From [Clostridium] celerecrescens 18A (lineage in GTDB: Bacteria; Bacillota; Clostridia; Lachnospirales; Lachnospiraceae), in assembly GCF_002797975.1 (NCBI RefSeq), contig NZ_PGET01000001.1, positions 4,886,001 to 4,950,000 on the forward strand: a stretch of 64,000 bases of DNA, written 5' to 3'. The notes below the pieces were generated by a model. That model made no database searches, had not been told where the DNA came from, and saw only the letters and a program-made list of their open reading frames with translations. The position numbers and the translations under genes were made by a program. Shown here piece after piece: positions 1 through 64,000 of the stretch (position 1 is its first letter; the number at the start of each line of letters is the position of its first letter).

Positions 1-1
1 C

Positions 2-586
2 GGGCCGGAATCCTGGAGCATCGATGGGGCAAACAGCTGGTTTTTTGATAAAGACAGGGCTTCCATGGGAGCTATGGCTGATCTGGGAGTTCATAAGACG
101 GATCTGATCCAATATCTTTTGGGCCAGAAAGTCGCAGCTGTGACTGCCCAGCTGCTGACTCTGGATAAGAGATATGAGTCAGGAAAGCTGATCGGGGTGG
201 ATGACAATGCCATCTGTATCTATGAGATGGAAGATGGTGCTATAGGAACCATGACAGCCAGCTGGACTTATTATGGCAGGGAAGATAATTCTACAGTTCT
301 TTATGGGACCAAGGGGATCATGAAGATTTATGACGATCCGGAACACTCCATTTCTGTGGTTTTGAAAAATGGGGAACGGATCTTATATGACATTGATAAA
401 ATACAGACCAATGACAATCAGACAAAATCCGGAATTATCGATGCATTTGTGGATGCCATTAAGGCGGGGACAGAGGTGCCGGTCAGCGGGGCCGATGTAT
501 TAAGCGCCATGGAAGCTGTGTTTGCCTGCCTGGAATCAGGCAGGGAGAAACGAAGGATCGCCATTGGGAAAAAGGGGGAAAGGTAG
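2..586 (+). CDS. Gfo/Idh/MocA-family NAD(P)-dependent oxidoreductase, 5'-truncated
   Basis: The open frame runs in from the window edge (codons from base 2) and ends at TAG 584-586, so only the C-terminal 194 residues or so are present and the Rossmann domain lies upstream. The visible part has the family's mixed alpha/beta substrate domain: a GAMADLGVHKTDLIQYLLG segment, where the DLGVH motif carries the histidine and aspartate typical of the catalytic region, then the beta-sheet that binds the sugar or inositol substrate. The known role of the family is reversible oxidation of sugars, cyclitols or their derivatives. One base separates its stop from the next start, so it is in the same operon as the TIM-barrel isomerase and ABC transporter. 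The exact substrate cannot be read. Confidence 0.85.
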   Translation, partial: GPESWSIDGANSWFFDKDRASMGAMADLGVHKTDLIQYLLGQKVAAVTAQLLTLDKRYESGKLIGVDDNAICIYEMEDGAIGTMTASWTYYGREDNSTVLYGTKGIMKIYDDPEHSISVVLKNGERILYDIDKIQTNDNQTKSGIIDAFVDAIKAGTEVPVSGADVLSAMEAVFACLESGREKRRIAIGKKGER

Positions 587-587
587 C

Positions 588-1502
588 ATGAAACTGGGAT
601 TTGTCAGTGCGATTCTGGCTGAATGGACTTTTGAGGAAATGATCGATACGGCGGCGGCAATGGGCTTTCAGTGTGTGGAAGTGGCTTGTTGGCCTCAGGG
701 AAAGGCAGAACGCAGATATGCGGGAGTCAGCCATATTGACGTGGCCGGTTTAACAGAGGATAAGGCGGAGTACATAAGAAACTACTGCAAAGAAAGGAAT
801 GTGGATATTTCCGCCCTTGCTTTTTATCCCAACGTAATGGAAGAGGATGAGGAAAAAAGGCAGGCCAATATCTTCCATCTTAAGAGGGTGATCGATGCCA
901 GCGCCGTCCTGGGCGTTCGTCTGGTGACCACGTTTATCGGCAGGGACCAGACAAAGACCGTGGAAGAAAACTTAGAGCTGGTGAAAGAAATATGGCCGCC
1001 CATTCTTGCCTATGCAGAGGAAAAAAATGTGCGGATCGCCATTGAGAACTGCCCCATGCTGTTTGGCAGGGAGCAGTGGCCCGGCGGTCAGAACTTAATG
1101 ACATCACCGGCGAACTGGGAAAAGATATTTGAAATCCTGCCCAATGAAAATCTTGGGATCAATTATGACCCTTCCCATTTTGTCTGGCAGATGATGGATT
1201 ATATTAAGCCTCTTTACCAGTTCCGTAATAAGATCTTTCATGTCCATTATAAGGACATTAAATTATATGAGGATGAGTTGAAAAAGGTGGGGACCATGGC
1301 ATATCCTCTGGATTATATGTCGCCAAAGCTTCCCGGCCTTGGGGATGTGAACTGGGGAAAATATGTCAGCGCGTTAACGGATATCGGTTATGACGGGTTC
1401 ACCTGCATTGAAGTAGAAGACAGGGCGTTTGAGGGCACCAGGGAAAAGACCCTGGACAGTCTGAAACTGTCTAAGAAGTATATGGACCAGTTTATCATTT
1501 AG
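588..1502 (+). CDS. Sugar phosphate isomerase/epimerase (xylose isomerase-like TIM barrel, AP endonuclease 2 fold)
   Basis: A 304-residue protein. The ATG at 588 is chosen over an earlier frame-open start because GGGGGAAAGG at 573-582 is a ribosome site about 5 bases upstream and the start follows the previous stop directly. Family features are the N-terminal MKLGFVSAIL strand, the metal-ligand-bearing AIENC, YDPSHFVW and HVHYKD segments, and a late glutamate in CIEVEDRAF. That pattern matches the IolE/IolI/D-tagatose epimerase-like TIM barrels, which use a divalent metal to isomerise or epimerise sugars and cyclitols. Placement after an Idh/MocA oxidoreductase and before a CUT2 sugar transporter supports a cytoplasmic catabolic role. 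The substrate is undetermined. Confidence 0.85.
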   Translation: MKLGFVSAILAEWTFEEMIDTAAAMGFQCVEVACWPQGKAERRYAGVSHIDVAGLTEDKAEYIRNYCKERNVDISALAFYPNVMEEDEEKRQANIFHLKRVIDASAVLGVRLVTTFIGRDQTKTVEENLELVKEIWPPILAYAEEKNVRIAIENCPMLFGREQWPGGQNLMTSPANWEKIFEILPNENLGINYDPSHFVWQMMDYIKPLYQFRNKIFHVHYKDIKLYEDELKKVGTMAYPLDYMSPKLPGLGDVNWGKYVSALTDIGYDGFTCIEVEDRAFEGTREKTLDSLKLSKKYMDQFII

Positions 1503-1560
1503 ATTAAGGCAGCAAAAATGCTTTGATAGAGAAGGAAAATGTAAAAGGAGGATCAGTAAT

Positions 1561-2685
1561 ATGAAAAAAGCAGCAGCAATTATTTTGGCGGCATTGGTGG
1601 CGGCAGCAGGAACTGCATGTTCCCAGGTAAAACCGGCAGACACCACAACAGCGGCAGTAAAAACGGAGTCAACAACGGCAGAGACTGTGAAAGAAACAGA
1701 GGTCGTGAAAGAAGGTACTCATATTTATGTTCTGACCGTACCAGAGGATCATGGCTGGACCGGTTCTGTTGCTACCTTCGCAAAACAGAAGATCCAGGAA
1801 GTAAATGAAAACGGCACCTACACTGCGGAACTGATCACCTCAGCCAATGCGGCAGAGCAGATCCGGAACATCGAGGATATCGTTTCCAAGGGAGAAAAGA
1901 ATATTGCAATGGTCATCCAGCCCATTGATGATACGGTGCAGTCCGCCATTCAGGGCGTGATCGACGCAGGGATCCCCTATGTGGCATTTGACCGGATCAT
2001 TGACGGCGTGTCCGGTAAGGCTGTATCCAATGTAAAAGGTGATAATTCCGGCATTGGCGCAGGTGCTGCTGCTTATTTTGTTTCCCTGGGGCTTACACCG
2101 GGAGAGCCGATCTACGTTTATGAAGGTGACACTTCTTCCGTTACCACACTGCGGAATGAGGGCTTTACCAAATACTTAACAGGGGAACTGGAATTTGGCG
2201 GAGAAGTCATAAATGCAGATAAGAAATGGAGCCAGGATGACTTAAAGTCTATTACATATTCCGGAGCAATGAACTGGAGCCGTTCAGACACAAAAACATC
2301 CTTTGAATCCCTGATGGGAGACAGCAATAATGCCAAGATCAAATGGTTTTATGCAGAAGATGATGAGCTTGCCATGGGAATCTTAGAGGCTCTTTCCGGA
2401 GGCGGAATTGATGAGGCAACTAAGGATACCTTCCTTTCCGGCAAACCTGTCATTACTGGCTGCGGCGGTCTTGATGAACTGTACGAAGTACTTCGGGGAA
2501 AAACCTATGTGGATATTGCATCAAAATGCGGAGGCATCATGTCAGTAACCTACAGCCCATCCATGATTCAGACAGCGATTGAAGATATGGTGGATTACTT
2601 AGATGGAAAACAGGTAACCCAGGATCATGTGATCGCCTGCGAAAATGTAACATCAGAAAATGTAACTGAGTACCCATCCTTTTAG
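1561..2685 (+). CDS. Sugar ABC transporter substrate-binding lipoprotein (CUT2, periplasmic-binding-protein type 1)
   Basis: 374 residues. The N-terminus is a lipoprotein signal: KKA, a hydrophobic Ala-rich core, then a lipobox ending AAGTAC with Cys20 as the predicted lipid anchor. A Thr/Glu/Lys-rich linker follows and then the two-lobed binding domain (IYVLTVPEDHGWTGS start; AFDRIIDG in the hinge region). AAGGAGG at 1545-1551 gives a well-spaced ribosome site for ATG 1561. In this family the protein captures a monosaccharide or cyclitol outside the membrane and delivers it to an RbsA/RbsC-type ATPase and permease, which are the next two genes. A hairpin separates it from the ATPase gene. 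The ligand is not inferable, though the preceding enzymes favour a sugar alcohol, inositol or pentose. Confidence 0.88.
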   Translation: MKKAAAIILAALVAAAGTACSQVKPADTTTAAVKTESTTAETVKETEVVKEGTHIYVLTVPEDHGWTGSVATFAKQKIQEVNENGTYTAELITSANAAEQIRNIEDIVSKGEKNIAMVIQPIDDTVQSAIQGVIDAGIPYVAFDRIIDGVSGKAVSNVKGDNSGIGAGAAAYFVSLGLTPGEPIYVYEGDTSSVTTLRNEGFTKYLTGELEFGGEVINADKKWSQDDLKSITYSGAMNWSRSDTKTSFESLMGDSNNAKIKWFYAEDDELAMGILEALSGGGIDEATKDTFLSGKPVITGCGGLDELYEVLRGKTYVDIASKCGGIMSVTYSPSMIQTAIEDMVDYLDGKQVTQDHVIACENVTSENVTEYPSF

Positions 2686-2704
2686 AAATAATGATCTGAG
2701 GGAC

Positions 2705-2742
2705 AAAAGGGGCCGTTCGTCACTTTCGGAACGGTCCCTTTT
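2705..2742 (+). terminator. Intercistronic hairpin/attenuating terminator between binding-protein and ATPase genes
   Basis: A 14-bp stem (2705-2718 with 2729-2742, one G-T pair) closes a 10-base loop and ends in TTTT. It lies 20 bases after the binding-protein stop and 20 bases before the ATPase start, where partial termination or mRNA stabilisation would give excess binding protein over transporter. Confidence 0.7.
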
Positions 2743-2762
2743 ATAAAACCGGAGGTTGAGAG

Positions 2763-4262
2763 ATGAGTTTATTGGAAATGAGTGGGATCAGCAAGGCATT
2801 TAACGGAGTCCAGGTATTAAAGAGGGTCCGCTTAACGGTCGAACTGGGGGAGGTCCATGCCCTGCTTGGAGAAAACGGAGCGGGGAAGTCAACTTTGATG
2901 AATGTGCTGACCGGAGTATTTCCCAAAGACAGCGGAACCATTGTATTTGACGGAAAAGAGATCGATACCATCACCATCAGACAATCGGAGGAACTGGGAA
3001 TTGCCTTTGTCCATCAGGAATTAAACCTGTTTAATGATTTAAAGGTCTATGAAAATATTTTTCTGGGGAAAGAGTACCAGAACAGGCTTGGAAAACTGAA
3101 CAAACGAAAGATGATGGAAGAAACGGAGAGGTTATTCCAAGAACTGGGGGTAGACATAAATCCATGTGAACTGGTGGCAAATTTAAAGACCAGCCAGAAG
3201 CAGATGCTGGAGATCGCTAAGGCGCTGTTCTTTAAGGCAAAGCTGCTGATCCTGGATGAACCTACCACTTCCCTAAATAACGAAGAAGTTAAACATTTGT
3301 TCAGCATTGTCAATCAAATAAAAAAGACAGGAACCTCCTTTGTTTTTATTTCCCACAAAATGCCGGAGATTTTTGAACTGGCTGACCGGTATACTGTATT
3401 CCGTAATGGTGAGTTCGTTGGAGACGGCGCCATTGGGGATACGACTCCGGAAGAGGTAACAGGACAGATGGTAGGAGAGAATTATTCTGCCGGAGATGTT
3501 TATGAAAAGAGAAAACCCGGTGAAGTGGTTTTGGAGCTTCGTGATTTTTCAGGGCCTGGATTTGAACAAGTGTCCCTGCAGGTAAAAAAAGGCCAGATCA
3601 TCGGACTGACCGGACTTCAAGGCTCCGGAAGCAGTGAGCTGATTCAGTGCATGTTCGGGGTTACAGAGGCTATATCTGGAGAAATGAAGGTCAGGGGAGA
3701 AAAGGTGCCATCCCATTCGATCCATAAAGCCATGAAGTCAAAAATTGCCATGCTTGCTGCCAATCGGAAAGAAAATTCCGTCATCCCGGACATGAATCTG
3801 CTGGAAAACATGTATCTGGCGGAGCATACCTTATCGGCACGCAGGCCTCACATCCAAAAACAGAAGGAAGAAGAGCGGTTTGAAGCGTTTAAGACCTTGC
3901 TAAATATCAAGGCCAGGAGTAGTTCTGATTCCATTCTATCCTTAAGCGGCGGAAACCAGCAAAAGGTATTTATTGCCCGATGGCTGAATACGGATGCGGA
4001 TATTCTGCTGTTTGATAATCCAACCCAGGGAATCGACGTAGGAGCCAAGGCTGAGATTTATAAGCTGATACTGGAAATGGCAAAAAAGGGAAAGACCATT
4101 CTCATCAATACCCTGGAAATACCGGAGATCCAGAAGGTAGCTGATTTCTGTGCTGTTTTTTACAACGGAAGAATGATCAAAATTCTGGAGCACGATGAAA
4201 TCAATGACACTACGGTCATGCTGTATTCTACAAATGCTGTAAACCAGGAAATAGGAGGATAA
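2763..4262 (+). CDS. Sugar ABC transporter ATP-binding protein, two-domain RbsA/XylG/MglA type
   Basis: 499 residues with tandem nucleotide-binding domains, the normal length for CUT2 ATPases. Domain 1 has a perfect Walker A ([10 protein letters not shown], about residues 36-45), a Q-loop (FVHQELN) and Walker B ([11 protein letters not shown]), with a degenerate signature (LKTSQKQ). Domain 2 has a degenerate P-loop (GLQGSGSSEL), a canonical signature (LSGGNQQK) and Walker B (ILLFDNPTQGIDVG). This asymmetry is typical of the family. It energises sugar import on the cytoplasmic face with the permease starting 4 bases downstream. A ribosome site GGAGG at 2751-2755 precedes ATG 2763. Confidence 0.93.
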   Translation: MSLLEMSGISKAFNGVQVLKRVRLTVELGEVHALLGENGAGKSTLMNVLTGVFPKDSGTIVFDGKEIDTITIRQSEELGIAFVHQELNLFNDLKVYENIFLGKEYQNRLGKLNKRKMMEETERLFQELGVDINPCELVANLKTSQKQMLEIAKALFFKAKLLILDEPTTSLNNEEVKHLFSIVNQIKKTGTSFVFISHKMPEIFELADRYTVFRNGEFVGDGAIGDTTPEEVTGQMVGENYSAGDVYEKRKPGEVVLELRDFSGPGFEQVSLQVKKGQIIGLTGLQGSGSSELIQCMFGVTEAISGEMKVRGEKVPSHSIHKAMKSKIAMLAANRKENSVIPDMNLLENMYLAEHTLSARRPHIQKQKEEERFEAFKTLLNIKARSSSDSILSLSGGNQQKVFIARWLNTDADILLFDNPTQGIDVGAKAEIYKLILEMAKKGKTILINTLEIPEIQKVADFCAVFYNGRMIKILEHDEINDTTVMLYSTNAVNQEIGG

Positions 4263-4266
4263 AGAA

Positions 4267-5313
4267 ATGAAGGCAGGAGAAAAGAAAAACGGAATTTCCT
4301 TTGGGGTACTGTCCAAATGGTGCGGGGAATTCAGTTTTATTATCGTATTTGTACTGATCTTTTTGGTATATGCCCTCACCAGCAACGGGTTGACCTGGAG
4401 CGGCACCATGAATATTTTCCGCCATTCGGCAGTGGTTGGGATCATCGGTCTGGGAATGGGTCTGGTATGTATGACCGGGGAAATCGATTTATCAGTAGGA
4501 TCCATGCTTGCATTAAACAGCGGGCTGTCGGTCATCATGTTTAACATCACGGATCATATTCTGGTTACATTATTGTTTGCCCTATTATTCGGTGCAGCCT
4601 GCGGCCTGATTAACGGACTGCTGGTGGGATACATAAAAATGCCGGCCTTTATTGTTACATTAGCGACCATGCTGATCTACCGTTCCTTTGCCCAATATAT
4701 CTGCCAACATATCGATAAGGCTCTGGCAGGAGGCGGAAGCAGCGTGTACCGGATGATCAAGGAGTTGTCCTCTTATCAGCCGTTTTACGGTCTTGGAAAT
4801 GGAAAGATTCTTACCGTTCCCATTGTGGGACTGATTCTGATTTTAATGACGGCATTATTTGTTTACATAACGACTAGCACCAAGTACGGAAAAAAGGTAT
4901 ATGCAGTGGGGAGCAATGCGAAGGGAGCACAGATGGCGGGGATCAATGTGAGTCTCATGAAGGTTTCCGTATTTGTTCTTGCGGGAATCCTGACAGGGCT
5001 TGCCTCCTTTTTATGGGTGGCTATGAATGCTTCCTCTGATCCAGCCACGACCGGAAGCAGCTATGAAATGTATGCCATTGCGGCAGTCGTATTAGGCGGC
5101 ATCAGCATGTCCGGAGGAAAGGGAAAATGCCTGGGAATCTTATTTGGAGCCATGTCCTATACGATCATTGACAAGATCATTGTTGCTCTTAAGATGGATT
5201 CTCTCATCAATGATGCGATCAAGGGGATAATCCTGATTCTGGTGATCGTAGTACAGATCATAGGGCCGAGAATCAAGGAAAGGCTGACAAGGCATAATGA
5301 GAGGGTCTCATAA
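4267..5313 (+). CDS. Sugar ABC transporter permease, RbsC/XylH type
   Basis: 348 residues, strongly hydrophobic, with about ten predicted membrane segments. Family marks include the GEIDLSVGSMLAL segment and the AVVLGGISMSGGKG loop near the C-terminus, both characteristic of CUT2 permeases. The start follows the ATPase stop by 4 bases and has an AGGAGGAT ribosome site overlapping the preceding stop. It forms the membrane channel of the transporter encoded by 1561-5313, probably as a homodimer. A strong terminator immediately follows, so this is the last gene of the operon. Confidence 0.92.
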   Translation: MKAGEKKNGISFGVLSKWCGEFSFIIVFVLIFLVYALTSNGLTWSGTMNIFRHSAVVGIIGLGMGLVCMTGEIDLSVGSMLALNSGLSVIMFNITDHILVTLLFALLFGAACGLINGLLVGYIKMPAFIVTLATMLIYRSFAQYICQHIDKALAGGGSSVYRMIKELSSYQPFYGLGNGKILTVPIVGLILILMTALFVYITTSTKYGKKVYAVGSNAKGAQMAGINVSLMKVSVFVLAGILTGLASFLWVAMNASSDPATTGSSYEMYAIAAVVLGGISMSGGKGKCLGILFGAMSYTIIDKIIVALKMDSLINDAIKGIILILVIVVQIIGPRIKERLTRHNERVS

Positions 5314-5341
5314 GTATTATTGGCTATCATAAGAGCAAAGG

Positions 5342-5400
5342 GAGGGGATTTGTTGATCGTACCAGTGGGGAAGCTGGTATCATCAACAAATTCCCTTTTT
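5342..5400 (+). terminator. Rho-independent terminator after the sugar ABC operon
   Basis: A stem of about 22 bp (5344-5365 with 5373-5394, a few mismatches) with a short GGGGAAG-type loop is followed by TTTTT at 5396-5400. It ends the operon 30 bases after the permease stop. From 5401 to 5570 I see no gene. Confidence 0.85.
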
Positions 5401-5570
5401 CCATCCGGCGATTCAGACCGGACGTTCCCGCAGAAAACCGGGATTTTGAAAGAAGGATTTTCTATTCCCGGTGATTTTATCATAATATATCAAAATATAA
5501 CAGGCTTAACTTGATCAAAAATATGCAAACATAAAAAAACTTTTTTCTTCCTATAATTGGGGGATATAAA

Positions 5571-5604
5571 AAAGGGTTCCCAAAAGTAAATTACTTTTGG
5601 GAAT
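5571..5604 (-). terminator. Terminator of the agrDB transcript (minus strand)
   Basis: Read on the minus strand, TTCCCAAAAGT and its complement form an 11-12 bp stem, followed by a run of T at 5573-5568. The agrB stop codon (5591-5593) lies inside the loop, so coding and termination signals overlap. Confidence 0.8.
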
Positions 5605-6181
5605 CATGTTCAACTCTCAATTTTCTTCTTTGTTTTTCTGTGAATATTGCAATCGCTGAAATTACAATTCCACAAATTAACATTTTGCCGATATAATCTT
5701 TATTTAATTCCCAAATTCCCCCTATTAATACACCAAGAACTATGATAACCACTCTGGTCTTTTTTTTGTAATATTCTACTTCTGACCGGCTCATGATTTT
5801 CCCCTCGTTATCTAACGGAGCATTGAGATAGATAATGATAGAAGCGGCTATCCAGCATATAAAATACACCTTATCACTAAAGTGTTGCCTGTAAATCATC
5901 AGGCCGGAAAAAACCGTCAGACATGATACAAAGTAGCAGCCTATTCTCGTTTTGGCATGATAGCCGCCTGCATTTACCCGTAATGGATAGAATGCACATG
6001 CCATTACAAATAAGTCAAAGACCTGCCGCATCATGACTGCAATGGTTATATAAGAAATATAGTGTACTAATTTTAAAAGCAAGCATTCTATACCAAAATC
6101 ATAGATATCCTGCTCTGATTCTAAAATAATGCCATCGTTGACCATGCTATTTGATATGTAACCAATTATTTTTTTCATCAT
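5591..6181 (-). CDS. agrB: AgrB-like accessory gene regulator protein (peptide-processing membrane protease)
   Basis: 196 residues, polytopic. The family's catalytic pair is visible: His75 in NAGGYHAKT and Cys82 seven residues later, the same spacing as His77/Cys84 of Staphylococcus AgrB. The conserved RVNAGGYHA block is intact. AgrB is known to cleave the C-terminal tail of AgrD and form the thiolactone ring while the peptide sits in the membrane. It lies 29 bases downstream of agrD on the same strand, and agrC and agrA follow the same orientation further upstream. The start at 6181 gives an N-terminal amphipathic region of normal length. It is transcribed with agrD from the promoter at 6401-6428. 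Confidence 0.93.
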   Translation of the reverse strand: MMKKIIGYISNSMVNDGIILESEQDIYDFGIECLLLKLVHYISYITIAVMMRQVFDLFVMACAFYPLRVNAGGYHAKTRIGCYFVSCLTVFSGLMIYRQHFSDKVYFICWIAASIIIYLNAPLDNEGKIMSRSEVEYYKKKTRVVIIVLGVLIGGIWELNKDYIGKMLICGIVISAIAIFTEKQRRKLRVEHDSQK

Positions 6182-6210
6182 TTCATCGATTCATTGAGCA
6201 TGAGATTAAA

Positions 6211-6360
6211 CTATTTATTCTTTTTGAAATTTGTAACGCTATCAGGCATCTTAGGTTGATACCCAATGCAGATACAGGCTGAGTTTGCCTCCTTCTTAGA
6301 TGTGGATAATGCCGCCTTTGAAAGTAAAGTTAAAGCTGTTTCTTTGAAATTTTTCATCAT
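6211..6360 (-). CDS. agrD: AgrD-like cyclic autoinducer peptide precursor
   Basis: A 49-residue ORF starting with a double Met (ATG ATG, 6360-6355) behind an AAGGAAG ribosome site. The N-terminal half is an amphipathic leader (KNFKETALTLLSKAAL), the centre is ANSACICIGY, and the C-terminal recognition tail is QPKMPDSVTNFKKNK. The C-x4-[YH]QPxxP layout is the hallmark of clostridial AgrD. By analogy with C. perfringens AgrD (CLWFT before HQPEEP), the ring would be the five residues CICIG starting at Cys29, with an N-terminal tail of unknown length. A second Cys (31) lies within the ring, which is less usual. The peptide should be matured by the adjacent AgrB and sensed by AgrC. Confidence 0.9.
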   Translation of the reverse strand: MMKNFKETALTLLSKAALSTSKKEANSACICIGYQPKMPDSVTNFKKNK

Positions 6361-6400
6361 TTTAATCTTCCTTTCTGGTGTAATTTAAAATCATACTTTA

Positions 6401-6463
6401 ATTATAGCTAATTGCAATTTGCTTTCAATGTTTGTAGCACGAAAGACGATTTTTTTGCACGAA
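6401..6463 (-). promoter_or_regulatory. agrDB promoter with a direct repeat resembling an AgrA (LytTR) box
   Basis: On the minus strand, TTGAAA (6428-6423), a 16-base spacer and TATAAT (6406-6401) form a near-consensus sigma-A promoter 41 bases before agrD. Just upstream, TTCGTGC occurs twice (6463-6457 and 6443-6437), exactly 20 bases apart and on the same face of the helix. LytTR regulators such as AgrA bind two direct repeats about two turns apart directly upstream of the -35, so this is the likely site of positive feedback. No comparable repeat was seen before agrA. Confidence 0.7.
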
Positions 6464-6550
6464 GTAGGTACTTTAACTGGAAAAAAGCTCAATTGTAATC
6501 CGAGCTTCCCGTTTTGTAATCGAGTTTCACATTTTGAAATCAACCTTTAA

Positions 6551-6877
6551 TTATTGATCCCGAAATTCTACTATTGTTATGACTTTCCCGTTTTTCCTTT
6601 GTTTTCCATGGTATGATCTCTGGTAGCAGGATGATTTTAGCGCACAAAAACCGGTCTGATGTATGGACTGGCCTTGTTTGATTAGCGGAACCAGAATCTC
6701 ATTCAGTCTGGCAATTTCTCCTTCAGTAGAAAGAATCCCACTTCTTGATTCTGCAATCTTTTCAGATGCCTGACGATGGGCTTCCAATGCGTCGTAGATT
6801 GTCTTAGTCAATGTACACTTCCTCCTTTCACTGCATCCGTTACATACGTAAGGGGCTTTAAACCTGCTGGTAAACAC
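6551..6877 (-). pseudogene. Remnant of an IS30-family transposase
   Basis: The frame codes for about 108 residues and opens at GTG 6877; in the same frame a stop occurs at 6893-6895, so there is no complete N-terminus. The segment PYVCNGCSERRKCTLTKT followed by SRSGI, GEIARLN and PLIKQGQSIHQ matches, from memory, the zinc-finger-like region and the following helix of IS30 transposases. After QSIHQ the similarity ends abruptly and the DDE catalytic domain is missing, so it is an internally deleted relic. No terminal inverted repeats were recognised. It sits between agrC and agrD-agrB, which normally adjoin, so the element probably landed inside the agr locus and decayed. Confidence 0.75.
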
Positions 6878-6989
6878 TTCTTCCTCAAATTGTTAGCAAT
6901 GTTCCACATACTTTTTTTCTTCTGCATCCTTTTCTATACTTGCATACATTATGGGGATAAATTGAATATCACCGGCTAAGTTCAATATA

Positions 6990-7022
6990 TCATAAAGGCA
7001 GGGACTGCGCCCTGCCTTTATG
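6990..7022. terminator. Symmetric hairpin downstream of agrC
   Basis: A 13-bp perfect stem (CATAAAGGCAGGG and complement) with a 6-base loop. It lies 100 bases beyond the agrC stop on the minus strand. The U-tract is weak in either direction, so it may be a bidirectional terminator or a transcript-stabilising hairpin. The rest of 6896-7122 shows no gene. Confidence 0.6.
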
Positions 7023-7122
7023 TAACACGAATTTCTCTATGCTATTTTCCAATATTTGTACCTATCTTTCCCTTTCAGACGGGAAAGTTATTTTACAATT
7101 GAGGAAATCAATTCGGTCATTC

Positions 7123-8433
7123 CTACATATTTATCAATACATTGCACTGGAATATTCCATTTTCACTGCTAAGATTCATAGAACCATCATACTTTCCTAC
7201 TGCGCGCTCAACATTGCTTAATCCGATTCCGTGATTCGCCCCCTTTTGAGATACCGGCCTGCCCTCATTCCATCTGTCTATGTTATTTGAAGTATTCTCA
7301 ACTTTAATTGCAATCATTTCATAATAAGGACTTATTTTTACCCTTATCCATGGAGTTCCGGTCACTTGCGTACAAGCTTCAATGGCATTATCCAATAAAT
7401 TACCAAAAATTGTAGTAATGTCCATTGGATTCATGAAGCTTAAGTCAACATTTCCGATTTCAAATTGCAAATCTATATGTAATTTTTCAGTATTTTGTAT
7501 TTTATCATTGAAAAGAATATTTAAAATCCCATTGTTGGTCAGCTGTTGTGGGATCAAAGGCTTTAAAATCGTATTGATCTCTTTAATGTAATTTATTGTC
7601 CCCTCCTTATTATCCCCATGATAAAGCCCTTCCATTACCGCTATATGCTTGTCAACATCATGAAGGATACTAAGCGATTCCTGATGCTTCTTTTCCTGTT
7701 GTAAATAATATTTATACTGCATAGTCGCCTGCTGTTCCAATAATTCCAGTTTTACCTTTAATTGATAATTATCCTCCATAAACCGTATAAAATATAAAAA
7801 ATACATATCTGCAAATATAATGAATCCCATGTTGACCAGCATAATAAGACCCATGCTTTCACCTCTTATTTTCCCAAAGGAAACTCCAATTACAACCATG
7901 TTAATAAAACTGAAAATGGCAATAATAAAATGAAGAACATACTGTGATTTGGTAAATTTGACTTTTTCGTTTCTCCCCCATATTGGAGAAATAAAAGTAT
8001 AATACATAAACAGTAAAACAAACTTTGAAAATGTCATATTAAGAAAGGTTTCAACCCCCGGCTCCAATGGAAGCATATGCATTTTCCATAATATAAAGTC
8101 AAGCAAGGCTACCCCTGCGGCTTCGCACACGGCAAAGACCAAAACCATTATTTCCGCTTCTAAAACCCTTCGTATCGGTTTATCAAAATCATCAAAATAT
8201 AAGAAATAGCTTACTAAACCATACGAAATAACCCAACTCAGCATATTTACCAAAGGCCGCTGCAATAAATTAATGCCCATTAAAAATATACTGACCCCTA
8301 TTTGAACGAGAAAATAGAACTGTTTATTATGTAATGCCTTTTTATGCCTGCTGCCCATAAATTGAAAAATTACTATTGTTGTAACCAGACACGATACTAT
8401 GATTCCAGATAAAAACAATATATTATTTTCCAT
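7123..8433 (-). CDS. agrC: AgrC-like sensor histidine kinase (GHKL, HPK10 class)
   Basis: 436 residues. The first 210 or so form six to seven membrane segments, the peptide-sensing region of AgrC-type kinases. A coiled-coil-like linker (ELLEQQATMQYKYYLQQEKK) leads to ILHDVDKHI, which carries the phospho-acceptor histidine. The ATPase domain has an N-box (LLDNAIEAC) and a G-box (NHGIGLSNV). It begins 2 bases after the agrA stop and is translationally coupled. It should detect the peptide made by agrD/agrB and phosphorylate the AgrA-like regulator. It is less GC-rich than the glycan genes nearby. Confidence 0.92.
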   Translation of the reverse strand: MENNILFLSGIIVSCLVTTIVIFQFMGSRHKKALHNKQFYFLVQIGVSIFLMGINLLQRPLVNMLSWVISYGLVSYFLYFDDFDKPIRRVLEAEIMVLVFAVCEAAGVALLDFILWKMHMLPLEPGVETFLNMTFSKFVLLFMYYTFISPIWGRNEKVKFTKSQYVLHFIIAIFSFINMVVIGVSFGKIRGESMGLIMLVNMGFIIFADMYFLYFIRFMEDNYQLKVKLELLEQQATMQYKYYLQQEKKHQESLSILHDVDKHIAVMEGLYHGDNKEGTINYIKEINTILKPLIPQQLTNNGILNILFNDKIQNTEKLHIDLQFEIGNVDLSFMNPMDITTIFGNLLDNAIEACTQVTGTPWIRVKISPYYEMIAIKVENTSNNIDRWNEGRPVSQKGANHGIGLSNVERAVGKYDGSMNLSSENGIFQCNVLINM

Positions 8434-8435
8434 TG

Positions 8436-9188
8436 TTAAATACTCCTGTGAACATAATTGTTTAACTGCTCTTTAAAGGCAATTACCCGTTTTTGCGATA
8501 AAGGCAGCCTTTCGCCAGTATTTAAAAAGACAATATCTCCTTTTACTTTTGCCACATGTTCAAAATTTACAATCACCCCGCGGTAGCAGGTTCCGAATCC
8601 ATATATTTCCATTCTCTGCTCCACATCTGTCATTGTCCCAATATACTCATACGTTTTTTTAATTGTTTTTACTCTGATTTTACGTGCAGTTTTTACATAT
8701 TCAAAATAAAGAATTTTTGAAACTGATACTTTTATAGCTGGATATTCTTTTCCCCCGTTTTCGCTTATTTCTGTTACATTTGACAATACGATCTCAATAT
8801 CATTTCCCCGGTCCAATCCTATGACCTGTACCAGTTCACTGATATGACCTAATAATTGTTCCCTATCAACAGGTTTTGGCAAATAGGCAAATGCATGTGC
8901 ATGATTAATCGCATCGCTGCAGTATCCATTAAACCCTGTAATATAAATGATCCTGACCTTTTTGTTTCTCTGGTATAATTTCATTCCCGCTTCAATTCCA
9001 TTCATTCCTCCCATAGAAATATCCAGAAAGACGAAATCAAAGCTTACAGAGGAGGCTGTCAGATCCTCACCAGAATGAAACGTCTGAATGCTGTAAAGAA
9101 TTCCATGATCTTTCATAAATTCTTCTACAATCTGTTTAATTACCGCAGCTTCATTCTGTTCATCATCGCAAATTGCTACTTTAAACAT
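8436..9188 (-). CDS. agrA: AgrA-like response regulator (receiver plus LytTR DNA-binding domain)
   Basis: 250 residues. The receiver has an acidic pocket (CDDE, residues 7-10), phospho-acceptor Asp56 in FVFLDISMGG, and YITGF and LPKPV at the switch Thr and Lys positions. From about residue 130 the LytTR domain follows (ILYFEYVKTARKIRVKT, then FGTCYRGVIVNFEHV). LytTR proteins bind direct repeats such as those at 6437-6463. It is the first gene of the agrAC transcript and partners the kinase 2 bases downstream. The start has a clear GGAGG site at 9194-9198 on the minus strand. Confidence 0.93.
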   Translation of the reverse strand: MFKVAICDDEQNEAAVIKQIVEEFMKDHGILYSIQTFHSGEDLTASSVSFDFVFLDISMGGMNGIEAGMKLYQRNKKVRIIYITGFNGYCSDAINHAHAFAYLPKPVDREQLLGHISELVQVIGLDRGNDIEIVLSNVTEISENGGKEYPAIKVSVSKILYFEYVKTARKIRVKTIKKTYEYIGTMTDVEQRMEIYGFGTCYRGVIVNFEHVAKVKGDIVFLNTGERLPLSQKRVIAFKEQLNNYVHRSI

Positions 9189-9239
9189 AACCCCATCCTC
9201 CTATAGCTTTATTCTTTTGTATCTAGCAAGTATATCGGT

Positions 9240-9268
9240 ATTCTACCTCCAATAAGTTAGATTGGCAA
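9240..9268 (-). promoter_or_regulatory. Candidate promoter of agrAC
   Basis: On the minus strand TTGCCA (9268-9263), a 17-base spacer and TAGAAT (9245-9240) lie 52 bases before the agrA start. It diverges from the glf promoter at 9329-9357, so the two clusters share this 205-base intergenic region. Confidence 0.6.
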
Positions 9269-9328
9269 ATAAATCACTTATATAATTCACTTTTCTATTT
9301 ATCCTCTTGAAGGAAATAAGCACATACA

Positions 9329-9357
9329 TTTACTTTTCTAAGTGGTTTTAGTATAAT
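9329..9357 (+). promoter_or_regulatory. Promoter of the glf gene
   Basis: TTTACT (9329-9334), 17 bases, TATAAT (9352-9357), located 36 bases before the glf start. The same TTTAC-N17-TA-AAT layout recurs before the genes at 10604, 18463 and 20026. Confidence 0.75.
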
Positions 9358-9393
9358 GTAGACAGTTTATAACCGAGACAGGAGAAGGAAACC

Positions 9394-10494
9394 ATGAAAA
9401 AATATGATTATGTGCTGGTAGGCGGCGGGCTTTATTCCGGCGTTTTCGCATATCTGGCAAAGCAAAAAGGGAAAAAGTGCCTTGTGGTTGAGAAGAGGGA
9501 CCACATGGGAGGCAACATTTACTGCGAGGAAACAGAAGGAATTCACGTACACCGTTACGGAGCCCATATTTTCCATACCAGCAACAAGAAGATCTGGCAG
9601 TTTGTCAATGACCTGGCAGAGTTTAACCGCTATACCAACAGCCCGGTAGCAAATTTCAAGGGTGAAATGTACAATATGCCCTTTAATATGAACACCTTCA
9701 GCAAGATGTGGGGAATATCAACTCCTGCGGAGGCAAAGGCAAAGATCGAAGAGCAGAAGGCTTCTATAACCGGAGAACCCCGGAACTTAGAGGAGCAGGC
9801 GATCAGCCTTGTGGGCAGGGATATTTATGAAAAGCTGGTGAAAGGCTATACGGAGAAACAGTGGGGCAGAGACTGCAAGGATCTTCCTTCTTTTATCATC
9901 AAACGCCTGCCCGTTCGCTTTACCTATGACAACAACTACTTCAATGACTTATACCAGGGAATTCCCATAGGCGGATATAATGTGATGATTGAAAAGCTGT
10001 TTGAAGGCTGCGACGTGGAAATGAATGTAGATTATCTGGAAAATAAGGAATATTATGATGGGCTGGGAGAACGGGTGATTTATACCGGAACCATTGATGC
10101 TTATTACGGATATCAGTTTGGAAAGCTGGAATACCGCAGCCTGCGGTTTGAAACCCAGGTCGTGGATACGGACAATTACCAGGGGGTGGCAGTCGTTAAC
10201 TACACGGACCGGGAAACTCCTTATACCAGGATCATTGAGCATAAGCATTTTGAATTCGGAACTCAGCCTAAATCTGTGATAACCCGGGAATATTCGGTAG
10301 ACTGGACCGAGGGCATGGAGCCCTATTATCCGGTAAACGATGAAAAAAATCAGGGATTATTCTTAAAATATGCAGCTTTGGCTGAAACAGAAGATCATGT
10401 GATTTTCGGCGGACGGTTAGGAGAATACAAATACTACGATATGGACAAGGTCATTGAATCAGCCATGAACCGGGCAGAAGAGGAATTGGGCTGA
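9394..10494 (+). CDS. glf: UDP-galactopyranose mutase
   Basis: 366 residues. The N-terminus carries the FAD-binding Rossmann motif (VLVGGGLYSGVFAY), followed by VVEKRDHMGGNIY and the HRYGAHIFHTSN block conserved in bacterial mutases. Later marks are YTEKQWGRD (containing the active-site region), RFTYDNNYFND, and the C-terminal FGGRLGEYKYYDMD. The flavoenzyme interconverts UDP-galactopyranose and UDP-galactofuranose, supplying galactofuranose for surface polysaccharide. It heads the first glycan cluster under its own promoter and has an AGGAGAAGGAAA ribosome site. Family and length are unambiguous. Confidence 0.96.
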   Translation: MKKYDYVLVGGGLYSGVFAYLAKQKGKKCLVVEKRDHMGGNIYCEETEGIHVHRYGAHIFHTSNKKIWQFVNDLAEFNRYTNSPVANFKGEMYNMPFNMNTFSKMWGISTPAEAKAKIEEQKASITGEPRNLEEQAISLVGRDIYEKLVKGYTEKQWGRDCKDLPSFIIKRLPVRFTYDNNYFNDLYQGIPIGGYNVMIEKLFEGCDVEMNVDYLENKEYYDGLGERVIYTGTIDAYYGYQFGKLEYRSLRFETQVVDTDNYQGVAVVNYTDRETPYTRIIEHKHFEFGTQPKSVITREYSVDWTEGMEPYYPVNDEKNQGLFLKYAALAETEDHVIFGGRLGEYKYYDMDKVIESAMNRAEEELG

Positions 10495-10515
10495 TCCTGC
10501 TTACAGGCATAGCTG

Positions 10516-10544
10516 TTTACTTTTTATGGCAGATATAGTACAAT
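10516..10544 (+). promoter_or_regulatory. Promoter before the GT8 gene
   Basis: TTTACT (10516-10521), 17 bases, TACAAT (10539-10544). The whole 35-base stretch strongly resembles the promoter at 18392-18420, including ATATAGTACAATA. A small hairpin (CAGGGC with GCCCTG) at about 10556-10579 lies in the leader. Confidence 0.75.
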
Positions 10545-10603
10545 ACTACGGAACCAGGGCTGGATTTTCCATGCCCTGAAACGTACGTAAACTGGAGGAA
10601 TCT

Positions 10604-11581
10604 ATGAACGTTGTATACGCTTCCAACGATAATTATGCCAGGCATCTGGCCGTATCCCTTTATTCCCTTTTAGATCATAACAGGGACATGGGTGACATCC
10701 ATATCTATGTTTTGTCCATGAGCCTGTCCGGAGAGACGAAAGAACGGCTTAAGACCGTGGCAGATAGGTTTGGCCGGGAACTGACGGTCGTGGAGCTGGG
10801 AGACTTAAAGGAGCGCTTTTCCTATGAAGTTGATACGGGCGGTTTTGACTTAAGCATTATGGCCCGCCTGTTTATGGGAGAGGTTCTTCCGGAGGTAACG
10901 GACCGTGTGCTGTATTTAGACTGTGATACGGTAGTGCTGTCTTCCTTAAAAAACCTATGGGAAAAGGAGCTTGGGACCTTCCTTTTAGGAGCGGTCATGG
11001 AACCTACCATATACCCTTCCATTAAAGAAGAAATCGGTCTTTTGCCCGAAGCTCCTTATTTTAATTCCGGAGTTCTCCTCATTGATATGACCCGTTGGAG
11101 AGAGGAAAACGCCCAAAAGCAGCTTCTGGACTTTTACTGTTCCATGGGCGGGAAGCTGTTTGCAGGAGATCAGGATACCATTAACGGGGCGTTAAAGGGA
11201 AGGATAAAACCCTTATCTCCCCGATATAACTTTTTTACCAATTACCGATATTACCGGTACAGCCATCTGGTAAGGCTGTCTCCTGTGTATGGAAAGCTTG
11301 GGCCAAAAAGGTTTCTAGGGGCAAAAAAACACCCTGCGATCCTCCACTTTATGGGGGATGAAAGGCCCTGGAAAGAGGGGAATTTAAACCATTACCGCAG
11401 GGCTTATGATCATTATCTATCACTTACGCCATGGGCCGGAACACCTAAGGAAAAGGGAAGCCGTCTTTATATGGCTGCTTATCACCTGATGGATTACGCC
11501 ACCTTTTTATGTCCTGCTGTGAGAGACTTTGTAAGCTCCAGGTTTGGGATGCGGGTAATCAATTCCAGAAAAGGTTCTTAA
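10604..11581 (+). CDS. Glycosyltransferase family 8 protein
   Basis: 325 residues. It opens with MNVVYASNDNYARHLAVSLYSLL, the usual GT8 N-terminus (written here only as a motif), and has the DxD metal and nucleotide-binding motif in LYLDCDTVV at about residues 104-112. FNSGVLLIDMTRWR and the DQDTINGAL segment are further GT8 hallmarks, and ILHFMGDERPW matches the late HxxGxxKPW-like motif. GT8 enzymes transfer glucose or galactose from UDP-sugars with retention. It probably adds a hexose during repeat-unit assembly on the inner membrane face. It is followed 12 bases later by a GT2 gene in the same operon. Confidence 0.9.
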   Translation: MNVVYASNDNYARHLAVSLYSLLDHNRDMGDIHIYVLSMSLSGETKERLKTVADRFGRELTVVELGDLKERFSYEVDTGGFDLSIMARLFMGEVLPEVTDRVLYLDCDTVVLSSLKNLWEKELGTFLLGAVMEPTIYPSIKEEIGLLPEAPYFNSGVLLIDMTRWREENAQKQLLDFYCSMGGKLFAGDQDTINGALKGRIKPLSPRYNFFTNYRYYRYSHLVRLSPVYGKLGPKRFLGAKKHPAILHFMGDERPWKEGNLNHYRRAYDHYLSLTPWAGTPKEKGSRLYMAAYHLMDYATFLCPAVRDFVSSRFGMRVINSRKGS

Positions 11582-11593
11582 AGAGGAGCGGAT

Positions 11594-12475
11594 ATGAACA
11601 TTAGCTGTATCATTCTTAATTATAATGATCCGGAAACCACCATAAGCCTGGTAACCACCATAGTAAATTATAAAATCCTGGATTCTATCGTGATCGTGGA
11701 CAACTGCTCCACCGATGATTCTGTATCAAGGCTTCAGGCAGTTGCGGGCGGAAAGGTCCATCTTATCTCCACGGAAAAGAACGGGGGATACGGCTACGGC
11801 AATAATCAGGGGATCCGGTATGCATATGGGACGCTTCACGCTTCCCATGTGCTCATAGCAAATCCTGATGTTAAGGTTACAGAAGGATGTATACAGGCCA
11901 TGAAGGATTCCTTTTTAAAGATAAGCCGGCTGGGAGTTGCGGCAGCAGTCACCAGGGATGGAGCGGGAGAGGTGGCGCTGTCAAGCTGGCATATTAACGG
12001 CCTGATGGGCGACCTTCTGGACACCGGCCTAATTACAAGACGTATTTTTGCCCGCTGGCTGAATGACCGGCCGGAACTTAAGGCGGATTTAGAAAAGGAG
12101 CGGTACGTTTATGTAGATGCTGTGCTCGGCTCCCTTTTTATGGCTGATATTAGTGCTCTGATGGAAAGCGGTCTTTATGATGAAGAAGTCTTTCTTTATT
12201 ATGAAGAAAAGATACTCGGATTTCAGCTAAAGAAAAAGGGATACGGGACGGTACTTCTTCTGAACCAGTCCTATGTACACCTTCATTCCGTATCTATTAA
12301 TAAAAATGTGAAATCTATTTTAAAGAAGCAGGCAATTCTTCATAAGAGCAAGCTTCACTATTATAAAAACTATCTGGGGATCAACCAGTTCCAGGAATGT
12401 CTTGTAAAGGCTTTCCTGGCATTTCTCATGGCTGAGATCTGGTTTTTGACAAAGATCGTGGGATTGTCCTGGTAG
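11594..12475 (+). CDS. Glycosyltransferase family 2 protein (rhamnosyltransferase-like)
   Basis: 293 residues. The GT-A fold begins at residue 1 (ISCIILNYNDPETTISLV) with VDNCSTDDS, followed by NGGYGYGNNQGI and ANPDV carrying the metal-binding aspartate. A late YYEEKILGFQLKKKG segment corresponds to the acceptor region of rhamnosyltransferase-like GT2 proteins, although the usual ED pair is here EE. The C-terminus ends with a hydrophobic helix (FLAFLMAEIWFL). It lies between the GT8 and another GT2 gene, so the three probably act in sequence on one repeat unit. The donor sugar is uncertain. Confidence 0.85.
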   Translation: MNISCIILNYNDPETTISLVTTIVNYKILDSIVIVDNCSTDDSVSRLQAVAGGKVHLISTEKNGGYGYGNNQGIRYAYGTLHASHVLIANPDVKVTEGCIQAMKDSFLKISRLGVAAAVTRDGAGEVALSSWHINGLMGDLLDTGLITRRIFARWLNDRPELKADLEKERYVYVDAVLGSLFMADISALMESGLYDEEVFLYYEEKILGFQLKKKGYGTVLLLNQSYVHLHSVSINKNVKSILKKQAILHKSKLHYYKNYLGINQFQECLVKAFLAFLMAEIWFLTKIVGLSW

Positions 12476-12501
12476 ATGAAACGCGGAAAGGGGGAAAAGA
12501 T

Positions 12502-13422
12502 ATGGTCTCGGTGCTGCTTGCATCCTATAACGGTGAAAAATATATACGGGAGCAGCTGGAATCTATTTTAAACCAGACGTTTTCCGGTCTATCCATCGTG
12601 ATTTCCGACGATCTTTCTACAGACGATACCCCTGCCATTATCCGGGAATATGAAGAACGATATCCGGGCCGGGTGAGATGTCTTAGGAACAGCGAAAGAT
12701 CCGGCAGTGCCCAGAATAATTTCTTCCGCCTGCTTAAGCTGGCAACTGATGAGTATATCATGTTGTGTGACCAGGATGATGTATGGTTGCCGGATAAGGT
12801 TGAGGTCACTTTAAGGGAAATGAAGAAGCTGGAAGCGGAATGGGGAGAAGAGGTACCGCTTCTGGTCCATGGCGACTTATCGGTAACCGATAAGGAGGGC
12901 AGCATTCTTCACAAATCAATGGCGGAATACCAGAAAATTGCGGTTCATGATAACCGGTTCAGCCATTATCTGGTTGAGAATAACATTACAGGGAATACAG
13001 TCATGATCAACAAGGCTTTTTTGGGATTCCTGGCTGATGTTCCCAGGGAATGCGTTATGCATGACTGGTGGCTGGGGCTTTTGGCAAGCTGTTTTGGAAG
13101 GATATCCTATATTGACCGTCCCCTGGTCCTATACCGGCAGCATGGAGAAAATCAGATGGGATCCAAAAGCGGCAGGGAGCAATATGCGGAGCGGATCCGC
13201 AATCAGGATTCGGTACGGGAAAATTACAGGAAAATGTTTGTGCAGGCTCAGATGTTTTTAAAACTTTATGGAAATGAGATGTCCACAGAGCAAAGAGTGA
13301 TTCTGGAACATTTTATCGAACTGCCCGAAAAAAACAGGGCGGAAAAGATTTATACGATTTGGAAATACAAATTAATGAAAAGCACCCATATACGGACGCT
13401 GGGCCAGATGTTTTCCATCTGA
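12502..13422 (+). CDS. Glycosyltransferase family 2 protein
   Basis: 306 residues, GT-A fold. Visible motifs are VSVLLASYNGEKYIREQL, ISDDLSTDDT, and CDQDDVWLPDK with the DxD-like QDD. MHDWWLGLL and LYRQHGENQMG follow, both typical of the family that includes rhamnosyl- and galactosyl-transferases of O-antigen type. It starts 26 bases after the preceding GT2 stop and has an AAGGGGGAAA ribosome site. It probably adds one sugar to the lipid-linked repeat unit. The donor cannot be decided from the sequence. Confidence 0.88.
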   Translation: MVSVLLASYNGEKYIREQLESILNQTFSGLSIVISDDLSTDDTPAIIREYEERYPGRVRCLRNSERSGSAQNNFFRLLKLATDEYIMLCDQDDVWLPDKVEVTLREMKKLEAEWGEEVPLLVHGDLSVTDKEGSILHKSMAEYQKIAVHDNRFSHYLVENNITGNTVMINKAFLGFLADVPRECVMHDWWLGLLASCFGRISYIDRPLVLYRQHGENQMGSKSGREQYAERIRNQDSVRENYRKMFVQAQMFLKLYGNEMSTEQRVILEHFIELPEKNRAEKIYTIWKYKLMKSTHIRTLGQMFSI

Positions 13423-13443
13423 CCGGAAAATGGAGGATAACGC

Positions 13444-14550
13444 ATGGACAACATAGAGGACATATTAGTGACGAGGGCTTCCATGCCTTCCTATGAAGAA
13501 TTCATAGAAGAGATCAAGCCGATCTGGGAAACTGCCTGGATGACGAATATGGGAGAATTTCATGAAAAACTGATGGAGCAGTTAAAGGAGTATTTAAAGG
13601 TACAGAAGCTGCTTTTGTTTGTCAATGGACATATGGCTCTTGAAATGGCGCTTCAGGCCATGAATCTATCCGGTGAGGTGATCACCACCCCGTTTTCTTT
13701 TGCTTCCACCTCCCATGCCATTGTAAGAAATAATTTAACTCCTGTGTTCTGCGATATCCGGGAGGAGGATTATACCATTGATCCGGATAAGATTGAAGCG
13801 CTGATTACGGAAAAGACGACCGCCATTTTACCGGTTCATGTTTATGGAAATATCTGTGATGTAGATAAAATTGAAAGAATCGCGAAAAAACATAATTTAA
13901 AGGTAATTTATGATGCCGCCCATGCCTTTGGTGTAGAAGTAAATGGGAGAGGGATCGGGACCTACGGAGACGCTTCCATGTTCAGCTTTCATGCCACAAA
14001 GGTGTTTAATACCATTGAAGGCGGTGCTGTGACCTTTCAGGATCCGTCCTTAGAGATTTTGTTCAATTATTTAAAAAATTTCGGCATTACCGGCAAGGAG
14101 ACCGTAGAGTACATCGGCGGCAATGCAAAAATGAATGAGTTTCAGGCGGCTATGGGTATCTGTAACCTTCGCCATGTGAATGCTAACATTGAAAAGCGCA
14201 GGCTTGTGACGGAACGGTACCGGAAACATTTGGCGGGAGTACCGGGAATCCATCTGATGAGCCCCAAAGAAGGGATCCGCCAGAATTATGCTTATTTTCC
14301 CGTAGCCTTTGACGGCTTCTCTTTAACACGAAATGAGGTATATGAGCTGCTGGCTGATCACCATATCTTTGCGAGAAAATATTTTTATCCTCTGATCACT
14401 GACTTTGAATGCTATCGGGAGCGGTTTTCAAATGTACATCTTCCTGTGGCAAAAAAAGCGGCAGACAGCGTACTGACCCTGCCTTTATATGCTGAACTTT
14501 CCCTGGATCAGGTCGACCGCATCTGCGCCATTATATTAGGTGCCAGATAG
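13444..14550 (+). CDS. DegT/DnrJ/EryC1-family nucleotide-sugar aminotransferase
   Basis: 368 residues, the standard length for PLP-dependent sugar aminotransferases. VNGHMALEMALQAM is the PLP-phosphate region, ITTPFSFASTSHAI is a strongly conserved block, and IYDAAHAFG carries the PLP-ring aspartate. FSFHATKVFNTIEGGA contains the Schiff-base lysine at about residue 185. These enzymes convert 3-keto or 4-keto nucleotide sugars into amino sugars. It would add an amino-deoxysugar to the polysaccharide. No partner dehydratase is in the window, so its substrate must be made elsewhere. It begins 22 bases after the GT2 gene. Confidence 0.92.
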   Translation: MDNIEDILVTRASMPSYEEFIEEIKPIWETAWMTNMGEFHEKLMEQLKEYLKVQKLLLFVNGHMALEMALQAMNLSGEVITTPFSFASTSHAIVRNNLTPVFCDIREEDYTIDPDKIEALITEKTTAILPVHVYGNICDVDKIERIAKKHNLKVIYDAAHAFGVEVNGRGIGTYGDASMFSFHATKVFNTIEGGAVTFQDPSLEILFNYLKNFGITGKETVEYIGGNAKMNEFQAAMGICNLRHVNANIEKRRLVTERYRKHLAGVPGIHLMSPKEGIRQNYAYFPVAFDGFSLTRNEVYELLADHHIFARKYFYPLITDFECYRERFSNVHLPVAKKAADSVLTLPLYAELSLDQVDRICAIILGAR

Positions 14551-14567
14551 GAAGAAAGGAAGGCGGT

Positions 14568-14617
14568 ACCCTTACAGGGATACCTATATGCCCTGGGAAA
14601 CAGAGCGGAAAAGAGGA
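14568..14617 (+). repeat. Short hairpin repeat, family B member in the leader of the ATP-grasp gene
   Basis: This spacer contains ACCCTTACA, then AGGG...CCCT flanking ATACCTATATG, then GGAAACAGAGCGG and AAAAGAGG. Related strings occur at 19979-20024, 21264-21316 and 49247-49320. The short stem differs between copies (AGGG/CCCT here, TGGG/CCCA, CGGG/CCCG). Confidence 0.45.
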
Positions 14618-14621
14618 AATT

Positions 14622-15599
14622 ATGAATACAGCACTGGTGACAGCGATTGGGTCATTTTCGGCGGATATAGTTATAAAAAACTTAATAAAAAGCGGTTTCC
14701 GGGTAGTTGGCTGTGATATTTATCCGGCAGAATGGATTGCAGATTCCGGGAATGTGGCATCCTTTTACCAGGTTCCCCTTGCAACAGACGAGAAACGGTA
14801 TGTGAACTCCATCCTGAAGATATGCAAGGAGGAACAGGCAAAATTGTTGATCGTACTTACGGATGTGGAGGTTGACGTGTGGAACCGCTACAGGGACGAA
14901 CTGGCTCTTGCTTCGGTGAAGTTATGTCTGTCATCGGAGGAAACCCTTCTCCTGTGCAGGGATAAAAGGAAGCTGCACCGTTTTCTTATGGAAAAGGGCA
15001 TAGGTAACCCTATTCCCACTCTGGAGCTTTTAGAGGCCGACCCGCAGCACCTTTCCTATCCAGCGGTCATCAAACCCTTTAACGGGAGAAGCAGTCAGGG
15101 GCTCCGCTATATCCATTCCCTTGACGAGATGAATGGCTTTCTGGAATGCGGAGACACTGAGGGGCTGATCGTACAGCCCTATTATCAGGGAAGCATCATT
15201 ACCGTGGACGTGGTAAGGCAGGCAGAAACAGGAAAGAGCGTTGCCGTGTGCCGGAAGGAGCTTTTGCGGACCCCAAATGGAGCAGGAACCTCGGTTCTGG
15301 TGTTTTTGGACCCGGTTCTGGAAGCCACATGCAGGGATATAGCCAATGCCCTAGATATCAATGGCTGCGTGAACTTTGAGTTCATTCAGACAGAGGATGG
15401 ATCTTATCATATGCTGGAGTGCAATCCCCGTTTTTCCGGCGGCGTAGAGTTTTCCTGTCTGGCAGGATACGATTGTGTTACCAACCATTTAAGATGCTTT
15501 ACCGGGGAGGCCATAGAACCCTTAAAAGAAATTACAGGCATGTATATTGCAAGAAAATATGAGGAATATATTATGGGAAGCAAAAAGCAACTCCCATAA
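14622..15599 (+). CDS. ATP-grasp domain protein (carbamoyl-phosphate-synthase/carboxylate-amine ligase-like)
   Basis: 325 residues. There is an N-terminal pre-ATP-grasp Rossmann-like domain (TALVTAIGSFSADIVIKNL) and then the ATP-grasp fold with YPAVIKPFNGRSSQG, IVQPYYQG and the metal-binding FEFIQTEDGSYHMLECNPR. Family members ligate a carboxylate to an amine via an acyl phosphate. After the aminotransferase gene, amidation of the new amino group is an attractive inference but unproven. The last eight codons lie inside a 94-base tandem duplication, so the 3' end and stop are repeated downstream. A 71-base spacer containing a short hairpin repeat separates it from the aminotransferase. Confidence 0.85.
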   Translation: MNTALVTAIGSFSADIVIKNLIKSGFRVVGCDIYPAEWIADSGNVASFYQVPLATDEKRYVNSILKICKEEQAKLLIVLTDVEVDVWNRYRDELALASVKLCLSSEETLLLCRDKRKLHRFLMEKGIGNPIPTLELLEADPQHLSYPAVIKPFNGRSSQGLRYIHSLDEMNGFLECGDTEGLIVQPYYQGSIITVDVVRQAETGKSVAVCRKELLRTPNGAGTSVLVFLDPVLEATCRDIANALDINGCVNFEFIQTEDGSYHMLECNPRFSGGVEFSCLAGYDCVTNHLRCFTGEAIEPLKEITGMYIARKYEEYIMGSKKQLP

Positions 15600-15752
15600 T
15601 CGGATGGACGGGCTAAAAAGCAGCCCTTTTATCTAAACTTGCGCAGCAAGTTCAGATAACTATATTATGGGAAGCAAAAAGCAACTCCCATAATCGGATG
15701 GACGGGCTAAAAAGCAGCCCTTTTATCTGAACTTGCGCATAAGTTCAGATAA
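15567..15752 (+). repeat. 94-base tandem duplication carrying three hairpins per copy
   Basis: Copy 1 (15567-15660) and copy 2 (15661-15752) are nearly identical; I see one substitution and a small indel in the last hairpin. Each copy holds TTATGGGA/TCCCATAA, GGGCT/AGCCC followed by TTTT, and TCTGAACTT/AAGTTCAGA. The first hairpin of copy 1 contains the 3' end and stop of the ATP-grasp gene. The GGGCT hairpin plus TTTT looks like a weak terminator, so the duplication doubles the termination signal before the next GT gene. Confidence 0.9.
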
Positions 15753-15792
15753 GTTATATTACAAAAGCAGATGCAGGAAAGGGCGGATAGGA

Positions 15793-16779
15793 ATGAACGG
15801 CAGTTCCGAATCAAACATAATGGCCAGCATTAATTGTGTGACCTTTAACCATGGGGCTTATATCAGGCAGGCCTTGGACAGCTTTCTCATGCAGAAGACG
15901 GATTTTGAATTTGAGATTCTGGTCCATGATGATGCTTCTACCGATGGAACAGGGGATATCTTAAGAGAATATGCTGAAAAATACCCGGATAAGGTGAAAC
16001 CCCTCATACAGACAGAGAACCAGTATTCTCAGGGAATCGACAATATCAGCGGAGCGTTTAATTTCCCCCGGGTCAAAGGTAAATACATTTTCATGTGTGA
16101 CGGAGATGATTATTGGACGACACCGGATAAGATGCAAAAGCAGGTGGATTACATGGAGGCCCATCCGGACTGCACCCTTTGTATACACAGTGCTAAAATC
16201 GAACTGGTGGGAAAGGCTCTGACAGAAAAACAGATGCGTCCATACAGGAGAAATCAAGTGATCACGCCGGAAGAGATCGTGGATAAGCCTTCCGGTTATG
16301 CCATGTCCTCCATGGCATTTCCATCCCGCCTTGTGAAAGAACTTCCGGATTATTACGTGGATTGCCCAGTGGGAGATACTCCACTGCAGATGATGGCGGC
16401 TGAAAAAGGGTACGGCTATTACATGGATGAACCTATGAGTGCCTACCGGGTGGGAGTAGCAGGCTCCTGGACCATGGAAGGAAAAAACGGAAATTACGCC
16501 AAAAAGCAGAAGATTTACTGGGAGCGGATGAAAAAGGTATATGAGGAATTTAACGCTGCCACAGAGGGCCGTTTAAAGGAAGCTGCAGATAGTGCGGCAA
16601 AACGGACTTATTATCATACCATGGTCAATACCAGGCAGTTTAAGGAGATCGTGAACCCGGAGTACACCAGGTATTATAAAGAATTGACGCCAAGAACCAG
16701 GTTCTTTATTCAGGCTGAGTACCGGGCTCCGGGAGCCTATGAGCTATTAAGGAAGATATTCCTGGGAAAGAAACGGTAA
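15793..16779 (+). CDS. Glycosyltransferase family 2 protein
   Basis: 328 residues from ATG 15793, preferred to an upstream TTG at 15733 because that TTG lies inside the duplicated hairpin, while AGGAAAGGGCGG precedes the ATG. GT-A motifs are MASINCVTFNHGAYI, LVHDDASTDGT, and CDGDDYWTTPDKMQKQ with the DxD. These resemble enzymes that extend O-antigen or capsule chains. CPVGDTPLQMMAAEKG and MSAYRVGVAGSWT correspond to the usual acceptor-side motifs. A strong bidirectional terminator follows, separating it from the convergent L,D-transpeptidase gene. Confidence 0.88.
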   Translation: MNGSSESNIMASINCVTFNHGAYIRQALDSFLMQKTDFEFEILVHDDASTDGTGDILREYAEKYPDKVKPLIQTENQYSQGIDNISGAFNFPRVKGKYIFMCDGDDYWTTPDKMQKQVDYMEAHPDCTLCIHSAKIELVGKALTEKQMRPYRRNQVITPEEIVDKPSGYAMSSMAFPSRLVKELPDYYVDCPVGDTPLQMMAAEKGYGYYMDEPMSAYRVGVAGSWTMEGKNGNYAKKQKIYWERMKKVYEEFNAATEGRLKEAADSAAKRTYYHTMVNTRQFKEIVNPEYTRYYKELTPRTRFFIQAEYRAPGAYELLRKIFLGKKR

Positions 16780-16791
16780 GGCAGCAAAAAT

Positions 16792-16832
16792 ATGGGCAGG
16801 ATCCGGTATAATCCGTATCCTGCCCATGCATT
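16792..16832. terminator. Bidirectional terminator between convergent GT2 and L,D-transpeptidase genes
   Basis: An 11-bp perfect stem (ATGGGCAGGAT with ATCCTGCCCAT), extended internally by CGG/CCG. It is T-rich downstream on the plus strand (TTTTATTATA) and A-rich upstream, giving a T run on the minus strand. Confidence 0.8.
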
Positions 16833-16856
16833 TTATTATAAATTTATCTACCCAGG

Positions 16857-18308
16857 TTATCTTGCAATATTAGGATCGGTAGGATCCCAGGTCTGGGTTT
16901 CGGGTATGATCTGTTCAATGGCCGGTCTCTCATAGGGGCCTGGAACCGGTGATTCGTAAATCGTAACGGTAGTACCAATCGCACAGTGATCATATACCCA
17001 CTTGGCATCTCCGGAGAGGAGCCGGACGCATCCCGCTGACTGAGCAATGCTCATATAATTATAAGTCATCGGATCCAGCGTCATATTGTTAGGTTTGCTG
17101 TACAGAATGGAATGAATTAAGAAGCCTTTCCAGATACGGGTTGCGTACTGGGTAAAGATTCCGTGATTCATATCCCTCCAGCGGTACTTTTCCGGAGTCT
17201 GGTATGTCCCAAGAGGGGTATCCGGTCCGGTAGAGGTCAAAAAGGATTTTAACGGAATAATAAAACCGTTGTTCCCATCTTTGGCGAAGATGGTCATGCA
17301 GTTCATGGTCTTGTTGATGCTGATGAGGAATGGTCCCTTAGCGCCGATAATTGGCTCTAAGTCAGAGAGCATTCTTCCGGACTCGTCAAAATAATATTTG
17401 TAGCCGTCAAGATACTGCCAGCCGGTCACCGGATAGGAATCCTGGAAATAGTAACGATCATTGCCTGCCCATGCCCAGCCGGTGAAGGATGTTCCATCGC
17501 CGTTAAAGTAACGGAGGCCGCCATCGATCAGCCGCATTCCGTCTGCAACGGCGGAAATCAGAGGCTTCTCCGTGGCATAAGGGAACTGGGAGTTCTTGGT
17601 GTAAAAGGCCATTCTCAGCCCTGTTATGTAATGACCGGTTCCCATGGTTCCTGTGGTGGTCCCATTTTTTGCCCAGTCCATGGTGGTCCCGTCTTCCAAC
17701 TGTGCGGTATAATAGAGGTCGAACTGGTTATTCACATAACCGGAAAACCTCATCTGTACTGCTTCGATGTTTATGTCATTGGCATAGTTGGTAGTCTGCT
17801 GTCCGTTTAAAACCCATGGAGACCAGCCGGTGCTGGAGGTATAGGTCCGGTAAAGCACGTTTCCAACAATGTTGGTAAGAAAGGTGGACATCCCGTGAAA
17901 GCCCTGTCCGTTATTTGTGATCCATGCATCATTTACAAATGGCTGTGACCAGTTGCTGTCACCGACCATAACGGTAGTCTGGAGACGTGGGAAATTGGCC
18001 TTTAACGCTTCCTGAGCAGCTCTGGTGGCTTCATCTACCTCGCCGTCTTCACCGCCGCCTTCCCCTTCTTTTCCAATGTCTATACCGGCATTTGCCAAAG
18101 CGTTTTCCGCTTCATCTGTAGTTACGCCTTCCTGCGTCTGGGTGTTCGCCTGGTTCTGATCTTCAGACTGCCCGTCGCTCTGACTGATGGGGACACCATT
18201 CTTAAATCCCGGTCCATATGCTTCATCTGCCCATGCAAGGGAGGCCTGTCCGGAAACAAGAGCAGCCGTCAGGCAGAGAAGCGTCAGGCTTCGTGTCAGT
18301 TTACGCAT
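16857..18308 (-). CDS. Secreted L,D-transpeptidase (YkuD) with cell-wall-binding repeats
   Basis: 483 residues. The signal peptide is RKLTRSLTLLCLTAALVSG with cleavage near AWA-DE. An acidic Gln/Glu/Asp-rich linker follows. Residues of about 95-270 form a tryptophan-rich region of unknown type (WSPWVLNGQ, YVNNQFDLYYTAQLEDG). Two GW/YYF wall-binding repeats come next (GWAWAGNDRYYF, GWQYLDGYKYYF). The YkuD domain covers about 325-455 with His399 (FLIHSILYS) and Cys427 in SAGCVRL. L,D-transpeptidases form 3-3 peptidoglycan cross-links or attach proteins. The usual SHGC motif reads SAGC here. It is convergent with the glycan operon and has its own leader with an AGGAGG site. Confidence 0.92.
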   Translation of the reverse strand: MRKLTRSLTLLCLTAALVSGQASLAWADEAYGPGFKNGVPISQSDGQSEDQNQANTQTQEGVTTDEAENALANAGIDIGKEGEGGGEDGEVDEATRAAQEALKANFPRLQTTVMVGDSNWSQPFVNDAWITNNGQGFHGMSTFLTNIVGNVLYRTYTSSTGWSPWVLNGQQTTNYANDINIEAVQMRFSGYVNNQFDLYYTAQLEDGTTMDWAKNGTTTGTMGTGHYITGLRMAFYTKNSQFPYATEKPLISAVADGMRLIDGGLRYFNGDGTSFTGWAWAGNDRYYFQDSYPVTGWQYLDGYKYYFDESGRMLSDLEPIIGAKGPFLISINKTMNCMTIFAKDGNNGFIIPLKSFLTSTGPDTPLGTYQTPEKYRWRDMNHGIFTQYATRIWKGFLIHSILYSKPNNMTLDPMTYNYMSIAQSAGCVRLLSGDAKWVYDHCAIGTTVTIYESPVPGPYERPAIEQIIPETQTWDPTDPNIAR

Positions 18309-18391
18309 AATTTAAAACCTCCTGAATTCTAAAAATGAAAATTATATTCCTTTATACTCTAACACAAGTAAGTTCAAAATGCTATATACGA

Positions 18392-18420
18392 TTTACATTT
18401 ATTGGGGAATATAGTACAAT
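18392..18420 (+). promoter_or_regulatory. Promoter before the first flippase gene
   Basis: TTTACA (18392-18397), 17 bases, TACAAT (18415-18420), 42 bases before the start. ATATAGTACAATA is shared base for base with the promoter at 10516-10544. Confidence 0.78.
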
Positions 18421-18462
18421 AAGGCGTAATTGTAAATTGGTAAAGCAAGGAGAAAAGCCAGT

Positions 18463-19905
18463 ATGTACCAGGAAAATATGAAAAATAAGGTCCTTTCCGG
18501 TCTGTTCTGGAAAGTGATGGAAAACGGGGGTACACAGGGGATTCAGTTCCTTGTTTCGGTTCTGCTTGCCAGGATGCTGACACCGGCAGAGTCCGGGGAA
18601 GTCATGCTCATCATGATATTTATTACCATTGGAAATGTGTTTGTCCAAAGCGGTTTTAATACATCCCTGATCCAGAAACGGACGGTGGATGAGGCTGATT
18701 ATTCCTCTGCATTTTATATCAGCGGAGCCATTGCTCTTGTTTTATATGTAATTCTCTTTTTTTCGGCTCCGGCCATAGCTTCTTTTTACGGACAGCCTGT
18801 TTTTACGAACGTGCTCCGGGTCCTTTCTGTGACCCTGTTTTTTGGTGCCGTGACCTCCGTACAGTCTGCTGTGGTCGCCAGGAATATGGAGTTTCGGAAG
18901 CTTTGTCTGGCAAGCCTTTTTGCCGCCCTTTGCTCCGGTATCATCGGCGTATTTCTGGCATACAGGGGACTGGGGCTGTGGTCTCTTGCCATGCAGCAGT
19001 TTTTCTACAGCTTTTTCTTAATGGTCATGCTGGTATTTCTGGTGAAGTGGAGGCCAAGGCTTTTGTTTTCCGTTAAGAAGGCGAAGGAATTGTTCTCTTA
19101 TGGCTGGAAGATACTTTGTTCCGGCCTTATAGATACAGTATTTAATAATGTTTACGGGCTAGTCATCGGGAAATTATATAATTCCGCCATGATGGGGCAA
19201 TACTCAAGAGGAAACCAGTTTCCTGCTCTGATTGCCAACAATCTTGGGGCGGCTATCCAGTCGGTCATGCTTCCGGCTTTTTCGGCCTGCCAGGAGGACA
19301 AGGATAGGTTAAAGCGCATGGTGAGAAGGTCCATTGTCACCAGCTCTTACCTGGTATTTCCCATGATGGCCGGCTTGATTGCTGTTGCTGAGCCTATGGT
19401 TAAGCTGCTTTTGACGGAACGGTATTTACCTTGTGTCCCCATGCTGCGGCTATTGTGCGTAGCTTATGCAACCTGGCCCCTACATGTGGCGAATCTGCAG
19501 GCCATCAATGCCATGGGGAAAAGTGAGATATTCCTCAGGCTGGAAATAATAAAGAAGGCAGTCAGCATGGCTGCTCTTCTGATCAGCATTCCCTTTGGGA
19601 TATATACCATGGTTGCTTTAAGGGCAGTGACCGATTTCATCTGTACCTTTATCAATGCCTATCCCAATAAAAAGCTTTTAAACTACAGCTTTTTTGAGCA
19701 GTGGAAGGATGTACTTCCTTCTCTTTTCTTATCAGCGGTGATGTGCCTCTTCTCATACGGAGTACAATATGTAATAGAAGGAACACTCCTAACCCTGGTT
19801 GTACAGATACTGGTAGGAGTTGTTGTTTATGCAGGGCTTTCCTGGTTGTTCCGGCTGGAGGCTTTTTTGTACCTATGCCGTATTTCCGGGATCGTAAAAG
19901 AGTAG
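18463..19905 (+). CDS. Polysaccharide flippase (MOP superfamily, WzxC-like)
   Basis: 480 residues with about 12-14 membrane segments. The N-terminus KNKVLSGLFWKVMENGGTQG and the following LLARMLTPAESGEVMLIMIF match the Wzx/lipopolysaccharide-export MOP family, as do SVQSAVVARNMEFRKL and YGWKILCSGLIDTV. Such proteins flip undecaprenyl-linked glycan units across the membrane. It has its own promoter and an AAGGAG ribosome site. A second flippase follows at 20026, so two different lipid-linked intermediates may be handled. Confidence 0.92.
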   Translation: MYQENMKNKVLSGLFWKVMENGGTQGIQFLVSVLLARMLTPAESGEVMLIMIFITIGNVFVQSGFNTSLIQKRTVDEADYSSAFYISGAIALVLYVILFFSAPAIASFYGQPVFTNVLRVLSVTLFFGAVTSVQSAVVARNMEFRKLCLASLFAALCSGIIGVFLAYRGLGLWSLAMQQFFYSFFLMVMLVFLVKWRPRLLFSVKKAKELFSYGWKILCSGLIDTVFNNVYGLVIGKLYNSAMMGQYSRGNQFPALIANNLGAAIQSVMLPAFSACQEDKDRLKRMVRRSIVTSSYLVFPMMAGLIAVAEPMVKLLLTERYLPCVPMLRLLCVAYATWPLHVANLQAINAMGKSEIFLRLEIIKKAVSMAALLISIPFGIYTMVALRAVTDFICTFINAYPNKKLLNYSFFEQWKDVLPSLFLSAVMCLFSYGVQYVIEGTLLTLVVQILVGVVVYAGLSWLFRLEAFLYLCRISGIVKE

Positions 19906-19921
19906 CCGGGGAGGTTTTAAG

Positions 19922-19950
19922 TTTACTTTTTAAGCCGGATATTGTAGAAT
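19922..19950 (+). promoter_or_regulatory. Promoter before the second flippase gene
   Basis: TTTACT (19922-19927), 17 bases, TAGAAT (19945-19950). It starts 17 bases after the stop of the first flippase and shares TTTACTTTTTA and GGATAT with the promoter at 10516. Confidence 0.7.
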
Positions 19951-19978
19951 AAAGGAACGTTGTGAGAAAATAACCGGT

Positions 19979-20024
19979 GGGTATACCATTATGCCCAAAG
20001 CCGTGGACAAATAAGAGGAAATTA
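19979..20024 (+). repeat. Short hairpin repeat, family B member in the leader of the second flippase gene
   Basis: TGGG...CCCA flanks TATACCATTATG and is followed by AATAAGAGGAAATT before the start. It resembles 14568-14617 (ATACC, TATGCCC and AAGAGGAAATT in the same order), with the outer stem pair changed from A-T to T-A. Confidence 0.4.
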
Positions 20025-20025
20025 A

Positions 20026-21333
20026 ATGGAACGAAAAAATGTGGCCTGGAATATGATCGGAAGCCTGGTTTATGCCGGTTCCAGTATGATACTCACGGCC
20101 CTGGTCAACCATCTCATAGGAACAGAACAGGGAGGGATCTTTGGCTTCGCATTCAGCACATTTGGGCAGCAGATGTTTTTGGTGGCCTATTTTGGCATGC
20201 GGCCTTTGCAAAGCACGGATACAAGCCAAAGCTATACATTTACCGAATATCGTCTGGCACGGTTCGCCACCTGTTCCATGGCAGTCATTTTAGGAACCTG
20301 CTATATCATTTTTAATACCCTGTCTCCGTCGGCAGGCTATACGGTTCAAAAGGCGCTGGTGGTATTTTTGATGGTGCTTTATAAGGTGCTTGACGGGTTT
20401 GCAGATGTGTATGAATCGGAATTTCAGAGGAACGGGCGGCTGTATCTTACAGGACAGGCCATGGCATTTAGAACCCTGTTGTCTGTGTTTTGTTTTTTAG
20501 GAACCCTTGCTATTACAAGGGAGCTTGTATTTTCCTGCGTGGTTGCGGTCCTGTCCCAGGGAGCAGGAATCCTGCTGTTTGATAAACGAATGGCGGAGAG
20601 TGTCCCAGGAATGGTGTTTACCAGAACGCCCGGCAGGCAGTGGAAGCTTTTACAGGACAGTTTTTTACTGTTTTTATCCGTTTTTCTGGACGGGCTTATC
20701 TTTGCCATGGCAAAATATGCGGTGGATGCCCGGATGACTTCCACGGACAACGCTGTTTTTGTGGCTATTTTTATGCCGACTTCGGTCATTAACCTGGCTG
20801 CTAACTTTGTGATCCGCCCCTTTTTGACCAGGATGTCTTACCAGTGGGAGGAACGGAACTTTGTAGAATTTAAGACCGGCCTAAAGAAGCTTTCCGGAAT
20901 CATATTCCTTCTTACGGTCATTGCCCTGGCAGGAGCCTGGGCGATTGGGGTTCCTGTACTGGGAGCCATTTCCAATGTGGAACTTAAACCGTATAAATCA
21001 GGACTTCTTTTCATTGTGCTGGGCGGCGGTTTCTTTGCGGTTATGAATCTGTTTTATTATGTGCTTGTTATCATGAAAAAGCAGAAGGGAATCTTTTTTG
21101 GCTATGTGCCGGTCTGCATTCTTTCCTTCTTTCTCTCCTTCTGGCTGGTGGGAGAGGGAGGGATCAACGGGGCGGCCTTCTCTTATATGCTGGAAATGCT
21201 GATTCTCATGCTTTGCTTTATGGGACAGGCAATCAGCATTTTTATTACTGAGGAACGTCATGCTGGCATACCGTTACACCCCGGAAACATGGGCGGTGCA
21301 GGGGTAAAAGAGAGAATGGAGCGGAAGAAATGA
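20026..21333 (+). CDS. Polysaccharide flippase-like membrane protein (MOP superfamily)
   Basis: 435 residues with about 12 membrane segments. The N-terminus ERKNVAWNMIGSLVYAGSSM and LVNHLIGTEQGGIFGFAFS resembles Wzx-type proteins, and the internal GARAG-like gating features of MATE proteins are absent, as is normal for Wzx. It is not closely similar to the 18463 flippase. The C-terminal extension (GIPLHPGNMGGAG) is encoded by a repeat shared with the 3' end of hddC at 49247-49320. The stop overlaps the next start by 4 bases (ATGA), implying translational coupling to the downstream GT2 gene. Confidence 0.88.
   Translation: MERKNVAWNMIGSLVYAGSSMILTALVNHLIGTEQGGIFGFAFSTFGQQMFLVAYFGMRPLQSTDTSQSYTFTEYRLARFATCSMAVILGTCYIIFNTLSPSAGYTVQKALVVFLMVLYKVLDGFADVYESEFQRNGRLYLTGQAMAFRTLLSVFCFLGTLAITRELVFSCVVAVLSQGAGILLFDKRMAESVPGMVFTRTPGRQWKLLQDSFLLFLSVFLDGLIFAMAKYAVDARMTSTDNAVFVAIFMPTSVINLAANFVIRPFLTRMSYQWEERNFVEFKTGLKKLSGIIFLLTVIALAGAWAIGVPVLGAISNVELKPYKSGLLFIVLGGGFFAVMNLFYYVLVIMKKQKGIFFGYVPVCILSFFLSFWLVGEGGINGAAFSYMLEMLILMLCFMGQAISIFITEERHAGIPLHPGNMGGAGVKERMERKK
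21264..21316 (+). repeat. Short repeat shared with the 3' end of hddC (family B)
   Basis: The 3' end of the flippase gene reads TGGCATACCGTTACACCC, then CCCGGA-CATGGGCGG, then GGGG-AAA-GAGAG. The same blocks in the same order occur at 49247-49320, where 20-odd bases are inserted after TTACACCC. Both are translated, giving similar C-terminal peptides GIPLHP...MGG. Confidence 0.65.
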
Positions 21334-22028
21334 TGGATAAGGTACTGGTAGTAATACCTGCATACAATGAGGCTTTAAATATTGAGCGCGTGGTAGGAGG
21401 CGTCATTGCGAACTATCCCATGTTTGATTATGTGATCATTAATGACGGATCTACCGATCAAACAGCAGATATCTGCAGAAGACATGGCTGGAAGATCATA
21501 GACCTGCCCATGAATCTGGGACTTGCAGGAGCGTTCCAGACCGGGCTTAAATATGCTCACAGGCGTGGGTACCGGTATGCCATACAGTTTGACGGGGATG
21601 GGCAGCACCGGCCGGAATATATCCTTCCCATGAAAGAGAAGATGGATGAGGGCTATGATATTGTTATCGGCTCCAGATTTATGACAGGGAAGAAACCCCA
21701 TTCCATGCGGATGCTTGGGAGCAGACTCTTAAGCGGCTCCATATGGTTCACCACTGGGGTAAAGGTCAGTGACCCTACCTCCGGTATGCGCATGTTCAGC
21801 AGGAAGATGATCAAGGAATTTGCCGATGGCTTAAATTACGGTCCGGAACCGGATACGATCTCCTATTTGATCAGCCAGGGGGCTAAAGTAGCGGAAATCC
21901 CTGTGATCATGGATGAACGGATTCTGGGAGAGAGCTATTTAAATCCGGTCAATGCGGCCCGGTATATGGGAAAGATGCTGTTTTCCATATTGCTGGTACA
22001 GAGCTTCCGCATTAGGGACAGGAGATAA
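21330..22028 (+). CDS. Polyprenyl-phosphate glycosyltransferase-like GT2 (DPM1/DpmS type)
   Basis: 232 residues without C-terminal membrane segments. Motifs are VVIPAYNEALNIERV, INDGSTDQTADIC, NLGLAGAFQTGLKYA and FDGDGQHRPEYI with the DxD. These are the standard dolichol-phosphate-mannose-synthase-like GT2 signatures. GSRFMTG and SDPTSGMRMFSRK further support it. The expected activity is transfer of a hexose from a nucleotide sugar to undecaprenyl phosphate. The gene overlaps the flippase by 4 bases and is followed by a DUF2304 protein, a pairing common in Firmicutes. Confidence 0.92.
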   Translation: MMDKVLVVIPAYNEALNIERVVGGVIANYPMFDYVIINDGSTDQTADICRRHGWKIIDLPMNLGLAGAFQTGLKYAHRRGYRYAIQFDGDGQHRPEYILPMKEKMDEGYDIVIGSRFMTGKKPHSMRMLGSRLLSGSIWFTTGVKVSDPTSGMRMFSRKMIKEFADGLNYGPEPDTISYLISQGAKVAEIPVIMDERILGESYLNPVNAARYMGKMLFSILLVQSFRIRDRR

Positions 22029-22045
22029 AGGAAGGGAGAACGAAC

Positions 22046-22417
22046 ATGACAGTTTTGCTTCGCTGCGTACTGATATGCGTTTCCATATTGCTTACGTTTT
22101 ATGTACTTAGAAGAATACGCCATTCCAAGATGAAGATAGAGGATTCTATCTTTTGGGTAATGTTTGCCCTGCTTTTGGTGGTGTTCAGCTTATTCCCTCC
22201 ATTGGCTGATTTCATATCACGGATGGTGGGAACCTACTCCACCGCCAATTTTATCTTTACCTTCATGATTTTTATCCTGTTGGTAAAGGTTTTCTTTCAG
22301 TCTGTCAAGATATCCCAGCTGGAGCGGAAAATGACGGAGCTGATCCAGATGCTTGCTCTGGACAGGGAAGATGCCAGGGAGAAGGAGGAAGGTCATCATG
22401 AAGCTCATTCTGAATAA
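22046..22417 (+). CDS. DUF2304 family small membrane protein
   Basis: 123 residues with three membrane segments (about 3-20, 34-52, 66-86) followed by a charged coiled-coil-like tail. SKMKIEDSIFWVMFAL and the SLFPPLADFISRMVG segment fit the DUF2304 family, whose genes lie next to DPM-type GT2 genes. I infer that it anchors the soluble GT2 encoded just upstream to the membrane. Its 3' end overlaps the next gene by 20 bases. Confidence 0.85.
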   Translation: MTVLLRCVLICVSILLTFYVLRRIRHSKMKIEDSIFWVMFALLLVVFSLFPPLADFISRMVGTYSTANFIFTFMIFILLVKVFFQSVKISQLERKMTELIQMLALDREDAREKEEGHHEAHSE

Positions 22418-24002
22418 AAAGGGATTGTGGCTTACGGCGGGAACCTGTTTTTTTCTCGCCTTTCTCTTTATAAAAACCTATGAGGAAACTATTGTGGGGA
22501 TCCCCTCACCGGAATTTGAGGAAGTCCGCCGCTTTTATTGGTGGATCATCGTGTTTGGTTGTGGATTTCTGGCGTGTCTGGGAGCAGTTTTGTGGATCGT
22601 TAAGACTCCAGCCTTCTTATTGTTTCCAGGGACCGTGGTAGTTCTAGGGCTGTTTTATATGCTGGTTCTGACCCCCTTTTCAACGCCCGATGAGGCGGCC
22701 CATTTTACCAGCGCTTACCGGCTCTCCAGCCAGCTTATGGGAAAACCGGCGGTGGCAGATGACTCCTTTCTTTCCCATGCAACAGAGGAGGAAAAGGAGA
22801 GGATCAGCCGGGGAGCCAATGTTCTGGTGAGGAGCGGAGACGATGCTCCAGGACTTTATACCAGTGTGGGACGGGCCACATACAACCTGGTCCTTAAGGA
22901 GATGTTTTCCCTTGATAACAGCCAGGGAATGACGGTCCGCTATGAAATACCGGTGAACACTACGCCTGTGGTTTACTTACCCCAGGCCCTTGGGATCTGC
23001 CTTGCCAGGCTGCTCCATCTGGGATACATCCCTTTGGTATATCTTGGCAGGCTGTTCAATCTTCTTGCTTTTGCAGGTATGGCAGCTCTGGCTGTGAGGA
23101 TCATGCCATTTAAAAAAGAGCTTATCATGACGGTATCGTGTCTTCCCATGACCCTTCATCTGGCAGCTTCCTTTTCCTATGATACGGCCTTTATCGGCCT
23201 GTCCATGCTTTTTCTGGCCTGGTGCTTTTACTTAGCCTTTGAGAAAGAGAAAGTGACCGTAAAGGATACGGTTCTTTTGGCGCTTTTGCTGATCCTTCTG
23301 GAGCCTGGAAAGATCGTTTATCTGCCGGTGGCCGGGATCTGCCTGTTTATTCCTTCTTCTAAATTTAAGTCAAAAAGGAATTACTGGATCTCTGTCTTAA
23401 GCGTTATAACTGCAGTCGTTCTGGCGGTGTTCTTGGTAAACCGACTGGTCCTTTCTGCGTGGGCGACCACAACGGAAAGCTATGTGGGCTGGAGTGAAGC
23501 GGCAGGATATACACTGCAGGATGTGTGGGAACAACCTTATCGTATCTTTCAGGTATATTATGAAACCCTTGTGACCCAGTTTGATTATTATCTGACTACG
23601 ATGCTTGGAGGATTTCTGGGCAATTTGGACCCGAACCTGACCGTGCCTCCCTTCTGTCTCATGATTTTGTGGTATGTGCTCTTTGTCAGTGTGATAAGGA
23701 GAGATGGGGAAGAAGCTCCTATATCTGGCGGACAGAAGCTATGGATGGTCATTCTGGTGTTTTTAAGTGCCTGTCTGGTTCTTGCCTCCATGCTTTTAGG
23801 ATGGACGCCAAGGGAGCTTACCTATATAACAGGTGTCCAGGGAAGGTATTTTATCCCCCTGCTGCCCCTTGTGCTGTTGGTTGTATTTGATAAACGCCTG
23901 GTCATAAACATGGATTTAAGGAAAAGTGCATGGTATCTGGAATGCTTTGTGAGCATCTATGCCCTGATACGCATCTGTTCCACGGCGTGTCTGCGCTACT
24001 GA
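22398..24002 (+). CDS. DUF2142-like polytopic membrane protein (putative GT-C glycosyltransferase)
   Basis: 534 residues from ATG 22398, chosen because GGAGGAAGG precedes it; an upstream TTG lies deep in the previous gene without a site. It has about 11-12 membrane segments. The first extracytoplasmic loop contains TPFSTPDEAAHFTSAYRLS, the acidic PDExxH motif of DUF2142 proteins, comparable to the catalytic acidic loop of GT-C transferases. It probably uses a lipid-linked sugar made by the DPM-like GT2 encoded upstream to modify the polymer outside the membrane. The activity is inferred only. Confidence 0.8.
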   Translation: MKLILNKKGLWLTAGTCFFLAFLFIKTYEETIVGIPSPEFEEVRRFYWWIIVFGCGFLACLGAVLWIVKTPAFLLFPGTVVVLGLFYMLVLTPFSTPDEAAHFTSAYRLSSQLMGKPAVADDSFLSHATEEEKERISRGANVLVRSGDDAPGLYTSVGRATYNLVLKEMFSLDNSQGMTVRYEIPVNTTPVVYLPQALGICLARLLHLGYIPLVYLGRLFNLLAFAGMAALAVRIMPFKKELIMTVSCLPMTLHLAASFSYDTAFIGLSMLFLAWCFYLAFEKEKVTVKDTVLLALLLILLEPGKIVYLPVAGICLFIPSSKFKSKRNYWISVLSVITAVVLAVFLVNRLVLSAWATTTESYVGWSEAAGYTLQDVWEQPYRIFQVYYETLVTQFDYYLTTMLGGFLGNLDPNLTVPPFCLMILWYVLFVSVIRRDGEEAPISGGQKLWMVILVFLSACLVLASMLLGWTPRELTYITGVQGRYFIPLLPLVLLVVFDKRLVINMDLRKSAWYLECFVSIYALIRICSTACLRY

Positions 24003-24004
24003 TT

Positions 24005-24060
24005 CATGCGAAGGCAACGAGCCAAATGAATGCTCGCTTGATCTAGGCGGCTGCTCGCGG
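24005..24060 (+). repeat. Possible degenerate copy of the structured dispersed element (family A)
   Basis: CGAAGGCAACGAG matches the conserved head CGAAAGCAATGAG at 11 of 13 positions, and GCTGCTCGCGG resembles the tail GCTGCACTACGG of the copy at 41753. Head and tail can pair (CGAGC with GCTCG). It lies 30 bases before a glycosyltransferase start, in the same orientation. It lacks the TATAAT-like hexamer and the long internal stems, so the assignment is tentative. Confidence 0.35.
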
Positions 24061-24089
24061 TGTATTTAACTGGAAGGTAGGAAATTGCA

Positions 24090-25046
24090 ATGGAAGAAAA
24101 AAGGCAGGAAGAATCCGTTGATGTGATTATTCCCGTATATAAACCGGATGAGAAATTACAGCTTTTGCTGAAACGCCTGGGGGAACAGTCATACCCTATC
24201 CGGCGGATCATCATCATGAACACGGAACGGTCCTATTGGAAGGATGAGGAATATGACTGGGTTCCCAATCTGGAAGTACACCATGTGGCAAAAGAGGAAT
24301 TTGACCATGGCGGTACCAGAAACCAGGGAGCCGGCTATTCTGAGGCAGATATTATGGTATTTATGACCGATGATGCTGTTCCGGCTGACGGGAATTTAAT
24401 AGGAGCGCTGGTAAGTGGTCTTGATCAGACAGGAAAAAATGGAGAAAAGGTGGTCATGGCCTATGGTAGGCAGCTGCCGAATCCTGACTGTGCCCTGGCG
24501 GAGCAGTATACCCGTTCCTTTAATTACCCGGAACAAAGCCGGGTGAAAACAGGCGGGGATCTAAAGGAGCTGGGAATCAAGACCTTTTTTGCCTCAAATG
24601 TCTGCTGCGCCTATGACCGGGCTGCATTTTTGGAGGCCGACGGATTTATTAAACGGACTATTTTTAATGAGGACATGATTTATGCAGGAAATGCGGTAAG
24701 ACACCGGGGGCAGGCGGTAGCCTATGCAGCCGATGCAAACGTGTACCATTCCCATAATTACGGCTGTATCACCCAGTTTAAACGTAATTTTGATCTTGCG
24801 GTATCCCAGGCTGACCACCCGGAGGTGTTTAAGGGGATCCGCTCGGAAGGCGAGGGGATCCGTCTTGTGAAAAAGACCTGCGCCTGGCTTGTAAAAGTAA
24901 AAAAACCATGGCTCATTCCCGGAGTAATTGTAAAGAGCGGTTTTAAATATATGGGATTTCTTATGGGAAAACGGTATCGCAGCCTGCCAAAGAGGCTGGT
25001 TTTAAGCTTTACTATGAACAAGGAATATTGGAAAAGAGAAAGATAA
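24090..25046 (+). CDS. Glycosyltransferase family 2 protein (rhamnosyltransferase-like)
   Basis: 318 residues. Motifs are VDVIIPVYKPDEKLQLLLKR, IMNTERSYW, and EEFDHGGTRNQGA, which is diagnostic of the rhamnosyltransferase-like GT2 subgroup. FMTDDAVPADG carries the DxD-like acidic residues, and SNVCCAYDRAAFLEADGF with IFNEDMIYAG supplies the acceptor-side catalytic region. It is the last gene of the first glycan cluster, followed by a terminator. A possible family A element lies in its leader. Confidence 0.9.
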   Translation: MEEKRQEESVDVIIPVYKPDEKLQLLLKRLGEQSYPIRRIIIMNTERSYWKDEEYDWVPNLEVHHVAKEEFDHGGTRNQGAGYSEADIMVFMTDDAVPADGNLIGALVSGLDQTGKNGEKVVMAYGRQLPNPDCALAEQYTRSFNYPEQSRVKTGGDLKELGIKTFFASNVCCAYDRAAFLEADGFIKRTIFNEDMIYAGNAVRHRGQAVAYAADANVYHSHNYGCITQFKRNFDLAVSQADHPEVFKGIRSEGEGIRLVKKTCAWLVKVKKPWLIPGVIVKSGFKYMGFLMGKRYRSLPKRLVLSFTMNKEYWKRER

Positions 25047-25093
25047 AACACAGAGAAAAGCAGCCTGGTAAAAAGCCGGACTGCAATGATGTA

Positions 25094-25130
25094 AAAAATA
25101 GGCTCAAGATATACTTTGAGCCTATTTTCT
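25094..25130. terminator. Bidirectional terminator at the end of glycan cluster 1
   Basis: AAAATAGGCTCAA pairs with TTGAGCCTATTTT (13 bp, loop GATATACT-type), giving A and T runs on both sides. It lies 48 bases after the GT stop and 78 bases from the convergent serine-hydrolase stop. Confidence 0.85.
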
Positions 25131-25207
25131 ATTATATGGTTATTCGGTATGGTGCAGCCTTTGACTCCGCATTTGGGTATTCATGGAGCGCATGGGGATT
25201 CGTCATA

Positions 25208-26182
25208 TCAATCCTCAAATATAGGTTCGATACGCTCCATAATTAGTCCGATCCTGTCCTTGGCGTCCGGCATAAAAAGAGAAGCGATAGAAACAACCAT
25301 CTTTTTCTCTGTATTGATGTAAATTACGTTTCCCCCGTCTCCCAAAGCTGCATAGACAGGTTCTTTATCATCAAATATCCACCACAGGTAGCCATAAGAC
25401 AGCTGATCCAGCCTGATATGCTCCTTTGTGCTTTCTTCTATCCATTTCTTTGATATAATTTTTTTGTTTTCCCATATTCCGCCGTTTAAATACAATTGGC
25501 CAATTTTTGCCATATCCGAAGGCGTCAGGAAGAGCCCCCAGCTTGCCGTGTTTACCCCTTGTGGATCAACGACCCAACCGCTGGTGTTTTTATCATTCAT
25601 AACGGCGATATGCTCTTCTTTATTACGCAGTATCACATTGCGAGTAACCTTGATTCCCAGCGGCGAGAATAAATTCTCTGCTGCGAAATCAAGTACCGGC
25701 TGCCCCGTCGCTCTCACGAGAATGCCTGACAAGATATGTGTACCTATGATGGGAGAATACATGAATTCTCCTGTATATTTCTCGCCTCCCAAGAAATCAA
25801 GGGCGGCATTTACCCAGTTATCGCTGGCGAAAAACTCCTCGTATGGCTCAGACTTATATTTATATGGGGCCGTCATGGTAAGCAAATTCTTAAGCGTAAT
25901 TCCTTGTATTGTTTTTTCGCCTGCTTTAACAGTGTAATCCGGGAAAAAGTCTAATACCTTCTGGTCTGCACTTTTGATAAAGCCCTTATCAACAGCGATA
26001 CCAATCAATACAGAAAATACGCTCTTTGTCACCGAAAAAACATGAACGGCATTGTCAGCGGTATATCCATTAAAATAGTTTTCATATAGTTTTACACCAT
26101 TTTTTTGTACAAGTATGCCTGCGATATTGCTATAGTCACTGCTAATCGTCTTTTCAAGCTCTTTCATTTTTTCCTGATTCAT
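25208..26182 (-). CDS. Serine hydrolase, beta-lactamase/class C esterase family
   Basis: 324 residues. The SxxK nucleophile motif is in FSVTKSVFSVLIG (Ser-Val-Thr-Lys, about residues 50-53). A Tyr in EFMYSPIIGTHIL occupies the YxN region (here YSP), and the third motif region reads LGDGGN. There is no signal peptide, so the protein appears cytoplasmic, unlike true class C beta-lactamases. Members hydrolyse esters or peptides of varied kinds. It is a single-gene unit, convergent with glycan cluster 1 and divergent from the sensor module. An AAGGAGGAAATT ribosome site precedes the start. Confidence 0.88.
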   Translation of the reverse strand: MNQEKMKELEKTISSDYSNIAGILVQKNGVKLYENYFNGYTADNAVHVFSVTKSVFSVLIGIAVDKGFIKSADQKVLDFFPDYTVKAGEKTIQGITLKNLLTMTAPYKYKSEPYEEFFASDNWVNAALDFLGGEKYTGEFMYSPIIGTHILSGILVRATGQPVLDFAAENLFSPLGIKVTRNVILRNKEEHIAVMNDKNTSGWVVDPQGVNTASWGLFLTPSDMAKIGQLYLNGGIWENKKIISKKWIEESTKEHIRLDQLSYGYLWWIFDDKEPVYAALGDGGNVIYINTEKKMVVSIASLFMPDAKDRIGLIMERIEPIFED

Positions 26183-26331
26183 ATAATTTCCTCCTTTAAG
26201 TTATAAAGGATATCCTTAAGATTAGGATAGGTCAATTAAAAATCAATTGCAAGACCTATTTCTAAATAATTAAAATATTAACAATTATGATAACTTTTCT
26301 GTCAGTCCGGTTAAAATCAGCCTGTTTTCCA

Positions 26332-26360
26332 TTTATTTTTTCCCCGTGATTTAGTATAAT
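26332..26360 (+). promoter_or_regulatory. Promoter of the sugar-sensing two-component module
   Basis: TTTATT (26332-26337), 17 bases, TATAAT (26355-26360), 32 bases before the start at 26393. It makes the alternative ATG at 26375 unlikely, since that would leave a leader of only a few bases. The upstream region 26183-26331 is AT-rich without a gene. Confidence 0.65.
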
Positions 26361-26392
26361 GGTTCTAGTGCTATATGAAAAAGGGGATAACC

Positions 26393-27412
26393 ATGGATAA
26401 CAGAAAGAAAAGCCTGCTGCTGCTGGTTCTGGGGGGATTGTCCAGTATCGTATTTCTTACGCTTTTGACCACCTCCTTTTACGGATTCGTGTTAAAAAGG
26501 ATCGGGGTTGAACATGCGGAAAATACCAGAACCTACCGGTACCACTATGTCATGATCATCAATGACCTGGATTCTCATTTTTGGAATGACGTGTACCAGA
26601 GCGTACGGAAAGAAGCGGCCTTACACGATGCTTATGTGGAACTTAAGGGAAGGAATCAGTCATCGGAATATAATGCTGTGGATTTTATGGACATGAGCAT
26701 AGCGGCAAAGGTAGATGGGATCCTTTTGGAATTTACGGGAGAAGAGAAGCTGGAAGAACGGATCAATGAAGCGGCTGCAAAAGGAATACCTGTGGTAACG
26801 ATATTAAACGATGCTCCTGCTACGGACCGGAAAAGCTATGTTGGAATTAATTCCTATGAGCTGGGGCAGGAATATGGTAATCAGATTTTAAAGATTTTAC
26901 CCCAGGATTCCCGGAAGGCCAGAGTGATGATGCTCCTCCATGACAATTCCATTGACAGCAACCAGTCCCAGATTTTTAATCAGATCAACAACCGGATGGT
27001 CACTTCAAGGGAAACTATGGACCGGATTAAGGTGGAAGAGATCAAGATCCCATCCGGACGGGCATTTGAAGCTGAGGAAATTGTGCGCAACTTATTTCAG
27101 AACCCCCAGGGTCCCCCGGACATTATTGTCTGCATGGATGAGGTGGATACGGAGGCCGTGTATCAGGCGGTCATAGACTATAACAGCGTAGGTAAGACAC
27201 AGGTCATCGGCTATTATAAATCAAAGGCAGCCTTAGAGGCGGTGAGAAAGGGGACGATGGCTATGACTCTTTACATTGACACCGACCAGATGGGGAAATT
27301 CAGTGTGCAGGCTCTTACCGAATCCATACATGACGGGAGGACCAATTCCTTTTACAGCGTGGACCTGCAGTTTGTGACAAAGGAAAATACGTCAGATTTC
27401 ATGAGTAATTAG
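26393..27412 (+). CDS. Membrane-anchored sugar-binding sensor protein (XylFII-like)
   Basis: 339 residues from ATG 26393 (AAGGGG ribosome site). An N-terminal membrane anchor (LLLLVLGGLSSIVFLTLL) lacks a lipobox, so it is tethered by an uncleaved signal helix. The rest is a type 1 periplasmic-binding fold: YHYVMIINDLDSHFWNDVY, DGILLEFTG, GIPVVTILNDAP, and YVGINSYELGQEYGNQIL. It lies 10 bases before a LytS-type kinase gene. In Clostridium beijerinckii a XylFII-LytS-YesN set senses D-xylose outside the cell and induces the xylose transporter. This gene occupies the XylFII position, but its ligand is unverified. Confidence 0.85.
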   Translation: MDNRKKSLLLLVLGGLSSIVFLTLLTTSFYGFVLKRIGVEHAENTRTYRYHYVMIINDLDSHFWNDVYQSVRKEAALHDAYVELKGRNQSSEYNAVDFMDMSIAAKVDGILLEFTGEEKLEERINEAAAKGIPVVTILNDAPATDRKSYVGINSYELGQEYGNQILKILPQDSRKARVMMLLHDNSIDSNQSQIFNQINNRMVTSRETMDRIKVEEIKIPSGRAFEAEEIVRNLFQNPQGPPDIIVCMDEVDTEAVYQAVIDYNSVGKTQVIGYYKSKAALEAVRKGTMAMTLYIDTDQMGKFSVQALTESIHDGRTNSFYSVDLQFVTKENTSDFMSN

Positions 27413-27422
27413 TGGAGCAGCT

Positions 27423-28934
27423 ATGAAAAATAAATGGAAACACCTATGGGAAAACTTACCGATTGCCCGCAAGCTGTTTTTGGAAGTTGCGGTAACGGCA
27501 GCCACGCTTTTTGCCAGCAATTTATTCATCTACGCCCAAATCAACCAGATGGTGGAGCGTATGAATTCTGTATACATAAGCAATGTGAATCTCAATGAGC
27601 TGTCGGATGTTTTTTCCGATGTACAGAATTTCATGTACAAATACTTGCAGGTAAAGGATTCCGAGTCCTTAACCGATTATTACCGGGCGGAGCAGGATTA
27701 CAGGAAGCTGTTAGAGGGGCTTAATGTTGCGGTAACGGATAATCAGATTCAGATCCTGGAAAAAAATATCCGCAACATGTCGGATAGCTATCTGGCCATC
27801 ACAGATGAGACAGTACAGGCCAAGCGGGGGCAGAATGTAGAAAAGTATAAAAGCTCTTACGAATCAGCTCTAAAGCTTTACCAGTTCATCAACCGTGACA
27901 TTTCAGTCTTAAACAGCCGGCAGTTTAAAAACAATTCCGCCAGCTATCAGACCCTGCAGGCCGCCCTTCAGTATCTGGAGGTCATAAGTACTGTGATCTT
28001 AATGATCGTGATGGTCATAAGCCTGACGGTCATGATGATGATGACAAAGGATATCGTTACACCGCTCACCAACTTAGCTCATACGGCAAAGCTTGTAGGG
28101 CAGGGAAATTTCCATGTAAAGGTACCATCCTTAGGTACCGGAGATGAACTGGGGATCGTAACCGGAACCTTTAATCAAATGGTGGACAGTTTGGACGAGT
28201 ATGTGAATAAAATTAAGGAGAGCGCGGAAAAAGAGCAGGAGATGAAGGAGCGGGAGCTTTTAATGGAAAACCACTTAAAGGAAGCCCAGTTAAAGTATCT
28301 TCAGTCCCAGATCAATCCCCATTTTCTTTTTAATTCCTTAAACGCCGGAGTTCAGCTGGCTATGATGGAGGATGCAGAGAAGACCTCGGTATTTATGGAA
28401 AAGATGGCGGACTTTTTCCGCTATAATGTAAAAAAGAGTTCAAAGGATGCCACCATCCGTGAAGAGGTGGATGCAGTGGAGAACTATGTTTATATATTGA
28501 ATGTTCGTTTTGCAGGTGATATCCGATACCATTCAAAGCTCGATGAGGAGGCAATGGATTTTTCCATTCCAAGCATGATTTTACAGCCCCTGGTGGAAAA
28601 TGCGGTGAACCATGGGATCCGGAATATCGAACGGCCGGGAGAAATTTATCTGACCGTAGAGAACCTTGAGGAGAAAATAGAAATCCGCATCAGGGATAAT
28701 GGGGCTGGAATGGAAATGGAAACCCTTGAAAGGATCCTGGCCGGAGGACAAGCCGCGGAAGGGGGGAATTCTACCGGGATCGGTATTCACAATGTTATAT
28801 CCCGGTTGGAGCTTTATTATAATGATGACGGTATTTTCCATATGTTCAGTGATGGGAAGGATAAAGGAACCACTGTGGTATTAAGGATTCCAAAAAGAGA
28901 GGGAGATGTACATGTTTCGCATACTAGTAGCTGA
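27423..28934 (+). CDS. LytS/YesM-type sensor histidine kinase
   Basis: 503 residues. Membrane helix 1 is about residues 19-39, an extracytoplasmic sensor of about 150 residues is mostly helical, and helix 2 is about 187-208. A HAMP domain follows (DIVTPLTNLAHTAK ... DELGIVTGTFNQMV). The phospho-acceptor is in QINPHFLFNSLN (His about 298), with LQPLVENAVNHGI as the N-box and DNGAGME and GIGIHNVISRLELYY as G-boxes. It probably receives the ligand signal from the binding protein encoded 10 bases upstream and phosphorylates the regulator whose gene overlaps its 3' end. Confidence 0.94.
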   Translation: MKNKWKHLWENLPIARKLFLEVAVTAATLFASNLFIYAQINQMVERMNSVYISNVNLNELSDVFSDVQNFMYKYLQVKDSESLTDYYRAEQDYRKLLEGLNVAVTDNQIQILEKNIRNMSDSYLAITDETVQAKRGQNVEKYKSSYESALKLYQFINRDISVLNSRQFKNNSASYQTLQAALQYLEVISTVILMIVMVISLTVMMMMTKDIVTPLTNLAHTAKLVGQGNFHVKVPSLGTGDELGIVTGTFNQMVDSLDEYVNKIKESAEKEQEMKERELLMENHLKEAQLKYLQSQINPHFLFNSLNAGVQLAMMEDAEKTSVFMEKMADFFRYNVKKSSKDATIREEVDAVENYVYILNVRFAGDIRYHSKLDEEAMDFSIPSMILQPLVENAVNHGIRNIERPGEIYLTVENLEEKIEIRIRDNGAGMEMETLERILAGGQAAEGGNSTGIGIHNVISRLELYYNDDGIFHMFSDGKDKGTTVVLRIPKREGDVHVSHTSS

Positions 28935-30498
28935 TGATGAGGGGATCATGCTGGAATCCATCAGTCATATCATAAGGTCCAATTTCGGCAGTGATTGTGA
29001 GATTGTCTGTGTCAAGACAGGCAGGGCAGTCATTGAACAGGCCGGCTCCTTCCGGCCAGATATTGCATTTGTGGATATACAGATGCCTGGATTAAACGGA
29101 ATCCAGGCAATCAGGGAGGTGCGTAAATTCAATCCTTCCGTTGTATTCATTATCATAACAGCCTATGATAAATTTTCTTATGCCCAGGAAGCGGTGAACT
29201 TAGGGGTCATGGAGTTTATCATGAAGCCGGTCAATAAAAAGAAGATCCTGGATGTGTGCGTAAAGGCCATGCACCAGGTGGAGGAGGCCAGGCAGAAGTT
29301 AAGCGATGATTTAAAGATCAGGGAAAAGCTTGAGATTGTAATTCCCATGATCGAAAGCGGGTTCATCTACAGTGTGCTTCAAGAGGATCTGGAGCTTTCT
29401 AAGAACGGATACATTGAAATGCTGGACATAAAAAGCCCTTATGGCTTTATGATTATTCTGGAATTCGGGGACAGCATTGAGGGAGGGAACATGACCAATG
29501 CCATAGGGGTCAGTGTCCGGGTGAACAAATATTATCCCATGGTCAGAGAGATTGTAAAGGATTATTTTGATTGTGTCATGGGGCCTGCCATGGGAAACCG
29601 GCTGGTGCTTTTCCTATCCTTTGAACAGGAAAAGGTACGGTATGAGGAGCGGGTGGAAATCATTACAAGGACCCGGAATATGATCTATAAGCTGGAAAGC
29701 ACCACAGATATCAAGTGCAGGGGAGGGATCGGTTCTGTAAAACCTCTGGAAGGGATCAGGGACTCCTATAAAGAGGCCTTAAAATCCTTACGGGACAGCG
29801 ACAGCCATGTAGTGCATATCACGGACATCCCGGCAGTGGCTGATTATGACGGAGAATATCCCCTGGACTTAGAAAACCAGTACCTTCAAAGGGGGACAAA
29901 GGCGGACCGGGAAGGAACGTTGTCCTGTGCCGGTGAATTTTTTGACTGGATGCTGGTTCACGACGGAAATGTGAGGTCCAATATTGAGGTAAAGATACTG
30001 GAGCTGGTCATGAGGCTTGAGAGACGGGCTTTTGAGGCAGGGAATGTCCGTTATGGTTTCCGTTATCGGGAGAACTACTTAGAAGAACTGAAAGAAGCCG
30101 CCGATACGGATGCGCTTAGACGCTGGTTTTTAAATAAGACAAGGGAGGTATGTGAAAACATCAGCACTTCAAGGGAGAAAGAATATGAAAATGTGGTTTC
30201 CAGAGTTAAGAGTTATATTGATGAGAATTATGCCAAGGACATTTCTCTTGACGACGTTTCCCGAATGGTTGACATAAGTCCTTATTATTTCAGTAAATTA
30301 TTCAAGCAGGAGGTGGGAGAGAACTTTATAGAGTATGTAACCAGAACCAGGATTAAAAACGCCAGGCGTCTTCTGGAAGATTCCAGATACAGCATTAAGG
30401 AGGTATGTATTATGTCCGGCTACAGCGATCCCAATTATTTCAGCCGGATATTCAAAAAGTATGAAGGGATGACGCCAAGCGAATATAGGGAGAGGTAA
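28912..30498 (+). CDS. YesN-type response regulator (receiver plus AraC DNA-binding domain)
   Basis: 528 residues from ATG 28912. An in-frame ATG at 28906 is possible, but GAGAGGGAG is better spaced for 28912. The receiver has ADDE (7-10) and phospho-acceptor Asp55 in IAFVDIQMPG, with a conserved MKPVNKKK lysine. A middle region of about 280 residues resembles the YesN linker. The C-terminal AraC domain has two HTH motifs (ISLDDVSRMVDISPYYFSKLF and YSIKEVCIMSGYSDPNYFSR, quoted by segment). It overlaps the kinase gene by 23 bases. The likely target is the sugar ABC operon at 36099-40061. Confidence 0.93.
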   Translation: MFRILVADDEGIMLESISHIIRSNFGSDCEIVCVKTGRAVIEQAGSFRPDIAFVDIQMPGLNGIQAIREVRKFNPSVVFIIITAYDKFSYAQEAVNLGVMEFIMKPVNKKKILDVCVKAMHQVEEARQKLSDDLKIREKLEIVIPMIESGFIYSVLQEDLELSKNGYIEMLDIKSPYGFMIILEFGDSIEGGNMTNAIGVSVRVNKYYPMVREIVKDYFDCVMGPAMGNRLVLFLSFEQEKVRYEERVEIITRTRNMIYKLESTTDIKCRGGIGSVKPLEGIRDSYKEALKSLRDSDSHVVHITDIPAVADYDGEYPLDLENQYLQRGTKADREGTLSCAGEFFDWMLVHDGNVRSNIEVKILELVMRLERRAFEAGNVRYGFRYRENYLEELKEAADTDALRRWFLNKTREVCENISTSREKEYENVVSRVKSYIDENYAKDISLDDVSRMVDISPYYFSKLFKQEVGENFIEYVTRTRIKNARRLLEDSRYSIKEVCIMSGYSDPNYFSRIFKKYEGMTPSEYRER

Positions 30499-30503
30499 GT
30501 GTT

Positions 30504-31556
30504 ATGAAAATGGGTCGAGGGAGATTGTTACTGGTGGTGATACTCTGTTGTGCCTTGACGGCGGGCTGTGTAAATACCAAGGCAGAGGCAGAGACCGAGG
30601 TATCGGCAAAGGTCGGGGATAGGCCCTTGCAGATCGGGTTAAGTATTGATTCTTTTGTGATCGAGCGGTGGATTAGGGACCGGGATGTTTTTGTATCAAC
30701 CGCAAAGGAACTTGGGGCAGAGGTTAATGTACAAAATGCAAACGGGGATGTAAACGAACAGATCGAACAGATAAAGTACTTTATAAAAAAGCAGATGGAT
30801 GTAATCGTAGTGGTGGCAGGGGACTGCGAAGCTTTATCCGATGTTATGAAAAAGGCAAAGGAGGCGGGAATCAAGACCATGAGCTATGACCGCCTGATCC
30901 AGAATGCGGACAGCGATATGTACATATCTTTTGACAACAGGGAGGTCGGAATACTCATGGCGGAAAGCCTGTTAAGAGACATTCCTGAGGGAGGTAAGAT
31001 TTTTATGATCCAGGGTCCTGAAACGGATTATAATGTGGCATTGGTCCGGGAGGGTTTTGATTCGGTAATAAAAGGGAGAAATCTGGAAGTGGTTTATAAA
31101 AGCAACTGTGAGGGCTGGCTTTCCGAGCATGCCTTTGACTATGCCAAAGAAGCGCTGGAAGAGCATCCGGATGTGAAGGGGATCATGTGCGGAAATGACG
31201 ATTTGGCGACCCAGGTATTCCGAGCCCTGTCTGAGGACAGAATGGCAGGAAAAGTCTGCCTGGTAGGCCAGGATGGAGATCTGATGGCCTGTCAGAGGAT
31301 TGTGGAAGGAACCCAGAATATGACAGCCTTTAAATCCGTGGAGGAAGAAGCCAGAATCGCAGCGGAATACGCGGTAAAGCTTGGGAAGGGAGAGCCTTTG
31401 GAAGGTATTGTGACAACCATTGACGATGGAACTTATGATGTTCCAAGTCTTGAGTTAAGGCCGGTTGCAGTTACCAGGGAAAATATGGATTCCGTTATCA
31501 TTCAGGGAGGATTCCATGGTAAGGAAGATGTATACCTGAATGTGAAACAGCAGTAA
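30504..31556 (+). CDS. Sugar-binding lipoprotein (XylF-like, type 1 periplasmic-binding fold)
   Basis: 350 residues. The lipoprotein signal runs LLLVVILCCALTAGC with Cys at about residue 22 as anchor. The binding fold shows IGLSIDSFVIERW, NANGDVNEQIEQIKYFI, DVIVVVAGDCEAL, MSYDRLIQNAD and KGIMCGNDDLATQ, which correspond to the D-xylose and arabinose-binding subgroup. It starts 5 bases after the regulator gene and is cotranscribed. It resembles the binding protein at 36099 (both share SYDRLI followed by MNSDA- or QNAD-type loops), so it may be an older duplicate that belonged to the transporter before the tna cassette arrived. Confidence 0.9.
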   Translation: MKMGRGRLLLVVILCCALTAGCVNTKAEAETEVSAKVGDRPLQIGLSIDSFVIERWIRDRDVFVSTAKELGAEVNVQNANGDVNEQIEQIKYFIKKQMDVIVVVAGDCEALSDVMKKAKEAGIKTMSYDRLIQNADSDMYISFDNREVGILMAESLLRDIPEGGKIFMIQGPETDYNVALVREGFDSVIKGRNLEVVYKSNCEGWLSEHAFDYAKEALEEHPDVKGIMCGNDDLATQVFRALSEDRMAGKVCLVGQDGDLMACQRIVEGTQNMTAFKSVEEEARIAAEYAVKLGKGEPLEGIVTTIDDGTYDVPSLELRPVAVTRENMDSVIIQGGFHGKEDVYLNVKQQ

Positions 31557-31602
31557 TGTTTTCTTGTCGTGAAAAAGTCCTGATTATTCAGGGCTTTTTT
31601 TT
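31551..31602 (+). terminator. Terminator of the sensor module; copy 1 of a flanking direct repeat
   Basis: AAAAAGTCCTGA pairs with TCAGGGCTTTTT around a 4-base loop and runs into T8. The block from CAGTA (31551) to the T run recurs at 35946-35999 with about 43 of 52 positions equal by eye, on the other side of the tryptophan cassette. Between 31603 and 31787 there is no gene I can support. Confidence 0.9.
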
Positions 31603-31722
31603 GTAATCCCTTATGGATATCTCCCGGGATGCACTTTAAGTATCTGATCAAATGCGCCTGTTGGGAATATATCATAATAAAAATGTTGTTATGCCATACT
31701 TTTTAGTCATTTTACAAAATGA

Positions 31723-31752
31723 TTGAATTGTAATAAAATAAAAACATATTAA
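31723..31752 (+). promoter_or_regulatory. Candidate tnaA promoter
   Basis: TTGAAT (31723-31728), 18 bases, TATTAA (31747-31752), in a very AT-rich stretch ending 35 bases before the tnaA start. A palindromic CATTTTACAAAATG at 31709-31722 lies immediately upstream and could be an operator for the neighbouring LysR protein. Confidence 0.4.
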
Positions 31753-31787
31753 ATATATACAAAAAAATAAAAGGAGAGAAAACAATT

Positions 31788-33179
31788 ATGGCTGTAAAGT
31801 ATATTCCGGAACCATTCAGAATTAAAATGGTAGAGCGAATTAAAATGTTAACTCGAGAGGAACGCATTGAAAAAATCAAAGAGGCTAAGTATAATATGTT
31901 TGGGTTAAGGGGCGAAGATGTTTATATTGACCTTTTAACCGACAGCGGAACCAATGCTATGAGTGATGACCAATGGTCAGGCGTTATGAAGGGTGATGAA
32001 GCATATGCCGGTTCATCCAGTTACTATAAATTATTTGATGCCGGTAAGGATATATTCGGTTATGATTTTATACAGCCGGTTCACCAGGGCCGTGCTGGTG
32101 AGAAGGTACTTTTTCCTATTTTCCTTTCCAAAGGCAAATATGCTATTTCCAATATGTTCTTTGATACAACAAGAGCTCATGTAGAATTGGCAGGAGCCAG
32201 AGCCATCGACTGTGTGGTAGAAGAAGCAAAAAATCCTTCTGTAAGAGCTCCCTTTAAAGGCAACATGGATGTTGTTAAATTAGAAAGACTGATCAATGAA
32301 CTTGGTGCTGAAAATGTTGGTCTTGTTGTAATGACGATTACGAACAACTCAGCGGGCGGTCAGCCTGTATCCATGGCTAACATGAGAGAGGTATCAGAAA
32401 TCTGTAAAAAGTATCATATTCCTCTTAATATCGATGCTGCAAGATATGCTGAAAATGCTTTTTTCTTAAAGCAGCGGGAAGAAGAATGCAAAGATATGTC
32501 CATAAAAGAGATTGTCAACAAAATCTTCAGCTATGGCGATATGTTTACGATGTCTGCCAAAAAGGATACCATCGTAAATATCGGAGGTCTGATTGGAGTT
32601 AAGGATGGCAATTCACCAATAATATTAAAAGTGAAAGCAAACTGTATTTCTTTCGAAGGATTTTTTACTTATGGGGGACTTTCCGGACGCGATCTTGAAG
32701 CCCTGGCAATTGGACTTTACGAAGGAATCGACGAAGACTTCTTAAGATACCGCATCGGCCAGATGGAATACCTGGCAGCTAAATTAGATGATGCAGGAAT
32801 CGCTTACCAATCCCCGGTTGGGGGTCATGGAGTCTTTGTAGATGCGGCAGAATTTTTCCCGCATATCCCATATAATGAATTCCCTGCTCAGGTGCTTGCA
32901 ATAGAGCTTTACAAAGAGGCTGGAATCCGTACCTGTGACATCGGTTCTTTTATGCTGGGTAATGACCCTGATACCGGAGTTCAGCTTCATTCCGAGTTTG
33001 AATTTACCCGCTTTGCGATTCCACGCCGTGTTTATACACAGGCACATATTGACATTATGGCAGATGCATTAATCGCAATCAAGCAAAGAGCGTCCGAAAT
33101 TGAACGAGGATACCGCATCACCTGGGAGCCGCCGATTTTACGTCACTTCCAGGCATCTTTGGAACCCATCGAATATTAG
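31788..33179 (+). CDS. tnaA: Tryptophanase (PLP-dependent L-tryptophan indole-lyase)
   Basis: 463 residues, normal for the tryptophanase/tyrosine phenol-lyase family. Conserved blocks are [47 protein letters not shown] and MSAKKD with the PLP lysine near residue 259. Two residues favour tryptophanase: IGSF where phenol-lyase has the substrate-binding Arg (RG), and LRHF with the histidine equivalent to E. coli His463 where phenol-lyase has Phe. The enzyme splits tryptophan into indole, pyruvate and ammonia. It is followed by an NSS transporter, as in known tna-tnaT pairs. Codon use is more AT-rich than in the glycan genes. AAGGAGAG gives the ribosome site. Confidence 0.92.
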
Positions 33180-33208
33180 ATGATATCCGACATCAGGGGG
33201 TATTTACT

Positions 33209-34711
33209 ATGCGTGATCAATGGAATAGCAGAACAGGATTTTTATTTGCAGCAATTGGGGCTGCGGTAGGATTAGGTAATTTATGGAGATTTCCGTTTCA
33301 AGCTTATAAAAATGGTGGAGGAGCATTTTTTCTTCCATACTTTGTAGCTATTATTACATGTGCCGTTCCCTTAATGATCATGGAATACACCTATGGTCGG
33401 AGAATACGTGGTGGTTCCACAAAGGCATTTGCCAAACTGAAAAAAAAGTTTGAGATTATTGGCTGGGTACAGGTTATGGTACCGATCGTAGTCATGATGT
33501 TCTACAGCACCATTATTTCCATATCTGTGGTCTTTATGATCTACTGTATCGGTCATGCCTTCGGTATGGTAAACTGGATGAGCAATCCAGGACCACTCTT
33601 AGGTGCTATTACCGGGCAGGCCCGGAATGCCTTCGACTTTGCAAGCGGTTTCAGTCTTTATATGCTGGGTGCAGTGGTTGTCGTATGGTTTGCAAACTGG
33701 GCCATCGTCCGGCAGGGAATTTCCGGAGGTATTGAAAAAGCCTCAAAGATATTTACACCTCTGCTCATGATTCTTATGATAATTTTTATGATTAATTCCA
33801 TGAGGTTAGAGGGGGCCAGTATTGGGTTAAATGCGTTATTTACACCTGATTTTTCTAAAATTTTAAACCCCAGTATATGGGTTGCAGCATATGCACAGGT
33901 GTTTTTCTCCACCACACTTGCAGTGGGTGTTATGATTGCATATGGCTCTTATCTGGGAGAAAAACAGGATATCGTAAACAACTCGTTTATCACGGTACTG
34001 TCAAACAGCTCGTTTGATATTATTGCAGGGATTACCGTATTTTCAACCCTGGGATTTTTGGTCAATAAACAGGGAGTTTCTTTTGACTCGTTTGGAAACG
34101 GAGCCGGAGTTGCTTTTATCGCATTTCCTATCGCAATTTCAACCATGTCATCTAATATTGTGGTTCAGGGCATTTTAGGATTTTTATTCTTCTTCTGCTT
34201 ATTTATTGCCGGTATTTCCTCCAGTATTTCTATGCTTGAGGCATTTAATACCGCAGCCCTGGATAAATTTAAGATTTCACGTAAAAAGCTAACAGGCATC
34301 ATATCCATCGTCGGTTTTATTGGAAGTGCCACCTTTGCTACATACTGCGGATTCAATTTTATTTTGGATCTTGTGGATTCTTACGTGGCAAACTATATAA
34401 TTGCTACTCTTGGACTGGTGGAAGTGATTGCAATCAGTCACATTTATGGTACGGAGAAACTCCGGGAAGATGCAAACCAATATTCTGACTTCAAGGTCGG
34501 TATATGGTGGGATTATTTACTAAAATATTTTACGCCGATATTGCTTGGAATTACCGTCATTACAAACTTTGTATCCGGTATTATGAAGATGTTTGGTATG
34601 GATTCTGTAACCTTGTTGTCAAATGTTGTGTTCGGCTGGGGAACTGTTGTACTTATGATCGGTGTTGCCATTGTGTTCAGTAAACGCCCATGGCAAGTTG
34701 AAATTGAATAA
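33209..34711 (+). CDS. Sodium-dependent amino-acid transporter, NSS family (tryptophan transporter TnaT-like)
   Basis: 500 residues with 11-12 membrane segments. The NSS signature is in helix 1: GAAVGLGNLWRFPFQAYKNG, with the unwound ion- and substrate-binding region. GGGAFFLPYF and PLMIMEYTYGR follow, all diagnostic of LeuT/TnaT-like carriers. It starts 29 bases after tnaA with an AGGGGG site, so it should import tryptophan with sodium for the lyase. The substrate is inferred from context. A 35-residue accessory peptide gene follows directly. Confidence 0.92.
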   Translation: MRDQWNSRTGFLFAAIGAAVGLGNLWRFPFQAYKNGGGAFFLPYFVAIITCAVPLMIMEYTYGRRIRGGSTKAFAKLKKKFEIIGWVQVMVPIVVMMFYSTIISISVVFMIYCIGHAFGMVNWMSNPGPLLGAITGQARNAFDFASGFSLYMLGAVVVVWFANWAIVRQGISGGIEKASKIFTPLLMILMIIFMINSMRLEGASIGLNALFTPDFSKILNPSIWVAAYAQVFFSTTLAVGVMIAYGSYLGEKQDIVNNSFITVLSNSSFDIIAGITVFSTLGFLVNKQGVSFDSFGNGAGVAFIAFPIAISTMSSNIVVQGILGFLFFFCLFIAGISSSISMLEAFNTAALDKFKISRKKLTGIISIVGFIGSATFATYCGFNFILDLVDSYVANYIIATLGLVEVIAISHIYGTEKLREDANQYSDFKVGIWWDYLLKYFTPILLGITVITNFVSGIMKMFGMDSVTLLSNVVFGWGTVVLMIGVAIVFSKRPWQVEIE

Positions 34712-34727
34712 CTAAGGGGGAATTACT

Positions 34728-34835
34728 ATGAATCCATTTGCATTGGCTATGATGATTGTTGGCTGTTCTGTTGTATGGGGTGGGCTGTTTCTATGTGTTG
34801 GCATAGCCCTGACTAAAAAACCAGAGAATAAATAA
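34728..34835 (+). CDS. Small single-helix accessory subunit of the NSS transporter (MetS-like)
   Basis: A 35-residue ORF: MNPFALAMMIV start, one hydrophobic helix (about residues 5-29) and a short basic tail KKPENK. It begins 16 bases after the transporter stop with an AAGGGGG ribosome site at 34714-34720. Small one-helix proteins of this kind are encoded after NSS transporters in many bacteria; MetS beside MetP of Corynebacterium is the studied case, where it is required for transport. It is too short for routine gene callers. Confidence 0.8.
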   Translation: MNPFALAMMIVGCSVVWGGLFLCVGIALTKKPENK

Positions 34836-34846
34836 GACAAAAAATC

Positions 34847-34894
34847 AAAAGGGATATTGCAAAACTTACCAGGTTAGTCGGGCAATATCCCTTT
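34847..34894. terminator. Bidirectional terminator between tna genes and the LysR gene
   Basis: AAAGGGATATTGC pairs with GCAATATCCCTTT (13 bp) around a 21-base loop. It lies 11 bases after the small-protein stop and ends 9 bases before the convergent regulator's stop. Confidence 0.8.
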
Positions 34895-34903
34895 GTATAT
34901 TTG

Positions 34904-35791
34904 TTAACTGTCTTTTAGAGAAGCCAATCCAAGAAAAATATTTATAAAAGGATTCTCATTGGATCTCTGGTACATGGCAACAAAATTCCCGGGATCAAAA
35001 TCCTTTAAATTAATAGCTTTCACATTCGGTGTTAAATGCTTGGTACATATACTCGGTAAGAATGCCACACCAAGCCCGGATTCTACCATTAATATCTGTG
35101 ATTCCAAGCTGTTTGCATTAATAATATCTTTAATATTAAGACCGGCAGTCATCGTAAATTGTCTTAAAATATCCAGGGAGCAGGGACCTGAATCTTCACT
35201 TAAAGTAATTAACGTACAATCATTAAGTAAATCAGCTGATATGGTATCATACTGAGCAAGGGGATGCTTTTTATTTACAATGATATACATGGTAGAGGGG
35301 AAAACCTGCTTTACTACCGTCTCATCCTGTGATACAAAAGCGGGACTAAACGGAAGAGTGAAGACGATATCTAACTTTCCTGCCTGTAAGTATGTTATAA
35401 GGTCGTTATAACTATACTTGGCAACCAGGACATCAATATCCGGATAAAGGGTTCGAAACTCAGAAACTACCTGCGCTATTAAAATATGCTCATAATGACC
35501 AAAGCCAATTTCTAATACTTTGGGATGCAGCTTAGCCGTCTTTTGGGTTTGGGAGATCATATCATTGTACAGGTCTATTACCTTTAAAGCCTTGTTATAA
35601 AAAACTTCTCCGGCAGATGTAAGCAAAACAGACCTATTATTACGTATTAATAAGACAACTCCCAGTTCTTCTTCGATCGATGCAATCTGGCGGCTCATTG
35701 CTGTTTGCACCATGTGGTGTTCCTGGGCAGCTTTTGTAAAATTTTTATGTTTTACAACTGAGACAAAATAAGATAATTTTCTGATTTCCAT
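34904..35791 (-). CDS. LysR-family transcriptional regulator
   Basis: 295 residues from ATG 35791, the start matching the family's usual MEIRKLSYFVSVVKHKNFT opening; an upstream in-frame ATG at 35842 would add 17 atypical residues. The HTH covers about residues 1-60 (FTKAAQEHHMVQTAMSRQIA), and the effector-binding domain begins at about residue 90 (LEIGFGHYEH). It converges on the tnaA-tnaT genes and is cut off from other genes by a repeat and terminator. I infer control of tryptophan uptake and breakdown, but LysR genes more often diverge from their targets, so this is not certain. Confidence 0.88.
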   Translation of the reverse strand: MEIRKLSYFVSVVKHKNFTKAAQEHHMVQTAMSRQIASIEEELGVVLLIRNNRSVLLTSAGEVFYNKALKVIDLYNDMISQTQKTAKLHPKVLEIGFGHYEHILIAQVVSEFRTLYPDIDVLVAKYSYNDLITYLQAGKLDIVFTLPFSPAFVSQDETVVKQVFPSTMYIIVNKKHPLAQYDTISADLLNDCTLITLSEDSGPCSLDILRQFTMTAGLNIKDIINANSLESQILMVESGLGVAFLPSICTKHLTPNVKAINLKDFDPGNFVAMYQRSNENPFINIFLGLASLKDS

Positions 35792-35945
35792 ATAATCACC
35801 ATATCTTTTCAATGAAATATAATATGCCTGATTGAGATACATTATAAGAAAAACTTATACCATTCCTATTTTAGCAAGATGTCTGAAAAATTGCAACCTT
35901 AAGTCGTAATTTCCTCTCTGTTGGCAGCAATTGCTATGCCAGCTT

Positions 35946-36000
35946 CAGTAGCATTTTCTTGACGCGAAAAAGTCCTGTGCATTCAGGGCATTTTTTTTTC
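35946..36000 (+). repeat. Orphan terminator; copy 2 of the direct repeat flanking the tna cassette
   Basis: CAGTA, TTTTCTTG-CG-GAAAAAGTCCTG, ATTCAGGGC and a T9 run repeat the block at 31551-31602. It is on the plus strand although no plus-strand gene ends here, since the LysR gene runs the other way. This fits a terminator duplicated or displaced when the cassette was inserted. The rest of 35843-36098 holds no gene; 36001-36097 is the leader of the next operon. Confidence 0.8.
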
Positions 36001-36098
36001 TGGATTAATCAGTGCTATTGATTCGCAAACAAGTCCTGTTCTATTCGTGATAAGATAAAACTGTCAGCAAAAACAAAAATTGGAGGAGGAAGAGAAAC

Positions 36099-37262
36099 AT
36101 GAAACGAAAATTTTTAGCGGCTGCAATGGCCCTTGCCTTAACGGCAGGAATGCTTTCCGGATGCGGGAGCTCTACAAGCTCTGCACCGGAGAACAAGGAG
36201 ACCCAGACAACTGCGGCAGCCACTACAGAAGCTGCCAAAGCAGCTGAGACCAAAGCAGAGGAAACTAAAGCAAAGGAGGGGAATGGAACCTTAGTCGGAG
36301 TCGCCATGCCCACCAAGGATTTACAGAGATGGAACCAGGATGGAACTAATATGAAGAAGGAACTGGAAGAAGCCGGCTATAAGGTGGATTTACAGTATGC
36401 CAGCAATGATGTCCAGACCCAGGTATCCCAGGTGGAGAACATGATCTCCAACGGCTGCCAGATATTAGTTATTGCTTCTATTGACGGAAGCTCTTTGGGA
36501 GAGCCTTTAAGCCAGGCCAAAGCCATGGGGATTCCAGTTATTTCCTACGACCGTCTGATCATGAACTCTGATGCGGTTACATATTATGCTACCTTTGATA
36601 ACTATAAAGTCGGACAAAAGCAGGGTGAGTACCTGGTAGAGGCTCTGGATCTAGAGAAAGCAGCAGATCCTAAGAACATAGAGCTGTTTACCGGTGATCC
36701 GGCTGATAACAACTGTAACTTCTTCTTTGGCGGTGCCATGGATGTCCTTAAAAAGTATATTGACAGCGGAAAGCTTGTAGTAAAATCCGGCCAGACTGCT
36801 TTTGAGCAGGTAGCAACCGCTAACTGGGATTCAGAGAAATCCCAGAACCGTATGGATACTATTATCGCAGGTAACTATTCTGACGGAACCGTATTGGACG
36901 CTGTCCTCTGCTCCAACGACTCCACTGCTCTTGGTGTGGAGAATGCCCTGGCTTCTTCCTATACCGGAAAATACCCGGTCATCACCGGTCAGGACTGTGA
37001 TATCGCCAACGTAAAGAACATGCTTCAGGGAAAACAGGCCATGAGTATCTTTAAGGATACCCGTACCCTTGCCTCTCAGGTAGTAAAAATGGTGGATTCT
37101 GTTATGCAGGGCGGAGAAGCTGAGATCAATGATACCAAATCCTATGATAACGGAACCGGAATTATCCCAACTTATCTGTGTGACCCAGTGGTTGTAACGG
37201 TTGATAACTATAAAGATATGTTAATTACTTCCGGATACTACACGGAAGACCAGTTAAAGTAA
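36099..37262 (+). CDS. Sugar ABC transporter substrate-binding lipoprotein (ChvE/XylF-like)
   Basis: 387 residues. The signal is KRKFLAAAMALALTAG with lipobox LSGC (Cys21), followed by a Thr/Ala/Glu/Lys linker of about 40 residues. The fold shows VGVAMPTKDLQRWNQDG, QTQVSQVENMISNGC, ISYDRLIMNSD, TFDNYKVGQKQGEYL and ITGQDCDIANV, matching binding proteins for multiple monosaccharides or xylose. A GGAGGAGGAAGAG site precedes the start. It is the first gene of the ABC operon that the sensor module 26393-30498 probably controls. A stem-loop follows its stop. Confidence 0.9.
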   Translation: MKRKFLAAAMALALTAGMLSGCGSSTSSAPENKETQTTAAATTEAAKAAETKAEETKAKEGNGTLVGVAMPTKDLQRWNQDGTNMKKELEEAGYKVDLQYASNDVQTQVSQVENMISNGCQILVIASIDGSSLGEPLSQAKAMGIPVISYDRLIMNSDAVTYYATFDNYKVGQKQGEYLVEALDLEKAADPKNIELFTGDPADNNCNFFFGGAMDVLKKYIDSGKLVVKSGQTAFEQVATANWDSEKSQNRMDTIIAGNYSDGTVLDAVLCSNDSTALGVENALASSYTGKYPVITGQDCDIANVKNMLQGKQAMSIFKDTRTLASQVVKMVDSVMQGGEAEINDTKSYDNGTGIIPTYLCDPVVVTVDNYKDMLITSGYYTEDQLK

Positions 37263-37282
37263 TAGAAATTATTTTCTTATGG

Positions 37283-37313
37283 GGACGGCTTCTTAAAGAT
37301 ATAGAGGCCGTCC
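37283..37313 (+). terminator. Intercistronic hairpin after the sugar-binding protein gene
   Basis: GGACGGC (37283-37289) pairs with GCCGTCC (37307-37313). It sits 21 bases after the binding-protein stop, the same place as the hairpin at 2705-2742 in the other sugar operon, and lacks a real T run. Likely an mRNA-processing or attenuation stem. Confidence 0.55.
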
Positions 37314-37343
37314 TTAAGAAATGACGGCAAGGGAGGGATATTC

Positions 37344-38882
37344 TTGGCAAAAATACTTTTGGAAATGAAGAGCATAACCAAGACATTTCCAGGCGTTAAG
37401 GCTCTGGATAATGTAAACCTTCAGGTAGAGGAAGGTGAGATCCATGCCCTGGTGGGTGAAAATGGAGCTGGCAAATCTACCTTGATGAACGTGCTCAGTG
37501 GCATTTATCCCTATGGTACCTATGAGGGAGATATTATTTATAACGGTGAGATCTGCAAATTTAACCGTATCAGTGACAGTGAACAAAAGGGAATCGTCAT
37601 CATTCATCAGGAGCTGGCTCTTGTCCCCTATATGACGATTGCAGAAAACATGTATCTGGGAAATGAAAAGGGGAAAAGGTACGCGATCAACTGGAATGAA
37701 ACCTATGGAGAGGCGGACCGGTACTTAAATACAGTAGGACTTATGGAATCTTCCCATACTTTAATTAAGGATATCAGCGTGGGAAAACAGCAGCTGGTGG
37801 AGATTGCAAAGGCACTTGCAAAGAATGCCAGGCTTTTGATCCTGGATGAGCCTACCGCATCCTTAAATGAAGATGATTCCAAAGCGCTTCTGGAGCTTTT
37901 GTTAAAATTCAAATCAGAGGGATTAACCTCTATTATTATTTCTCATAAACTGAATGAAATTGCCTATGTGGCGGATAAGATCACAGTCATCCGCGACGGC
38001 TCAACCATAGAAACACTGGACAGGAAAAAGGATACCATTACCGAGGACCGTATTATCAAAGGCATGGTAGGGCGGGAACTGGTGGACCGTTTTCCCAAAC
38101 GAGATGACGTGAGGATCGGTGAAAAGGCCATGGAGGTGGAGCACTGGAATGCCTGCCATCCTCTGTATTCGGACCGGAAGGTGGTAAATGATGTCTCCTT
38201 TTATGTGAGGAAAGGAGAGGTCGTGGGAATCTGCGGCCTGATGGGCGCCGGAAGAACAGAGCTTGCCATGAGCATTTTCGGAAAGAGCTATGGCGTCAAT
38301 ATCTCTGGGAAGGTCCGTATCAAAGGGCAGGAAGTGGCGTTAAACTCTGTCCGGGAAGCCATACGCCATAAGCTTGCCTATGTCACCGAAGACCGGAAAG
38401 GCAATGGCCTGATCCTTGGAAATCCTATTAAGATCAACACGACCCTTGCAAATATGCAGGCGGTCAGCCGCCGCTCCATTATTGATAAGGATAAGGAGTT
38501 TGCTGTGGCAGAGGATTACCGGGATAAGTTAAAAACCAAGTGTCCCACTGTGGAACAGAATGTAGGGAACTTAAGCGGCGGAAACCAGCAGAAGGTCCTC
38601 CTTTCAAAATGGATGTTTGCAGAGCCGGATATTCTGATTTTAGATGAACCCACCAGAGGGATCGACGTGGGTGCAAAATATGAAATATACTGTATCATCA
38701 ACCGCCTGGCTGCGGAAGGCAAATCTGTCATCATGATATCGTCAGAGCTTCCTGAGGTACTTGGAATGTCCGACCGCATTTATATCATGAATGAGGGCCG
38801 TATGGTGGGAGAGGTCAGTGCGGCCGAGGCGACTCAGGAGAAGATTATGGCCTGTATTTTAAAATCAGATAAAGGAGAGTAG
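37344..38882 (+). CDS. Multiple-monosaccharide ABC transporter ATP-binding protein (MmsA/XylG type)
   Basis: 512 residues with two nucleotide-binding domains. The start is TTG 37344, supported by AGGGAGG at 37331-37337 and by [17 protein letters not shown] directly after. Domain 1 has [30 protein letters not shown] and [11 protein letters not shown]. Domain 2 has [18 protein letters not shown] and [14 protein letters not shown]. The 12-residue insertion in domain 1 ([17 protein letters not shown]) is typical of the xylose and multiple-sugar subgroup. It energises uptake through the permease 3 bases downstream. Confidence 0.93.
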
Positions 38883-38885
38883 AAG

Positions 38886-40061
38886 ATGGAGAATAAGATG
38901 AAATTATCTGAGGGATTAAAAAAATATACGATGGTGATCGTTCTGGCCGTTGTAATCTTTCTTTTCACGGTCAACACCGGAGGTAAGATGCTCCTGCCCC
39001 AGAATGTGAACAACTTGATTGCCCAAAACGCCTATGTATTTATTCTGGCAACCGGTATGCTTTTTTGCATTCTTACGGGAGGTAACATTGACTTATCCGT
39101 AGGCTCTGTGGTCTGTTTTGTAGGAGCAGTAGGCGGAAGCATGATGATCACCATGGGGATCAACCCCTATCTGACACTGCTTGCAATGCTGATCATCGGT
39201 ATGCTGGTAGGAGCATGGCAGGGCTTCTGGATCGCCTATGTACGGATCCCTCCCTTTATCGTAACTCTGGCCGGCATGCTCATGTTCCGTGGGTTATCTA
39301 ATGTGGTTTTGCAGGGAATGACCTTGTCCCCCATTCCGGATCCGTTTTTAAATCTGTTTAATACCTATGTTCCGGATCTGTTCGGGATGCAGGGCTTTAA
39401 CCTGACCTGTTTTTTAGTGGGAATCATTGCCTGCATGGTTTTTGTGACACTGGAACTTTTAAACCGCAGAAGAAAGCTTCAAAAGGGATACCGGGTGGAT
39501 CCAATTGGAGGAATGGCAATCAAGATGGCTCTCATCGGTTTTGTGGTCCTGTTTGTTATGTATAAGCTGGCTAGATATAAAGGCATTCCCAATGCCCTGA
39601 TCTGGGTGACTGCGATCATCGGGATTTACAGCTATATTTCTTCCAAAACCACCACGGGTCGGTATTTTTACGCTGTGGGCGGAAATGAGAAGGCTACCAG
39701 GCTGTCTGGTATTGATACCAATAAGGTGTATTTCCTCGCTTATTTAAATATGGGACTGCTGGCAGCAGTTGCAGGCATGGTGACGGTTGCCCGCTTAAAT
39801 TCCGCCAATCCAACAGCAGGAAACAGCTATGAAATGGATGCCATTGGTGCCTGCTTTATCGGAGGCGCCTCCGCATACGGCGGTACCGGAACTGTACCGG
39901 GAGTAATCGTGGGTGCAACCCTGATGGGTGTGCTTAACTTAGGCATGAGCATCATGGGTGTGGACCAGAACCTTCAGAAGGTGGTAAAGGGTGCGGTTCT
40001 TATGGCAGCGGTTATTTTTGATGTGGTAAGCAAGAGAAAGTCATTTATCGTTAAGCAGTAA
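38886..40061 (+). CDS. Multiple-monosaccharide ABC transporter permease (MmsB/XylH type)
   Basis: 391 residues with about ten membrane segments. GGNIDLSVGSVVCFVGA is the conserved loop. The protein is longer than RbsC because of an insert of about 60 residues around LELLNRRRKLQKGY, which is typical of the XylH/MmsB subgroup. IGGASAYGGTGTVPG near the C-terminus is the coupling region. It starts 3 bases after the ATPase stop with AAAGGAGAG as ribosome site. It is the last gene of this operon, with a candidate terminator at 40134-40175. Confidence 0.92.
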   Translation: MENKMKLSEGLKKYTMVIVLAVVIFLFTVNTGGKMLLPQNVNNLIAQNAYVFILATGMLFCILTGGNIDLSVGSVVCFVGAVGGSMMITMGINPYLTLLAMLIIGMLVGAWQGFWIAYVRIPPFIVTLAGMLMFRGLSNVVLQGMTLSPIPDPFLNLFNTYVPDLFGMQGFNLTCFLVGIIACMVFVTLELLNRRRKLQKGYRVDPIGGMAIKMALIGFVVLFVMYKLARYKGIPNALIWVTAIIGIYSYISSKTTTGRYFYAVGGNEKATRLSGIDTNKVYFLAYLNMGLLAAVAGMVTVARLNSANPTAGNSYEMDAIGACFIGGASAYGGTGTVPGVIVGATLMGVLNLGMSIMGVDQNLQKVVKGAVLMAAVIFDVVSKRKSFIVKQ

Positions 40062-40133
40062 ATGAAAAGAATTTCTCCAGAATCATAAAATTGTTGGTGA
40101 GTTTTGGAATATAAATCCATAAAGAGTAATAGG

Positions 40134-40175
40134 ATGCTGTTTTCTTGTACAGATGTATGAGAGGCAGCATTTTTT
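40134..40175 (+). terminator. Candidate terminator after the second sugar ABC operon
   Basis: ATGCTG pairs with CAGCAT around a loop that can itself pair (TACA with TGTA), followed by TTTTT. The 303-base gap 40062-40365 otherwise shows no gene. A TAGAAT hexamer at about 40267 inside an imperfect CTTGT...ACAAG palindrome may belong to the promoter of the next operon. Confidence 0.45.
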
Positions 40176-40365
40176 ATCTTCAATAAAAGACTTTTTTCTC
40201 CTGTGAATGAGCGGCTTATTTTAATAAAAATCCCCCTATATATAGAAATCTGGTCGAACTTGTGGTAGAATGCTACAAGTAAAAGAATGTTTTTAAAAGA
40301 TAAATACCTTAGAGGTATACGATTATGTCAAAAAAATAGACAGAAAGTGGAAAGGAACGTAAATT

Positions 40366-40920
40366 ATGGGAAAGATAAAGGTATCAACATGCGGAATAGA
40401 AGGACTTTTTGTCATTGAGCCTGCGGTATTTCACGATACCAGAGGATATTTCATGGAAACCTATAATCAGAATGATTTTAAAGAAGCCGGACTTGACATG
40501 GTTTTTGTACAGGACAACCAGTCCATGTCTACAAAAGGCGTACTGCGGGGGCTTCATTTCCAGAAGCAGTTCCCTCAGGGAAAGCTGGTACGGGTCGTAA
40601 GAGGAAAAGTATTTGATGTTGCGGTGGATCTGCGTTCCGCTTCTGAAACTTATGGTAAATGGTTCGGAGTGGAGCTGTCTGCAGAAAACAAAAAGCAGTT
40701 CTACATTCCGGAAGGCTTTGCCCATGGATTTTTAGTTTTATCCGATGAGGCAGAATTCGCATATAAATGTACCGATTTCTATCACCCGGGTGATGAAGGC
40801 GGTATTTTATGGAGTGACCCGTCAATTGGCATTGACTGGCCGATTGAGGAAGGTATGGAGCTGATCATCTCTGAGAAGGATCAGAAATGGAGCGGCATCC
40901 GGGATACCTTCAAATTTTAG
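40366..40920 (+). CDS. rfbC: dTDP-4-dehydrorhamnose 3,5-epimerase
   Basis: 184 residues, the usual length. RmlC marks are VIEPAVFHDTRGYFMETYN, FVQDNQSMSTKGVLRGLHFQ with the catalytic His, GKLVRVVRGKVFDVAVDLR, FYIPEGFAHGFLVLSD and YKCTDFYHPGDEGGI, and the catalytic Tyr/Asp region is intact. It epimerises dTDP-4-keto-6-deoxyglucose on the way to dTDP-L-rhamnose. The RmlA, RmlB and RmlD genes are not in the window. It opens the second glycan cluster and precedes the ABC exporter by 15 bases. An AAAGGAACG ribosome site is present. Confidence 0.95.
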   Translation: MGKIKVSTCGIEGLFVIEPAVFHDTRGYFMETYNQNDFKEAGLDMVFVQDNQSMSTKGVLRGLHFQKQFPQGKLVRVVRGKVFDVAVDLRSASETYGKWFGVELSAENKKQFYIPEGFAHGFLVLSDEAEFAYKCTDFYHPGDEGGILWSDPSIGIDWPIEEGMELIISEKDQKWSGIRDTFKF

Positions 40921-40935
40921 TGAGAGGAGAAAACC

Positions 40936-41748
40936 ATGAATTATCTGGTTTCCTTAATAAAAGAAATTATTGCAAAGAGAAAGCTTATTCTGGATCTTTC
41001 AAAGGCGGATTTTAAAAAACGGTTTGTAGGCTCCTATTTCGGGATTGCCTGGATGTTTTTGCAGCCTATGGCAACCGTGCTGGTATACTTTTTCGTATTC
41101 CAGATGGGCTTTAAAAGCGTACCTCCGGTCCCGGATTACCCTTACGTGCTCTGGCTGATACCTGGCATTGTGCCATGGTTTTATTTCAGTGAGGTACTGA
41201 ATATGGGAACGGGCTGTCTTCAGGAATATAATTATCTGGTGAAAAAGGTGGTGTTCCGGGTAGAGATCCTTCCGGTCATCAAGATGATTTCCTGCCTGAT
41301 GGTACATGGTATATTTGCAATCATCATGATCCTGGTATTTTTCTGTTACGGCTTCCTTCCAATGGCAAGCTGGATCCAGATCCTGTATTATTCCTTTGCA
41401 AGCTCCATGCTGTCACTGGCTATTGCGTATTTTACCAGTGCCATTCATGTATTTTTCAAGGATATGGCTCAGATCATAGGAATCTGCCTGCAGTTTGGCA
41501 TGTGGATGGTGCCGATTATGTGGGCACCTGAGATGTTTCCGGCAATTCCATCCTGGCTGCCGGTACTGCTTAAGCTAAATCCTTTCTATTATATCGTAGC
41601 CGGATACCGTGACAGCATGCTGACCGGAAACTGGCTGACAGAACGGCCGACCCTGGGACTATATTTCTGGACAGTGACCATAGTCCTGATGCTTTTAGGG
41701 CTGAAAGTATTTAAAAAACTGCGCCCACACTTTTCTGATGTACTATAA
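40936..41748 (+). CDS. ABC-2 type polysaccharide export permease (Wzm/TagG-like)
   Basis: 270 residues with six membrane segments. KADFKKRFVGSYFGIAWMFLQP near the N-terminus and the LKLNPFYYIVAGYRDSML segment near the C-terminus are hallmarks of the Wzm/TagG/RfbA export permeases. It works with the Wzt ATPase at 41930 to export a completed lipid-linked polymer. A family A structured element lies between the two genes, an unusual place since wzm and wzt are normally adjacent or overlapping. Confidence 0.93.
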   Translation: MNYLVSLIKEIIAKRKLILDLSKADFKKRFVGSYFGIAWMFLQPMATVLVYFFVFQMGFKSVPPVPDYPYVLWLIPGIVPWFYFSEVLNMGTGCLQEYNYLVKKVVFRVEILPVIKMISCLMVHGIFAIIMILVFFCYGFLPMASWIQILYYSFASSMLSLAIAYFTSAIHVFFKDMAQIIGICLQFGMWMVPIMWAPEMFPAIPSWLPVLLKLNPFYYIVAGYRDSMLTGNWLTERPTLGLYFWTVTIVLMLLGLKVFKKLRPHFSDVL

Positions 41749-41895
41749 CCTTCACGAAAGCAATGAGTAGTGCGAAATATGGCAGAAAAAGATTTCGTTG
41801 TGCCTGCACATAAGAATATCTTTTCCTGACATATTTCATAGGGCGAATGCCCGTGAGCTTGCGAAACTGAAAGTTTCGCAAGCTGCACTACGGAC
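41744..41895 (+). repeat. Structured dispersed element, family A copy 1, in the wzt leader
   Basis: A TATAAC hexamer (41744-41749) lies 5 bases before CGAAAGCAATGAG. Predicted stems are P1 GTAGTGC/GCACTAC (41767-41773 with 41885-41891), P2 long and imperfect from GAAATATG (41774-41781) to CATATTTC (41830-41837), P3 GGGC-GAAT-GCCC (41841-41852) with a GNRA-like loop, and P4 GCTTGCGAAACT/AGTTTCGCAAGC (41857-41883). CGGAC closes the element. Wzt starts 35 bases downstream. Confidence 0.8.
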
Positions 41896-41929
41896 CTGTG
41901 GGATAATTTTATGTAACATGGAGGATTCA

Positions 41930-43273
41930 ATGTCCGTAGAATGGAACAACAAAGCAATATCTGTTAATAACGTAACAAAAATCTACAAACTGTACGATAA
42001 GCCCTCCGACCGATTAAAGGAGGCTTTAAGCATAACCCACAAAAACTATCACAAAGATTTCTATGCCCTAAACGGCATTTCTTTTGATGTAGAAAAAGGA
42101 CAAACCGTAGGAATCATCGGAACCAATGGATCAGGCAAGTCCACCATACTAAAGATCATAACCGGAGTCCTCACCCCCACCTCAGGCAGTTTAGAGGTAA
42201 ACGGTGTGATTTCTGCTCTTTTAGAGCTGGGGGCCGGATTTAATATGGATTATACCGGAATCGAAAACATTTACATGAATGGCACCATGATGGGCTTCTC
42301 CAAAAAAGAAATGGATGGAAAGCTTCAGGACATCTTAGACTTCGCAGACATCGGTGACTTCGTTTATCAGCCGGTAAAAACCTACTCAAGCGGTATGTTC
42401 GTTCGTCTGGCGTTTGCGCTGGCGATCAACGTGGAGCCTGAAATCCTGATCGTTGACGAGGCCTTGTCCGTTGGAGACGTGTTTTTCCAGGCCAAATGCT
42501 ACCGCCGAATGGAAGATATCCGCCAGAATGGAACCACGATATTAATGGTCACTCATGATATGGGTGCAATTATCAAATATTGTGACCGCGTAGTTGTATT
42601 AAACAAAGGCAACTTTATCGCCGAAGGAGAGCCCGGAAAGATGGTGGATCTCTATAAAAAGATCCTGGCAAATCAAATGGACGACCTTGGAGAAGAACTG
42701 GAAGAAATAAGAAGCGGTATATTAAACGATTTTTCCGGAGACCAGGCAGTTCTGGCACAGTCCAAAAACTCCCGCCAGGAAGGCTTAATGAAGGAAAAAC
42801 TGACGATCAACCCAACCCGTACCGAATACGGCGATAAGAGAGCGGAGATCGTGGATTTCGGACTTCTGGATGAAAGAGGAAATGTTACCAACCTCCTTCT
42901 TAAAGGAGAACGCTTTACCATTAAAGAGCGTATCCATTTCCATACCAAAATCGAGACACCCATCTTTACCTACACCATCAAAGATAAACGGGGAGCCGAT
43001 TTAACCGGCACCAACACCATGTACGAGGCCTCTGATGTGCAGGCCGTGGGAAAAGGCGATGAATATGAGGTGGAATTTAACCAGAAAATGACCCTTCAGG
43101 GAGGGGAGTATCTTCTTTCCATGAGCTGCACCGGATTTGAAAACGGAGAGCATGTGGTTTACCACCGCCTGTATGACATCGCAAATATTACGGTCATTTC
43201 CAATAAGAATACAGTAGGTATTTATGATATGGAACCGGAAGTAAGCGTAAAGCTTCACCGGGCAGGAGAATGA
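41930..43273 (+). CDS. Polysaccharide export ABC ATPase with C-terminal carbohydrate-binding domain (Wzt-like)
   Basis: 447 residues from ATG 41930 (GGAGG 6 bases before); the upstream in-frame codons lie inside the family A element and are unlikely to be translated. Walker A is GTNGSGKSTI, signature YSSGMFVRL, Walker B EILIVDEALSVGD. The N-terminal extension KIYKLYDKPSDRLKEAL is typical of TagH/Wzt. From about residue 285 a beta-rich C-terminal domain (RAEIVDFGLLDERG, YDMEPEVSVKLH) matches Wzt-C, which in Gram-negatives recognises the terminal modification of the finished chain. This suggests length- or cap-dependent export. Confidence 0.92.
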   Translation: MSVEWNNKAISVNNVTKIYKLYDKPSDRLKEALSITHKNYHKDFYALNGISFDVEKGQTVGIIGTNGSGKSTILKIITGVLTPTSGSLEVNGVISALLELGAGFNMDYTGIENIYMNGTMMGFSKKEMDGKLQDILDFADIGDFVYQPVKTYSSGMFVRLAFALAINVEPEILIVDEALSVGDVFFQAKCYRRMEDIRQNGTTILMVTHDMGAIIKYCDRVVVLNKGNFIAEGEPGKMVDLYKKILANQMDDLGEELEEIRSGILNDFSGDQAVLAQSKNSRQEGLMKEKLTINPTRTEYGDKRAEIVDFGLLDERGNVTNLLLKGERFTIKERIHFHTKIETPIFTYTIKDKRGADLTGTNTMYEASDVQAVGKGDEYEVEFNQKMTLQGGEYLLSMSCTGFENGEHVVYHRLYDIANITVISNKNTVGIYDMEPEVSVKLHRAGE

Positions 43274-43286
43274 GGAGGAAACGTCC

Positions 43287-44066
43287 ATGAATGATTTAAG
43301 CCCTGAACTTAAGAAGCTGTTTTTAAAATATGATGGAGATACGAAAAAGCTGCTGCAGGAGAATCCAAACCTGGATTACCTCTATGCATTGTCAGATATA
43401 CGCGAGAACCTTCTGGAGTGGTATGAATTTGATGAGGAGAGCTCTCTGCTTCAGGTAGGGTCTGATTACGGCGCCCTGACCGGCTTATACAGCAGGCGGG
43501 TCAAAGAGGTAACCGTCCTTGACCCTGACAGTAATAATCTGTCATTTAATCGTTTGCGCAATGAAAAACAGGGAAACATCCGATATATAACCGGAGATTT
43601 AGACACCTTTGAAGAGGATGGCTTTAACTATGTGGTGATGGTGGGCTCCTTAAGGCCGCCATATGACAAACACATAAGAAAAGCAAAATCCCTTTTAAAG
43701 CCGGAAGGAAAGCTGATCCTTTCCGTATGCAACCGCCTGGGACTTAAATATCAGGCCGGTGCGGTTCCTGATCAGGACCGGCTTTCAAGGGCAGAGGTCC
43801 TGGAGCTTTTGTGCGGAGAGGACGGAGGATCGGGTAATGCCGAATTCCATTATCCCATGCCCGACTACCGGCTGCCCATCACCCTGTATTCCGATCAATA
43901 TCTGCCAGGTAAGGGAGATTTAACTCACGCCATTCTGGCCTATGATTATCCGAAATATCTGAAGTTTGATTTAGGAAAGATGTTCGACGAGGTATGTGAG
44001 GGAAAGCAGTTTGAGACATTTGCCAATTCATTTTTAACCATTTGGAGCCGTCATGAAGAAAATTAA
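43287..44066 (+). CDS. Class I SAM-dependent methyltransferase
   Basis: 259 residues. The SAM-binding motif I region is SSLLQVGSDYGALTGLYSRR, with VTVLDPDSNNL as the acidic ribose-binding strand, ITGDLDTF as motif II and YVVMVGSLRP as motif IV. The G-x-G loop reads GSDYG, slightly degenerate. It lies 13 bases after wzt and overlaps the next gene by 14 bases. Given the Wzt C-terminal domain, methylation of the chain end as an export signal is a plausible role. That is inference; the substrate is unknown. Confidence 0.82.
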   Translation: MNDLSPELKKLFLKYDGDTKKLLQENPNLDYLYALSDIRENLLEWYEFDEESSLLQVGSDYGALTGLYSRRVKEVTVLDPDSNNLSFNRLRNEKQGNIRYITGDLDTFEEDGFNYVVMVGSLRPPYDKHIRKAKSLLKPEGKLILSVCNRLGLKYQAGAVPDQDRLSRAEVLELLCGEDGGSGNAEFHYPMPDYRLPITLYSDQYLPGKGDLTHAILAYDYPKYLKFDLGKMFDEVCEGKQFETFANSFLTIWSRHEEN

Positions 44067-47000
44067 CTTTGTAAAATACAACAAAACCCGCAGGGAAGAG
44101 TTTCAGATCCGCACAAGTCTGGTGGAAGAGGAAGGCTGTCCATTTGTGGAGAAGACAGCCTTAAGGCCTGAGGGTGTTGCTCATATAAAATCACTTGGTG
44201 AAAAATATAAAAGCCTTGCGGCGCAAAGCCAAAAGCTTAAGGTCGCCGGGGTTTCCATAAGTCCGGATGAAAAAACCGCCCGTTTCGAATTCCTTAAAGG
44301 CCAGACCCTTTCTGAGCTGCTTGGAAGGGGGATCCGTAACGGAAAGGTTTCCGTATCCCATATGGAAGACGGGCTTTCCCTGATCCTGGACGTAAAGGAA
44401 AACTGCATCATCCCCTTCACCATTACGGCCGAATTTGAAGAGGTATTTGGAAAACTCGCTAAGGCTGATGAAAAAGATTGGGCGTTTAAAACCTCCAATA
44501 TTGACTGCCTTTTTGAGAACATCATGATGACCGAGGACGGTCCTTATCTCCTGGACTATGAATGGGTATTTTCCTTCCCAGTCCCAGTCACTTTTATAAA
44601 GTTCCGGGTTCTTTATTACTTTTACGAGCAGTATAAAAGCCTTTTGTCCTATGGTTCCATGGAAGCCTTTATGGAAGAGTTCGGCGTGGAGGAAGAGCGT
44701 ATTGGAACGTATGAGGAGATGGAACGCAGCTTTCAGGATTATGTCCATGGAGAGAACCAGCAGATCTATCTGGTCAATTACATGCAGGAAACCCATTCCC
44801 TGCCCGAGGATATGTACGGTTTATCACAGGTGATCGATGAGACAAAGGAACGCCTTTCCCAGATGGAAATGGAGATACGGGAAAAGGATGTGCTTATTAC
44901 TAGGCAGCAGGAAGAAAAGCGCCTGACCGACAATCATGTATCCAACCAGGAGATGATCATTCAGACCCTCCGGGCGGATTGCGACAATATGAGAGAGATG
45001 ATCACCTGGCTTCAGGGGCACGAGGCATTAACCTTCCGTGCCAGAAGAAAGCTGGGAAGAATCTTTAACGAAAGGTTCCCAAAAGGGACCAGAAAGCGGA
45101 AGCTGCTGTTTTATGCCAAGGACACGGTATTTCATCCGCTGAAATCTTTCCGCCTCTATACAACTGAGGAAGGGAGGAATCTGATCGAAGGAGATATGAA
45201 GATTGGAGATGCCTACCGTACCCATGGAAAGCTCCGTTTTATTAAAGAGGGCCATCCCATGGTATCCATCGTGATCCCGGTATACAATCAGATTCATTAT
45301 ACCTATGCCTGTCTTGCATCTATTCTGGAACATACCAGGGATGTGGTATATGAGGTCATCATAGCAGACGATGTTTCTACAGATGCAACGGCTGAACTTT
45401 CAAAATTTACGGAAAATGTGGTCATATGCCGAAATGAAACCAACCAGGGATTTTTGCGGAACTGCAATCAGGCAGCCCAAGCTGCCAGAGGAAAATATGT
45501 CATGTTTCTTAACAATGACACCCAGGTAACAGAAGGGTGGCTAAGCAGCCTGGTGAACTTAATCGAATCAGACCCAACCATCGGCATGGTAGGGTCCAAG
45601 CTGGTTTATCCTGATGGGCGCCTGCAGGAAGCAGGGGGGATCATCTTCCGTGACGGTTCCGGCTGGAATTACGGACGCCTTGATGATCCGGACAAGCCGG
45701 AGTACAACTATGTAAAAGATGTGGACTATATATCCGGAGCCGCCATTCTTCTTTCCAATGACTTATGGAAGCGGATCGGCGGATTTGATGACCGGTTTGC
45801 TCCTGCCTATTGTGAGGATTCTGACCTTGCCTTTGAGGTGCGTAAGGCGGGCCTTCGGGTGGTTTACCAGCCTTTATCCAAGGTCATACATTTTGAGGGC
45901 ATTTCCAACGGAACGGATGTCAATGGCTCAGGCCTTAAGCGGTACCAGGTGGAAAATGGCCGTAAGTTAAGGGAAAAGTGGGCAGCTGAATTCAAACTGC
46001 AGAGTGAAAACGACGGAAATCCCGATGTATTCCGGGCCAGGGAGAGAAGCCAGGGCAAAGACATCATTCTGGTGGTGGATCATTATGTTCCCACCTATGA
46101 CCGGGATGCCGGTTCCAAGACCACCTTCCAGTACTTAAAGATGTTTTTGGAAAAGGACTATGTGGTGAAGTTCCTGGGAGATAATTTCCTTCATGAGGAA
46201 CCTTATTCCACCGTTTTGCAGCAGATGGGAATTGAGATTCTTTACGGCAAGGAATTCCAGGTGAAAATCTGGAACTGGTTAAAGGAGCATGGAGATGATA
46301 TCAAGGTAGCTTATTTGAACCGTCCCCATATTGCTGCCAAATATATAGATTTTATCAAAGATAAAACAAACATTAAGATGATCTATTATGGGCATGACCT
46401 TCACTTTTTAAGGGAAGGCCGGGAGTATGAGCTGACCGGAGATCCTAAGAAAAGGGAGTCCTCTGAATACTGGAGGTCCGTGGAGCTTCGCCTGATGAGA
46501 AAGGCTGCGGTATCCTATTATCCTTCTTATGTGGAACGGGAAGCCATTCATGAGATAGAGCCTACCATCCGTGTGAAAGCCATTGTGGCCTATGTTTATG
46601 AAAAGTTCTTAAACCACATTCCTGATAACTTTGAAGAAAGGGAAGGACTCTTGTTTGTAGGAGGATTTGCCCATCCGCCTAACGCAGATGCAGTTTTGTG
46701 GTTTGCACAGGAAATATTCCCCCTGATCCGGGAACGGCTTCCCATCGATTTCTATATCGTGGGTTCCAAGGTGACGGATGAAATCAAGGCTTTGGAGCAG
46801 CCTGGCAGCGGAATCATTGTAAAGGGATTTGTATCAGAAGAGGAACTGACAAGACTCTATTCAAGCTGCAGGGTAGTCGTGGTGCCTTTGCGTTACGGTG
46901 CAGGAGTTAAGGGAAAAGTCATCGAAGCCTTATATAACGGAGCTCCGGTGGTCACCACCTCCATCGGTGCAGAGGGAATTCCGGAGGCAGAAAAGGTCAT

Positions 47001-47157
47001 GGTTGTGAGAGATGAACCGGCTGCCTTTGCAGAGGAGGTTATTTCCCTGTATCAGGATACGAAACGATGCAAGCAGATGTGTATGGAAACCCAGAATTAT
47101 ATCCGCAGCTATCACAGTATAGATGCTGCCTGGAACGTAATCGGAGAAGACTTTTAA
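44053..47157 (+). CDS. Three-domain fusion: kinase-like domain, GT2 and GT4 glycosyltransferases
   Basis: 1034 residues. Residues of about 1-245 resemble a protein-kinase/APH-like fold: NIDCLFENIMM has the D-x4-N spacing of the catalytic loop (Asn replacing the usual His before it), and LLDYEW matches the metal-binding DxE/DFG position. A coiled coil spans about 265-325 (ETKERLSQMEMEIREKD region). The GT2 domain starts near 398 (VSIVIPVYNQ, ADDVSTDAT, LNNDTQV, CEDSDLAFEVRKAG). From about 670 a GT4-like GT-B domain follows (VVDHYVPTYDRDAGSK, YGHDLHFL, RYGAGVKGKVIEALYNGAP). It may both phosphorylate and glycosylate the chain end. Confidence 0.85.
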   Translation: MKKINFVKYNKTRREEFQIRTSLVEEEGCPFVEKTALRPEGVAHIKSLGEKYKSLAAQSQKLKVAGVSISPDEKTARFEFLKGQTLSELLGRGIRNGKVSVSHMEDGLSLILDVKENCIIPFTITAEFEEVFGKLAKADEKDWAFKTSNIDCLFENIMMTEDGPYLLDYEWVFSFPVPVTFIKFRVLYYFYEQYKSLLSYGSMEAFMEEFGVEEERIGTYEEMERSFQDYVHGENQQIYLVNYMQETHSLPEDMYGLSQVIDETKERLSQMEMEIREKDVLITRQQEEKRLTDNHVSNQEMIIQTLRADCDNMREMITWLQGHEALTFRARRKLGRIFNERFPKGTRKRKLLFYAKDTVFHPLKSFRLYTTEEGRNLIEGDMKIGDAYRTHGKLRFIKEGHPMVSIVIPVYNQIHYTYACLASILEHTRDVVYEVIIADDVSTDATAELSKFTENVVICRNETNQGFLRNCNQAAQAARGKYVMFLNNDTQVTEGWLSSLVNLIESDPTIGMVGSKLVYPDGRLQEAGGIIFRDGSGWNYGRLDDPDKPEYNYVKDVDYISGAAILLSNDLWKRIGGFDDRFAPAYCEDSDLAFEVRKAGLRVVYQPLSKVIHFEGISNGTDVNGSGLKRYQVENGRKLREKWAAEFKLQSENDGNPDVFRARERSQGKDIILVVDHYVPTYDRDAGSKTTFQYLKMFLEKDYVVKFLGDNFLHEEPYSTVLQQMGIEILYGKEFQVKIWNWLKEHGDDIKVAYLNRPHIAAKYIDFIKDKTNIKMIYYGHDLHFLREGREYELTGDPKKRESSEYWRSVELRLMRKAAVSYYPSYVEREAIHEIEPTIRVKAIVAYVYEKFLNHIPDNFEEREGLLFVGGFAHPPNADAVLWFAQEIFPLIRERLPIDFYIVGSKVTDEIKALEQPGSGIIVKGFVSEEELTRLYSSCRVVVVPLRYGAGVKGKVIEALYNGAPVVTTSIGAEGIPEAEKVMVVRDEPAAFAEEVISLYQDTKRCKQMCMETQNYIRSYHSIDAAWNVIGEDF

Positions 47158-47218
47158 ACGGCAAACAGGTAAACCCGTCCCGGTGTGACCGGGCACGGTG
47201 CCATGCCGTTTTAAGCCT
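47157..47218 (+). other. GC-rich nested stem-loop in the intergenic region
   Basis: ACGGCA near 47158 pairs with TGCCGT near 47204-47214. It encloses CCGT-CCCGGT-GTG-ACCGGG-ACGG, a 10-bp stem with a 3-base loop. TTTT follows, so it may act as a terminator or leader structure. The rest of 47219-47307 shows no gene. Confidence 0.5.
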
Positions 47219-47307
47219 TTGGCTATGCCGGACGGCAGAATGCAAGGGCGTACTTGAATGAAGAGAAAGGAACTATGTAGAAAGAGAGGGGAAAGGAAGG
47301 GGATCGC

Positions 47308-48399
47308 ATGGAAGAGAAAAAAAGAGACCGGCTTCTGTTCTGGGATATTTTAAAGGGAATCGGAATCGTATCCATAGTGTTTGGTCATTCACAGAACCTG
47401 GGAATTGCCATTCGGACGGTGTATTATTACCATCTGGCCATATTCTTTTTCATCTCAGGATACTTGTATAATGAAGAGCGTTACGGGGATGCCCCCTTTG
47501 ACTTTTTTGCAAGGCGGTTAAAGAATATGTGGGTGCCCTATTTCTGTTATGGTGGCCTGTTCGTTTTACTACATAACCTGCTTTCAAAGTATCTGCTTTT
47601 TCTGTCGGATGCACACTACGGCAAAAAGGAGATGATCCTTGCCATGACAAATACCCTGTTCTTACGATGCCCGGAGGCCCCGTCAGGTGCGATGTGGTTC
47701 GTGCCGCTTATGCTGGGGGCAGGAACAGGCTTTTCGGTCATTCTCTGGTTCTGCAGGAACTATCTTCCGGATTCCTTCCGGCCATGGGCAGCAGCGGCTC
47801 TCTGCGCAGGAGCAGGGCTTATTGGTGCAGCCCTGATCCGGAGGGAGATTTACTTAAACTACCACCTTCAGACCGCCCTATTGGTGATTCCGGTTTACTA
47901 TGGCGGATATGCTGTGCGGACATGGAAGATTTCCATAGAAAAATATGTGACATGGTATGGTGCCGCTTTATGCGCAGGGCTTTTCTATTATTTCCTGATG
48001 TTTACAGAGGAAAGTGTGGAGCTTTCTGCCAATCAGATACCAGGAGGGATTAACTTTTATATCATATCTGCAGCCGGTATTTATCTTTGCTGCTTTGCAG
48101 CCAAGTGTCTGCAGAAGATTCCCATCGCCGGGAAGTCTGCGGCACTGCTTGGAAAATATTCCTTTGATATCATGGCTCTGCATTTTCTGGCATTTAAGGT
48201 CTGTGACCGGATTTATGCCCAGATGATACTGGAGCCCACGGAAAATCAGGGAGGCTTCCCCCATTCTTATCCGGAACTTCATGTTCTGTATCTTGTTCTG
48301 GGAATTGTCCTTCCGGTCTTATTTGCAATTGGGGCAAGAAAGGTCATCCAAGGTCTGGGAGGCATGCTTCGGTCCCGGACAGGGAGTCCGTGGAAATGA
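47308..48399 (+). CDS. Acyltransferase family 3 membrane protein
   Basis: 363 residues with about ten membrane segments. The N-terminus FWDILKGIGIVSIVFGHS contains the conserved His of the family, and FFISGYLYNEE and APSGAMWFVPLML are further marks. These integral proteins O-acetylate or otherwise acylate sugars at the membrane. In this cluster it would decorate the exported polysaccharide. It is separated from the fusion gene by 150 bases and from hddC by another family A element. Confidence 0.9.
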   Translation: MEEKKRDRLLFWDILKGIGIVSIVFGHSQNLGIAIRTVYYYHLAIFFFISGYLYNEERYGDAPFDFFARRLKNMWVPYFCYGGLFVLLHNLLSKYLLFLSDAHYGKKEMILAMTNTLFLRCPEAPSGAMWFVPLMLGAGTGFSVILWFCRNYLPDSFRPWAAAALCAGAGLIGAALIRREIYLNYHLQTALLVIPVYYGGYAVRTWKISIEKYVTWYGAALCAGLFYYFLMFTEESVELSANQIPGGINFYIISAAGIYLCCFAAKCLQKIPIAGKSAALLGKYSFDIMALHFLAFKVCDRIYAQMILEPTENQGGFPHSYPELHVLYLVLGIVLPVLFAIGARKVIQGLGGMLRSRTGSPWK

Positions 48400-48429
48400 T
48401 CTTCCTGGATTGTTCTAAAGGATGTATGA

Positions 48430-48503
48430 TATACTATCCGCGAAAGCAATGAGCGGTGCGAAATAAGTCTGGGAAAGATTATCTTAGTCCTTGAACCGCG
48501 GAC
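48430..48503 (+). repeat. Structured dispersed element, family A copy 2 (internally deleted), in the hddC leader
   Basis: TATACT (48430-48435, preceded by TGA, an extended -10) lies 5 bases before CGAAAGCAATGAG. P1 is GCGGT/ACCGC (48453-48457 with 48495-48499), followed by CGGAC. The P2 base GAAATAAG is retained, but P3 and P4 are missing. hddC starts 45 bases downstream. A further TATAAT at 48510-48515 may be a second promoter. Confidence 0.72.
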
Positions 48504-48548
48504 TTATGTTATAATAACCATAAGAAAAAATATCAGGAGGGTACAGTT

Positions 48549-49334
48549 ATGCAGGCAGTTTTACTGGCAGGCGGCCTTGGCACACGGCTTCGTTCCGTAG
48601 TAAGCGACAGACCAAAGCCAATGGCGCTGATCGGAGACAAGCCATTTATGGAATATGTAGTATTGGAGCTGGTCCGCCAAGGAGTGACGGAGATAATTTT
48701 CGCCGTAGGCTATAAAGGCTCGATGGTAGAAGAATATTTTAAAGACGGATCCAAATGGGGGATCCGGGTTTCTTATGCTTATGAAGAAGAGCTGTTAGGA
48801 ACCGCAGGAGCCATTAAAAATGCAGGATCTCAAATACATTCAGACCGATTCTTAGTACTAAATGCTGATACCTTTTACCGGATTGATTACAACAAGCTTA
48901 TGGAACTTGGCAAAGAACGGGATTTAGACATGGCCCTGGTACTCCGGGAGGTGCCGGATGTGTCCCGTTACGGACAGGCTTTTTTAGATGATGGCTGGCT
49001 TACGGCCTTTAATGAGAAGACGGAGGAAAAACGCCGGGGAACCATAAACGGCGGCATTTATTTACTCAGGCGTGATCTGCTTGATGAGATTCCTGAAGGA
49101 AAGGTGTCCCTGGAACAGGTAATGATTCCAAAGTGGCTTTCAGAAGGGAAAAAGCTGGGCGGCCTTGTAAGCAGCGGGTATTTCATTGATATAGGTATTC
49201 CGGAGGATTATTACCGGTTTGCAGAAGATGTAGGGAAACACCTTACAGGTATACCTTTACACCCGATGAAGCGGGGTGCGTTGTGCCCGGAGAGCATGGG
49301 CGGAGAGGGGAAAGGAGAGGTGAACTTATGGTAA
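48549..49334 (+). CDS. hddC: D-glycero-alpha-D-manno-heptose 1-phosphate guanylyltransferase
   Basis: 261 residues. The nucleotidyltransferase signature is LLAGGLGTRLRSVVSDRPKPM, quoted as a motif, with FMEYVVLELVRQGV, LNADTFYRID for the metal and FIDIGIPEDYYRF near the end, matching HddC. It activates the heptose 1-phosphate with GTP to give the GDP-sugar. The neighbouring HddA, GmhB and GmhA genes complete the pathway, which fixes the assignment better than sequence alone. Its last 20 residues (GIPLHPMKRG ... MGGEG) are encoded by a short dispersed repeat. It overlaps hddA by 7 bases. Confidence 0.9.
   Translation: MQAVLLAGGLGTRLRSVVSDRPKPMALIGDKPFMEYVVLELVRQGVTEIIFAVGYKGSMVEEYFKDGSKWGIRVSYAYEEELLGTAGAIKNAGSQIHSDRFLVLNADTFYRIDYNKLMELGKERDLDMALVLREVPDVSRYGQAFLDDGWLTAFNEKTEEKRRGTINGGIYLLRRDLLDEIPEGKVSLEQVMIPKWLSEGKKLGGLVSSGYFIDIGIPEDYYRFAEDVGKHLTGIPLHPMKRGALCPESMGGEGKGEVNLW
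49247..49320 (+). repeat. Short repeat shared with the second flippase gene (family B)
   Basis: Blocks GGTATACC-TTTACACCC, CCCGGA-AGCATGGGCGG and GGGG-AAA-GAGAG match 21264-21316 in order. An extra segment with CGGG/CCCG pairing is inserted after the first block. The repeat ends with the ribosome site of hddA. Confidence 0.6.
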
Positions 49335-50398
49335 TCAGAGGACGTGCTCCCCTGCGGGTGAGCTTTGGAGGAGGAGGAACCGATGTAGCTCCCTTCTGTG
49401 TGGAGCAGGGGGGAGCCATCATCGGCAGCACCATCAATAAGTATGCATACTGCTCCATCGTACCAAGGGCTGATGATCAGATCATCGTTCATTCCCTGGA
49501 CTTTGATATGACGGTAAAGTACAACACGAATGAAAATTATGTGTATGACGGACGCCTGGATCTGGTAACGGCGGCGTTAAAGGCAATGGATATCAAACAG
49601 GGCTGTGAGGTGTACTTACAGTGCGATGCTCCTCCCGGATCTGGCCTTGGTACTTCCTCCACTGTTATGGTGGCTTTATTAACGGCCATGGCCAAATGGA
49701 AAGGCGTGGAAATGGACAGCTATGCCATGGCAGACTTAGCCTATCAGGTGGAGAGAGAGGACTTAAAGATCGACGGCGGTTACCAGGACCAGTATGCTGC
49801 TACCTTTGGAGGCTTTAATTTCATCGAGTTCCACGGCCGTAACAATGTGGTGGTAAACCCTCTTCGTATAAAAAAAGAGATTATCCATGAGCTGCAGTAC
49901 AATCTGCTTCTTTGCTATACAGGGAACATCCATGTATCCGCCAACATCATAAAAGACCAGGTGAAAAACTACGAAAAGAAGGATCCATTCGATGCGATGT
50001 GTGAGGTAAAGGCGCTTTCTTATGCCATGAAGGATGAGCTGTTAAAAGGAAACCTTTACAGCTTTGGAAAGCTTCTGGATTATGGCTGGAAGAGCAAGAA
50101 GCGTATGAGCAGCAAGATCTCCACTCCCCATATTGACGAGCTTTATGAGGAGGCATTAAAGGCAGGTGCTCTGGGCGGAAAGCTTTTAGGAGCCGGCGGT
50201 GGCGGATTCCTTCTGGTGTACTGTCCCTATAATGTCCGCCATAAGGTGGCCGCACGTATGGAAGCAGCCGGAGGACAGCTTACGGACTGGAATTTTGAAC
50301 TTCGGGGCGCGCAGGCGTGGATCACAGACGAAAAACGCTGGGATTACCAGGAGGTCCGGGTGGCTATACCAGGAGGCGAATATCGTTTTCAAGTGTAG
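49328..50398 (+). CDS. hddA: D-glycero-alpha-D-manno-heptose 7-phosphate kinase (GHMP family)
   Basis: 356 residues from ATG 49328, supported by AAAGGAGAGG; an earlier ATG at 49283 lies within hddC without a site. GHMP motifs are RAPLRVSFGGGGTDVAPF, the phosphate loop PPGSGLGTSSTV, and a C-terminal KLLGAGGGGFLLVY. IDGGYQDQYAATFGG is characteristic of the heptose and fucose kinase subgroup. It phosphorylates heptose 7-phosphate at C1 in the alpha configuration, which steers the route to GDP-heptose rather than the ADP-heptose route of lipopolysaccharide. Confidence 0.93.
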   Translation: MVIRGRAPLRVSFGGGGTDVAPFCVEQGGAIIGSTINKYAYCSIVPRADDQIIVHSLDFDMTVKYNTNENYVYDGRLDLVTAALKAMDIKQGCEVYLQCDAPPGSGLGTSSTVMVALLTAMAKWKGVEMDSYAMADLAYQVEREDLKIDGGYQDQYAATFGGFNFIEFHGRNNVVVNPLRIKKEIIHELQYNLLLCYTGNIHVSANIIKDQVKNYEKKDPFDAMCEVKALSYAMKDELLKGNLYSFGKLLDYGWKSKKRMSSKISTPHIDELYEEALKAGALGGKLLGAGGGGFLLVYCPYNVRHKVAARMEAAGGQLTDWNFELRGAQAWITDEKRWDYQEVRVAIPGGEYRFQV

Positions 50399-50447
50399 TC
50401 TCAAAGGGCGCATCAGTTAAAAAGAGAGGAAACAGAAGGGAAGAACC

Positions 50448-51026
50448 ATGGACAGGATCGTATTTTTAGACCGGGACGGAACCATCAATGAAGAAGTAGA
50501 ATACCTGCACCGGCTTAAGGATCTGGTGATCCTTCCAGGGGTGCCGGAAGCCTTAAGGCGGCTTAGGGAACAGGGATTTAAGCTTATAGTAGTCACCAAC
50601 CAGGCCGGAGTGGCAAGGGGATATTACGGGGAAGAGGATGTGAAAGCTCTCCATGAATATTTAAACAGCCTTCTTTCTAAAGAAGGAGCCCTAATTGACC
50701 GCTTTTATTACTGTCCCCACCATCCGGTCCATGGGATCGGAAATTACCGGGTGGAATGTCACTGCCGGAAGCCTGAAACAGGTATGTTTGAAATGGCAGA
50801 GACAAGCTTTCAGGTGGACAAGTCTCATTCTTATATGATCGGAGATAAGCTTCTGGATACAGAAGCTGGAAGAAGATATGGGGTGAACACGGTTTTAGTA
50901 GGGACCGGATATGGAAAAGAATTATACGGCAATCTGACCCAGTCAGAGAAAAAGAATTCTTTTGACTTCTATGCCCCCGCTATGAAAGAAGCTGCAGACT
51001 GGATACTGAACAGAGAAGGAGTGTGA
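50448..51026 (+). CDS. gmhB: D-glycero-D-manno-heptose 1,7-bisphosphate 7-phosphatase
   Basis: 192 residues, HAD superfamily. The nucleophile motif is FLDRDGTINEE (Asp at 7, acid/base Asp at 9). VVTNQAGVARGYY is motif II, YYCPHHP and CHCRKPETGM are the zinc-binding Cys/His loop and lysine that define GmhB, and MIGDKLLDTEAG is motif IV. It removes the 7-phosphate after HddA. It begins 49 bases after hddA and overlaps the start region of gmhA, so they are translationally linked. Confidence 0.93.
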   Translation: MDRIVFLDRDGTINEEVEYLHRLKDLVILPGVPEALRRLREQGFKLIVVTNQAGVARGYYGEEDVKALHEYLNSLLSKEGALIDRFYYCPHHPVHGIGNYRVECHCRKPETGMFEMAETSFQVDKSHSYMIGDKLLDTEAGRRYGVNTVLVGTGYGKELYGNLTQSEKKNSFDFYAPAMKEAADWILNREGV

Positions 51027-51031
51027 GAAAC

Positions 51032-51667
51032 ATGGAACCTATGAATTATTTAGAAGAGCTGATCGAACGTTACCCTGTACTGGCTGGCGTAAAGCCTCAG
51101 ATCAGAGAAGCTTACGAGATCCTGGAATCATGTTATGAAAACGGTGGAAAGCTGCTGATCGCAGGAAACGGCGGAAGCTGTGCGGATGCAGAGCATATTG
51201 TAGGAGAATTGATGAAGGGGTTTGTAAAACGCCGTCCCGTATCAGAAAGTTTTGCCGCAAAGCTCTTAGAGGCAGACCAAGCGTTTGGAAAGGAACTTGG
51301 AGAAAAGCTTCAGGGGGGCCTTCCGGCTATCGCCTTAACCGGCCATTCCAGTCTTTCCACAGCATTTTTAAACGATGTGGACGGGGAAATGGTCTATGCC
51401 CAGCAGACATATGGATACGGAAAAAAGGGAGATGTGCTTTTGGGAATATCCACCTCCGGTAATGCAAAGAATGTAATGTATGCCGTAACAGCAGCAAAAG
51501 CTATTGGCATGAAAACCATCGGTCTTTCCGGGAAAGACGGAGGGCTTTTAAAGATGGCAGCGGATGTGACAGTAGTGGTTCCGGAAACAGAGACATTTAA
51601 AATCCAGGAACTCCACCTGCCGGTTTACCATGCCCTCTGCCTGATGTTAGAGGAACGATTCTTTTAA
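51032..51667 (+). CDS. gmhA: Sedoheptulose 7-phosphate isomerase
   Basis: 211 residues from ATG 51032. A GTG at 51023 is also open but is only 1 base from the AGAAGGAG ribosome site, so the ATG is preferred. SIS-domain marks are LLIAGNGGSCADAEHIVGEL and FVKRRPVSESF, typical of GmhA, with VLLGISTSGNAKNV as the second phosphate loop and IQELHLPVYHALC carrying the catalytic His region. It converts sedoheptulose 7-phosphate to D-glycero-D-manno-heptose 7-phosphate, the first step of the pathway completed by the three preceding genes. Confidence 0.93.
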   Translation: MEPMNYLEELIERYPVLAGVKPQIREAYEILESCYENGGKLLIAGNGGSCADAEHIVGELMKGFVKRRPVSESFAAKLLEADQAFGKELGEKLQGGLPAIALTGHSSLSTAFLNDVDGEMVYAQQTYGYGKKGDVLLGISTSGNAKNVMYAVTAAKAIGMKTIGLSGKDGGLLKMAADVTVVVPETETFKIQELHLPVYHALCLMLEERFF

Positions 51668-51697
51668 GCGTGAGTTAAAATAAGAAAGGGGCTAAAG

Positions 51698-53497
51698 ATG
51701 AAAGATAAAAAGTGGATAACTGAGTGGAAGGAAGAGATCATCGCAGCCGTGCTTTTGCTGGGATTTGCTTTTTTCATAAACAGGGGGATAGCAATTAAAG
51801 GGCTTTATATGGATGATTTATATCTTTGGTCCTGTTACGGAGAGCAGTCTTTCCGTGAGTTTGTATTCCCTCTGGGAAGTACCCGGTTCCGTTTTGTCTA
51901 TTATCTGGCGGCCTGGCTGGAACTGATGGTCTTTGGAAACCACATCGGCTGGTTTGTTCCTTTTAATATTCTTTTAAACAGCTGTATTGCCTATACGGTT
52001 TACCGGTTCGGAAAGCGTTTGTCAGGCAAACGGTTCATTGGCTTTTTGTGCGGGATTTTATACTTGCTCTCCCGGATGTCCTACTACCAGATCAGCCAGG
52101 TATACGGTCTGATGGAAAGCATAGCGCTGTGGGCAGCTATCGGCATATTCTACTGTCTCTACCGTTATCTCTCCGATGAAGAGGAGAGAAGGTGGCTTGT
52201 ACCGGCTGCAACGGCAATGTATTTCTCTGTCTGCTTTATTCATGAACGCTATATGGTGCTTCTTCCCTTATTTTATGCTGCGTTTCTCATGAAAAAGGAG
52301 AGGAGTCTAAAGCCATGGCTGAGCATTACCGGGGCGTTCCTGGCGGTTCAGGCGATCCGCTTTCTTACCATCGGAAGTATTTCTCCGGCAGGGACAGGCG
52401 GAACGGACGTGGCGGATACCTTCCATCTTTCGGAAACCATCCGGTATGCCTTAAGCCAGGTGCTTTACTTATTTGGAATCAATGCAGGCCCTGATCATTT
52501 AAATGGACTTAGCTGGGGAAGATCGCCTTACTGGGTACATGTTCTTGTGGTGTTTGCAGACTTCCTTCTCCTTATTATGATCGTGATATTTCTTGTGACC
52601 ATTATACGGGAGCGGAAGCAGATGAAAAAACGCCTCCCTGTGATCTGCTTGTTTCTTTTATTCATCGCCCTATGCATCGGCTCTTCCAGCGTCACCATCC
52701 GGGTGGAGACCCGGTGGATCTATGTTTCCATGACAGCGGCGTGGTTGTTTGCAGCTTACATGTGCGGTGTGGTAAAGCGTGTCAGGCCTTTGATATACTG
52801 CGGTCTGTTCCTGCTTTACGGCATTCTCATGCTTCCGGTAGAAAGTTTTTACCGAGGGAAATACGAGAATCTTTATTATTGGTCATCCCAGCTGCGGTAC
52901 AATTCCCTTGGAGAAGAGACTTTCGGAAAATATAAGGAAGAGATATTTGGAAAGAAAATATACATCATCGGCAATTCCTATGAGATGAGTGATTTTACTG
53001 CCAGGACCTTTTTCAAAACCTTTGATAAGAAACGGCTGGCAGAGGGAACCGAAGTTACTTTTATTGAATCCATTCACGATATTGGCCTGGTGACTCCGAA
53101 CATGCTGATACTGAGGGAAGATCCGGCTCATAACGCATTTCAGGATGTAACAGAATTTGTCCGGGACTTAAAATTTGAGCCCGTCTATGGCTGTTATGAG
53201 GACGGCTGGCTGGATGAAAGCGCCAAGGTCCGGATTATGGCAGGGAAAGAAGGCAAGATCGGATTTAAATTCTATTATCCCGGCGTTATCACAGGTCTTG
53301 AACAGATTACCGTGACTATAAATGGAACAGAAAAGCAGGTCATTCCCATCACTTCCAATACGGTGACTGCTGAAATTGACACGACCGCCTTTCAGGTTAC
53401 GGAGCTGACTTTTGAAAGTAACTTTTACTACGAAAATGCATCGGAGCAAAGAGGAGAAAAGCACCTCTCCGTCGTTGCTTCTATAACTGCAAATTAA
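51698..53497 (+). CDS. Polytopic membrane protein, GT-C-like, unknown specificity
   Basis: 599 residues. About ten membrane segments fill residues 18-390, followed by a 210-residue soluble region that is probably extracytoplasmic and ends in a beta-rich domain (GVITGLEQITVTINGTEKQ). The first loop has MDDLYLWSCYGEQ, an acidic DD pair where GT-C glycosyltransferases keep their catalytic aspartate. No specific family is recognised. Its place between the heptose pathway and two more large membrane proteins suggests it adds or polymerises sugars from lipid carriers outside the membrane. Confidence 0.7.
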   Translation: MKDKKWITEWKEEIIAAVLLLGFAFFINRGIAIKGLYMDDLYLWSCYGEQSFREFVFPLGSTRFRFVYYLAAWLELMVFGNHIGWFVPFNILLNSCIAYTVYRFGKRLSGKRFIGFLCGILYLLSRMSYYQISQVYGLMESIALWAAIGIFYCLYRYLSDEEERRWLVPAATAMYFSVCFIHERYMVLLPLFYAAFLMKKERSLKPWLSITGAFLAVQAIRFLTIGSISPAGTGGTDVADTFHLSETIRYALSQVLYLFGINAGPDHLNGLSWGRSPYWVHVLVVFADFLLLIMIVIFLVTIIRERKQMKKRLPVICLFLLFIALCIGSSSVTIRVETRWIYVSMTAAWLFAAYMCGVVKRVRPLIYCGLFLLYGILMLPVESFYRGKYENLYYWSSQLRYNSLGEETFGKYKEEIFGKKIYIIGNSYEMSDFTARTFFKTFDKKRLAEGTEVTFIESIHDIGLVTPNMLILREDPAHNAFQDVTEFVRDLKFEPVYGCYEDGWLDESAKVRIMAGKEGKIGFKFYYPGVITGLEQITVTINGTEKQVIPITSNTVTAEIDTTAFQVTELTFESNFYYENASEQRGEKHLSVVASITAN

Positions 53498-53514
53498 GGG
53501 CATAGGAGAAACGC

Positions 53515-54894
53515 ATGAATAGAAAGTATCTGTACGGCCTGTTTCCCCTTTTGGGGACTGTTTTTGGCCTCTGGTATATCTTTACGGCAACCTGTGACGG
53601 AATCTATACCGATTACGTCCGCCTTGTGAACAGCTATCTGCCTGACGTATGGAATCCGGCTAAGTTCTTTGTTCCGGATGTCCTGACCAGGATTCCGGTC
53701 AATTATCTTGGAAGGATCCTTAACGTCTCACTTTTTGGATACAACACCATGTTTGACCGGGTGTTAGGCGTCCTGGCCCTTGGATTATCCGGCCTGGCTC
53801 TGGGAAGCTACTGCAGCCGCAGGAAGGTTTCTCCTGGCTGGTTTGGGGCTTTAATGATCGTACTTTTCAGCCTTAATAAGTGGGAAATGCTGACCAATGG
53901 AAGCGGCTGGGCCCACTTCCTGTCTTTTGCCTGCTTTTATTACCATTATGAAGTGATGGACCGGGTATGGAGTGGACAGGAAAAGAAATATGACAGGATA
54001 AAGCTCCTGCTTCTTCCGTTTTTAACAACGCTGCTGGTGGCAGGCCCCTACTGTGCAATCTATTCGGTGACGGTAATAATAGCCTGCGGTATAATGTTCC
54101 TGTTAAATAAAGGCGGTTCGAGAAAGGTCTGGGGGTTAAACGGACTCTGTGCACTGATTCCTCTTCTCCTTTATTTGTGGAGCAATGCCTATGCGGTGGA
54201 AGACCACGCGGCCCCAGCGACCGTTCCTCTCTTAGTCCAGTTGAGAGATACGCCCGGTTTTTTTGTTCGTTTTTTAATAAAGTCCTTTTCGTCCATGGTC
54301 ATAGAAGGGGAGCAGGCTGAGCACATCTTTCGGACCAATACACCGTTTCTGATCCTTGGTTCTCTGGTTATCCTGCTGTATCTGTTTGCGCTATGGCTAA
54401 ATCTGCGGTACCGCTTGTATGAAAAGACGGTCTTACCGGTCATTCTCATCGTATCGGGTGGACTGAACCACGTGCTCATCCTTTTATCCAGGTGGATATT
54501 TCTTCAGGAAAATTACGGTTTAAGCTCAAGATATGCCCTTCAGTTCCAGTCCGGGATCCTTGGAATCTTGCTGACCTTTGCCTTATTATCGAAGCAGTGG
54601 AAGAATAAAAGGAATACGTTTCTTAGAATCGCTGCCTGCGGGGCCTGTGTGATGTTTCTGGCAGGAAACTGCTACACCACGTATGCAGAGATAAAAAAAG
54701 CCCCTAACCGCAGAGATAGCTTTGATAGAATGGCCGTGTTAGCCTTAAACTTTGAAACTGCCACAGATGATGAACTTCGGGCCGGTTTTGAATACAGGCC
54801 CAGCCGGCCTGACAGCGGGGCCAAGGTGCGGAGCGCGCTTACAATATTAAAGGAAAACGGATACAGTATATTCCGTAATGATTTTAAACGGTAA
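53515..54894 (+). CDS. Polytopic membrane protein of unknown function
   Basis: 459 residues with about ten membrane segments (first at about 5-24). After the first segment comes an acidic loop with CDGIYTDYVRLVNSYLPD, positioned like the GT-C catalytic loop. A soluble C-terminal tail of about 70 residues (ETATDDELRAGFEYRPS) follows the last segment. It lies 17 bases after the previous gene and 48 before the next, so the three are one transcript. I cannot name the family. A lipid-sugar-dependent transferase or polymerase is the most economical guess. Confidence 0.6.
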   Translation: MNRKYLYGLFPLLGTVFGLWYIFTATCDGIYTDYVRLVNSYLPDVWNPAKFFVPDVLTRIPVNYLGRILNVSLFGYNTMFDRVLGVLALGLSGLALGSYCSRRKVSPGWFGALMIVLFSLNKWEMLTNGSGWAHFLSFACFYYHYEVMDRVWSGQEKKYDRIKLLLLPFLTTLLVAGPYCAIYSVTVIIACGIMFLLNKGGSRKVWGLNGLCALIPLLLYLWSNAYAVEDHAAPATVPLLVQLRDTPGFFVRFLIKSFSSMVIEGEQAEHIFRTNTPFLILGSLVILLYLFALWLNLRYRLYEKTVLPVILIVSGGLNHVLILLSRWIFLQENYGLSSRYALQFQSGILGILLTFALLSKQWKNKRNTFLRIAACGACVMFLAGNCYTTYAEIKKAPNRRDSFDRMAVLALNFETATDDELRAGFEYRPSRPDSGAKVRSALTILKENGYSIFRNDFKR

Positions 54895-54942
54895 CGGATC
54901 CGGTAGTACCATCAGTAAACAAAATGACAGACGGGGGTTTTT

Positions 54943-57204
54943 ATGGGTCGATTGCAGAAGCATAAATATGGAATCCTGCTGTTCATGGTTTTTTCGGCAG
55001 CAGGGATCCTGTATTCTCTGAATCAAATTTTAAACCAGGAAGTTTTTCAGTGGATTATGAACCAGAGGGAATATAAGACCATGATGGCAGAGACGGCGGA
55101 GCTGTTTGCTGCCTTCTGTTTATCAGGGTTTTTATTCCCTAAGAGCAGGCAGAAACTTGTGGCGGCGGTCCTTATTACGGCCGTCTTTTTGTGGGCGCAT
55201 GTGGCCTTTGTTCCGGTGCTTGTATCCGGTCTTTATCTGGCATATATCCTGTTTTTCGGACGTTTTCTCCGGGTATCCTTATGGAGACTGCCAAAGGAAG
55301 ATGGACTGGCTTCTGACTTTCTCACCGGTGCTGTCTTTCTCATCGTTATATTTTGCCTTATGTCAGCAATTGGCATTGGCTCCATCGCTCACCTGACCGT
55401 GTTTGTCTTTATCAGCGGCGGAATCCTGCTTCTTTTCGGAAGATACTGTCTGGGAAACGGAGAGAATGGGCATGATTTGGTTTTTAGCGGCAAAGAGGTT
55501 TTTTTAATAGCATTTCTCCTGACCATGGTGTGCCTCCAGGCGGGGCGGCTTAACATTGCCGTAGATTACGACAGCCTGTGGTATGGGGTCAGGTCCCGGT
55601 ATATCCTGGACAATGGACATGGAATTTATGAAAACCTGGGAACCATTGGGATCGTCTACACTTACTCCAAGGGCTTTGAGGTTCTGACCCTGCCCCTGTC
55701 CCAGCTTCCTTCCTATAGCTTTGTGACCTCGATTAATCTGTGGCTGTCCCTGGGAGTTCTTTTTATGAGTTATAAAATCGGACGATTTTATATGAAACGG
55801 GAGCAGGCGATCTTTTTGGCGGCCCTGTTGTCAGGAGTTCCAGGCATTATGAATATGGCAGTCACAGCCAAAAGTGATATCATTACGCTGCTTGTTCAGG
55901 AGATCATGTTGTATTACCTGCTGTGCTATATAAAAGCGGGTAAAAAGTCCTGGCGTTATCTGGGCTACGGCACAGCGGCATTTTTCCTCAGCCTGACCTT
56001 AAAACCAACTGCTCTGATCTTTTCCACCGCTGTCTTTGGAATGGGATTATTATATCTGTTAGGGAAGTTTTTGCTTCCCAGATTCGGAGCGGAAGGGGGA
56101 AATATTGGCGGGTTGGCAGTTGTGGCAGGCTCACTTTTGGCTTTAGGAGGAATCTGGGCAAGAACTCAGGTATTAACAGGTCTTCCCCTTACCTCGGTGT
56201 TCTCCTCCCTGCTTACAAGGATAGGATTTCGATTGAAATATCCGTTCATGGTTAATACCATACCCAATTCAGGCGCAGGAATGTCCATAAAGGAAAGGAC
56301 TGTGCACCTGGCAAACCGGCTCCATGGATTTTTCTTTTGCCCTGTAGGAGAGGATATGGATCATGTGATCCTGGCCTGGGGTGGATTTCTGCTTTACTTT
56401 CTTCTCTTATTGTGGATTGTAAGCTGTTTTTACGGCAAGAATGTGGATAGAGGGAAAAAATCTCAGCTGTCCGTTTTCCTAAAAGTCATCTATGTACCGT
56501 TTTTGGCGGTCAATCTTATCAGTTTAGGTATGCTGACCCAGGTTGACGGGAATTACTTCATGCTGTTCTATGTACTTACGGCGGTCTATGTCTTAAAGGC
56601 AGCGGTTGAAACAGGGGAAAAGACTGTCTGGCGGGGAGGCGTAGGAGCCGGAGTCTGGGTGTTTATGTTTGCTGTATTTTTCACAGCCATGACCAGCTGG
56701 AACTGGAGCCTTGGATTTACACCTGTGTCATTTCATCATAAAGGCTATTACAACCATCAGGAAGCAGCAAGACAGGACATGGTATCAAAGGGAAATGGAG
56801 AGATATGGGATTTCCTTGCTGCCGACCCGGAAACCCGTCTCATTGCCATTGGAGACCATCCGGATGTACTGGCATTCCCATGTAACGTTCAGTCTTATGA
56901 TGACATAACAGGGGTATGGGGGAATGTGACCCTGGTAAAGAAAATGGATTATTTCGTGGAATTTATGGATTATGCAAAATCAGATTATGTTTATGTCCAG
57001 GCAGGCTATACAGGAGAAGAGAACCGTTCCTATACCCTGGTCAGGGATTTGATCGAATGGGGGAAACTGATACCTGTGTGTTATGATAACGGAAACCTTT
57101 TGGCCGCAGTGGAGGTGAACGGGGATTACAGTGAAAAATCAGCACGGGCATTGACAGAATTTGAACAATGTTATATAAAAAAGAAAGCAAATGATAATCA
57201 ATAG
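54943..57204 (+). CDS. Large polytopic membrane protein, GT39/GT-C-like
   Basis: 753 residues. Membrane segments at about 10-25 and 45-60 are followed by clusters to about residue 570, then a soluble domain of about 180 residues. NIAVDYDSLWYGVRSRYILD has the acidic DYD loop expected of GT-C enzymes, and TAKSDIITLLVQEIML resembles the conserved second-loop motif of ArnT/PMT-type proteins. It could transfer a sugar from a polyprenyl-phosphate donor. The GtrB-like gene downstream would make such a donor. The substrate is unknown. Confidence 0.68.
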   Translation: MGRLQKHKYGILLFMVFSAAGILYSLNQILNQEVFQWIMNQREYKTMMAETAELFAAFCLSGFLFPKSRQKLVAAVLITAVFLWAHVAFVPVLVSGLYLAYILFFGRFLRVSLWRLPKEDGLASDFLTGAVFLIVIFCLMSAIGIGSIAHLTVFVFISGGILLLFGRYCLGNGENGHDLVFSGKEVFLIAFLLTMVCLQAGRLNIAVDYDSLWYGVRSRYILDNGHGIYENLGTIGIVYTYSKGFEVLTLPLSQLPSYSFVTSINLWLSLGVLFMSYKIGRFYMKREQAIFLAALLSGVPGIMNMAVTAKSDIITLLVQEIMLYYLLCYIKAGKKSWRYLGYGTAAFFLSLTLKPTALIFSTAVFGMGLLYLLGKFLLPRFGAEGGNIGGLAVVAGSLLALGGIWARTQVLTGLPLTSVFSSLLTRIGFRLKYPFMVNTIPNSGAGMSIKERTVHLANRLHGFFFCPVGEDMDHVILAWGGFLLYFLLLLWIVSCFYGKNVDRGKKSQLSVFLKVIYVPFLAVNLISLGMLTQVDGNYFMLFYVLTAVYVLKAAVETGEKTVWRGGVGAGVWVFMFAVFFTAMTSWNWSLGFTPVSFHHKGYYNHQEAARQDMVSKGNGEIWDFLAADPETRLIAIGDHPDVLAFPCNVQSYDDITGVWGNVTLVKKMDYFVEFMDYAKSDYVYVQAGYTGEENRSYTLVRDLIEWGKLIPVCYDNGNLLAAVEVNGDYSEKSARALTEFEQCYIKKKANDNQ

Positions 57205-57234
57205 CATATCCACTTGATTCATTAGGAGGCACAT

Positions 57235-58170
57235 ATGGGAAAAACAATATCGGTCGTGGTATCATGCTACAATGAGGAACTGGCTCTTGACCAGTTCTAT
57301 CAGGAAACGGCCAGCATTTTAAATAAACTTAACTGGGACTATGAACTGATTTTCGTCAATGACGGGAGCCAGGATGGCACCATGAAGATTCTGGACGGCC
57401 TGTCCAGGAAGGACAAAAAGGTAAAGGTCATCAGCTTTTCCAGAAACTTCGGACATGAGGCAGCTATGATTGCCGGTCTGGATTACAGCAGCGGGGATGG
57501 GGTCGTCTGCATGGATGCAGATTTACAGCATCCTCCCCAATATCTGCCGGAGATCGTCAGGAGGCTTGAGGAAGGCTATGATGTTATCAATATGGTGCGC
57601 ACGAAAAATGAGTCCGCAGGGTGGTTTAAGAATTTTGCCTCCTCTGCCTTTTATCATTTGATCAACGTGCTTTCTGATGTGAAATTTGAACCGAACGCTT
57701 CTGACTTTTTTGTAATATCCCGGCGGGCTGGTGACGTACTTCGGGATAATTACAGGGAAAAGGTACGTTTTCTGCGGGGATATGTGCAAAACATTGGGTT
57801 TAACCGGACTACCATTGAATATGAGGCAGGAGTTAGGGTGGCAGGAGAAAGCAAATACAGCATTAAGAAGTTGATGGTATTTTCACTGAATACCATCATG
57901 TGCTTTTCTAATCTTCCGCTAAAACTTGGAATCTATGCCGGCTGCGGTGCAGGCATTCTGGGGATCATCATGATGATTTATACCATATGGAGCTGGGCAA
58001 GAGTAGGAACGCCAAACGGGTATGCTACCACCATTGTGCTGATTTGCTTTATGTTTTCGGTGTTGTTCCTGATTGTGGGGATTATAGGTAATTACATTGC
58101 CATCCTGTTTGCGGAGCTTAAGGACAGGCCTATTTATATTGTCGGAGAGACGAAGAATTTTACGGAGTAG
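57235..58170 (+). CDS. GtrB-like polyprenyl-phosphate glycosyltransferase (GT2 with two C-terminal membrane helices)
   Basis: 311 residues. GT2 motifs are SVVVSCYNEELALDQFY, FVNDGSQDGT, SRNFGHEAAMIAGLDY and MDADLQHPPQYLPE with the DxD. FEPNASDFFVISRRA and the amphipathic interface helix RVAGESKYSIKKL match GtrB/DPMS. Two C-terminal helices (about 235-257 and 268-292) anchor it in the membrane. It should charge undecaprenyl phosphate with glucose or another hexose for the GT-C-like proteins encoded upstream. It has an AGGAGG site and is the last gene of the second glycan cluster. Confidence 0.93.
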   Translation: MGKTISVVVSCYNEELALDQFYQETASILNKLNWDYELIFVNDGSQDGTMKILDGLSRKDKKVKVISFSRNFGHEAAMIAGLDYSSGDGVVCMDADLQHPPQYLPEIVRRLEEGYDVINMVRTKNESAGWFKNFASSAFYHLINVLSDVKFEPNASDFFVISRRAGDVLRDNYREKVRFLRGYVQNIGFNRTTIEYEAGVRVAGESKYSIKKLMVFSLNTIMCFSNLPLKLGIYAGCGAGILGIIMMIYTIWSWARVGTPNGYATTIVLICFMFSVLFLIVGIIGNYIAILFAELKDRPIYIVGETKNFTE

Positions 58171-58175
58171 ATAGA

Positions 58176-58268
58176 GATTTTTAGATAAAGAATTTTAGAT
58201 AAAGAGTTTTAGATAAGAATTTTAGATAAAGAATTTTAGATGAAGAATTTTAGATAAAGATTTTATGA
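58176..58268 (+). repeat. AT-rich tandem repeat, about six units of 14-15 bases
   Basis: The unit AAGAATTTTAGATA recurs with small changes (GAGTTTT, GATGAAG) from just after the GT2 stop up to the terminator. It has no coding frame and looks like replication-slippage expansion in the 3' untranslated region. Confidence 0.9.
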
Positions 58269-58273
58269 TAAGT

Positions 58274-58319
58274 AATGCGCTTTGAATCGGGCTTAAAAAG
58301 CCGTTTTTCAAAGCGCATT
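58274..58319. terminator. Strong terminator at the end of glycan cluster 2
   Basis: AATGCGCTTTGA pairs with TCAAAGCGCATT (12 bp), enclosing an inner GGCTT/AAGCC hairpin. It lies between convergent transcription units: GT2 on plus, lysozyme on minus. Confidence 0.85.
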
Positions 58320-58404
58320 CTCTTGTTTGTTGAGCTTTATAGAGCTAAATCTTTATATGAGATATCATTGTGGATCTGCTTGCAACAGACTCATATGCAG
58401 TCTA

Positions 58405-60210
58405 TTAATGTATTCCAGGACCGATTTCTTTTGTTTGGTTGGTAGCAGAATCGGTAGGGGCTGTTTTGGTCCCCGTTTGACCAGCCTGGCCGGCCTGGCT
58501 TTCTGGGGTACTAGTTCCTTCTGGCTGATCGGTGGCTGTCTGCGGAGTCACAGTACATACGCCATTAGCATCAGCGGTATAGGAAACTCCATCAAGTACA
58601 AAGGTAGCAGAGGCAGCCATCTTTCCGTCAGCTGGATTTAAGTAATACTGCTGTCCGCCTACCTGTGTCATACCGGTTGCCATGGCGCCGCTTCCGCCAA
58701 AGTAATACCAATATCCATCGACCTGTCTCCAGCCTACGGTCATCTTACCGGAAGAAGCGCTTAAATAGTACTTAGCTCCCCGTTCCTCAAGCCATCCGGA
58801 CTGCATCTTTCCGTCATTACCAATGTAGTACCAGTTTCCATCTGGATTGATCCAGCCTGTAGTCATGGCTCCGTTCTGGTTAAAGAAATACCAGCTGTTA
58901 TCAATCAGCTGCCATCCGATTGAGACAGCGCCGTTTCCTGCCAGATAATACTTTGAGGAGCCGTCGGTATGCCAGCCCGTTGCCATGGAACCGTCGTTAT
59001 TTAAGTAATACCGGGCGCCGTTATTATCCAGCCATCCGGTGGACATCACGCCGTTTTCCTGTAGGAAGTACCACTTGTTGTTTAAGTTTTTCCAACCGGT
59101 AGCCATTTGGCCGGAAGAAGGATCCAGGTAGTAATACTGGCCGTTTAATTCCTGCCATCCGGTGGTCATGATACCATCAGAACCTAGGTAATACCGTGAA
59201 CCGTTGTCAGTAAGCCATCCGGTGTTCATGGAACCGCTTTGATTGAAGAAATACCATTTGTCGGAAAGCTGCTTCCAACCGGTGTTCATTCGTCCGGAAG
59301 TTTCGTCAAGATAATAGCGCAACCCATCCTTATCAACCCATCCGGTGGCAGTCAGTCCTTCTTCGTTCATATAGAACCAACCTGATCCATCGTTGATCCA
59401 GGTGTTTTTCTGGATCGAATAATTCTGGTAGTAATAGGTCTTTCCTCCAATGGTTCTCCACATATTTCCCGGGAGCTTTGGAGTTAAGTCCTTATAGAGG
59501 AAATCTATGTCAACGTTCCCGTTGATCCCGTTAATCGAGCCGGTGCTGGTTACCTGCCACATGATCGGGTTGGAATAAACGTGTTTTGCCTCATAACGGG
59601 CAACCCATACGTCGTAATGCATATTAGATAAATCGATTTTATTTGATAACCAGTAATCATTGGCATACACAATGGGATAATATCCAGCATCTGCAATTCG
59701 TTGACAGAATGCATTGATTATCTCACTCACCTGTGCCGGCGGAAGGGTACCAAGGGTGGCACTGTCTTCTGCGTCAAAAGCGATGGGAAAGGAGATTGGA
59801 TAATCCTTTACCAGACTGAGGACAAAATCTGCTTCCTCTCTGGCCATATCAGGAGTGGTAGCCAGAGAATAGATATAAGCGCCGACTTTCAGACCTGCCG
59901 CTGATGCACCTTGTACATTGGTATGGAAATAAGGGTCAACAACACCCTTGGATCTGGTGCCCAGCATGACAAAGCTTACATCATCTGCTGCTACAGACGC
60001 CCAGTTTACGTTTCCCTGCCATCTGGAAACGTCGATTCCTCTGGCAATTACCTCTTCAATCACCGTACCGTTTGCAAGCTGATAATGGCCATTGACCTTT
60101 TCATAGCCTGCTGCCCAGGAATTCATGGCCGGGCCAAACCCCGCAGACATTCCCATAAAGGCACATAATGCTGCTGCTGCAAACCGTATGCCTAATTTCT
60201 TGTGTCTCAA
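58405..60210 (-). CDS. Secreted GH25 lysozyme with C-terminal cell-wall (choline)-binding repeats
   Basis: 601 residues. The signal peptide reaches the NSWAA region (about residue 35). The GH25 domain covers about 50-255: GIDVSRWQGNVNW with the first catalytic Asp, IAFDAED with the DxE acids, and MWQVTSTGSINGINGNVDID. About 14 repeats of roughly 20 residues follow (pattern GW-x-xxG-x-YYL...G-MxTGW), then a Pro/Thr/Gln-rich tail. GH25 enzymes cut the MurNAc-GlcNAc bond. The repeats resemble choline-binding modules, and a choline kinase/cytidylyltransferase gene lies 1.6 kb upstream on the same strand. AAGGAGG precedes a TTG- or ATG-type start near 60210. Confidence 0.93.
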   Translation of the reverse strand: MRHKKLGIRFAAAALCAFMGMSAGFGPAMNSWAAGYEKVNGHYQLANGTVIEEVIARGIDVSRWQGNVNWASVAADDVSFVMLGTRSKGVVDPYFHTNVQGASAAGLKVGAYIYSLATTPDMAREEADFVLSLVKDYPISFPIAFDAEDSATLGTLPPAQVSEIINAFCQRIADAGYYPIVYANDYWLSNKIDLSNMHYDVWVARYEAKHVYSNPIMWQVTSTGSINGINGNVDIDFLYKDLTPKLPGNMWRTIGGKTYYYQNYSIQKNTWINDGSGWFYMNEEGLTATGWVDKDGLRYYLDETSGRMNTGWKQLSDKWYFFNQSGSMNTGWLTDNGSRYYLGSDGIMTTGWQELNGQYYYLDPSSGQMATGWKNLNNKWYFLQENGVMSTGWLDNNGARYYLNNDGSMATGWHTDGSSKYYLAGNGAVSIGWQLIDNSWYFFNQNGAMTTGWINPDGNWYYIGNDGKMQSGWLEERGAKYYLSASSGKMTVGWRQVDGYWYYFGGSGAMATGMTQVGGQQYYLNPADGKMAASATFVLDGVSYTADANGVCTVTPQTATDQPEGTSTPESQAGQAGQTGTKTAPTDSATNQTKEIGPGIH

Positions 60211-60380
60211 TGTGATACCTCCTTATCATTCGAGTACTATGTAACGTTGTACGCTTTCTTGCTTCCGGAATGAAAACATAGGCGCACAAAAACAGAAGAA
60301 ACTTACTTAGCAAGTTCCCCGGTAATCACGGCGGCACCATGCAAACTTATTTTTATTTGTATGGTCCGATATCCGTGTAA
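60211..60380 (-). promoter_or_regulatory. Structured leader of the GH25 gene, class unknown
   Basis: On the minus strand this 170-base leader contains GGTGCCGCCG, ACCGGGGAAC and a small AACTT/AAGTT hairpin, downstream of a weak TTTACA/TACAAA pair. It is much longer than needed for ribosome binding and GC-rich in an AT-rich setting. I compared it from memory with the cyclic-di-AMP and cyclic-di-GMP riboswitches and could not match either. Confidence 0.35.
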
Positions 60381-60415
60381 ATAAAAGGGGTATCCGCGCC
60401 GAGGTGCAGATACCC
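60381..60415 (-). terminator. Terminator of the 60440-61540 repeat-protein gene
   Basis: On the minus strand GGGTATC pairs with GATACCC around a GC-rich 13-base loop and is followed by CTTTTATTT. It lies 25 bases after the stop. Confidence 0.75.
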
Positions 60416-60439
60416 ACACAGATACTAATTCCTATGAGA

Positions 60440-61540
60440 TCAGCCGGGGCCTGACGTAAGCCCTGGTGATAGCTGATATACGCCATTGCTTGAAGTATTG
60501 GAGGAACCACCAGGAGTATCGTTAGAAGAGCTTCCCGGTGCCCCGCTTAAGGTATTACTGTCGGAAGAGGAGCTTCCTCCCGGCCCGCCGGAGCCTGATG
60601 GAGTCGAGGTGGTCCCACCTGGCGTATTGGAGTTGCCTGTTGTTGAGCCACCGGGGGTGTTTCCGCCAGTTGAACCAGAAGGAGAACCGGAAGCATTTCC
60701 CTGGTAAGCTCCGTTGGAACCAAAGGTGTAACTTGTTCCATCAATGGTAAGGGTAGTGTTTGCCGCCATCTTACCGGTAGATGGATCAAGATAATAATAA
60801 ACACCGGAGAGCTGTACCCAACCGGTCATCATATGACCGGAATCATTAAAATAATAATAGGAACCGTCGATCTGTTTCCAGCCGTGGGCCATCTTTCCGC
60901 TGGTATCCATGTAATACTTGTTGGTTCCATCACTGAGCCAACCGGTCATCATCCGCCCCAGCACAGACTTGGCATCCACGTTCAGATAGTAGTAGGCATT
61001 ATCAATCTGTTTCCATCCGGTGACCATCTTGCCGTCAGAGCCGAAGTAAAACCAGTCGCTTCCAATCTGCCCCCATCCAATGGTACATTTTCCGTTTTCT
61101 TTGAAATAATACCAGCCGCCGTCCATTTCACGCCATCCGGTGGACATGGATCCGTCGCCCTTCATGTAGTAGTAGTCATTGCCTATTTTTAACCAGCCCT
61201 TAACTAGGACACCTGTATCATCCATTAGGTAATAGTATTTACCGCCGTTTTGTATCCATTTGGTAGCCATGGCGCCGTTGGAATGAAAATAGTACCAGTT
61301 ACCGTTGATCTGTTTCCAACCAGTAGCCATAAAGCCTGTGGAGAGATCAAGAAAATAAAAGGTCCCGTCAGATGTTTTTACCCAACCTTTATGAGTAGAA
61401 CCATCCTGGTCTATGTACTTCCACTGAGTGCCTTCTGAAACCCAGCCGGTGGCCCCCCAGGCCGTACCTGCCGGTATCAGAGTAGAGGTTCCTACAAGCC
61501 CTGCTATAAGCAGTGCTGTCATTTTCTTTCTGTATTGCAT
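60440..61540 (-). CDS. Secreted cell-wall-binding repeat protein with Ser/Gly/Thr/Pro-rich tail
   Basis: 366 residues. The signal peptide is KKMTALLIAGLVGTSTLIPAG with cleavage near AWGA. About ten repeats follow directly (GWKQINGNWYYFHSNGAM-type, about 20 residues each) up to about residue 270, with no catalytic domain. The remaining 85 or so residues are almost only Ser, Gly, Thr, Pro and Asn (GGSTTGNSNTPGGTT), like a wall-spanning or glycosylated linker. It may be a surface structural or adhesin-like choline-binding protein. The start is 46 bases downstream of a family A element, and a GGAGGAAGG site precedes it. Confidence 0.88.
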   Translation of the reverse strand: MQYRKKMTALLIAGLVGTSTLIPAGTAWGATGWVSEGTQWKYIDQDGSTHKGWVKTSDGTFYFLDLSTGFMATGWKQINGNWYYFHSNGAMATKWIQNGGKYYYLMDDTGVLVKGWLKIGNDYYYMKGDGSMSTGWREMDGGWYYFKENGKCTIGWGQIGSDWFYFGSDGKMVTGWKQIDNAYYYLNVDAKSVLGRMMTGWLSDGTNKYYMDTSGKMAHGWKQIDGSYYYFNDSGHMMTGWVQLSGVYYYLDPSTGKMAANTTLTIDGTSYTFGSNGAYQGNASGSPSGSTGGNTPGGSTTGNSNTPGGTTSTPSGSGGPGGSSSSDSNTLSGAPGSSSNDTPGGSSNTSSNGVYQLSPGLTSGPG

Positions 61541-61585
61541 ACCGTCCTTCCTCCTGTCTAGCCGTTTTATTCATATGCTGTAGTC

Positions 61586-61735
61586 CGCAGTGCAGCGAGT
61601 AAAACCGTAGGTTTTACTCGTTCACGGGCTTTCACCCTATGAAATAAGACGGATAAAGATTTTCGTTGTGCGGGGCACAACGAAAATCTTTATCCGTCTT
61701 ATTTCGCACTGCTCATCGCTTTCGTGAACATTATA
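61586..61735 (-). repeat. Structured dispersed element, family A copy 3, in the leader of the wall-binding protein
   Basis: On the minus strand an extended -10 (TGG-TATAAT, hexamer 61735-61730) lies 5 bases before CGAAAGCGATGAG. P1 is GCAGTGC/GCACTGC (61712-61706 with 61592-61586). P2 is a perfect 31-bp stem with a 3-base loop (61641-61671 with 61675-61705). P3 is GGGT-GAAA-GCCC (61637-61626), and P4 is an 11-bp perfect stem (61596-61606 with 61610-61620). CGGAC closes the element. This is the best preserved copy. Confidence 0.82.
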
Positions 61736-61797
61736 CCACAGTACTGACAGAAATACCTAAACATTTTATTACGATTTGCGGACAATTTCCAAAAATC

Positions 61798-63624
61798 TCA
61801 TTTTTTGGTGATTTTGGAGCATTTTTTGTAATAATTTTTTGCATACCGATACATGATTATGGTATATTCACCAAATTCATCTCCTAAGGCTGCCTTATAT
61901 ACTGCCCATAAACTCCAAAGAAAACCGCCAAGAGCGATATAAGCGTAAATGGTGTACTTCTCTTCCTCTGAAGGCTCCCGTTCCAGGTAGATCTTTATGA
62001 GGTCATCTGTTTCTTCTTCATTGTAATAGGAGTAGATCGCACTCATGCTGATATCTATAAGGGGATCACACATTCCGGAATATTCCCAATCAATTAAGCG
62101 CACGTTACCGTCGGGCATCATTAAAAAGTTATCGACCACTGTATCAATATGGGAAAGGACTTTCTCGTGCTTTAAGTTATCCAATTGGTCTAATAGCTCA
62201 GTCATCTCCCTGCGGACAACATCGTAATCGTCAAACGGGATACCGCCGTGGGCTTTGCAAAGCTTTTCGTAAAAGTCGATCCGTTCGCGAATGTCAAAGG
62301 AATGGTCCACCTTAAGCCCGGATTTGTGGAGCCTTCGGACAACCGCCATGCAGCGTTCCATTTCTTCCCTGCTGGAAGGATTGGCATTGTGAGTACCTTC
62401 ATAAAATTCCGCAATCTTATATCCGGTTTCCCCATTAAAGTAAATGACCTTTTCCGTAATATCCAGTCCGCTTAAGGCATCATAAACTGCTTTTTCCTGC
62501 TGACGGTTAATCAGTAGCTCTGTTCCGGCTCCCGGGATGCGGCAAATATAATGGCGGTCCTTAATTTTAAATAGGAAGGATTTGTTTGTCATACCTGATT
62601 TTAAGCACCTTATTTCTGTGATTTCTGACTCCGGTACCTGGAATACGGTCGATACTAATTCCATTGCTTCATTATCAGAATGGTGCTGATACTTCAAATC
62701 AAAGCGGCGAAGCTCTTCCAGGTTCTCAAATTCATATACTTCGTCAGCCGGCCTTCGGTTGACGTATAAATCAATGTCCTGTTTTGCTTCCGGAATATGA
62801 GGAAGCCTTTTGGCAGCTTCTCCGGACATCATTTCCATATAGACATTTTCCCAGTAAAACTGCTCGGTTCCAGGAAGGTTATAATAATGTTCCAGTACGG
62901 TTAAAAATTGTTCTGAGAATAATTTTGAGAAAAAAACCGGCCCATACATCACCCACTTGTCCTGGCCGCCTACGGATACATTTAAAATGCGTCCCTTCTT
63001 ATTATAATCAAGACACCATTCGGAGGTTTCTCCTTCCATATATGACGCTGAGTACCATGCGCCGCTTTCATAAGCATGATACATATTGTGGCGCATCCAG
63101 TTATCGGAAGAAAGAACATACATATTTCTGCCCCGGAGAAGCTTGCGGGCATGATAAATGGTGGTCAGGGTGTTTTTCTGGGAATACTCGGGGTTATATA
63201 GAAGCTTAACCTGATATTTGTCTATAAGGTATTCAAACTTTTCCTTTAAATATCCGACCACAATGGTGATATCCTTAATTCCTGCTTCATGTAGCTGGCG
63301 GATCTGCCGTTCGATCATTCGTTCTCCGAATACTTCCAGCAGGCCTTTGGGGGTTTCGAAAGTTAAGGGAACGAAGCGGGAGCCGAAGCCGGCGGCGATG
63401 ATGACGGCGCCGTCTACTTTATTTTCGTTTAAAAGGGCTTGGCCGTCTGGGAGTAGTTCGTATAGGTCATTTCCGTTTCCAATCTCAATGTACTTTTTTT
63501 CTATGCATTCCTTTATTAAGTTATTAACAGTTCCCAGGGAAACGCTAAGCTCTTTTGATAAATCTCTCTGTGTGACTGCCGGGTTTTCCAGAATGGAACG
63601 GCAGATGATGACGTTACGATCCAT
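61798..63624 (-). CDS. Fused wHTH / CTP:phosphocholine cytidylyltransferase / choline kinase (LicC-LicA fusion)
   Basis: 608 residues. Residues of about 1-62 form a winged helix (VTQRDLSKELSVSLGTVNNL). The nucleotidyltransferase covers about 72-305: IIAAGFGSRFVPLTFETPKG, LYNPEYSQKNTLTTIYHA, and LSSDNWM for the metal. The kinase covers about 320-608: CLKSGMTNKSFLF, YICRIPGAGTELLINR, LSHIDTVVDNFLM (H-x-D-x4-N, near residue 492) and LIDWEYSGMCDPLID. In pneumococcus LicA and LicC are separate and make phosphocholine and CDP-choline. A single protein should do both here. Phosphocholine on surface glycan would anchor the repeat proteins encoded downstream. No LicB or LicD is present in the window. 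Confidence 0.92.
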   Translation of the reverse strand: MDRNVIICRSILENPAVTQRDLSKELSVSLGTVNNLIKECIEKKYIEIGNGNDLYELLPDGQALLNENKVDGAVIIAAGFGSRFVPLTFETPKGLLEVFGERMIERQIRQLHEAGIKDITIVVGYLKEKFEYLIDKYQVKLLYNPEYSQKNTLTTIYHARKLLRGRNMYVLSSDNWMRHNMYHAYESGAWYSASYMEGETSEWCLDYNKKGRILNVSVGGQDKWVMYGPVFFSKLFSEQFLTVLEHYYNLPGTEQFYWENVYMEMMSGEAAKRLPHIPEAKQDIDLYVNRRPADEVYEFENLEELRRFDLKYQHHSDNEAMELVSTVFQVPESEITEIRCLKSGMTNKSFLFKIKDRHYICRIPGAGTELLINRQQEKAVYDALSGLDITEKVIYFNGETGYKIAEFYEGTHNANPSSREEMERCMAVVRRLHKSGLKVDHSFDIRERIDFYEKLCKAHGGIPFDDYDVVRREMTELLDQLDNLKHEKVLSHIDTVVDNFLMMPDGNVRLIDWEYSGMCDPLIDISMSAIYSYYNEEETDDLIKIYLEREPSEEEKYTIYAYIALGGFLWSLWAVYKAALGDEFGEYTIIMYRYAKNYYKKCSKITKK

Positions 63625-64000
63625 AGTCGTGTGACCTCCGTATAGTTAATAAATTGGTAAATTGCGTAAGACGTTCAGAAATTGATATTATTATAGATAT
63701 ATGAACATTATACCATTGAAATGGCAAATTGCAATAGGGATTGCGATAGGGGGGTGAAAGGAGATTGAGATTGAATAGTGATAGGGATTGCGTTTGGATT
63801 GTGAACGGAGTATGTACTTGGAGATTGCGATAGAAGATTGTCGTATGGCCTGGTCTAAGGTGCCTGAGAATTAATTATGAATTGATTATGATATGTTATT
63901 AATCTTGTACTGTTTTTCTCTGTGACAGACTTTGATTGTTACATTTAGCAGGAAAAAGGTGACTTATTGATCTGGAGAGAGCTCTGTTTTCCGCTTCTGG
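63625..64000. other. Leader of the LicC-LicA fusion and an intergenic region without a visible gene
   Basis: On the minus strand an extended -10 (TGG-TATAAT, hexamer 63712-63707, then GTTCA) resembles the one before family A copy 3 and may be the promoter of the fusion gene. From about 63725 to 63840 short imperfect repeats of GATAGGGATTGCG/GAGATTGCGATAG type occur on the plus strand. Beyond 63850 the sequence is AT-rich, and I see no coding frame, tRNA or terminator. Confidence 0.5.

Follow-up and report, generated by a model that had tools for sequence, protein, structure and literature searches.

The window (the whole 64,000-nucleotide stretch analysed here) carries three copies of a dispersed structured element. 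Full copy 1 (41753..41896, + strand; 153.9 bits with the covariance model R1; predicted fold of -60 kcal/mol, z -7.6) lies between an ORF of 270 aa (40936-41748, +) and wzt (41930..43273, +), an ABC transporter gene with a Wzt_C domain (Pfam PF00005 and PF14524). Full copy 3 (61582..61726, - strand; 150.1 bits; predicted fold of -82.5 kcal/mol, z -15.7) precedes the gene for a choline-binding-repeat wall protein (60440..61540, -; PF19127 and PF01473). Copy 2 (48439..48504, +) is partial, scores 24.4 bits and stands before an NTP-transferase gene (48549..49334, +; PF00483), the hddC of the original prediction. At this locus, the element is full length in relatives G009 and G012, degenerate but full length in G006, partial in G557 and G002, and absent from G008; given these full-length or longer alleles, window copy 2 is a remnant left by internal deletion. 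All three predicted copies are thus present, with TATAAC, TATACT and TATAAT each 5 nt before CGAAAG and start codons 35 to 46 nt downstream, as stated. Copies 1 and 3 are also clear copies, as described; the one placed at 48430 is not, being a remnant that folds like its shuffles (z -0.43; 68 of 200 shuffles as good).

R1 recovered the three window copies together with at least 20 full-length copies (above 60 bits) in the source Lacrimispora genome and matches in at least 102 of 250 Lachnospiraceae genomes, sampled as one genome per genus, which bears out the prediction of a real repeat family. Scores were taken from at most 150 candidates in the source genome and from at most 10 to 12 per genome in the multi-genome surveys, and copy numbers are therefore lower bounds. 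The element is about 145 to 160 bp long. A check against Rfam, which the original prediction had proposed, gave no match in the window that reached gathering score, and at that score Rfam has no counterpart to a structured RNA that occurs in about two in five of the Lachnospiraceae genera sampled; no description of the element was found in the main texts of the literature searched. Genome search and allele comparison found it dispersed, non-coding, and gained and lost at sites, as for MITEs. Judged from these sequences, it is a non-coding, mobile, MITE-like family widespread in Lachnospiraceae.

In the consensus fold (RNAalifold), helix P1 closes a junction of a long P2, P3 and P4; in copy 1, the strands of P1 occupy 41767..41773 and 41885-41891 (+). 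Across ten full copies, one or more sequences have changed on both sides in 25 of the 52 consensus pairs. The four-way junction foreseen in the original prediction is therefore upheld by strong covariation across copies, and both full window copies fold in this way. This analysis adds a pseudoknot, in which the element's first letters, CAC (41753..41755, + in copy 1), pair with GTG at the P3-P4 joint, immediately 3' of hairpin P3 (41853..41855, +). Among 109 alignment rows, 96 were full length, and 56 of these had not been found via a pattern fixing GTGA. All three pseudoknot pairs form in 42 of these 56 sequences (mean of 32.4 and maximum of 39 in 2000 shuffles) and are incomplete in the other 14. 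Transcription usually starts at nucleotide 7 or 8 behind a -10 box, whereas the CAC strand of promoter copies lies at nucleotides 4 to 6; lying upstream of the usual start, CAC may be absent from the RNAs of these copies.

Covariation was also scored among copies that remain at one locus. The copy behind a cdaR-like gene, between it and ftsE (nine sequences), gave 35 two-sided cells compared to 11.8 in shuffled and 0 to 4 in slid controls, and the copy at trpS (seven sequences) gave 18 compared to 5.1 shuffled. A weaker measure at the cdaR-side locus, the number of further pair types, was 24 against 19.5 shuffled, a value reached by 10 of 500 shuffles. The shuffle controls ignore relatedness, the alignments had been built to fit the model, and gene conversion among copies could have inflated covariation at trpS. 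As far as these alignments indicate, compensatory changes preserve the stems of copies that stay at one locus. The cdaR-side copy is common to another genus.

Empty alleles were found at 13 of the 14 loci examined. At trpS, 7 of 21 genomes were filled and 12 empty, with one unreadable at a contig edge and one without a match; at wzt, 5 of 21 Lacrimispora genomes were filled and 16 empty. The copy 3 locus is empty in G001 and holds nine tandem units in G012 (L299); besides tandem arrays, variable tail repeats occur. When compared with the empty allele, the left and right flanks overlap by 12 bp at L022 and L035. The 48439 locus shows such an overlap by eye: its apparent target duplication reads TATGATATACTA on the 5' side (48425..48436, +; containing the -10-like TATACT) and TATGTTATAATA on the 3' side (48505..48516, +), with the native TATGATATAATA in G008. 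Elsewhere, the overlap was -1 to -4 at trpS, L027, L030 and L038 (no 12-bp duplication), 6 to 8 at L034, 7 at L024, and 7 at L022 when compared with G010; L028, L021 and wzt were unusable and were left out. Decayed copies (48439, L027 in G557, and L032 in G557 and G006) suggest that many loci are under little or no selection.

By inspection, the element has no terminal inverted repeats: its ends, TNCACGAAAGC and CGGACT, are not inverted, and its inverted repeat consists only of the sub-terminal, 7-bp P1. No mobilising enzyme was found. Elements derived from IS200/IS605 leave a fixed target tetranucleotide in the flank and make no duplication; here, by inspection, flanks vary, and the empty alleles shown do not carry CACG at the site. 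A composite transposon formed by two copies 7.5 kb apart (2.644-2.652 Mb) was rejected, since the intervening ORFs are ordinary by eye. Carriage by phages or plasmids was likewise rejected: viral_contigs gave no exact pattern match, and no match was obtained for window copy 1 in plasmids or for window copy 3 in phages.

The element's spacing to the -10 box exceeds chance. A box matching TATAAT in five or more of its six letters lies exactly 3 nt before the initial CACG in 81 of 135 distinct elements, compared to 242 of 20046 (1.2%) at other offsets, and position -2 is T in 127 of the 135. These 135 elements were derived from 142 instances, leaving out short remnants and ten R1 loci (L073, L074, L078, L086, L087, L173, L179, L183, L188 and L197). 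Among 46 copies lacking such a box, 25 begin -4 to +14 nt from the stop of the upstream gene (7 of the 25 being one orthologous locus), and some copies were placed after tRNA genes or T runs. Orientation relative to genes, which the original prediction had wanted checked, is also non-random: of 116 elements with 500 nt or more to either side, 63 were sense to both neighbours and 6 antisense to both, with orthologues not collapsed; context counts rest on simple ORF calling. Neither this result nor the Rfam check refutes the original prediction. Most copies are sense, so placed that they would likely form the first stretch of an mRNA or a spacer behind a stop codon.

Most empty alleles carry an identical -10 box in the identical place. 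At copy 3, for instance, TATAAT (61730..61735, -) stands 3 nt before the element and is also present in the empty allele of G001. At wzt, TATAAC (41744-41749) overlaps the TAA stop (41746..41748, +) and thus the final codons CTA-TAA of the 270-aa ORF; other filled alleles read CTATAA (G557, G006 and G008) or CTGTAA (G002), and the empty ones are mostly CTGTAA, CTGTAG or CTGTGA. Because TATAAC coincides with this variable stop-codon region, it is poor evidence of a promoter at wzt. In these alignments, the -10 box appears mostly to be that of the host promoter or a copy of duplicated target. The suggested small mobile element carrying a promoter therefore stands as regards mobility, given the empty alleles, but an element-borne promoter is rejected as a general rule. 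A recurrent TAYGNTAYAATA 3' of the element at first suggested an outward promoter, but it matches a duplicated native -10 at three loci (48439, L022 and L035) and, by eye, belongs to the native sequence at L032. An element-borne 3' box is possible at other loci with TAYGNTAYAATA. A short leader peptide (ATG AGC AGT GCG AAA TAA) was also dismissed, as by eye neither frame nor ATG is kept.

On balance, we slightly favour the view that the family is a mobile element whose copies have in many places been kept as an RNA that stabilises mRNA. The element has been gained and lost at many sites, which adjoin a stop codon or lie no more than 1 to 3 bases past a -10 box; a target stretch of about 12 bp looks duplicated at three loci. 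At a 5' end or between cistrons, its compact fold would protect the message from 5'-to-3' decay; behind a stop codon, it would protect the upstream message from 3' decay. Some copies keep their stems in place, and others decay through internal deletion. If the fold shields the message, harmless or useful copies would thus be retained beside unrelated housekeeping genes. A purely selfish MITE, whose fold serves transposition only (as a DNA hairpin or a transposase-bound structure), whose asymmetric target (TATAAT or TAA) sets position and orientation, and whose remaining insertions are cleared by purifying selection, is rather unlikely. It would account for the empty alleles, the target duplications at three loci, the decayed forms, the tandem arrays and a pseudoknot partly upstream of the likely transcription start, and a motif common to TATAAT and TAA could fix orientation. 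However, that motif is absent where copies follow tRNA genes or T runs, terminal inverted repeats are lacking by inspection, and the copies fixed at the cdaR-like gene and trpS show compensatory stem changes.

The remaining two alternatives are both improbable. A class of cis-regulatory RNA (riboswitch, attenuator or protein-binding leader) governing a regulon would fit the complex conserved fold with its pseudoknot, the 5'-leader position and the absence of an Rfam family at gathering score. However, the genes adjoining copies include trpS, groEL, cbiC, a DnaB-like replication gene, a PTS-domain gene, wzt and others; these are unrelated, so that the regulatory RNA of a surface regulon that had been suggested is not borne out, and confinement to surface-glycan and wall genes fails outside the window by gene context. 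In addition, two copies precede convergent genes (L033 and L040), sites are gained and lost among related species, inspection by eye showed neither a terminator nor a Shine-Dalgarno switch, and near-universal orthologous presence with a common pathway was not seen at 14 loci. The mostly sense insertion at likely transcript starts, the conserved RNA fold, the roughly 12-bp duplication at three loci and the variable tail repeats would all suit a SINE-like retroposon, moving through an RNA intermediate and copied in trans by reverse transcriptase. Nevertheless, such copying was rejected because RVT_1 genes do not track copy number in 12 genomes (G012, with at least 40 matches, has none, while low-copy G001, with at least 7, has 13), and no group II intron family matched at gathering score in the window or at E <= 1 in 15 loci.

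ERIC and Correia repeats vary in orientation relative to genes; the element, unlike them, is biased. Like the element, they are small and intergenic, and they alter message cleavage, with lower message stability as the effect; Correia insertions can supply promoters, whereas the element's -10 box is mostly the host's (in part from excerpts of PMC3049150). The BOX, RUP and SPRITE repeats of Streptococcus pneumoniae, as the excerpted text of PMC3049150 describes them, resemble the element as small interspersed repeats with strong RNA structure; they are co-transcribed with genes, and 36 BOX elements supply a gene's stop codon. According to the same excerpts, BOX is modular (boxA-boxB-boxC) and has terminal inverted repeats similar to ISSpn2, whereas our element consists of one four-helix unit, includes a pseudoknot and, by inspection, lacks such repeats. 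A precedent for the stabilising role favoured here comes from bcr1 to bcr3 of Bacillus cereus, MITE-like repeats in UTRs and between cistrons (excerpts of PMC3446304), although they belong to another bacterial group. Genes co-transcribed with bcr3 had a mean mRNA half-life of 3.6 compared to 2.5 min (n = 39); for bcr1 and bcr2 there was no association with decay, and in these excerpts the authors stop short of naming bcr3 itself as the cause (PMC3446304).

Clostridiales-1 RNA (RF01699) shares with the element the order P1-P2-P3-P4 and a long P2 with a GCUUGC-type tip. Its model gave 29.1 bits with one window copy scanned alone, below the gathering score of 48, no hit at E <= 1 in a 15-locus scan and none at E <= 0.001 in the source genome, and its conserved letters differ. 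More tentatively still, and with considerable doubt, we suggest that the two may form one ancient Clostridia superfamily of mobile RNAs that settle in sense precisely at transcription and translation boundaries (just past a -10 box, a stop codon, a terminator or the end of a tRNA) as portable 5'-end locks, the pseudoknot closing the RNA's own 5' terminus and blocking 5'-to-3' exonucleases. If so, the host would acquire ready-made stable leaders through transposition. Mobility and fixed -10 spacing together make a natural experiment, in which sister species with filled and empty promoters of one gene can be compared to test directly how 5' RNA structure affects mRNA life. Like the element, Clostridiales-1 RNA has several copies in some genomes; unlike it, by eye no -10 box lies at fixed spacing. 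Position was checked for 16 of the 24 hits listed, with open frames taken from 100 codons upwards; the rest were hits on short loci, hits lacking a locus and a single overlapping tandem hit. In an uncontrolled count, 14 of these 16 hits were sense and abutted the stop of an upstream open frame, which suggests that this unexplained RNA follows a rule of placement against stop codons.

The element is a repeat of about 145 nucleotides (nt) that starts with CACG and comprises the helices P1, a long P2, P3, and P4. All three window copies lie where the original prediction had placed them: copy 1 at 41753-41896 (+) before wzt, the partial copy 2 at 48439-48504 (+) before an NTP-transferase gene, and copy 3 at 61582-61726 (-) in the leader of a choline-binding-repeat wall protein gene. 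The spacing of 5 nt between hexamer and CGAAAG and the distance of 35 to 46 nt from element to gene start were likewise confirmed. The predicted folding held for both full copies, which fold far better than shuffled sequences, but the middle copy (48439) folds no better than these. Ten full copies from the source genome, whose consensus fold has 52 pairs (25 with two-sided changes), were used to build a covariance model, R1. As the original prediction had proposed, R1 was searched against the 5.27-Mb source genome, where it found at least 20 full-length matches above 60 bits (11 on one strand, 9 on the other; a lower bound, with 150 of 3221 candidates scored), as well as weaker matches and short remnants. 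Opposite-strand rows covering model positions 22 to 86 reflect the P2 palindrome and were not counted as copies. R1 matched 14 of 21 genomes (the source and 20 relatives), including 13/13 of Lacrimispora and 1/8 of the others, with widely varying copy numbers. In samples including the source, matches occurred in 102 of 250 genomes at the family level (one per genus; E ≤ 1e-4) and in 9 of 291 at the class level. The Rfam comparison that had also been proposed returned no family in the window, and Rfam 15 none for the element, at gathering score. We conclude that the element is real, widespread, and, as far as searched, uncatalogued.

Comparison of orthologous loci indicated mobility. Among 21 genomes, trpS leaders were filled in 7 and empty in 12 (1 was unreadable at a contig edge and 1 gave no match), and the wzt locus was filled in 5 and empty in 16. 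Twelve further loci were surveyed with a joined query of their downstream flanks, after which 60 stretches were fetched; 11 have empty alleles (L021, L022, L024, L027, L028, L030, L032, L034, L035, L038, and 48439), while at L029 the single relative fetched was filled. With trpS and wzt included, an empty allele exists at 13 of the 14 loci compared. The same alleles speak against the element as a portable promoter. Empty trpS leaders carry TTGACA-17-TACAAT at the place of the filled alleles' TATAAT, the element starting just behind, and the nearest relatives' empty alleles at the promoter loci L021, L022, L027, L028, L030, L035, and 48439 also have a -10-like box in the corresponding position (for L027 in genomes G561 and G011 and L028 in G012, the script chose another hexamer and the box is present by eye). 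The box is likewise there in the empty L024 allele of G001; it is absent at L024 in the distant G562 and G005 and at 48439 in G010. Left and right flanks overlap on the empty allele by 12 bp at L022, L035, and 48439 (the last by eye), by 7 at L022 versus G010, by 6 to 8 at L034, by 7 at L024, and by -1 to -4 at trpS, L027, L030, and L038; L028, L021, and wzt were not usable. The copy at 48439 is a remnant in the window; the locus is occupied by full-length elements in G009 and G012 and by a degenerate one in G006, and it is cleanly empty in G008, possibly through recombination between the duplicated 12-mers.

Placement follows gene boundaries. In 81 of 135 distinct elements, CACG is preceded by a TATAAT-like box (at least 5/6 letters; 61 exact) at a distance of exactly 3 nt, against a background rate of 1.2% elsewhere, and 59 of the 81 have the extended -10 TG. 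In a few cases the hexamer belongs to coding sequence, by chance or through overlap (wzt, groEL [L025], and L024, where the box sits within the end of the upstream open reading frame [ORF]); the TATAAC originally predicted at wzt overlaps the upstream gene's stop codon, which the element follows. Among the 46 remaining copies that have sufficient flank, 25, seven of them orthologues of one locus, start -4 to +14 nt from the stop codon of the upstream same-strand gene, and in some cases (L033 and L024) the element itself provides that stop. Four copies (L080, L081, L093, and L119) lie directly behind a tRNA gene, at most 2 nt away from it or overlapping it by up to 3 nt, and by eye a terminator-like T run precedes some others (L082, L088, and L181). 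Random orientation, which the original prediction would have taken as a sign of an ordinary repeat, was not what we found: turning an element round swaps the two classes, yet 63 of 116 elements with flanks are sense to both neighbors and 6 antisense to both, so orientation is nonrandom. The neighbors themselves are unrelated (trpS, groEL, Wzt, NTP-transferase, choline-binding-repeat protein, PTS IIB domain protein, CbiC, DnaB-like replication protein, and zinc-dependent phospholipase-like protein), which does not fit the surface regulon first envisaged. The names trpS, groEL, ftsE, cdaR-like, ftsW, and glucokinase are presumed from our reading of translations. We regard the element as a mobile structured RNA element, neither a surface regulon nor a portable promoter.

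The fold appears, from sequence comparison, to be selected where the element sits, at least at two loci, cdaR-side and trpS, whose alignments were fitted to R1 and so lean toward the model's structure. Nine genomes share one copy (L037, L058-L061, L069, L070, L086, and L175) that lies immediately behind a cdaR-like gene (C terminus YMENQDY), with an ftsE-like gene next in the loci read. This old copy is conserved across Lacrimispora and a second genus. Of the cells in its nine sequences, 91.2% pair; two-sided changes number 35, versus 11.8 in shuffled and 0 to 4 in slid alignments; further pair types were less clear (24 versus 19.5 shuffled; reached by 10/500 shuffles). Gene conversion between copies is unlikely here, since several of these genomes hold only one to four R1 matches among the candidates scored. 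Seven trpS orthologues gave 18 two-sided cells (shuffled mean, 5.1; maximum, 11; slid, 0 to 2). A pseudoknot, spotted by eye and then counted, pairs the first three letters, CAC, with GUG right after P3. All three pairs formed in 42 of 56 sequences selected without a pattern fixing GTGA; 2000 shuffles, which ignore relatedness, averaged 32.4 and never exceeded 39, and slid versions gave 0 to 2. The middle pair was A-U in 31, G-C in 12, G-U in 5, a gap or no standard pair in 8, and A-C in 0. Some of the 14 sequences without the complete set of three pairs at these columns (e.g., L023, L025, L057, L186, and L187) may form the pseudoknot with a shift.

The element belongs, as a mobile interspersed repeat that has RNA structure, to a known kind (BOX, bcr1-3, ERIC, and Correia). 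The best weak Rfam match, for copy 1 searched alone, was Clostridiales-1 RNA (RF01699; 29.1 bits versus a cutoff of 48), and a scan of 15 other loci at E ≤ 1 gave no match to it; because the score test failed, we did not file the element under RF01699. The two have their helix order in common, and of 16 Clostridiales-1 RNA hits examined (from loci L151-L169), 14 likewise adjoin the stop codon that ends an open frame upstream on the same strand, which may be a placement rule for this unexplained family. Table 1 of PMC2864571 classes Clostridiales-1 as a probable RNA that is probably not cis-regulatory.

The comparisons show an element that is mobile, sense biased, located at boundaries, and structurally constrained; what is inferred is a benefit at the RNA level, in its simplest form message protection. 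Transcription usually starts at nt 7 to 8 behind the -10 box. The idea of 5'-terminal pairing has a weak point here: where a copy sits at a promoter, its pseudoknot strand lies upstream of this usual start. Transcription may begin early, a purine being conserved at nt 5 behind the box; alternatively, the pairing might act in read-through transcripts alone, or in the DNA while the element transposes. The published precedent, bcr3, is associated with longer mRNA half-life and bcr1 and bcr2 are not, the cause being left open by the authors (PMC3446304). For ERIC and Correia elements the reported effect is, instead, to trigger cleavage (PMC3049150), so the element's effect on the message could have either sign.

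Nine head-to-tail tandem units, 140 bp apart, occupy the choline-binding-repeat wall protein leader of G012 (L299, G012:C1:4099900-4101460). Other tandem repeats were seen at L141, L117, L144, L124, and L092, and short tandem repeats of the element's tail lie right behind it in L028, L067, and L077 (about 20 nt) and in L055 (longer). In L029 (the copy also numbered L007) the P2 hairpin tip is inverted, and the two tip arms of window copy 3 (L030) complement each other perfectly (CGTT..AACG rather than CGTT..ATAAG), as though a template switch had occurred within the hairpin. The low-copy relative G001 has 13 RVT_1 matches, nine of equal score, which suggests that group II introns, or elements like them, have been active there recently.
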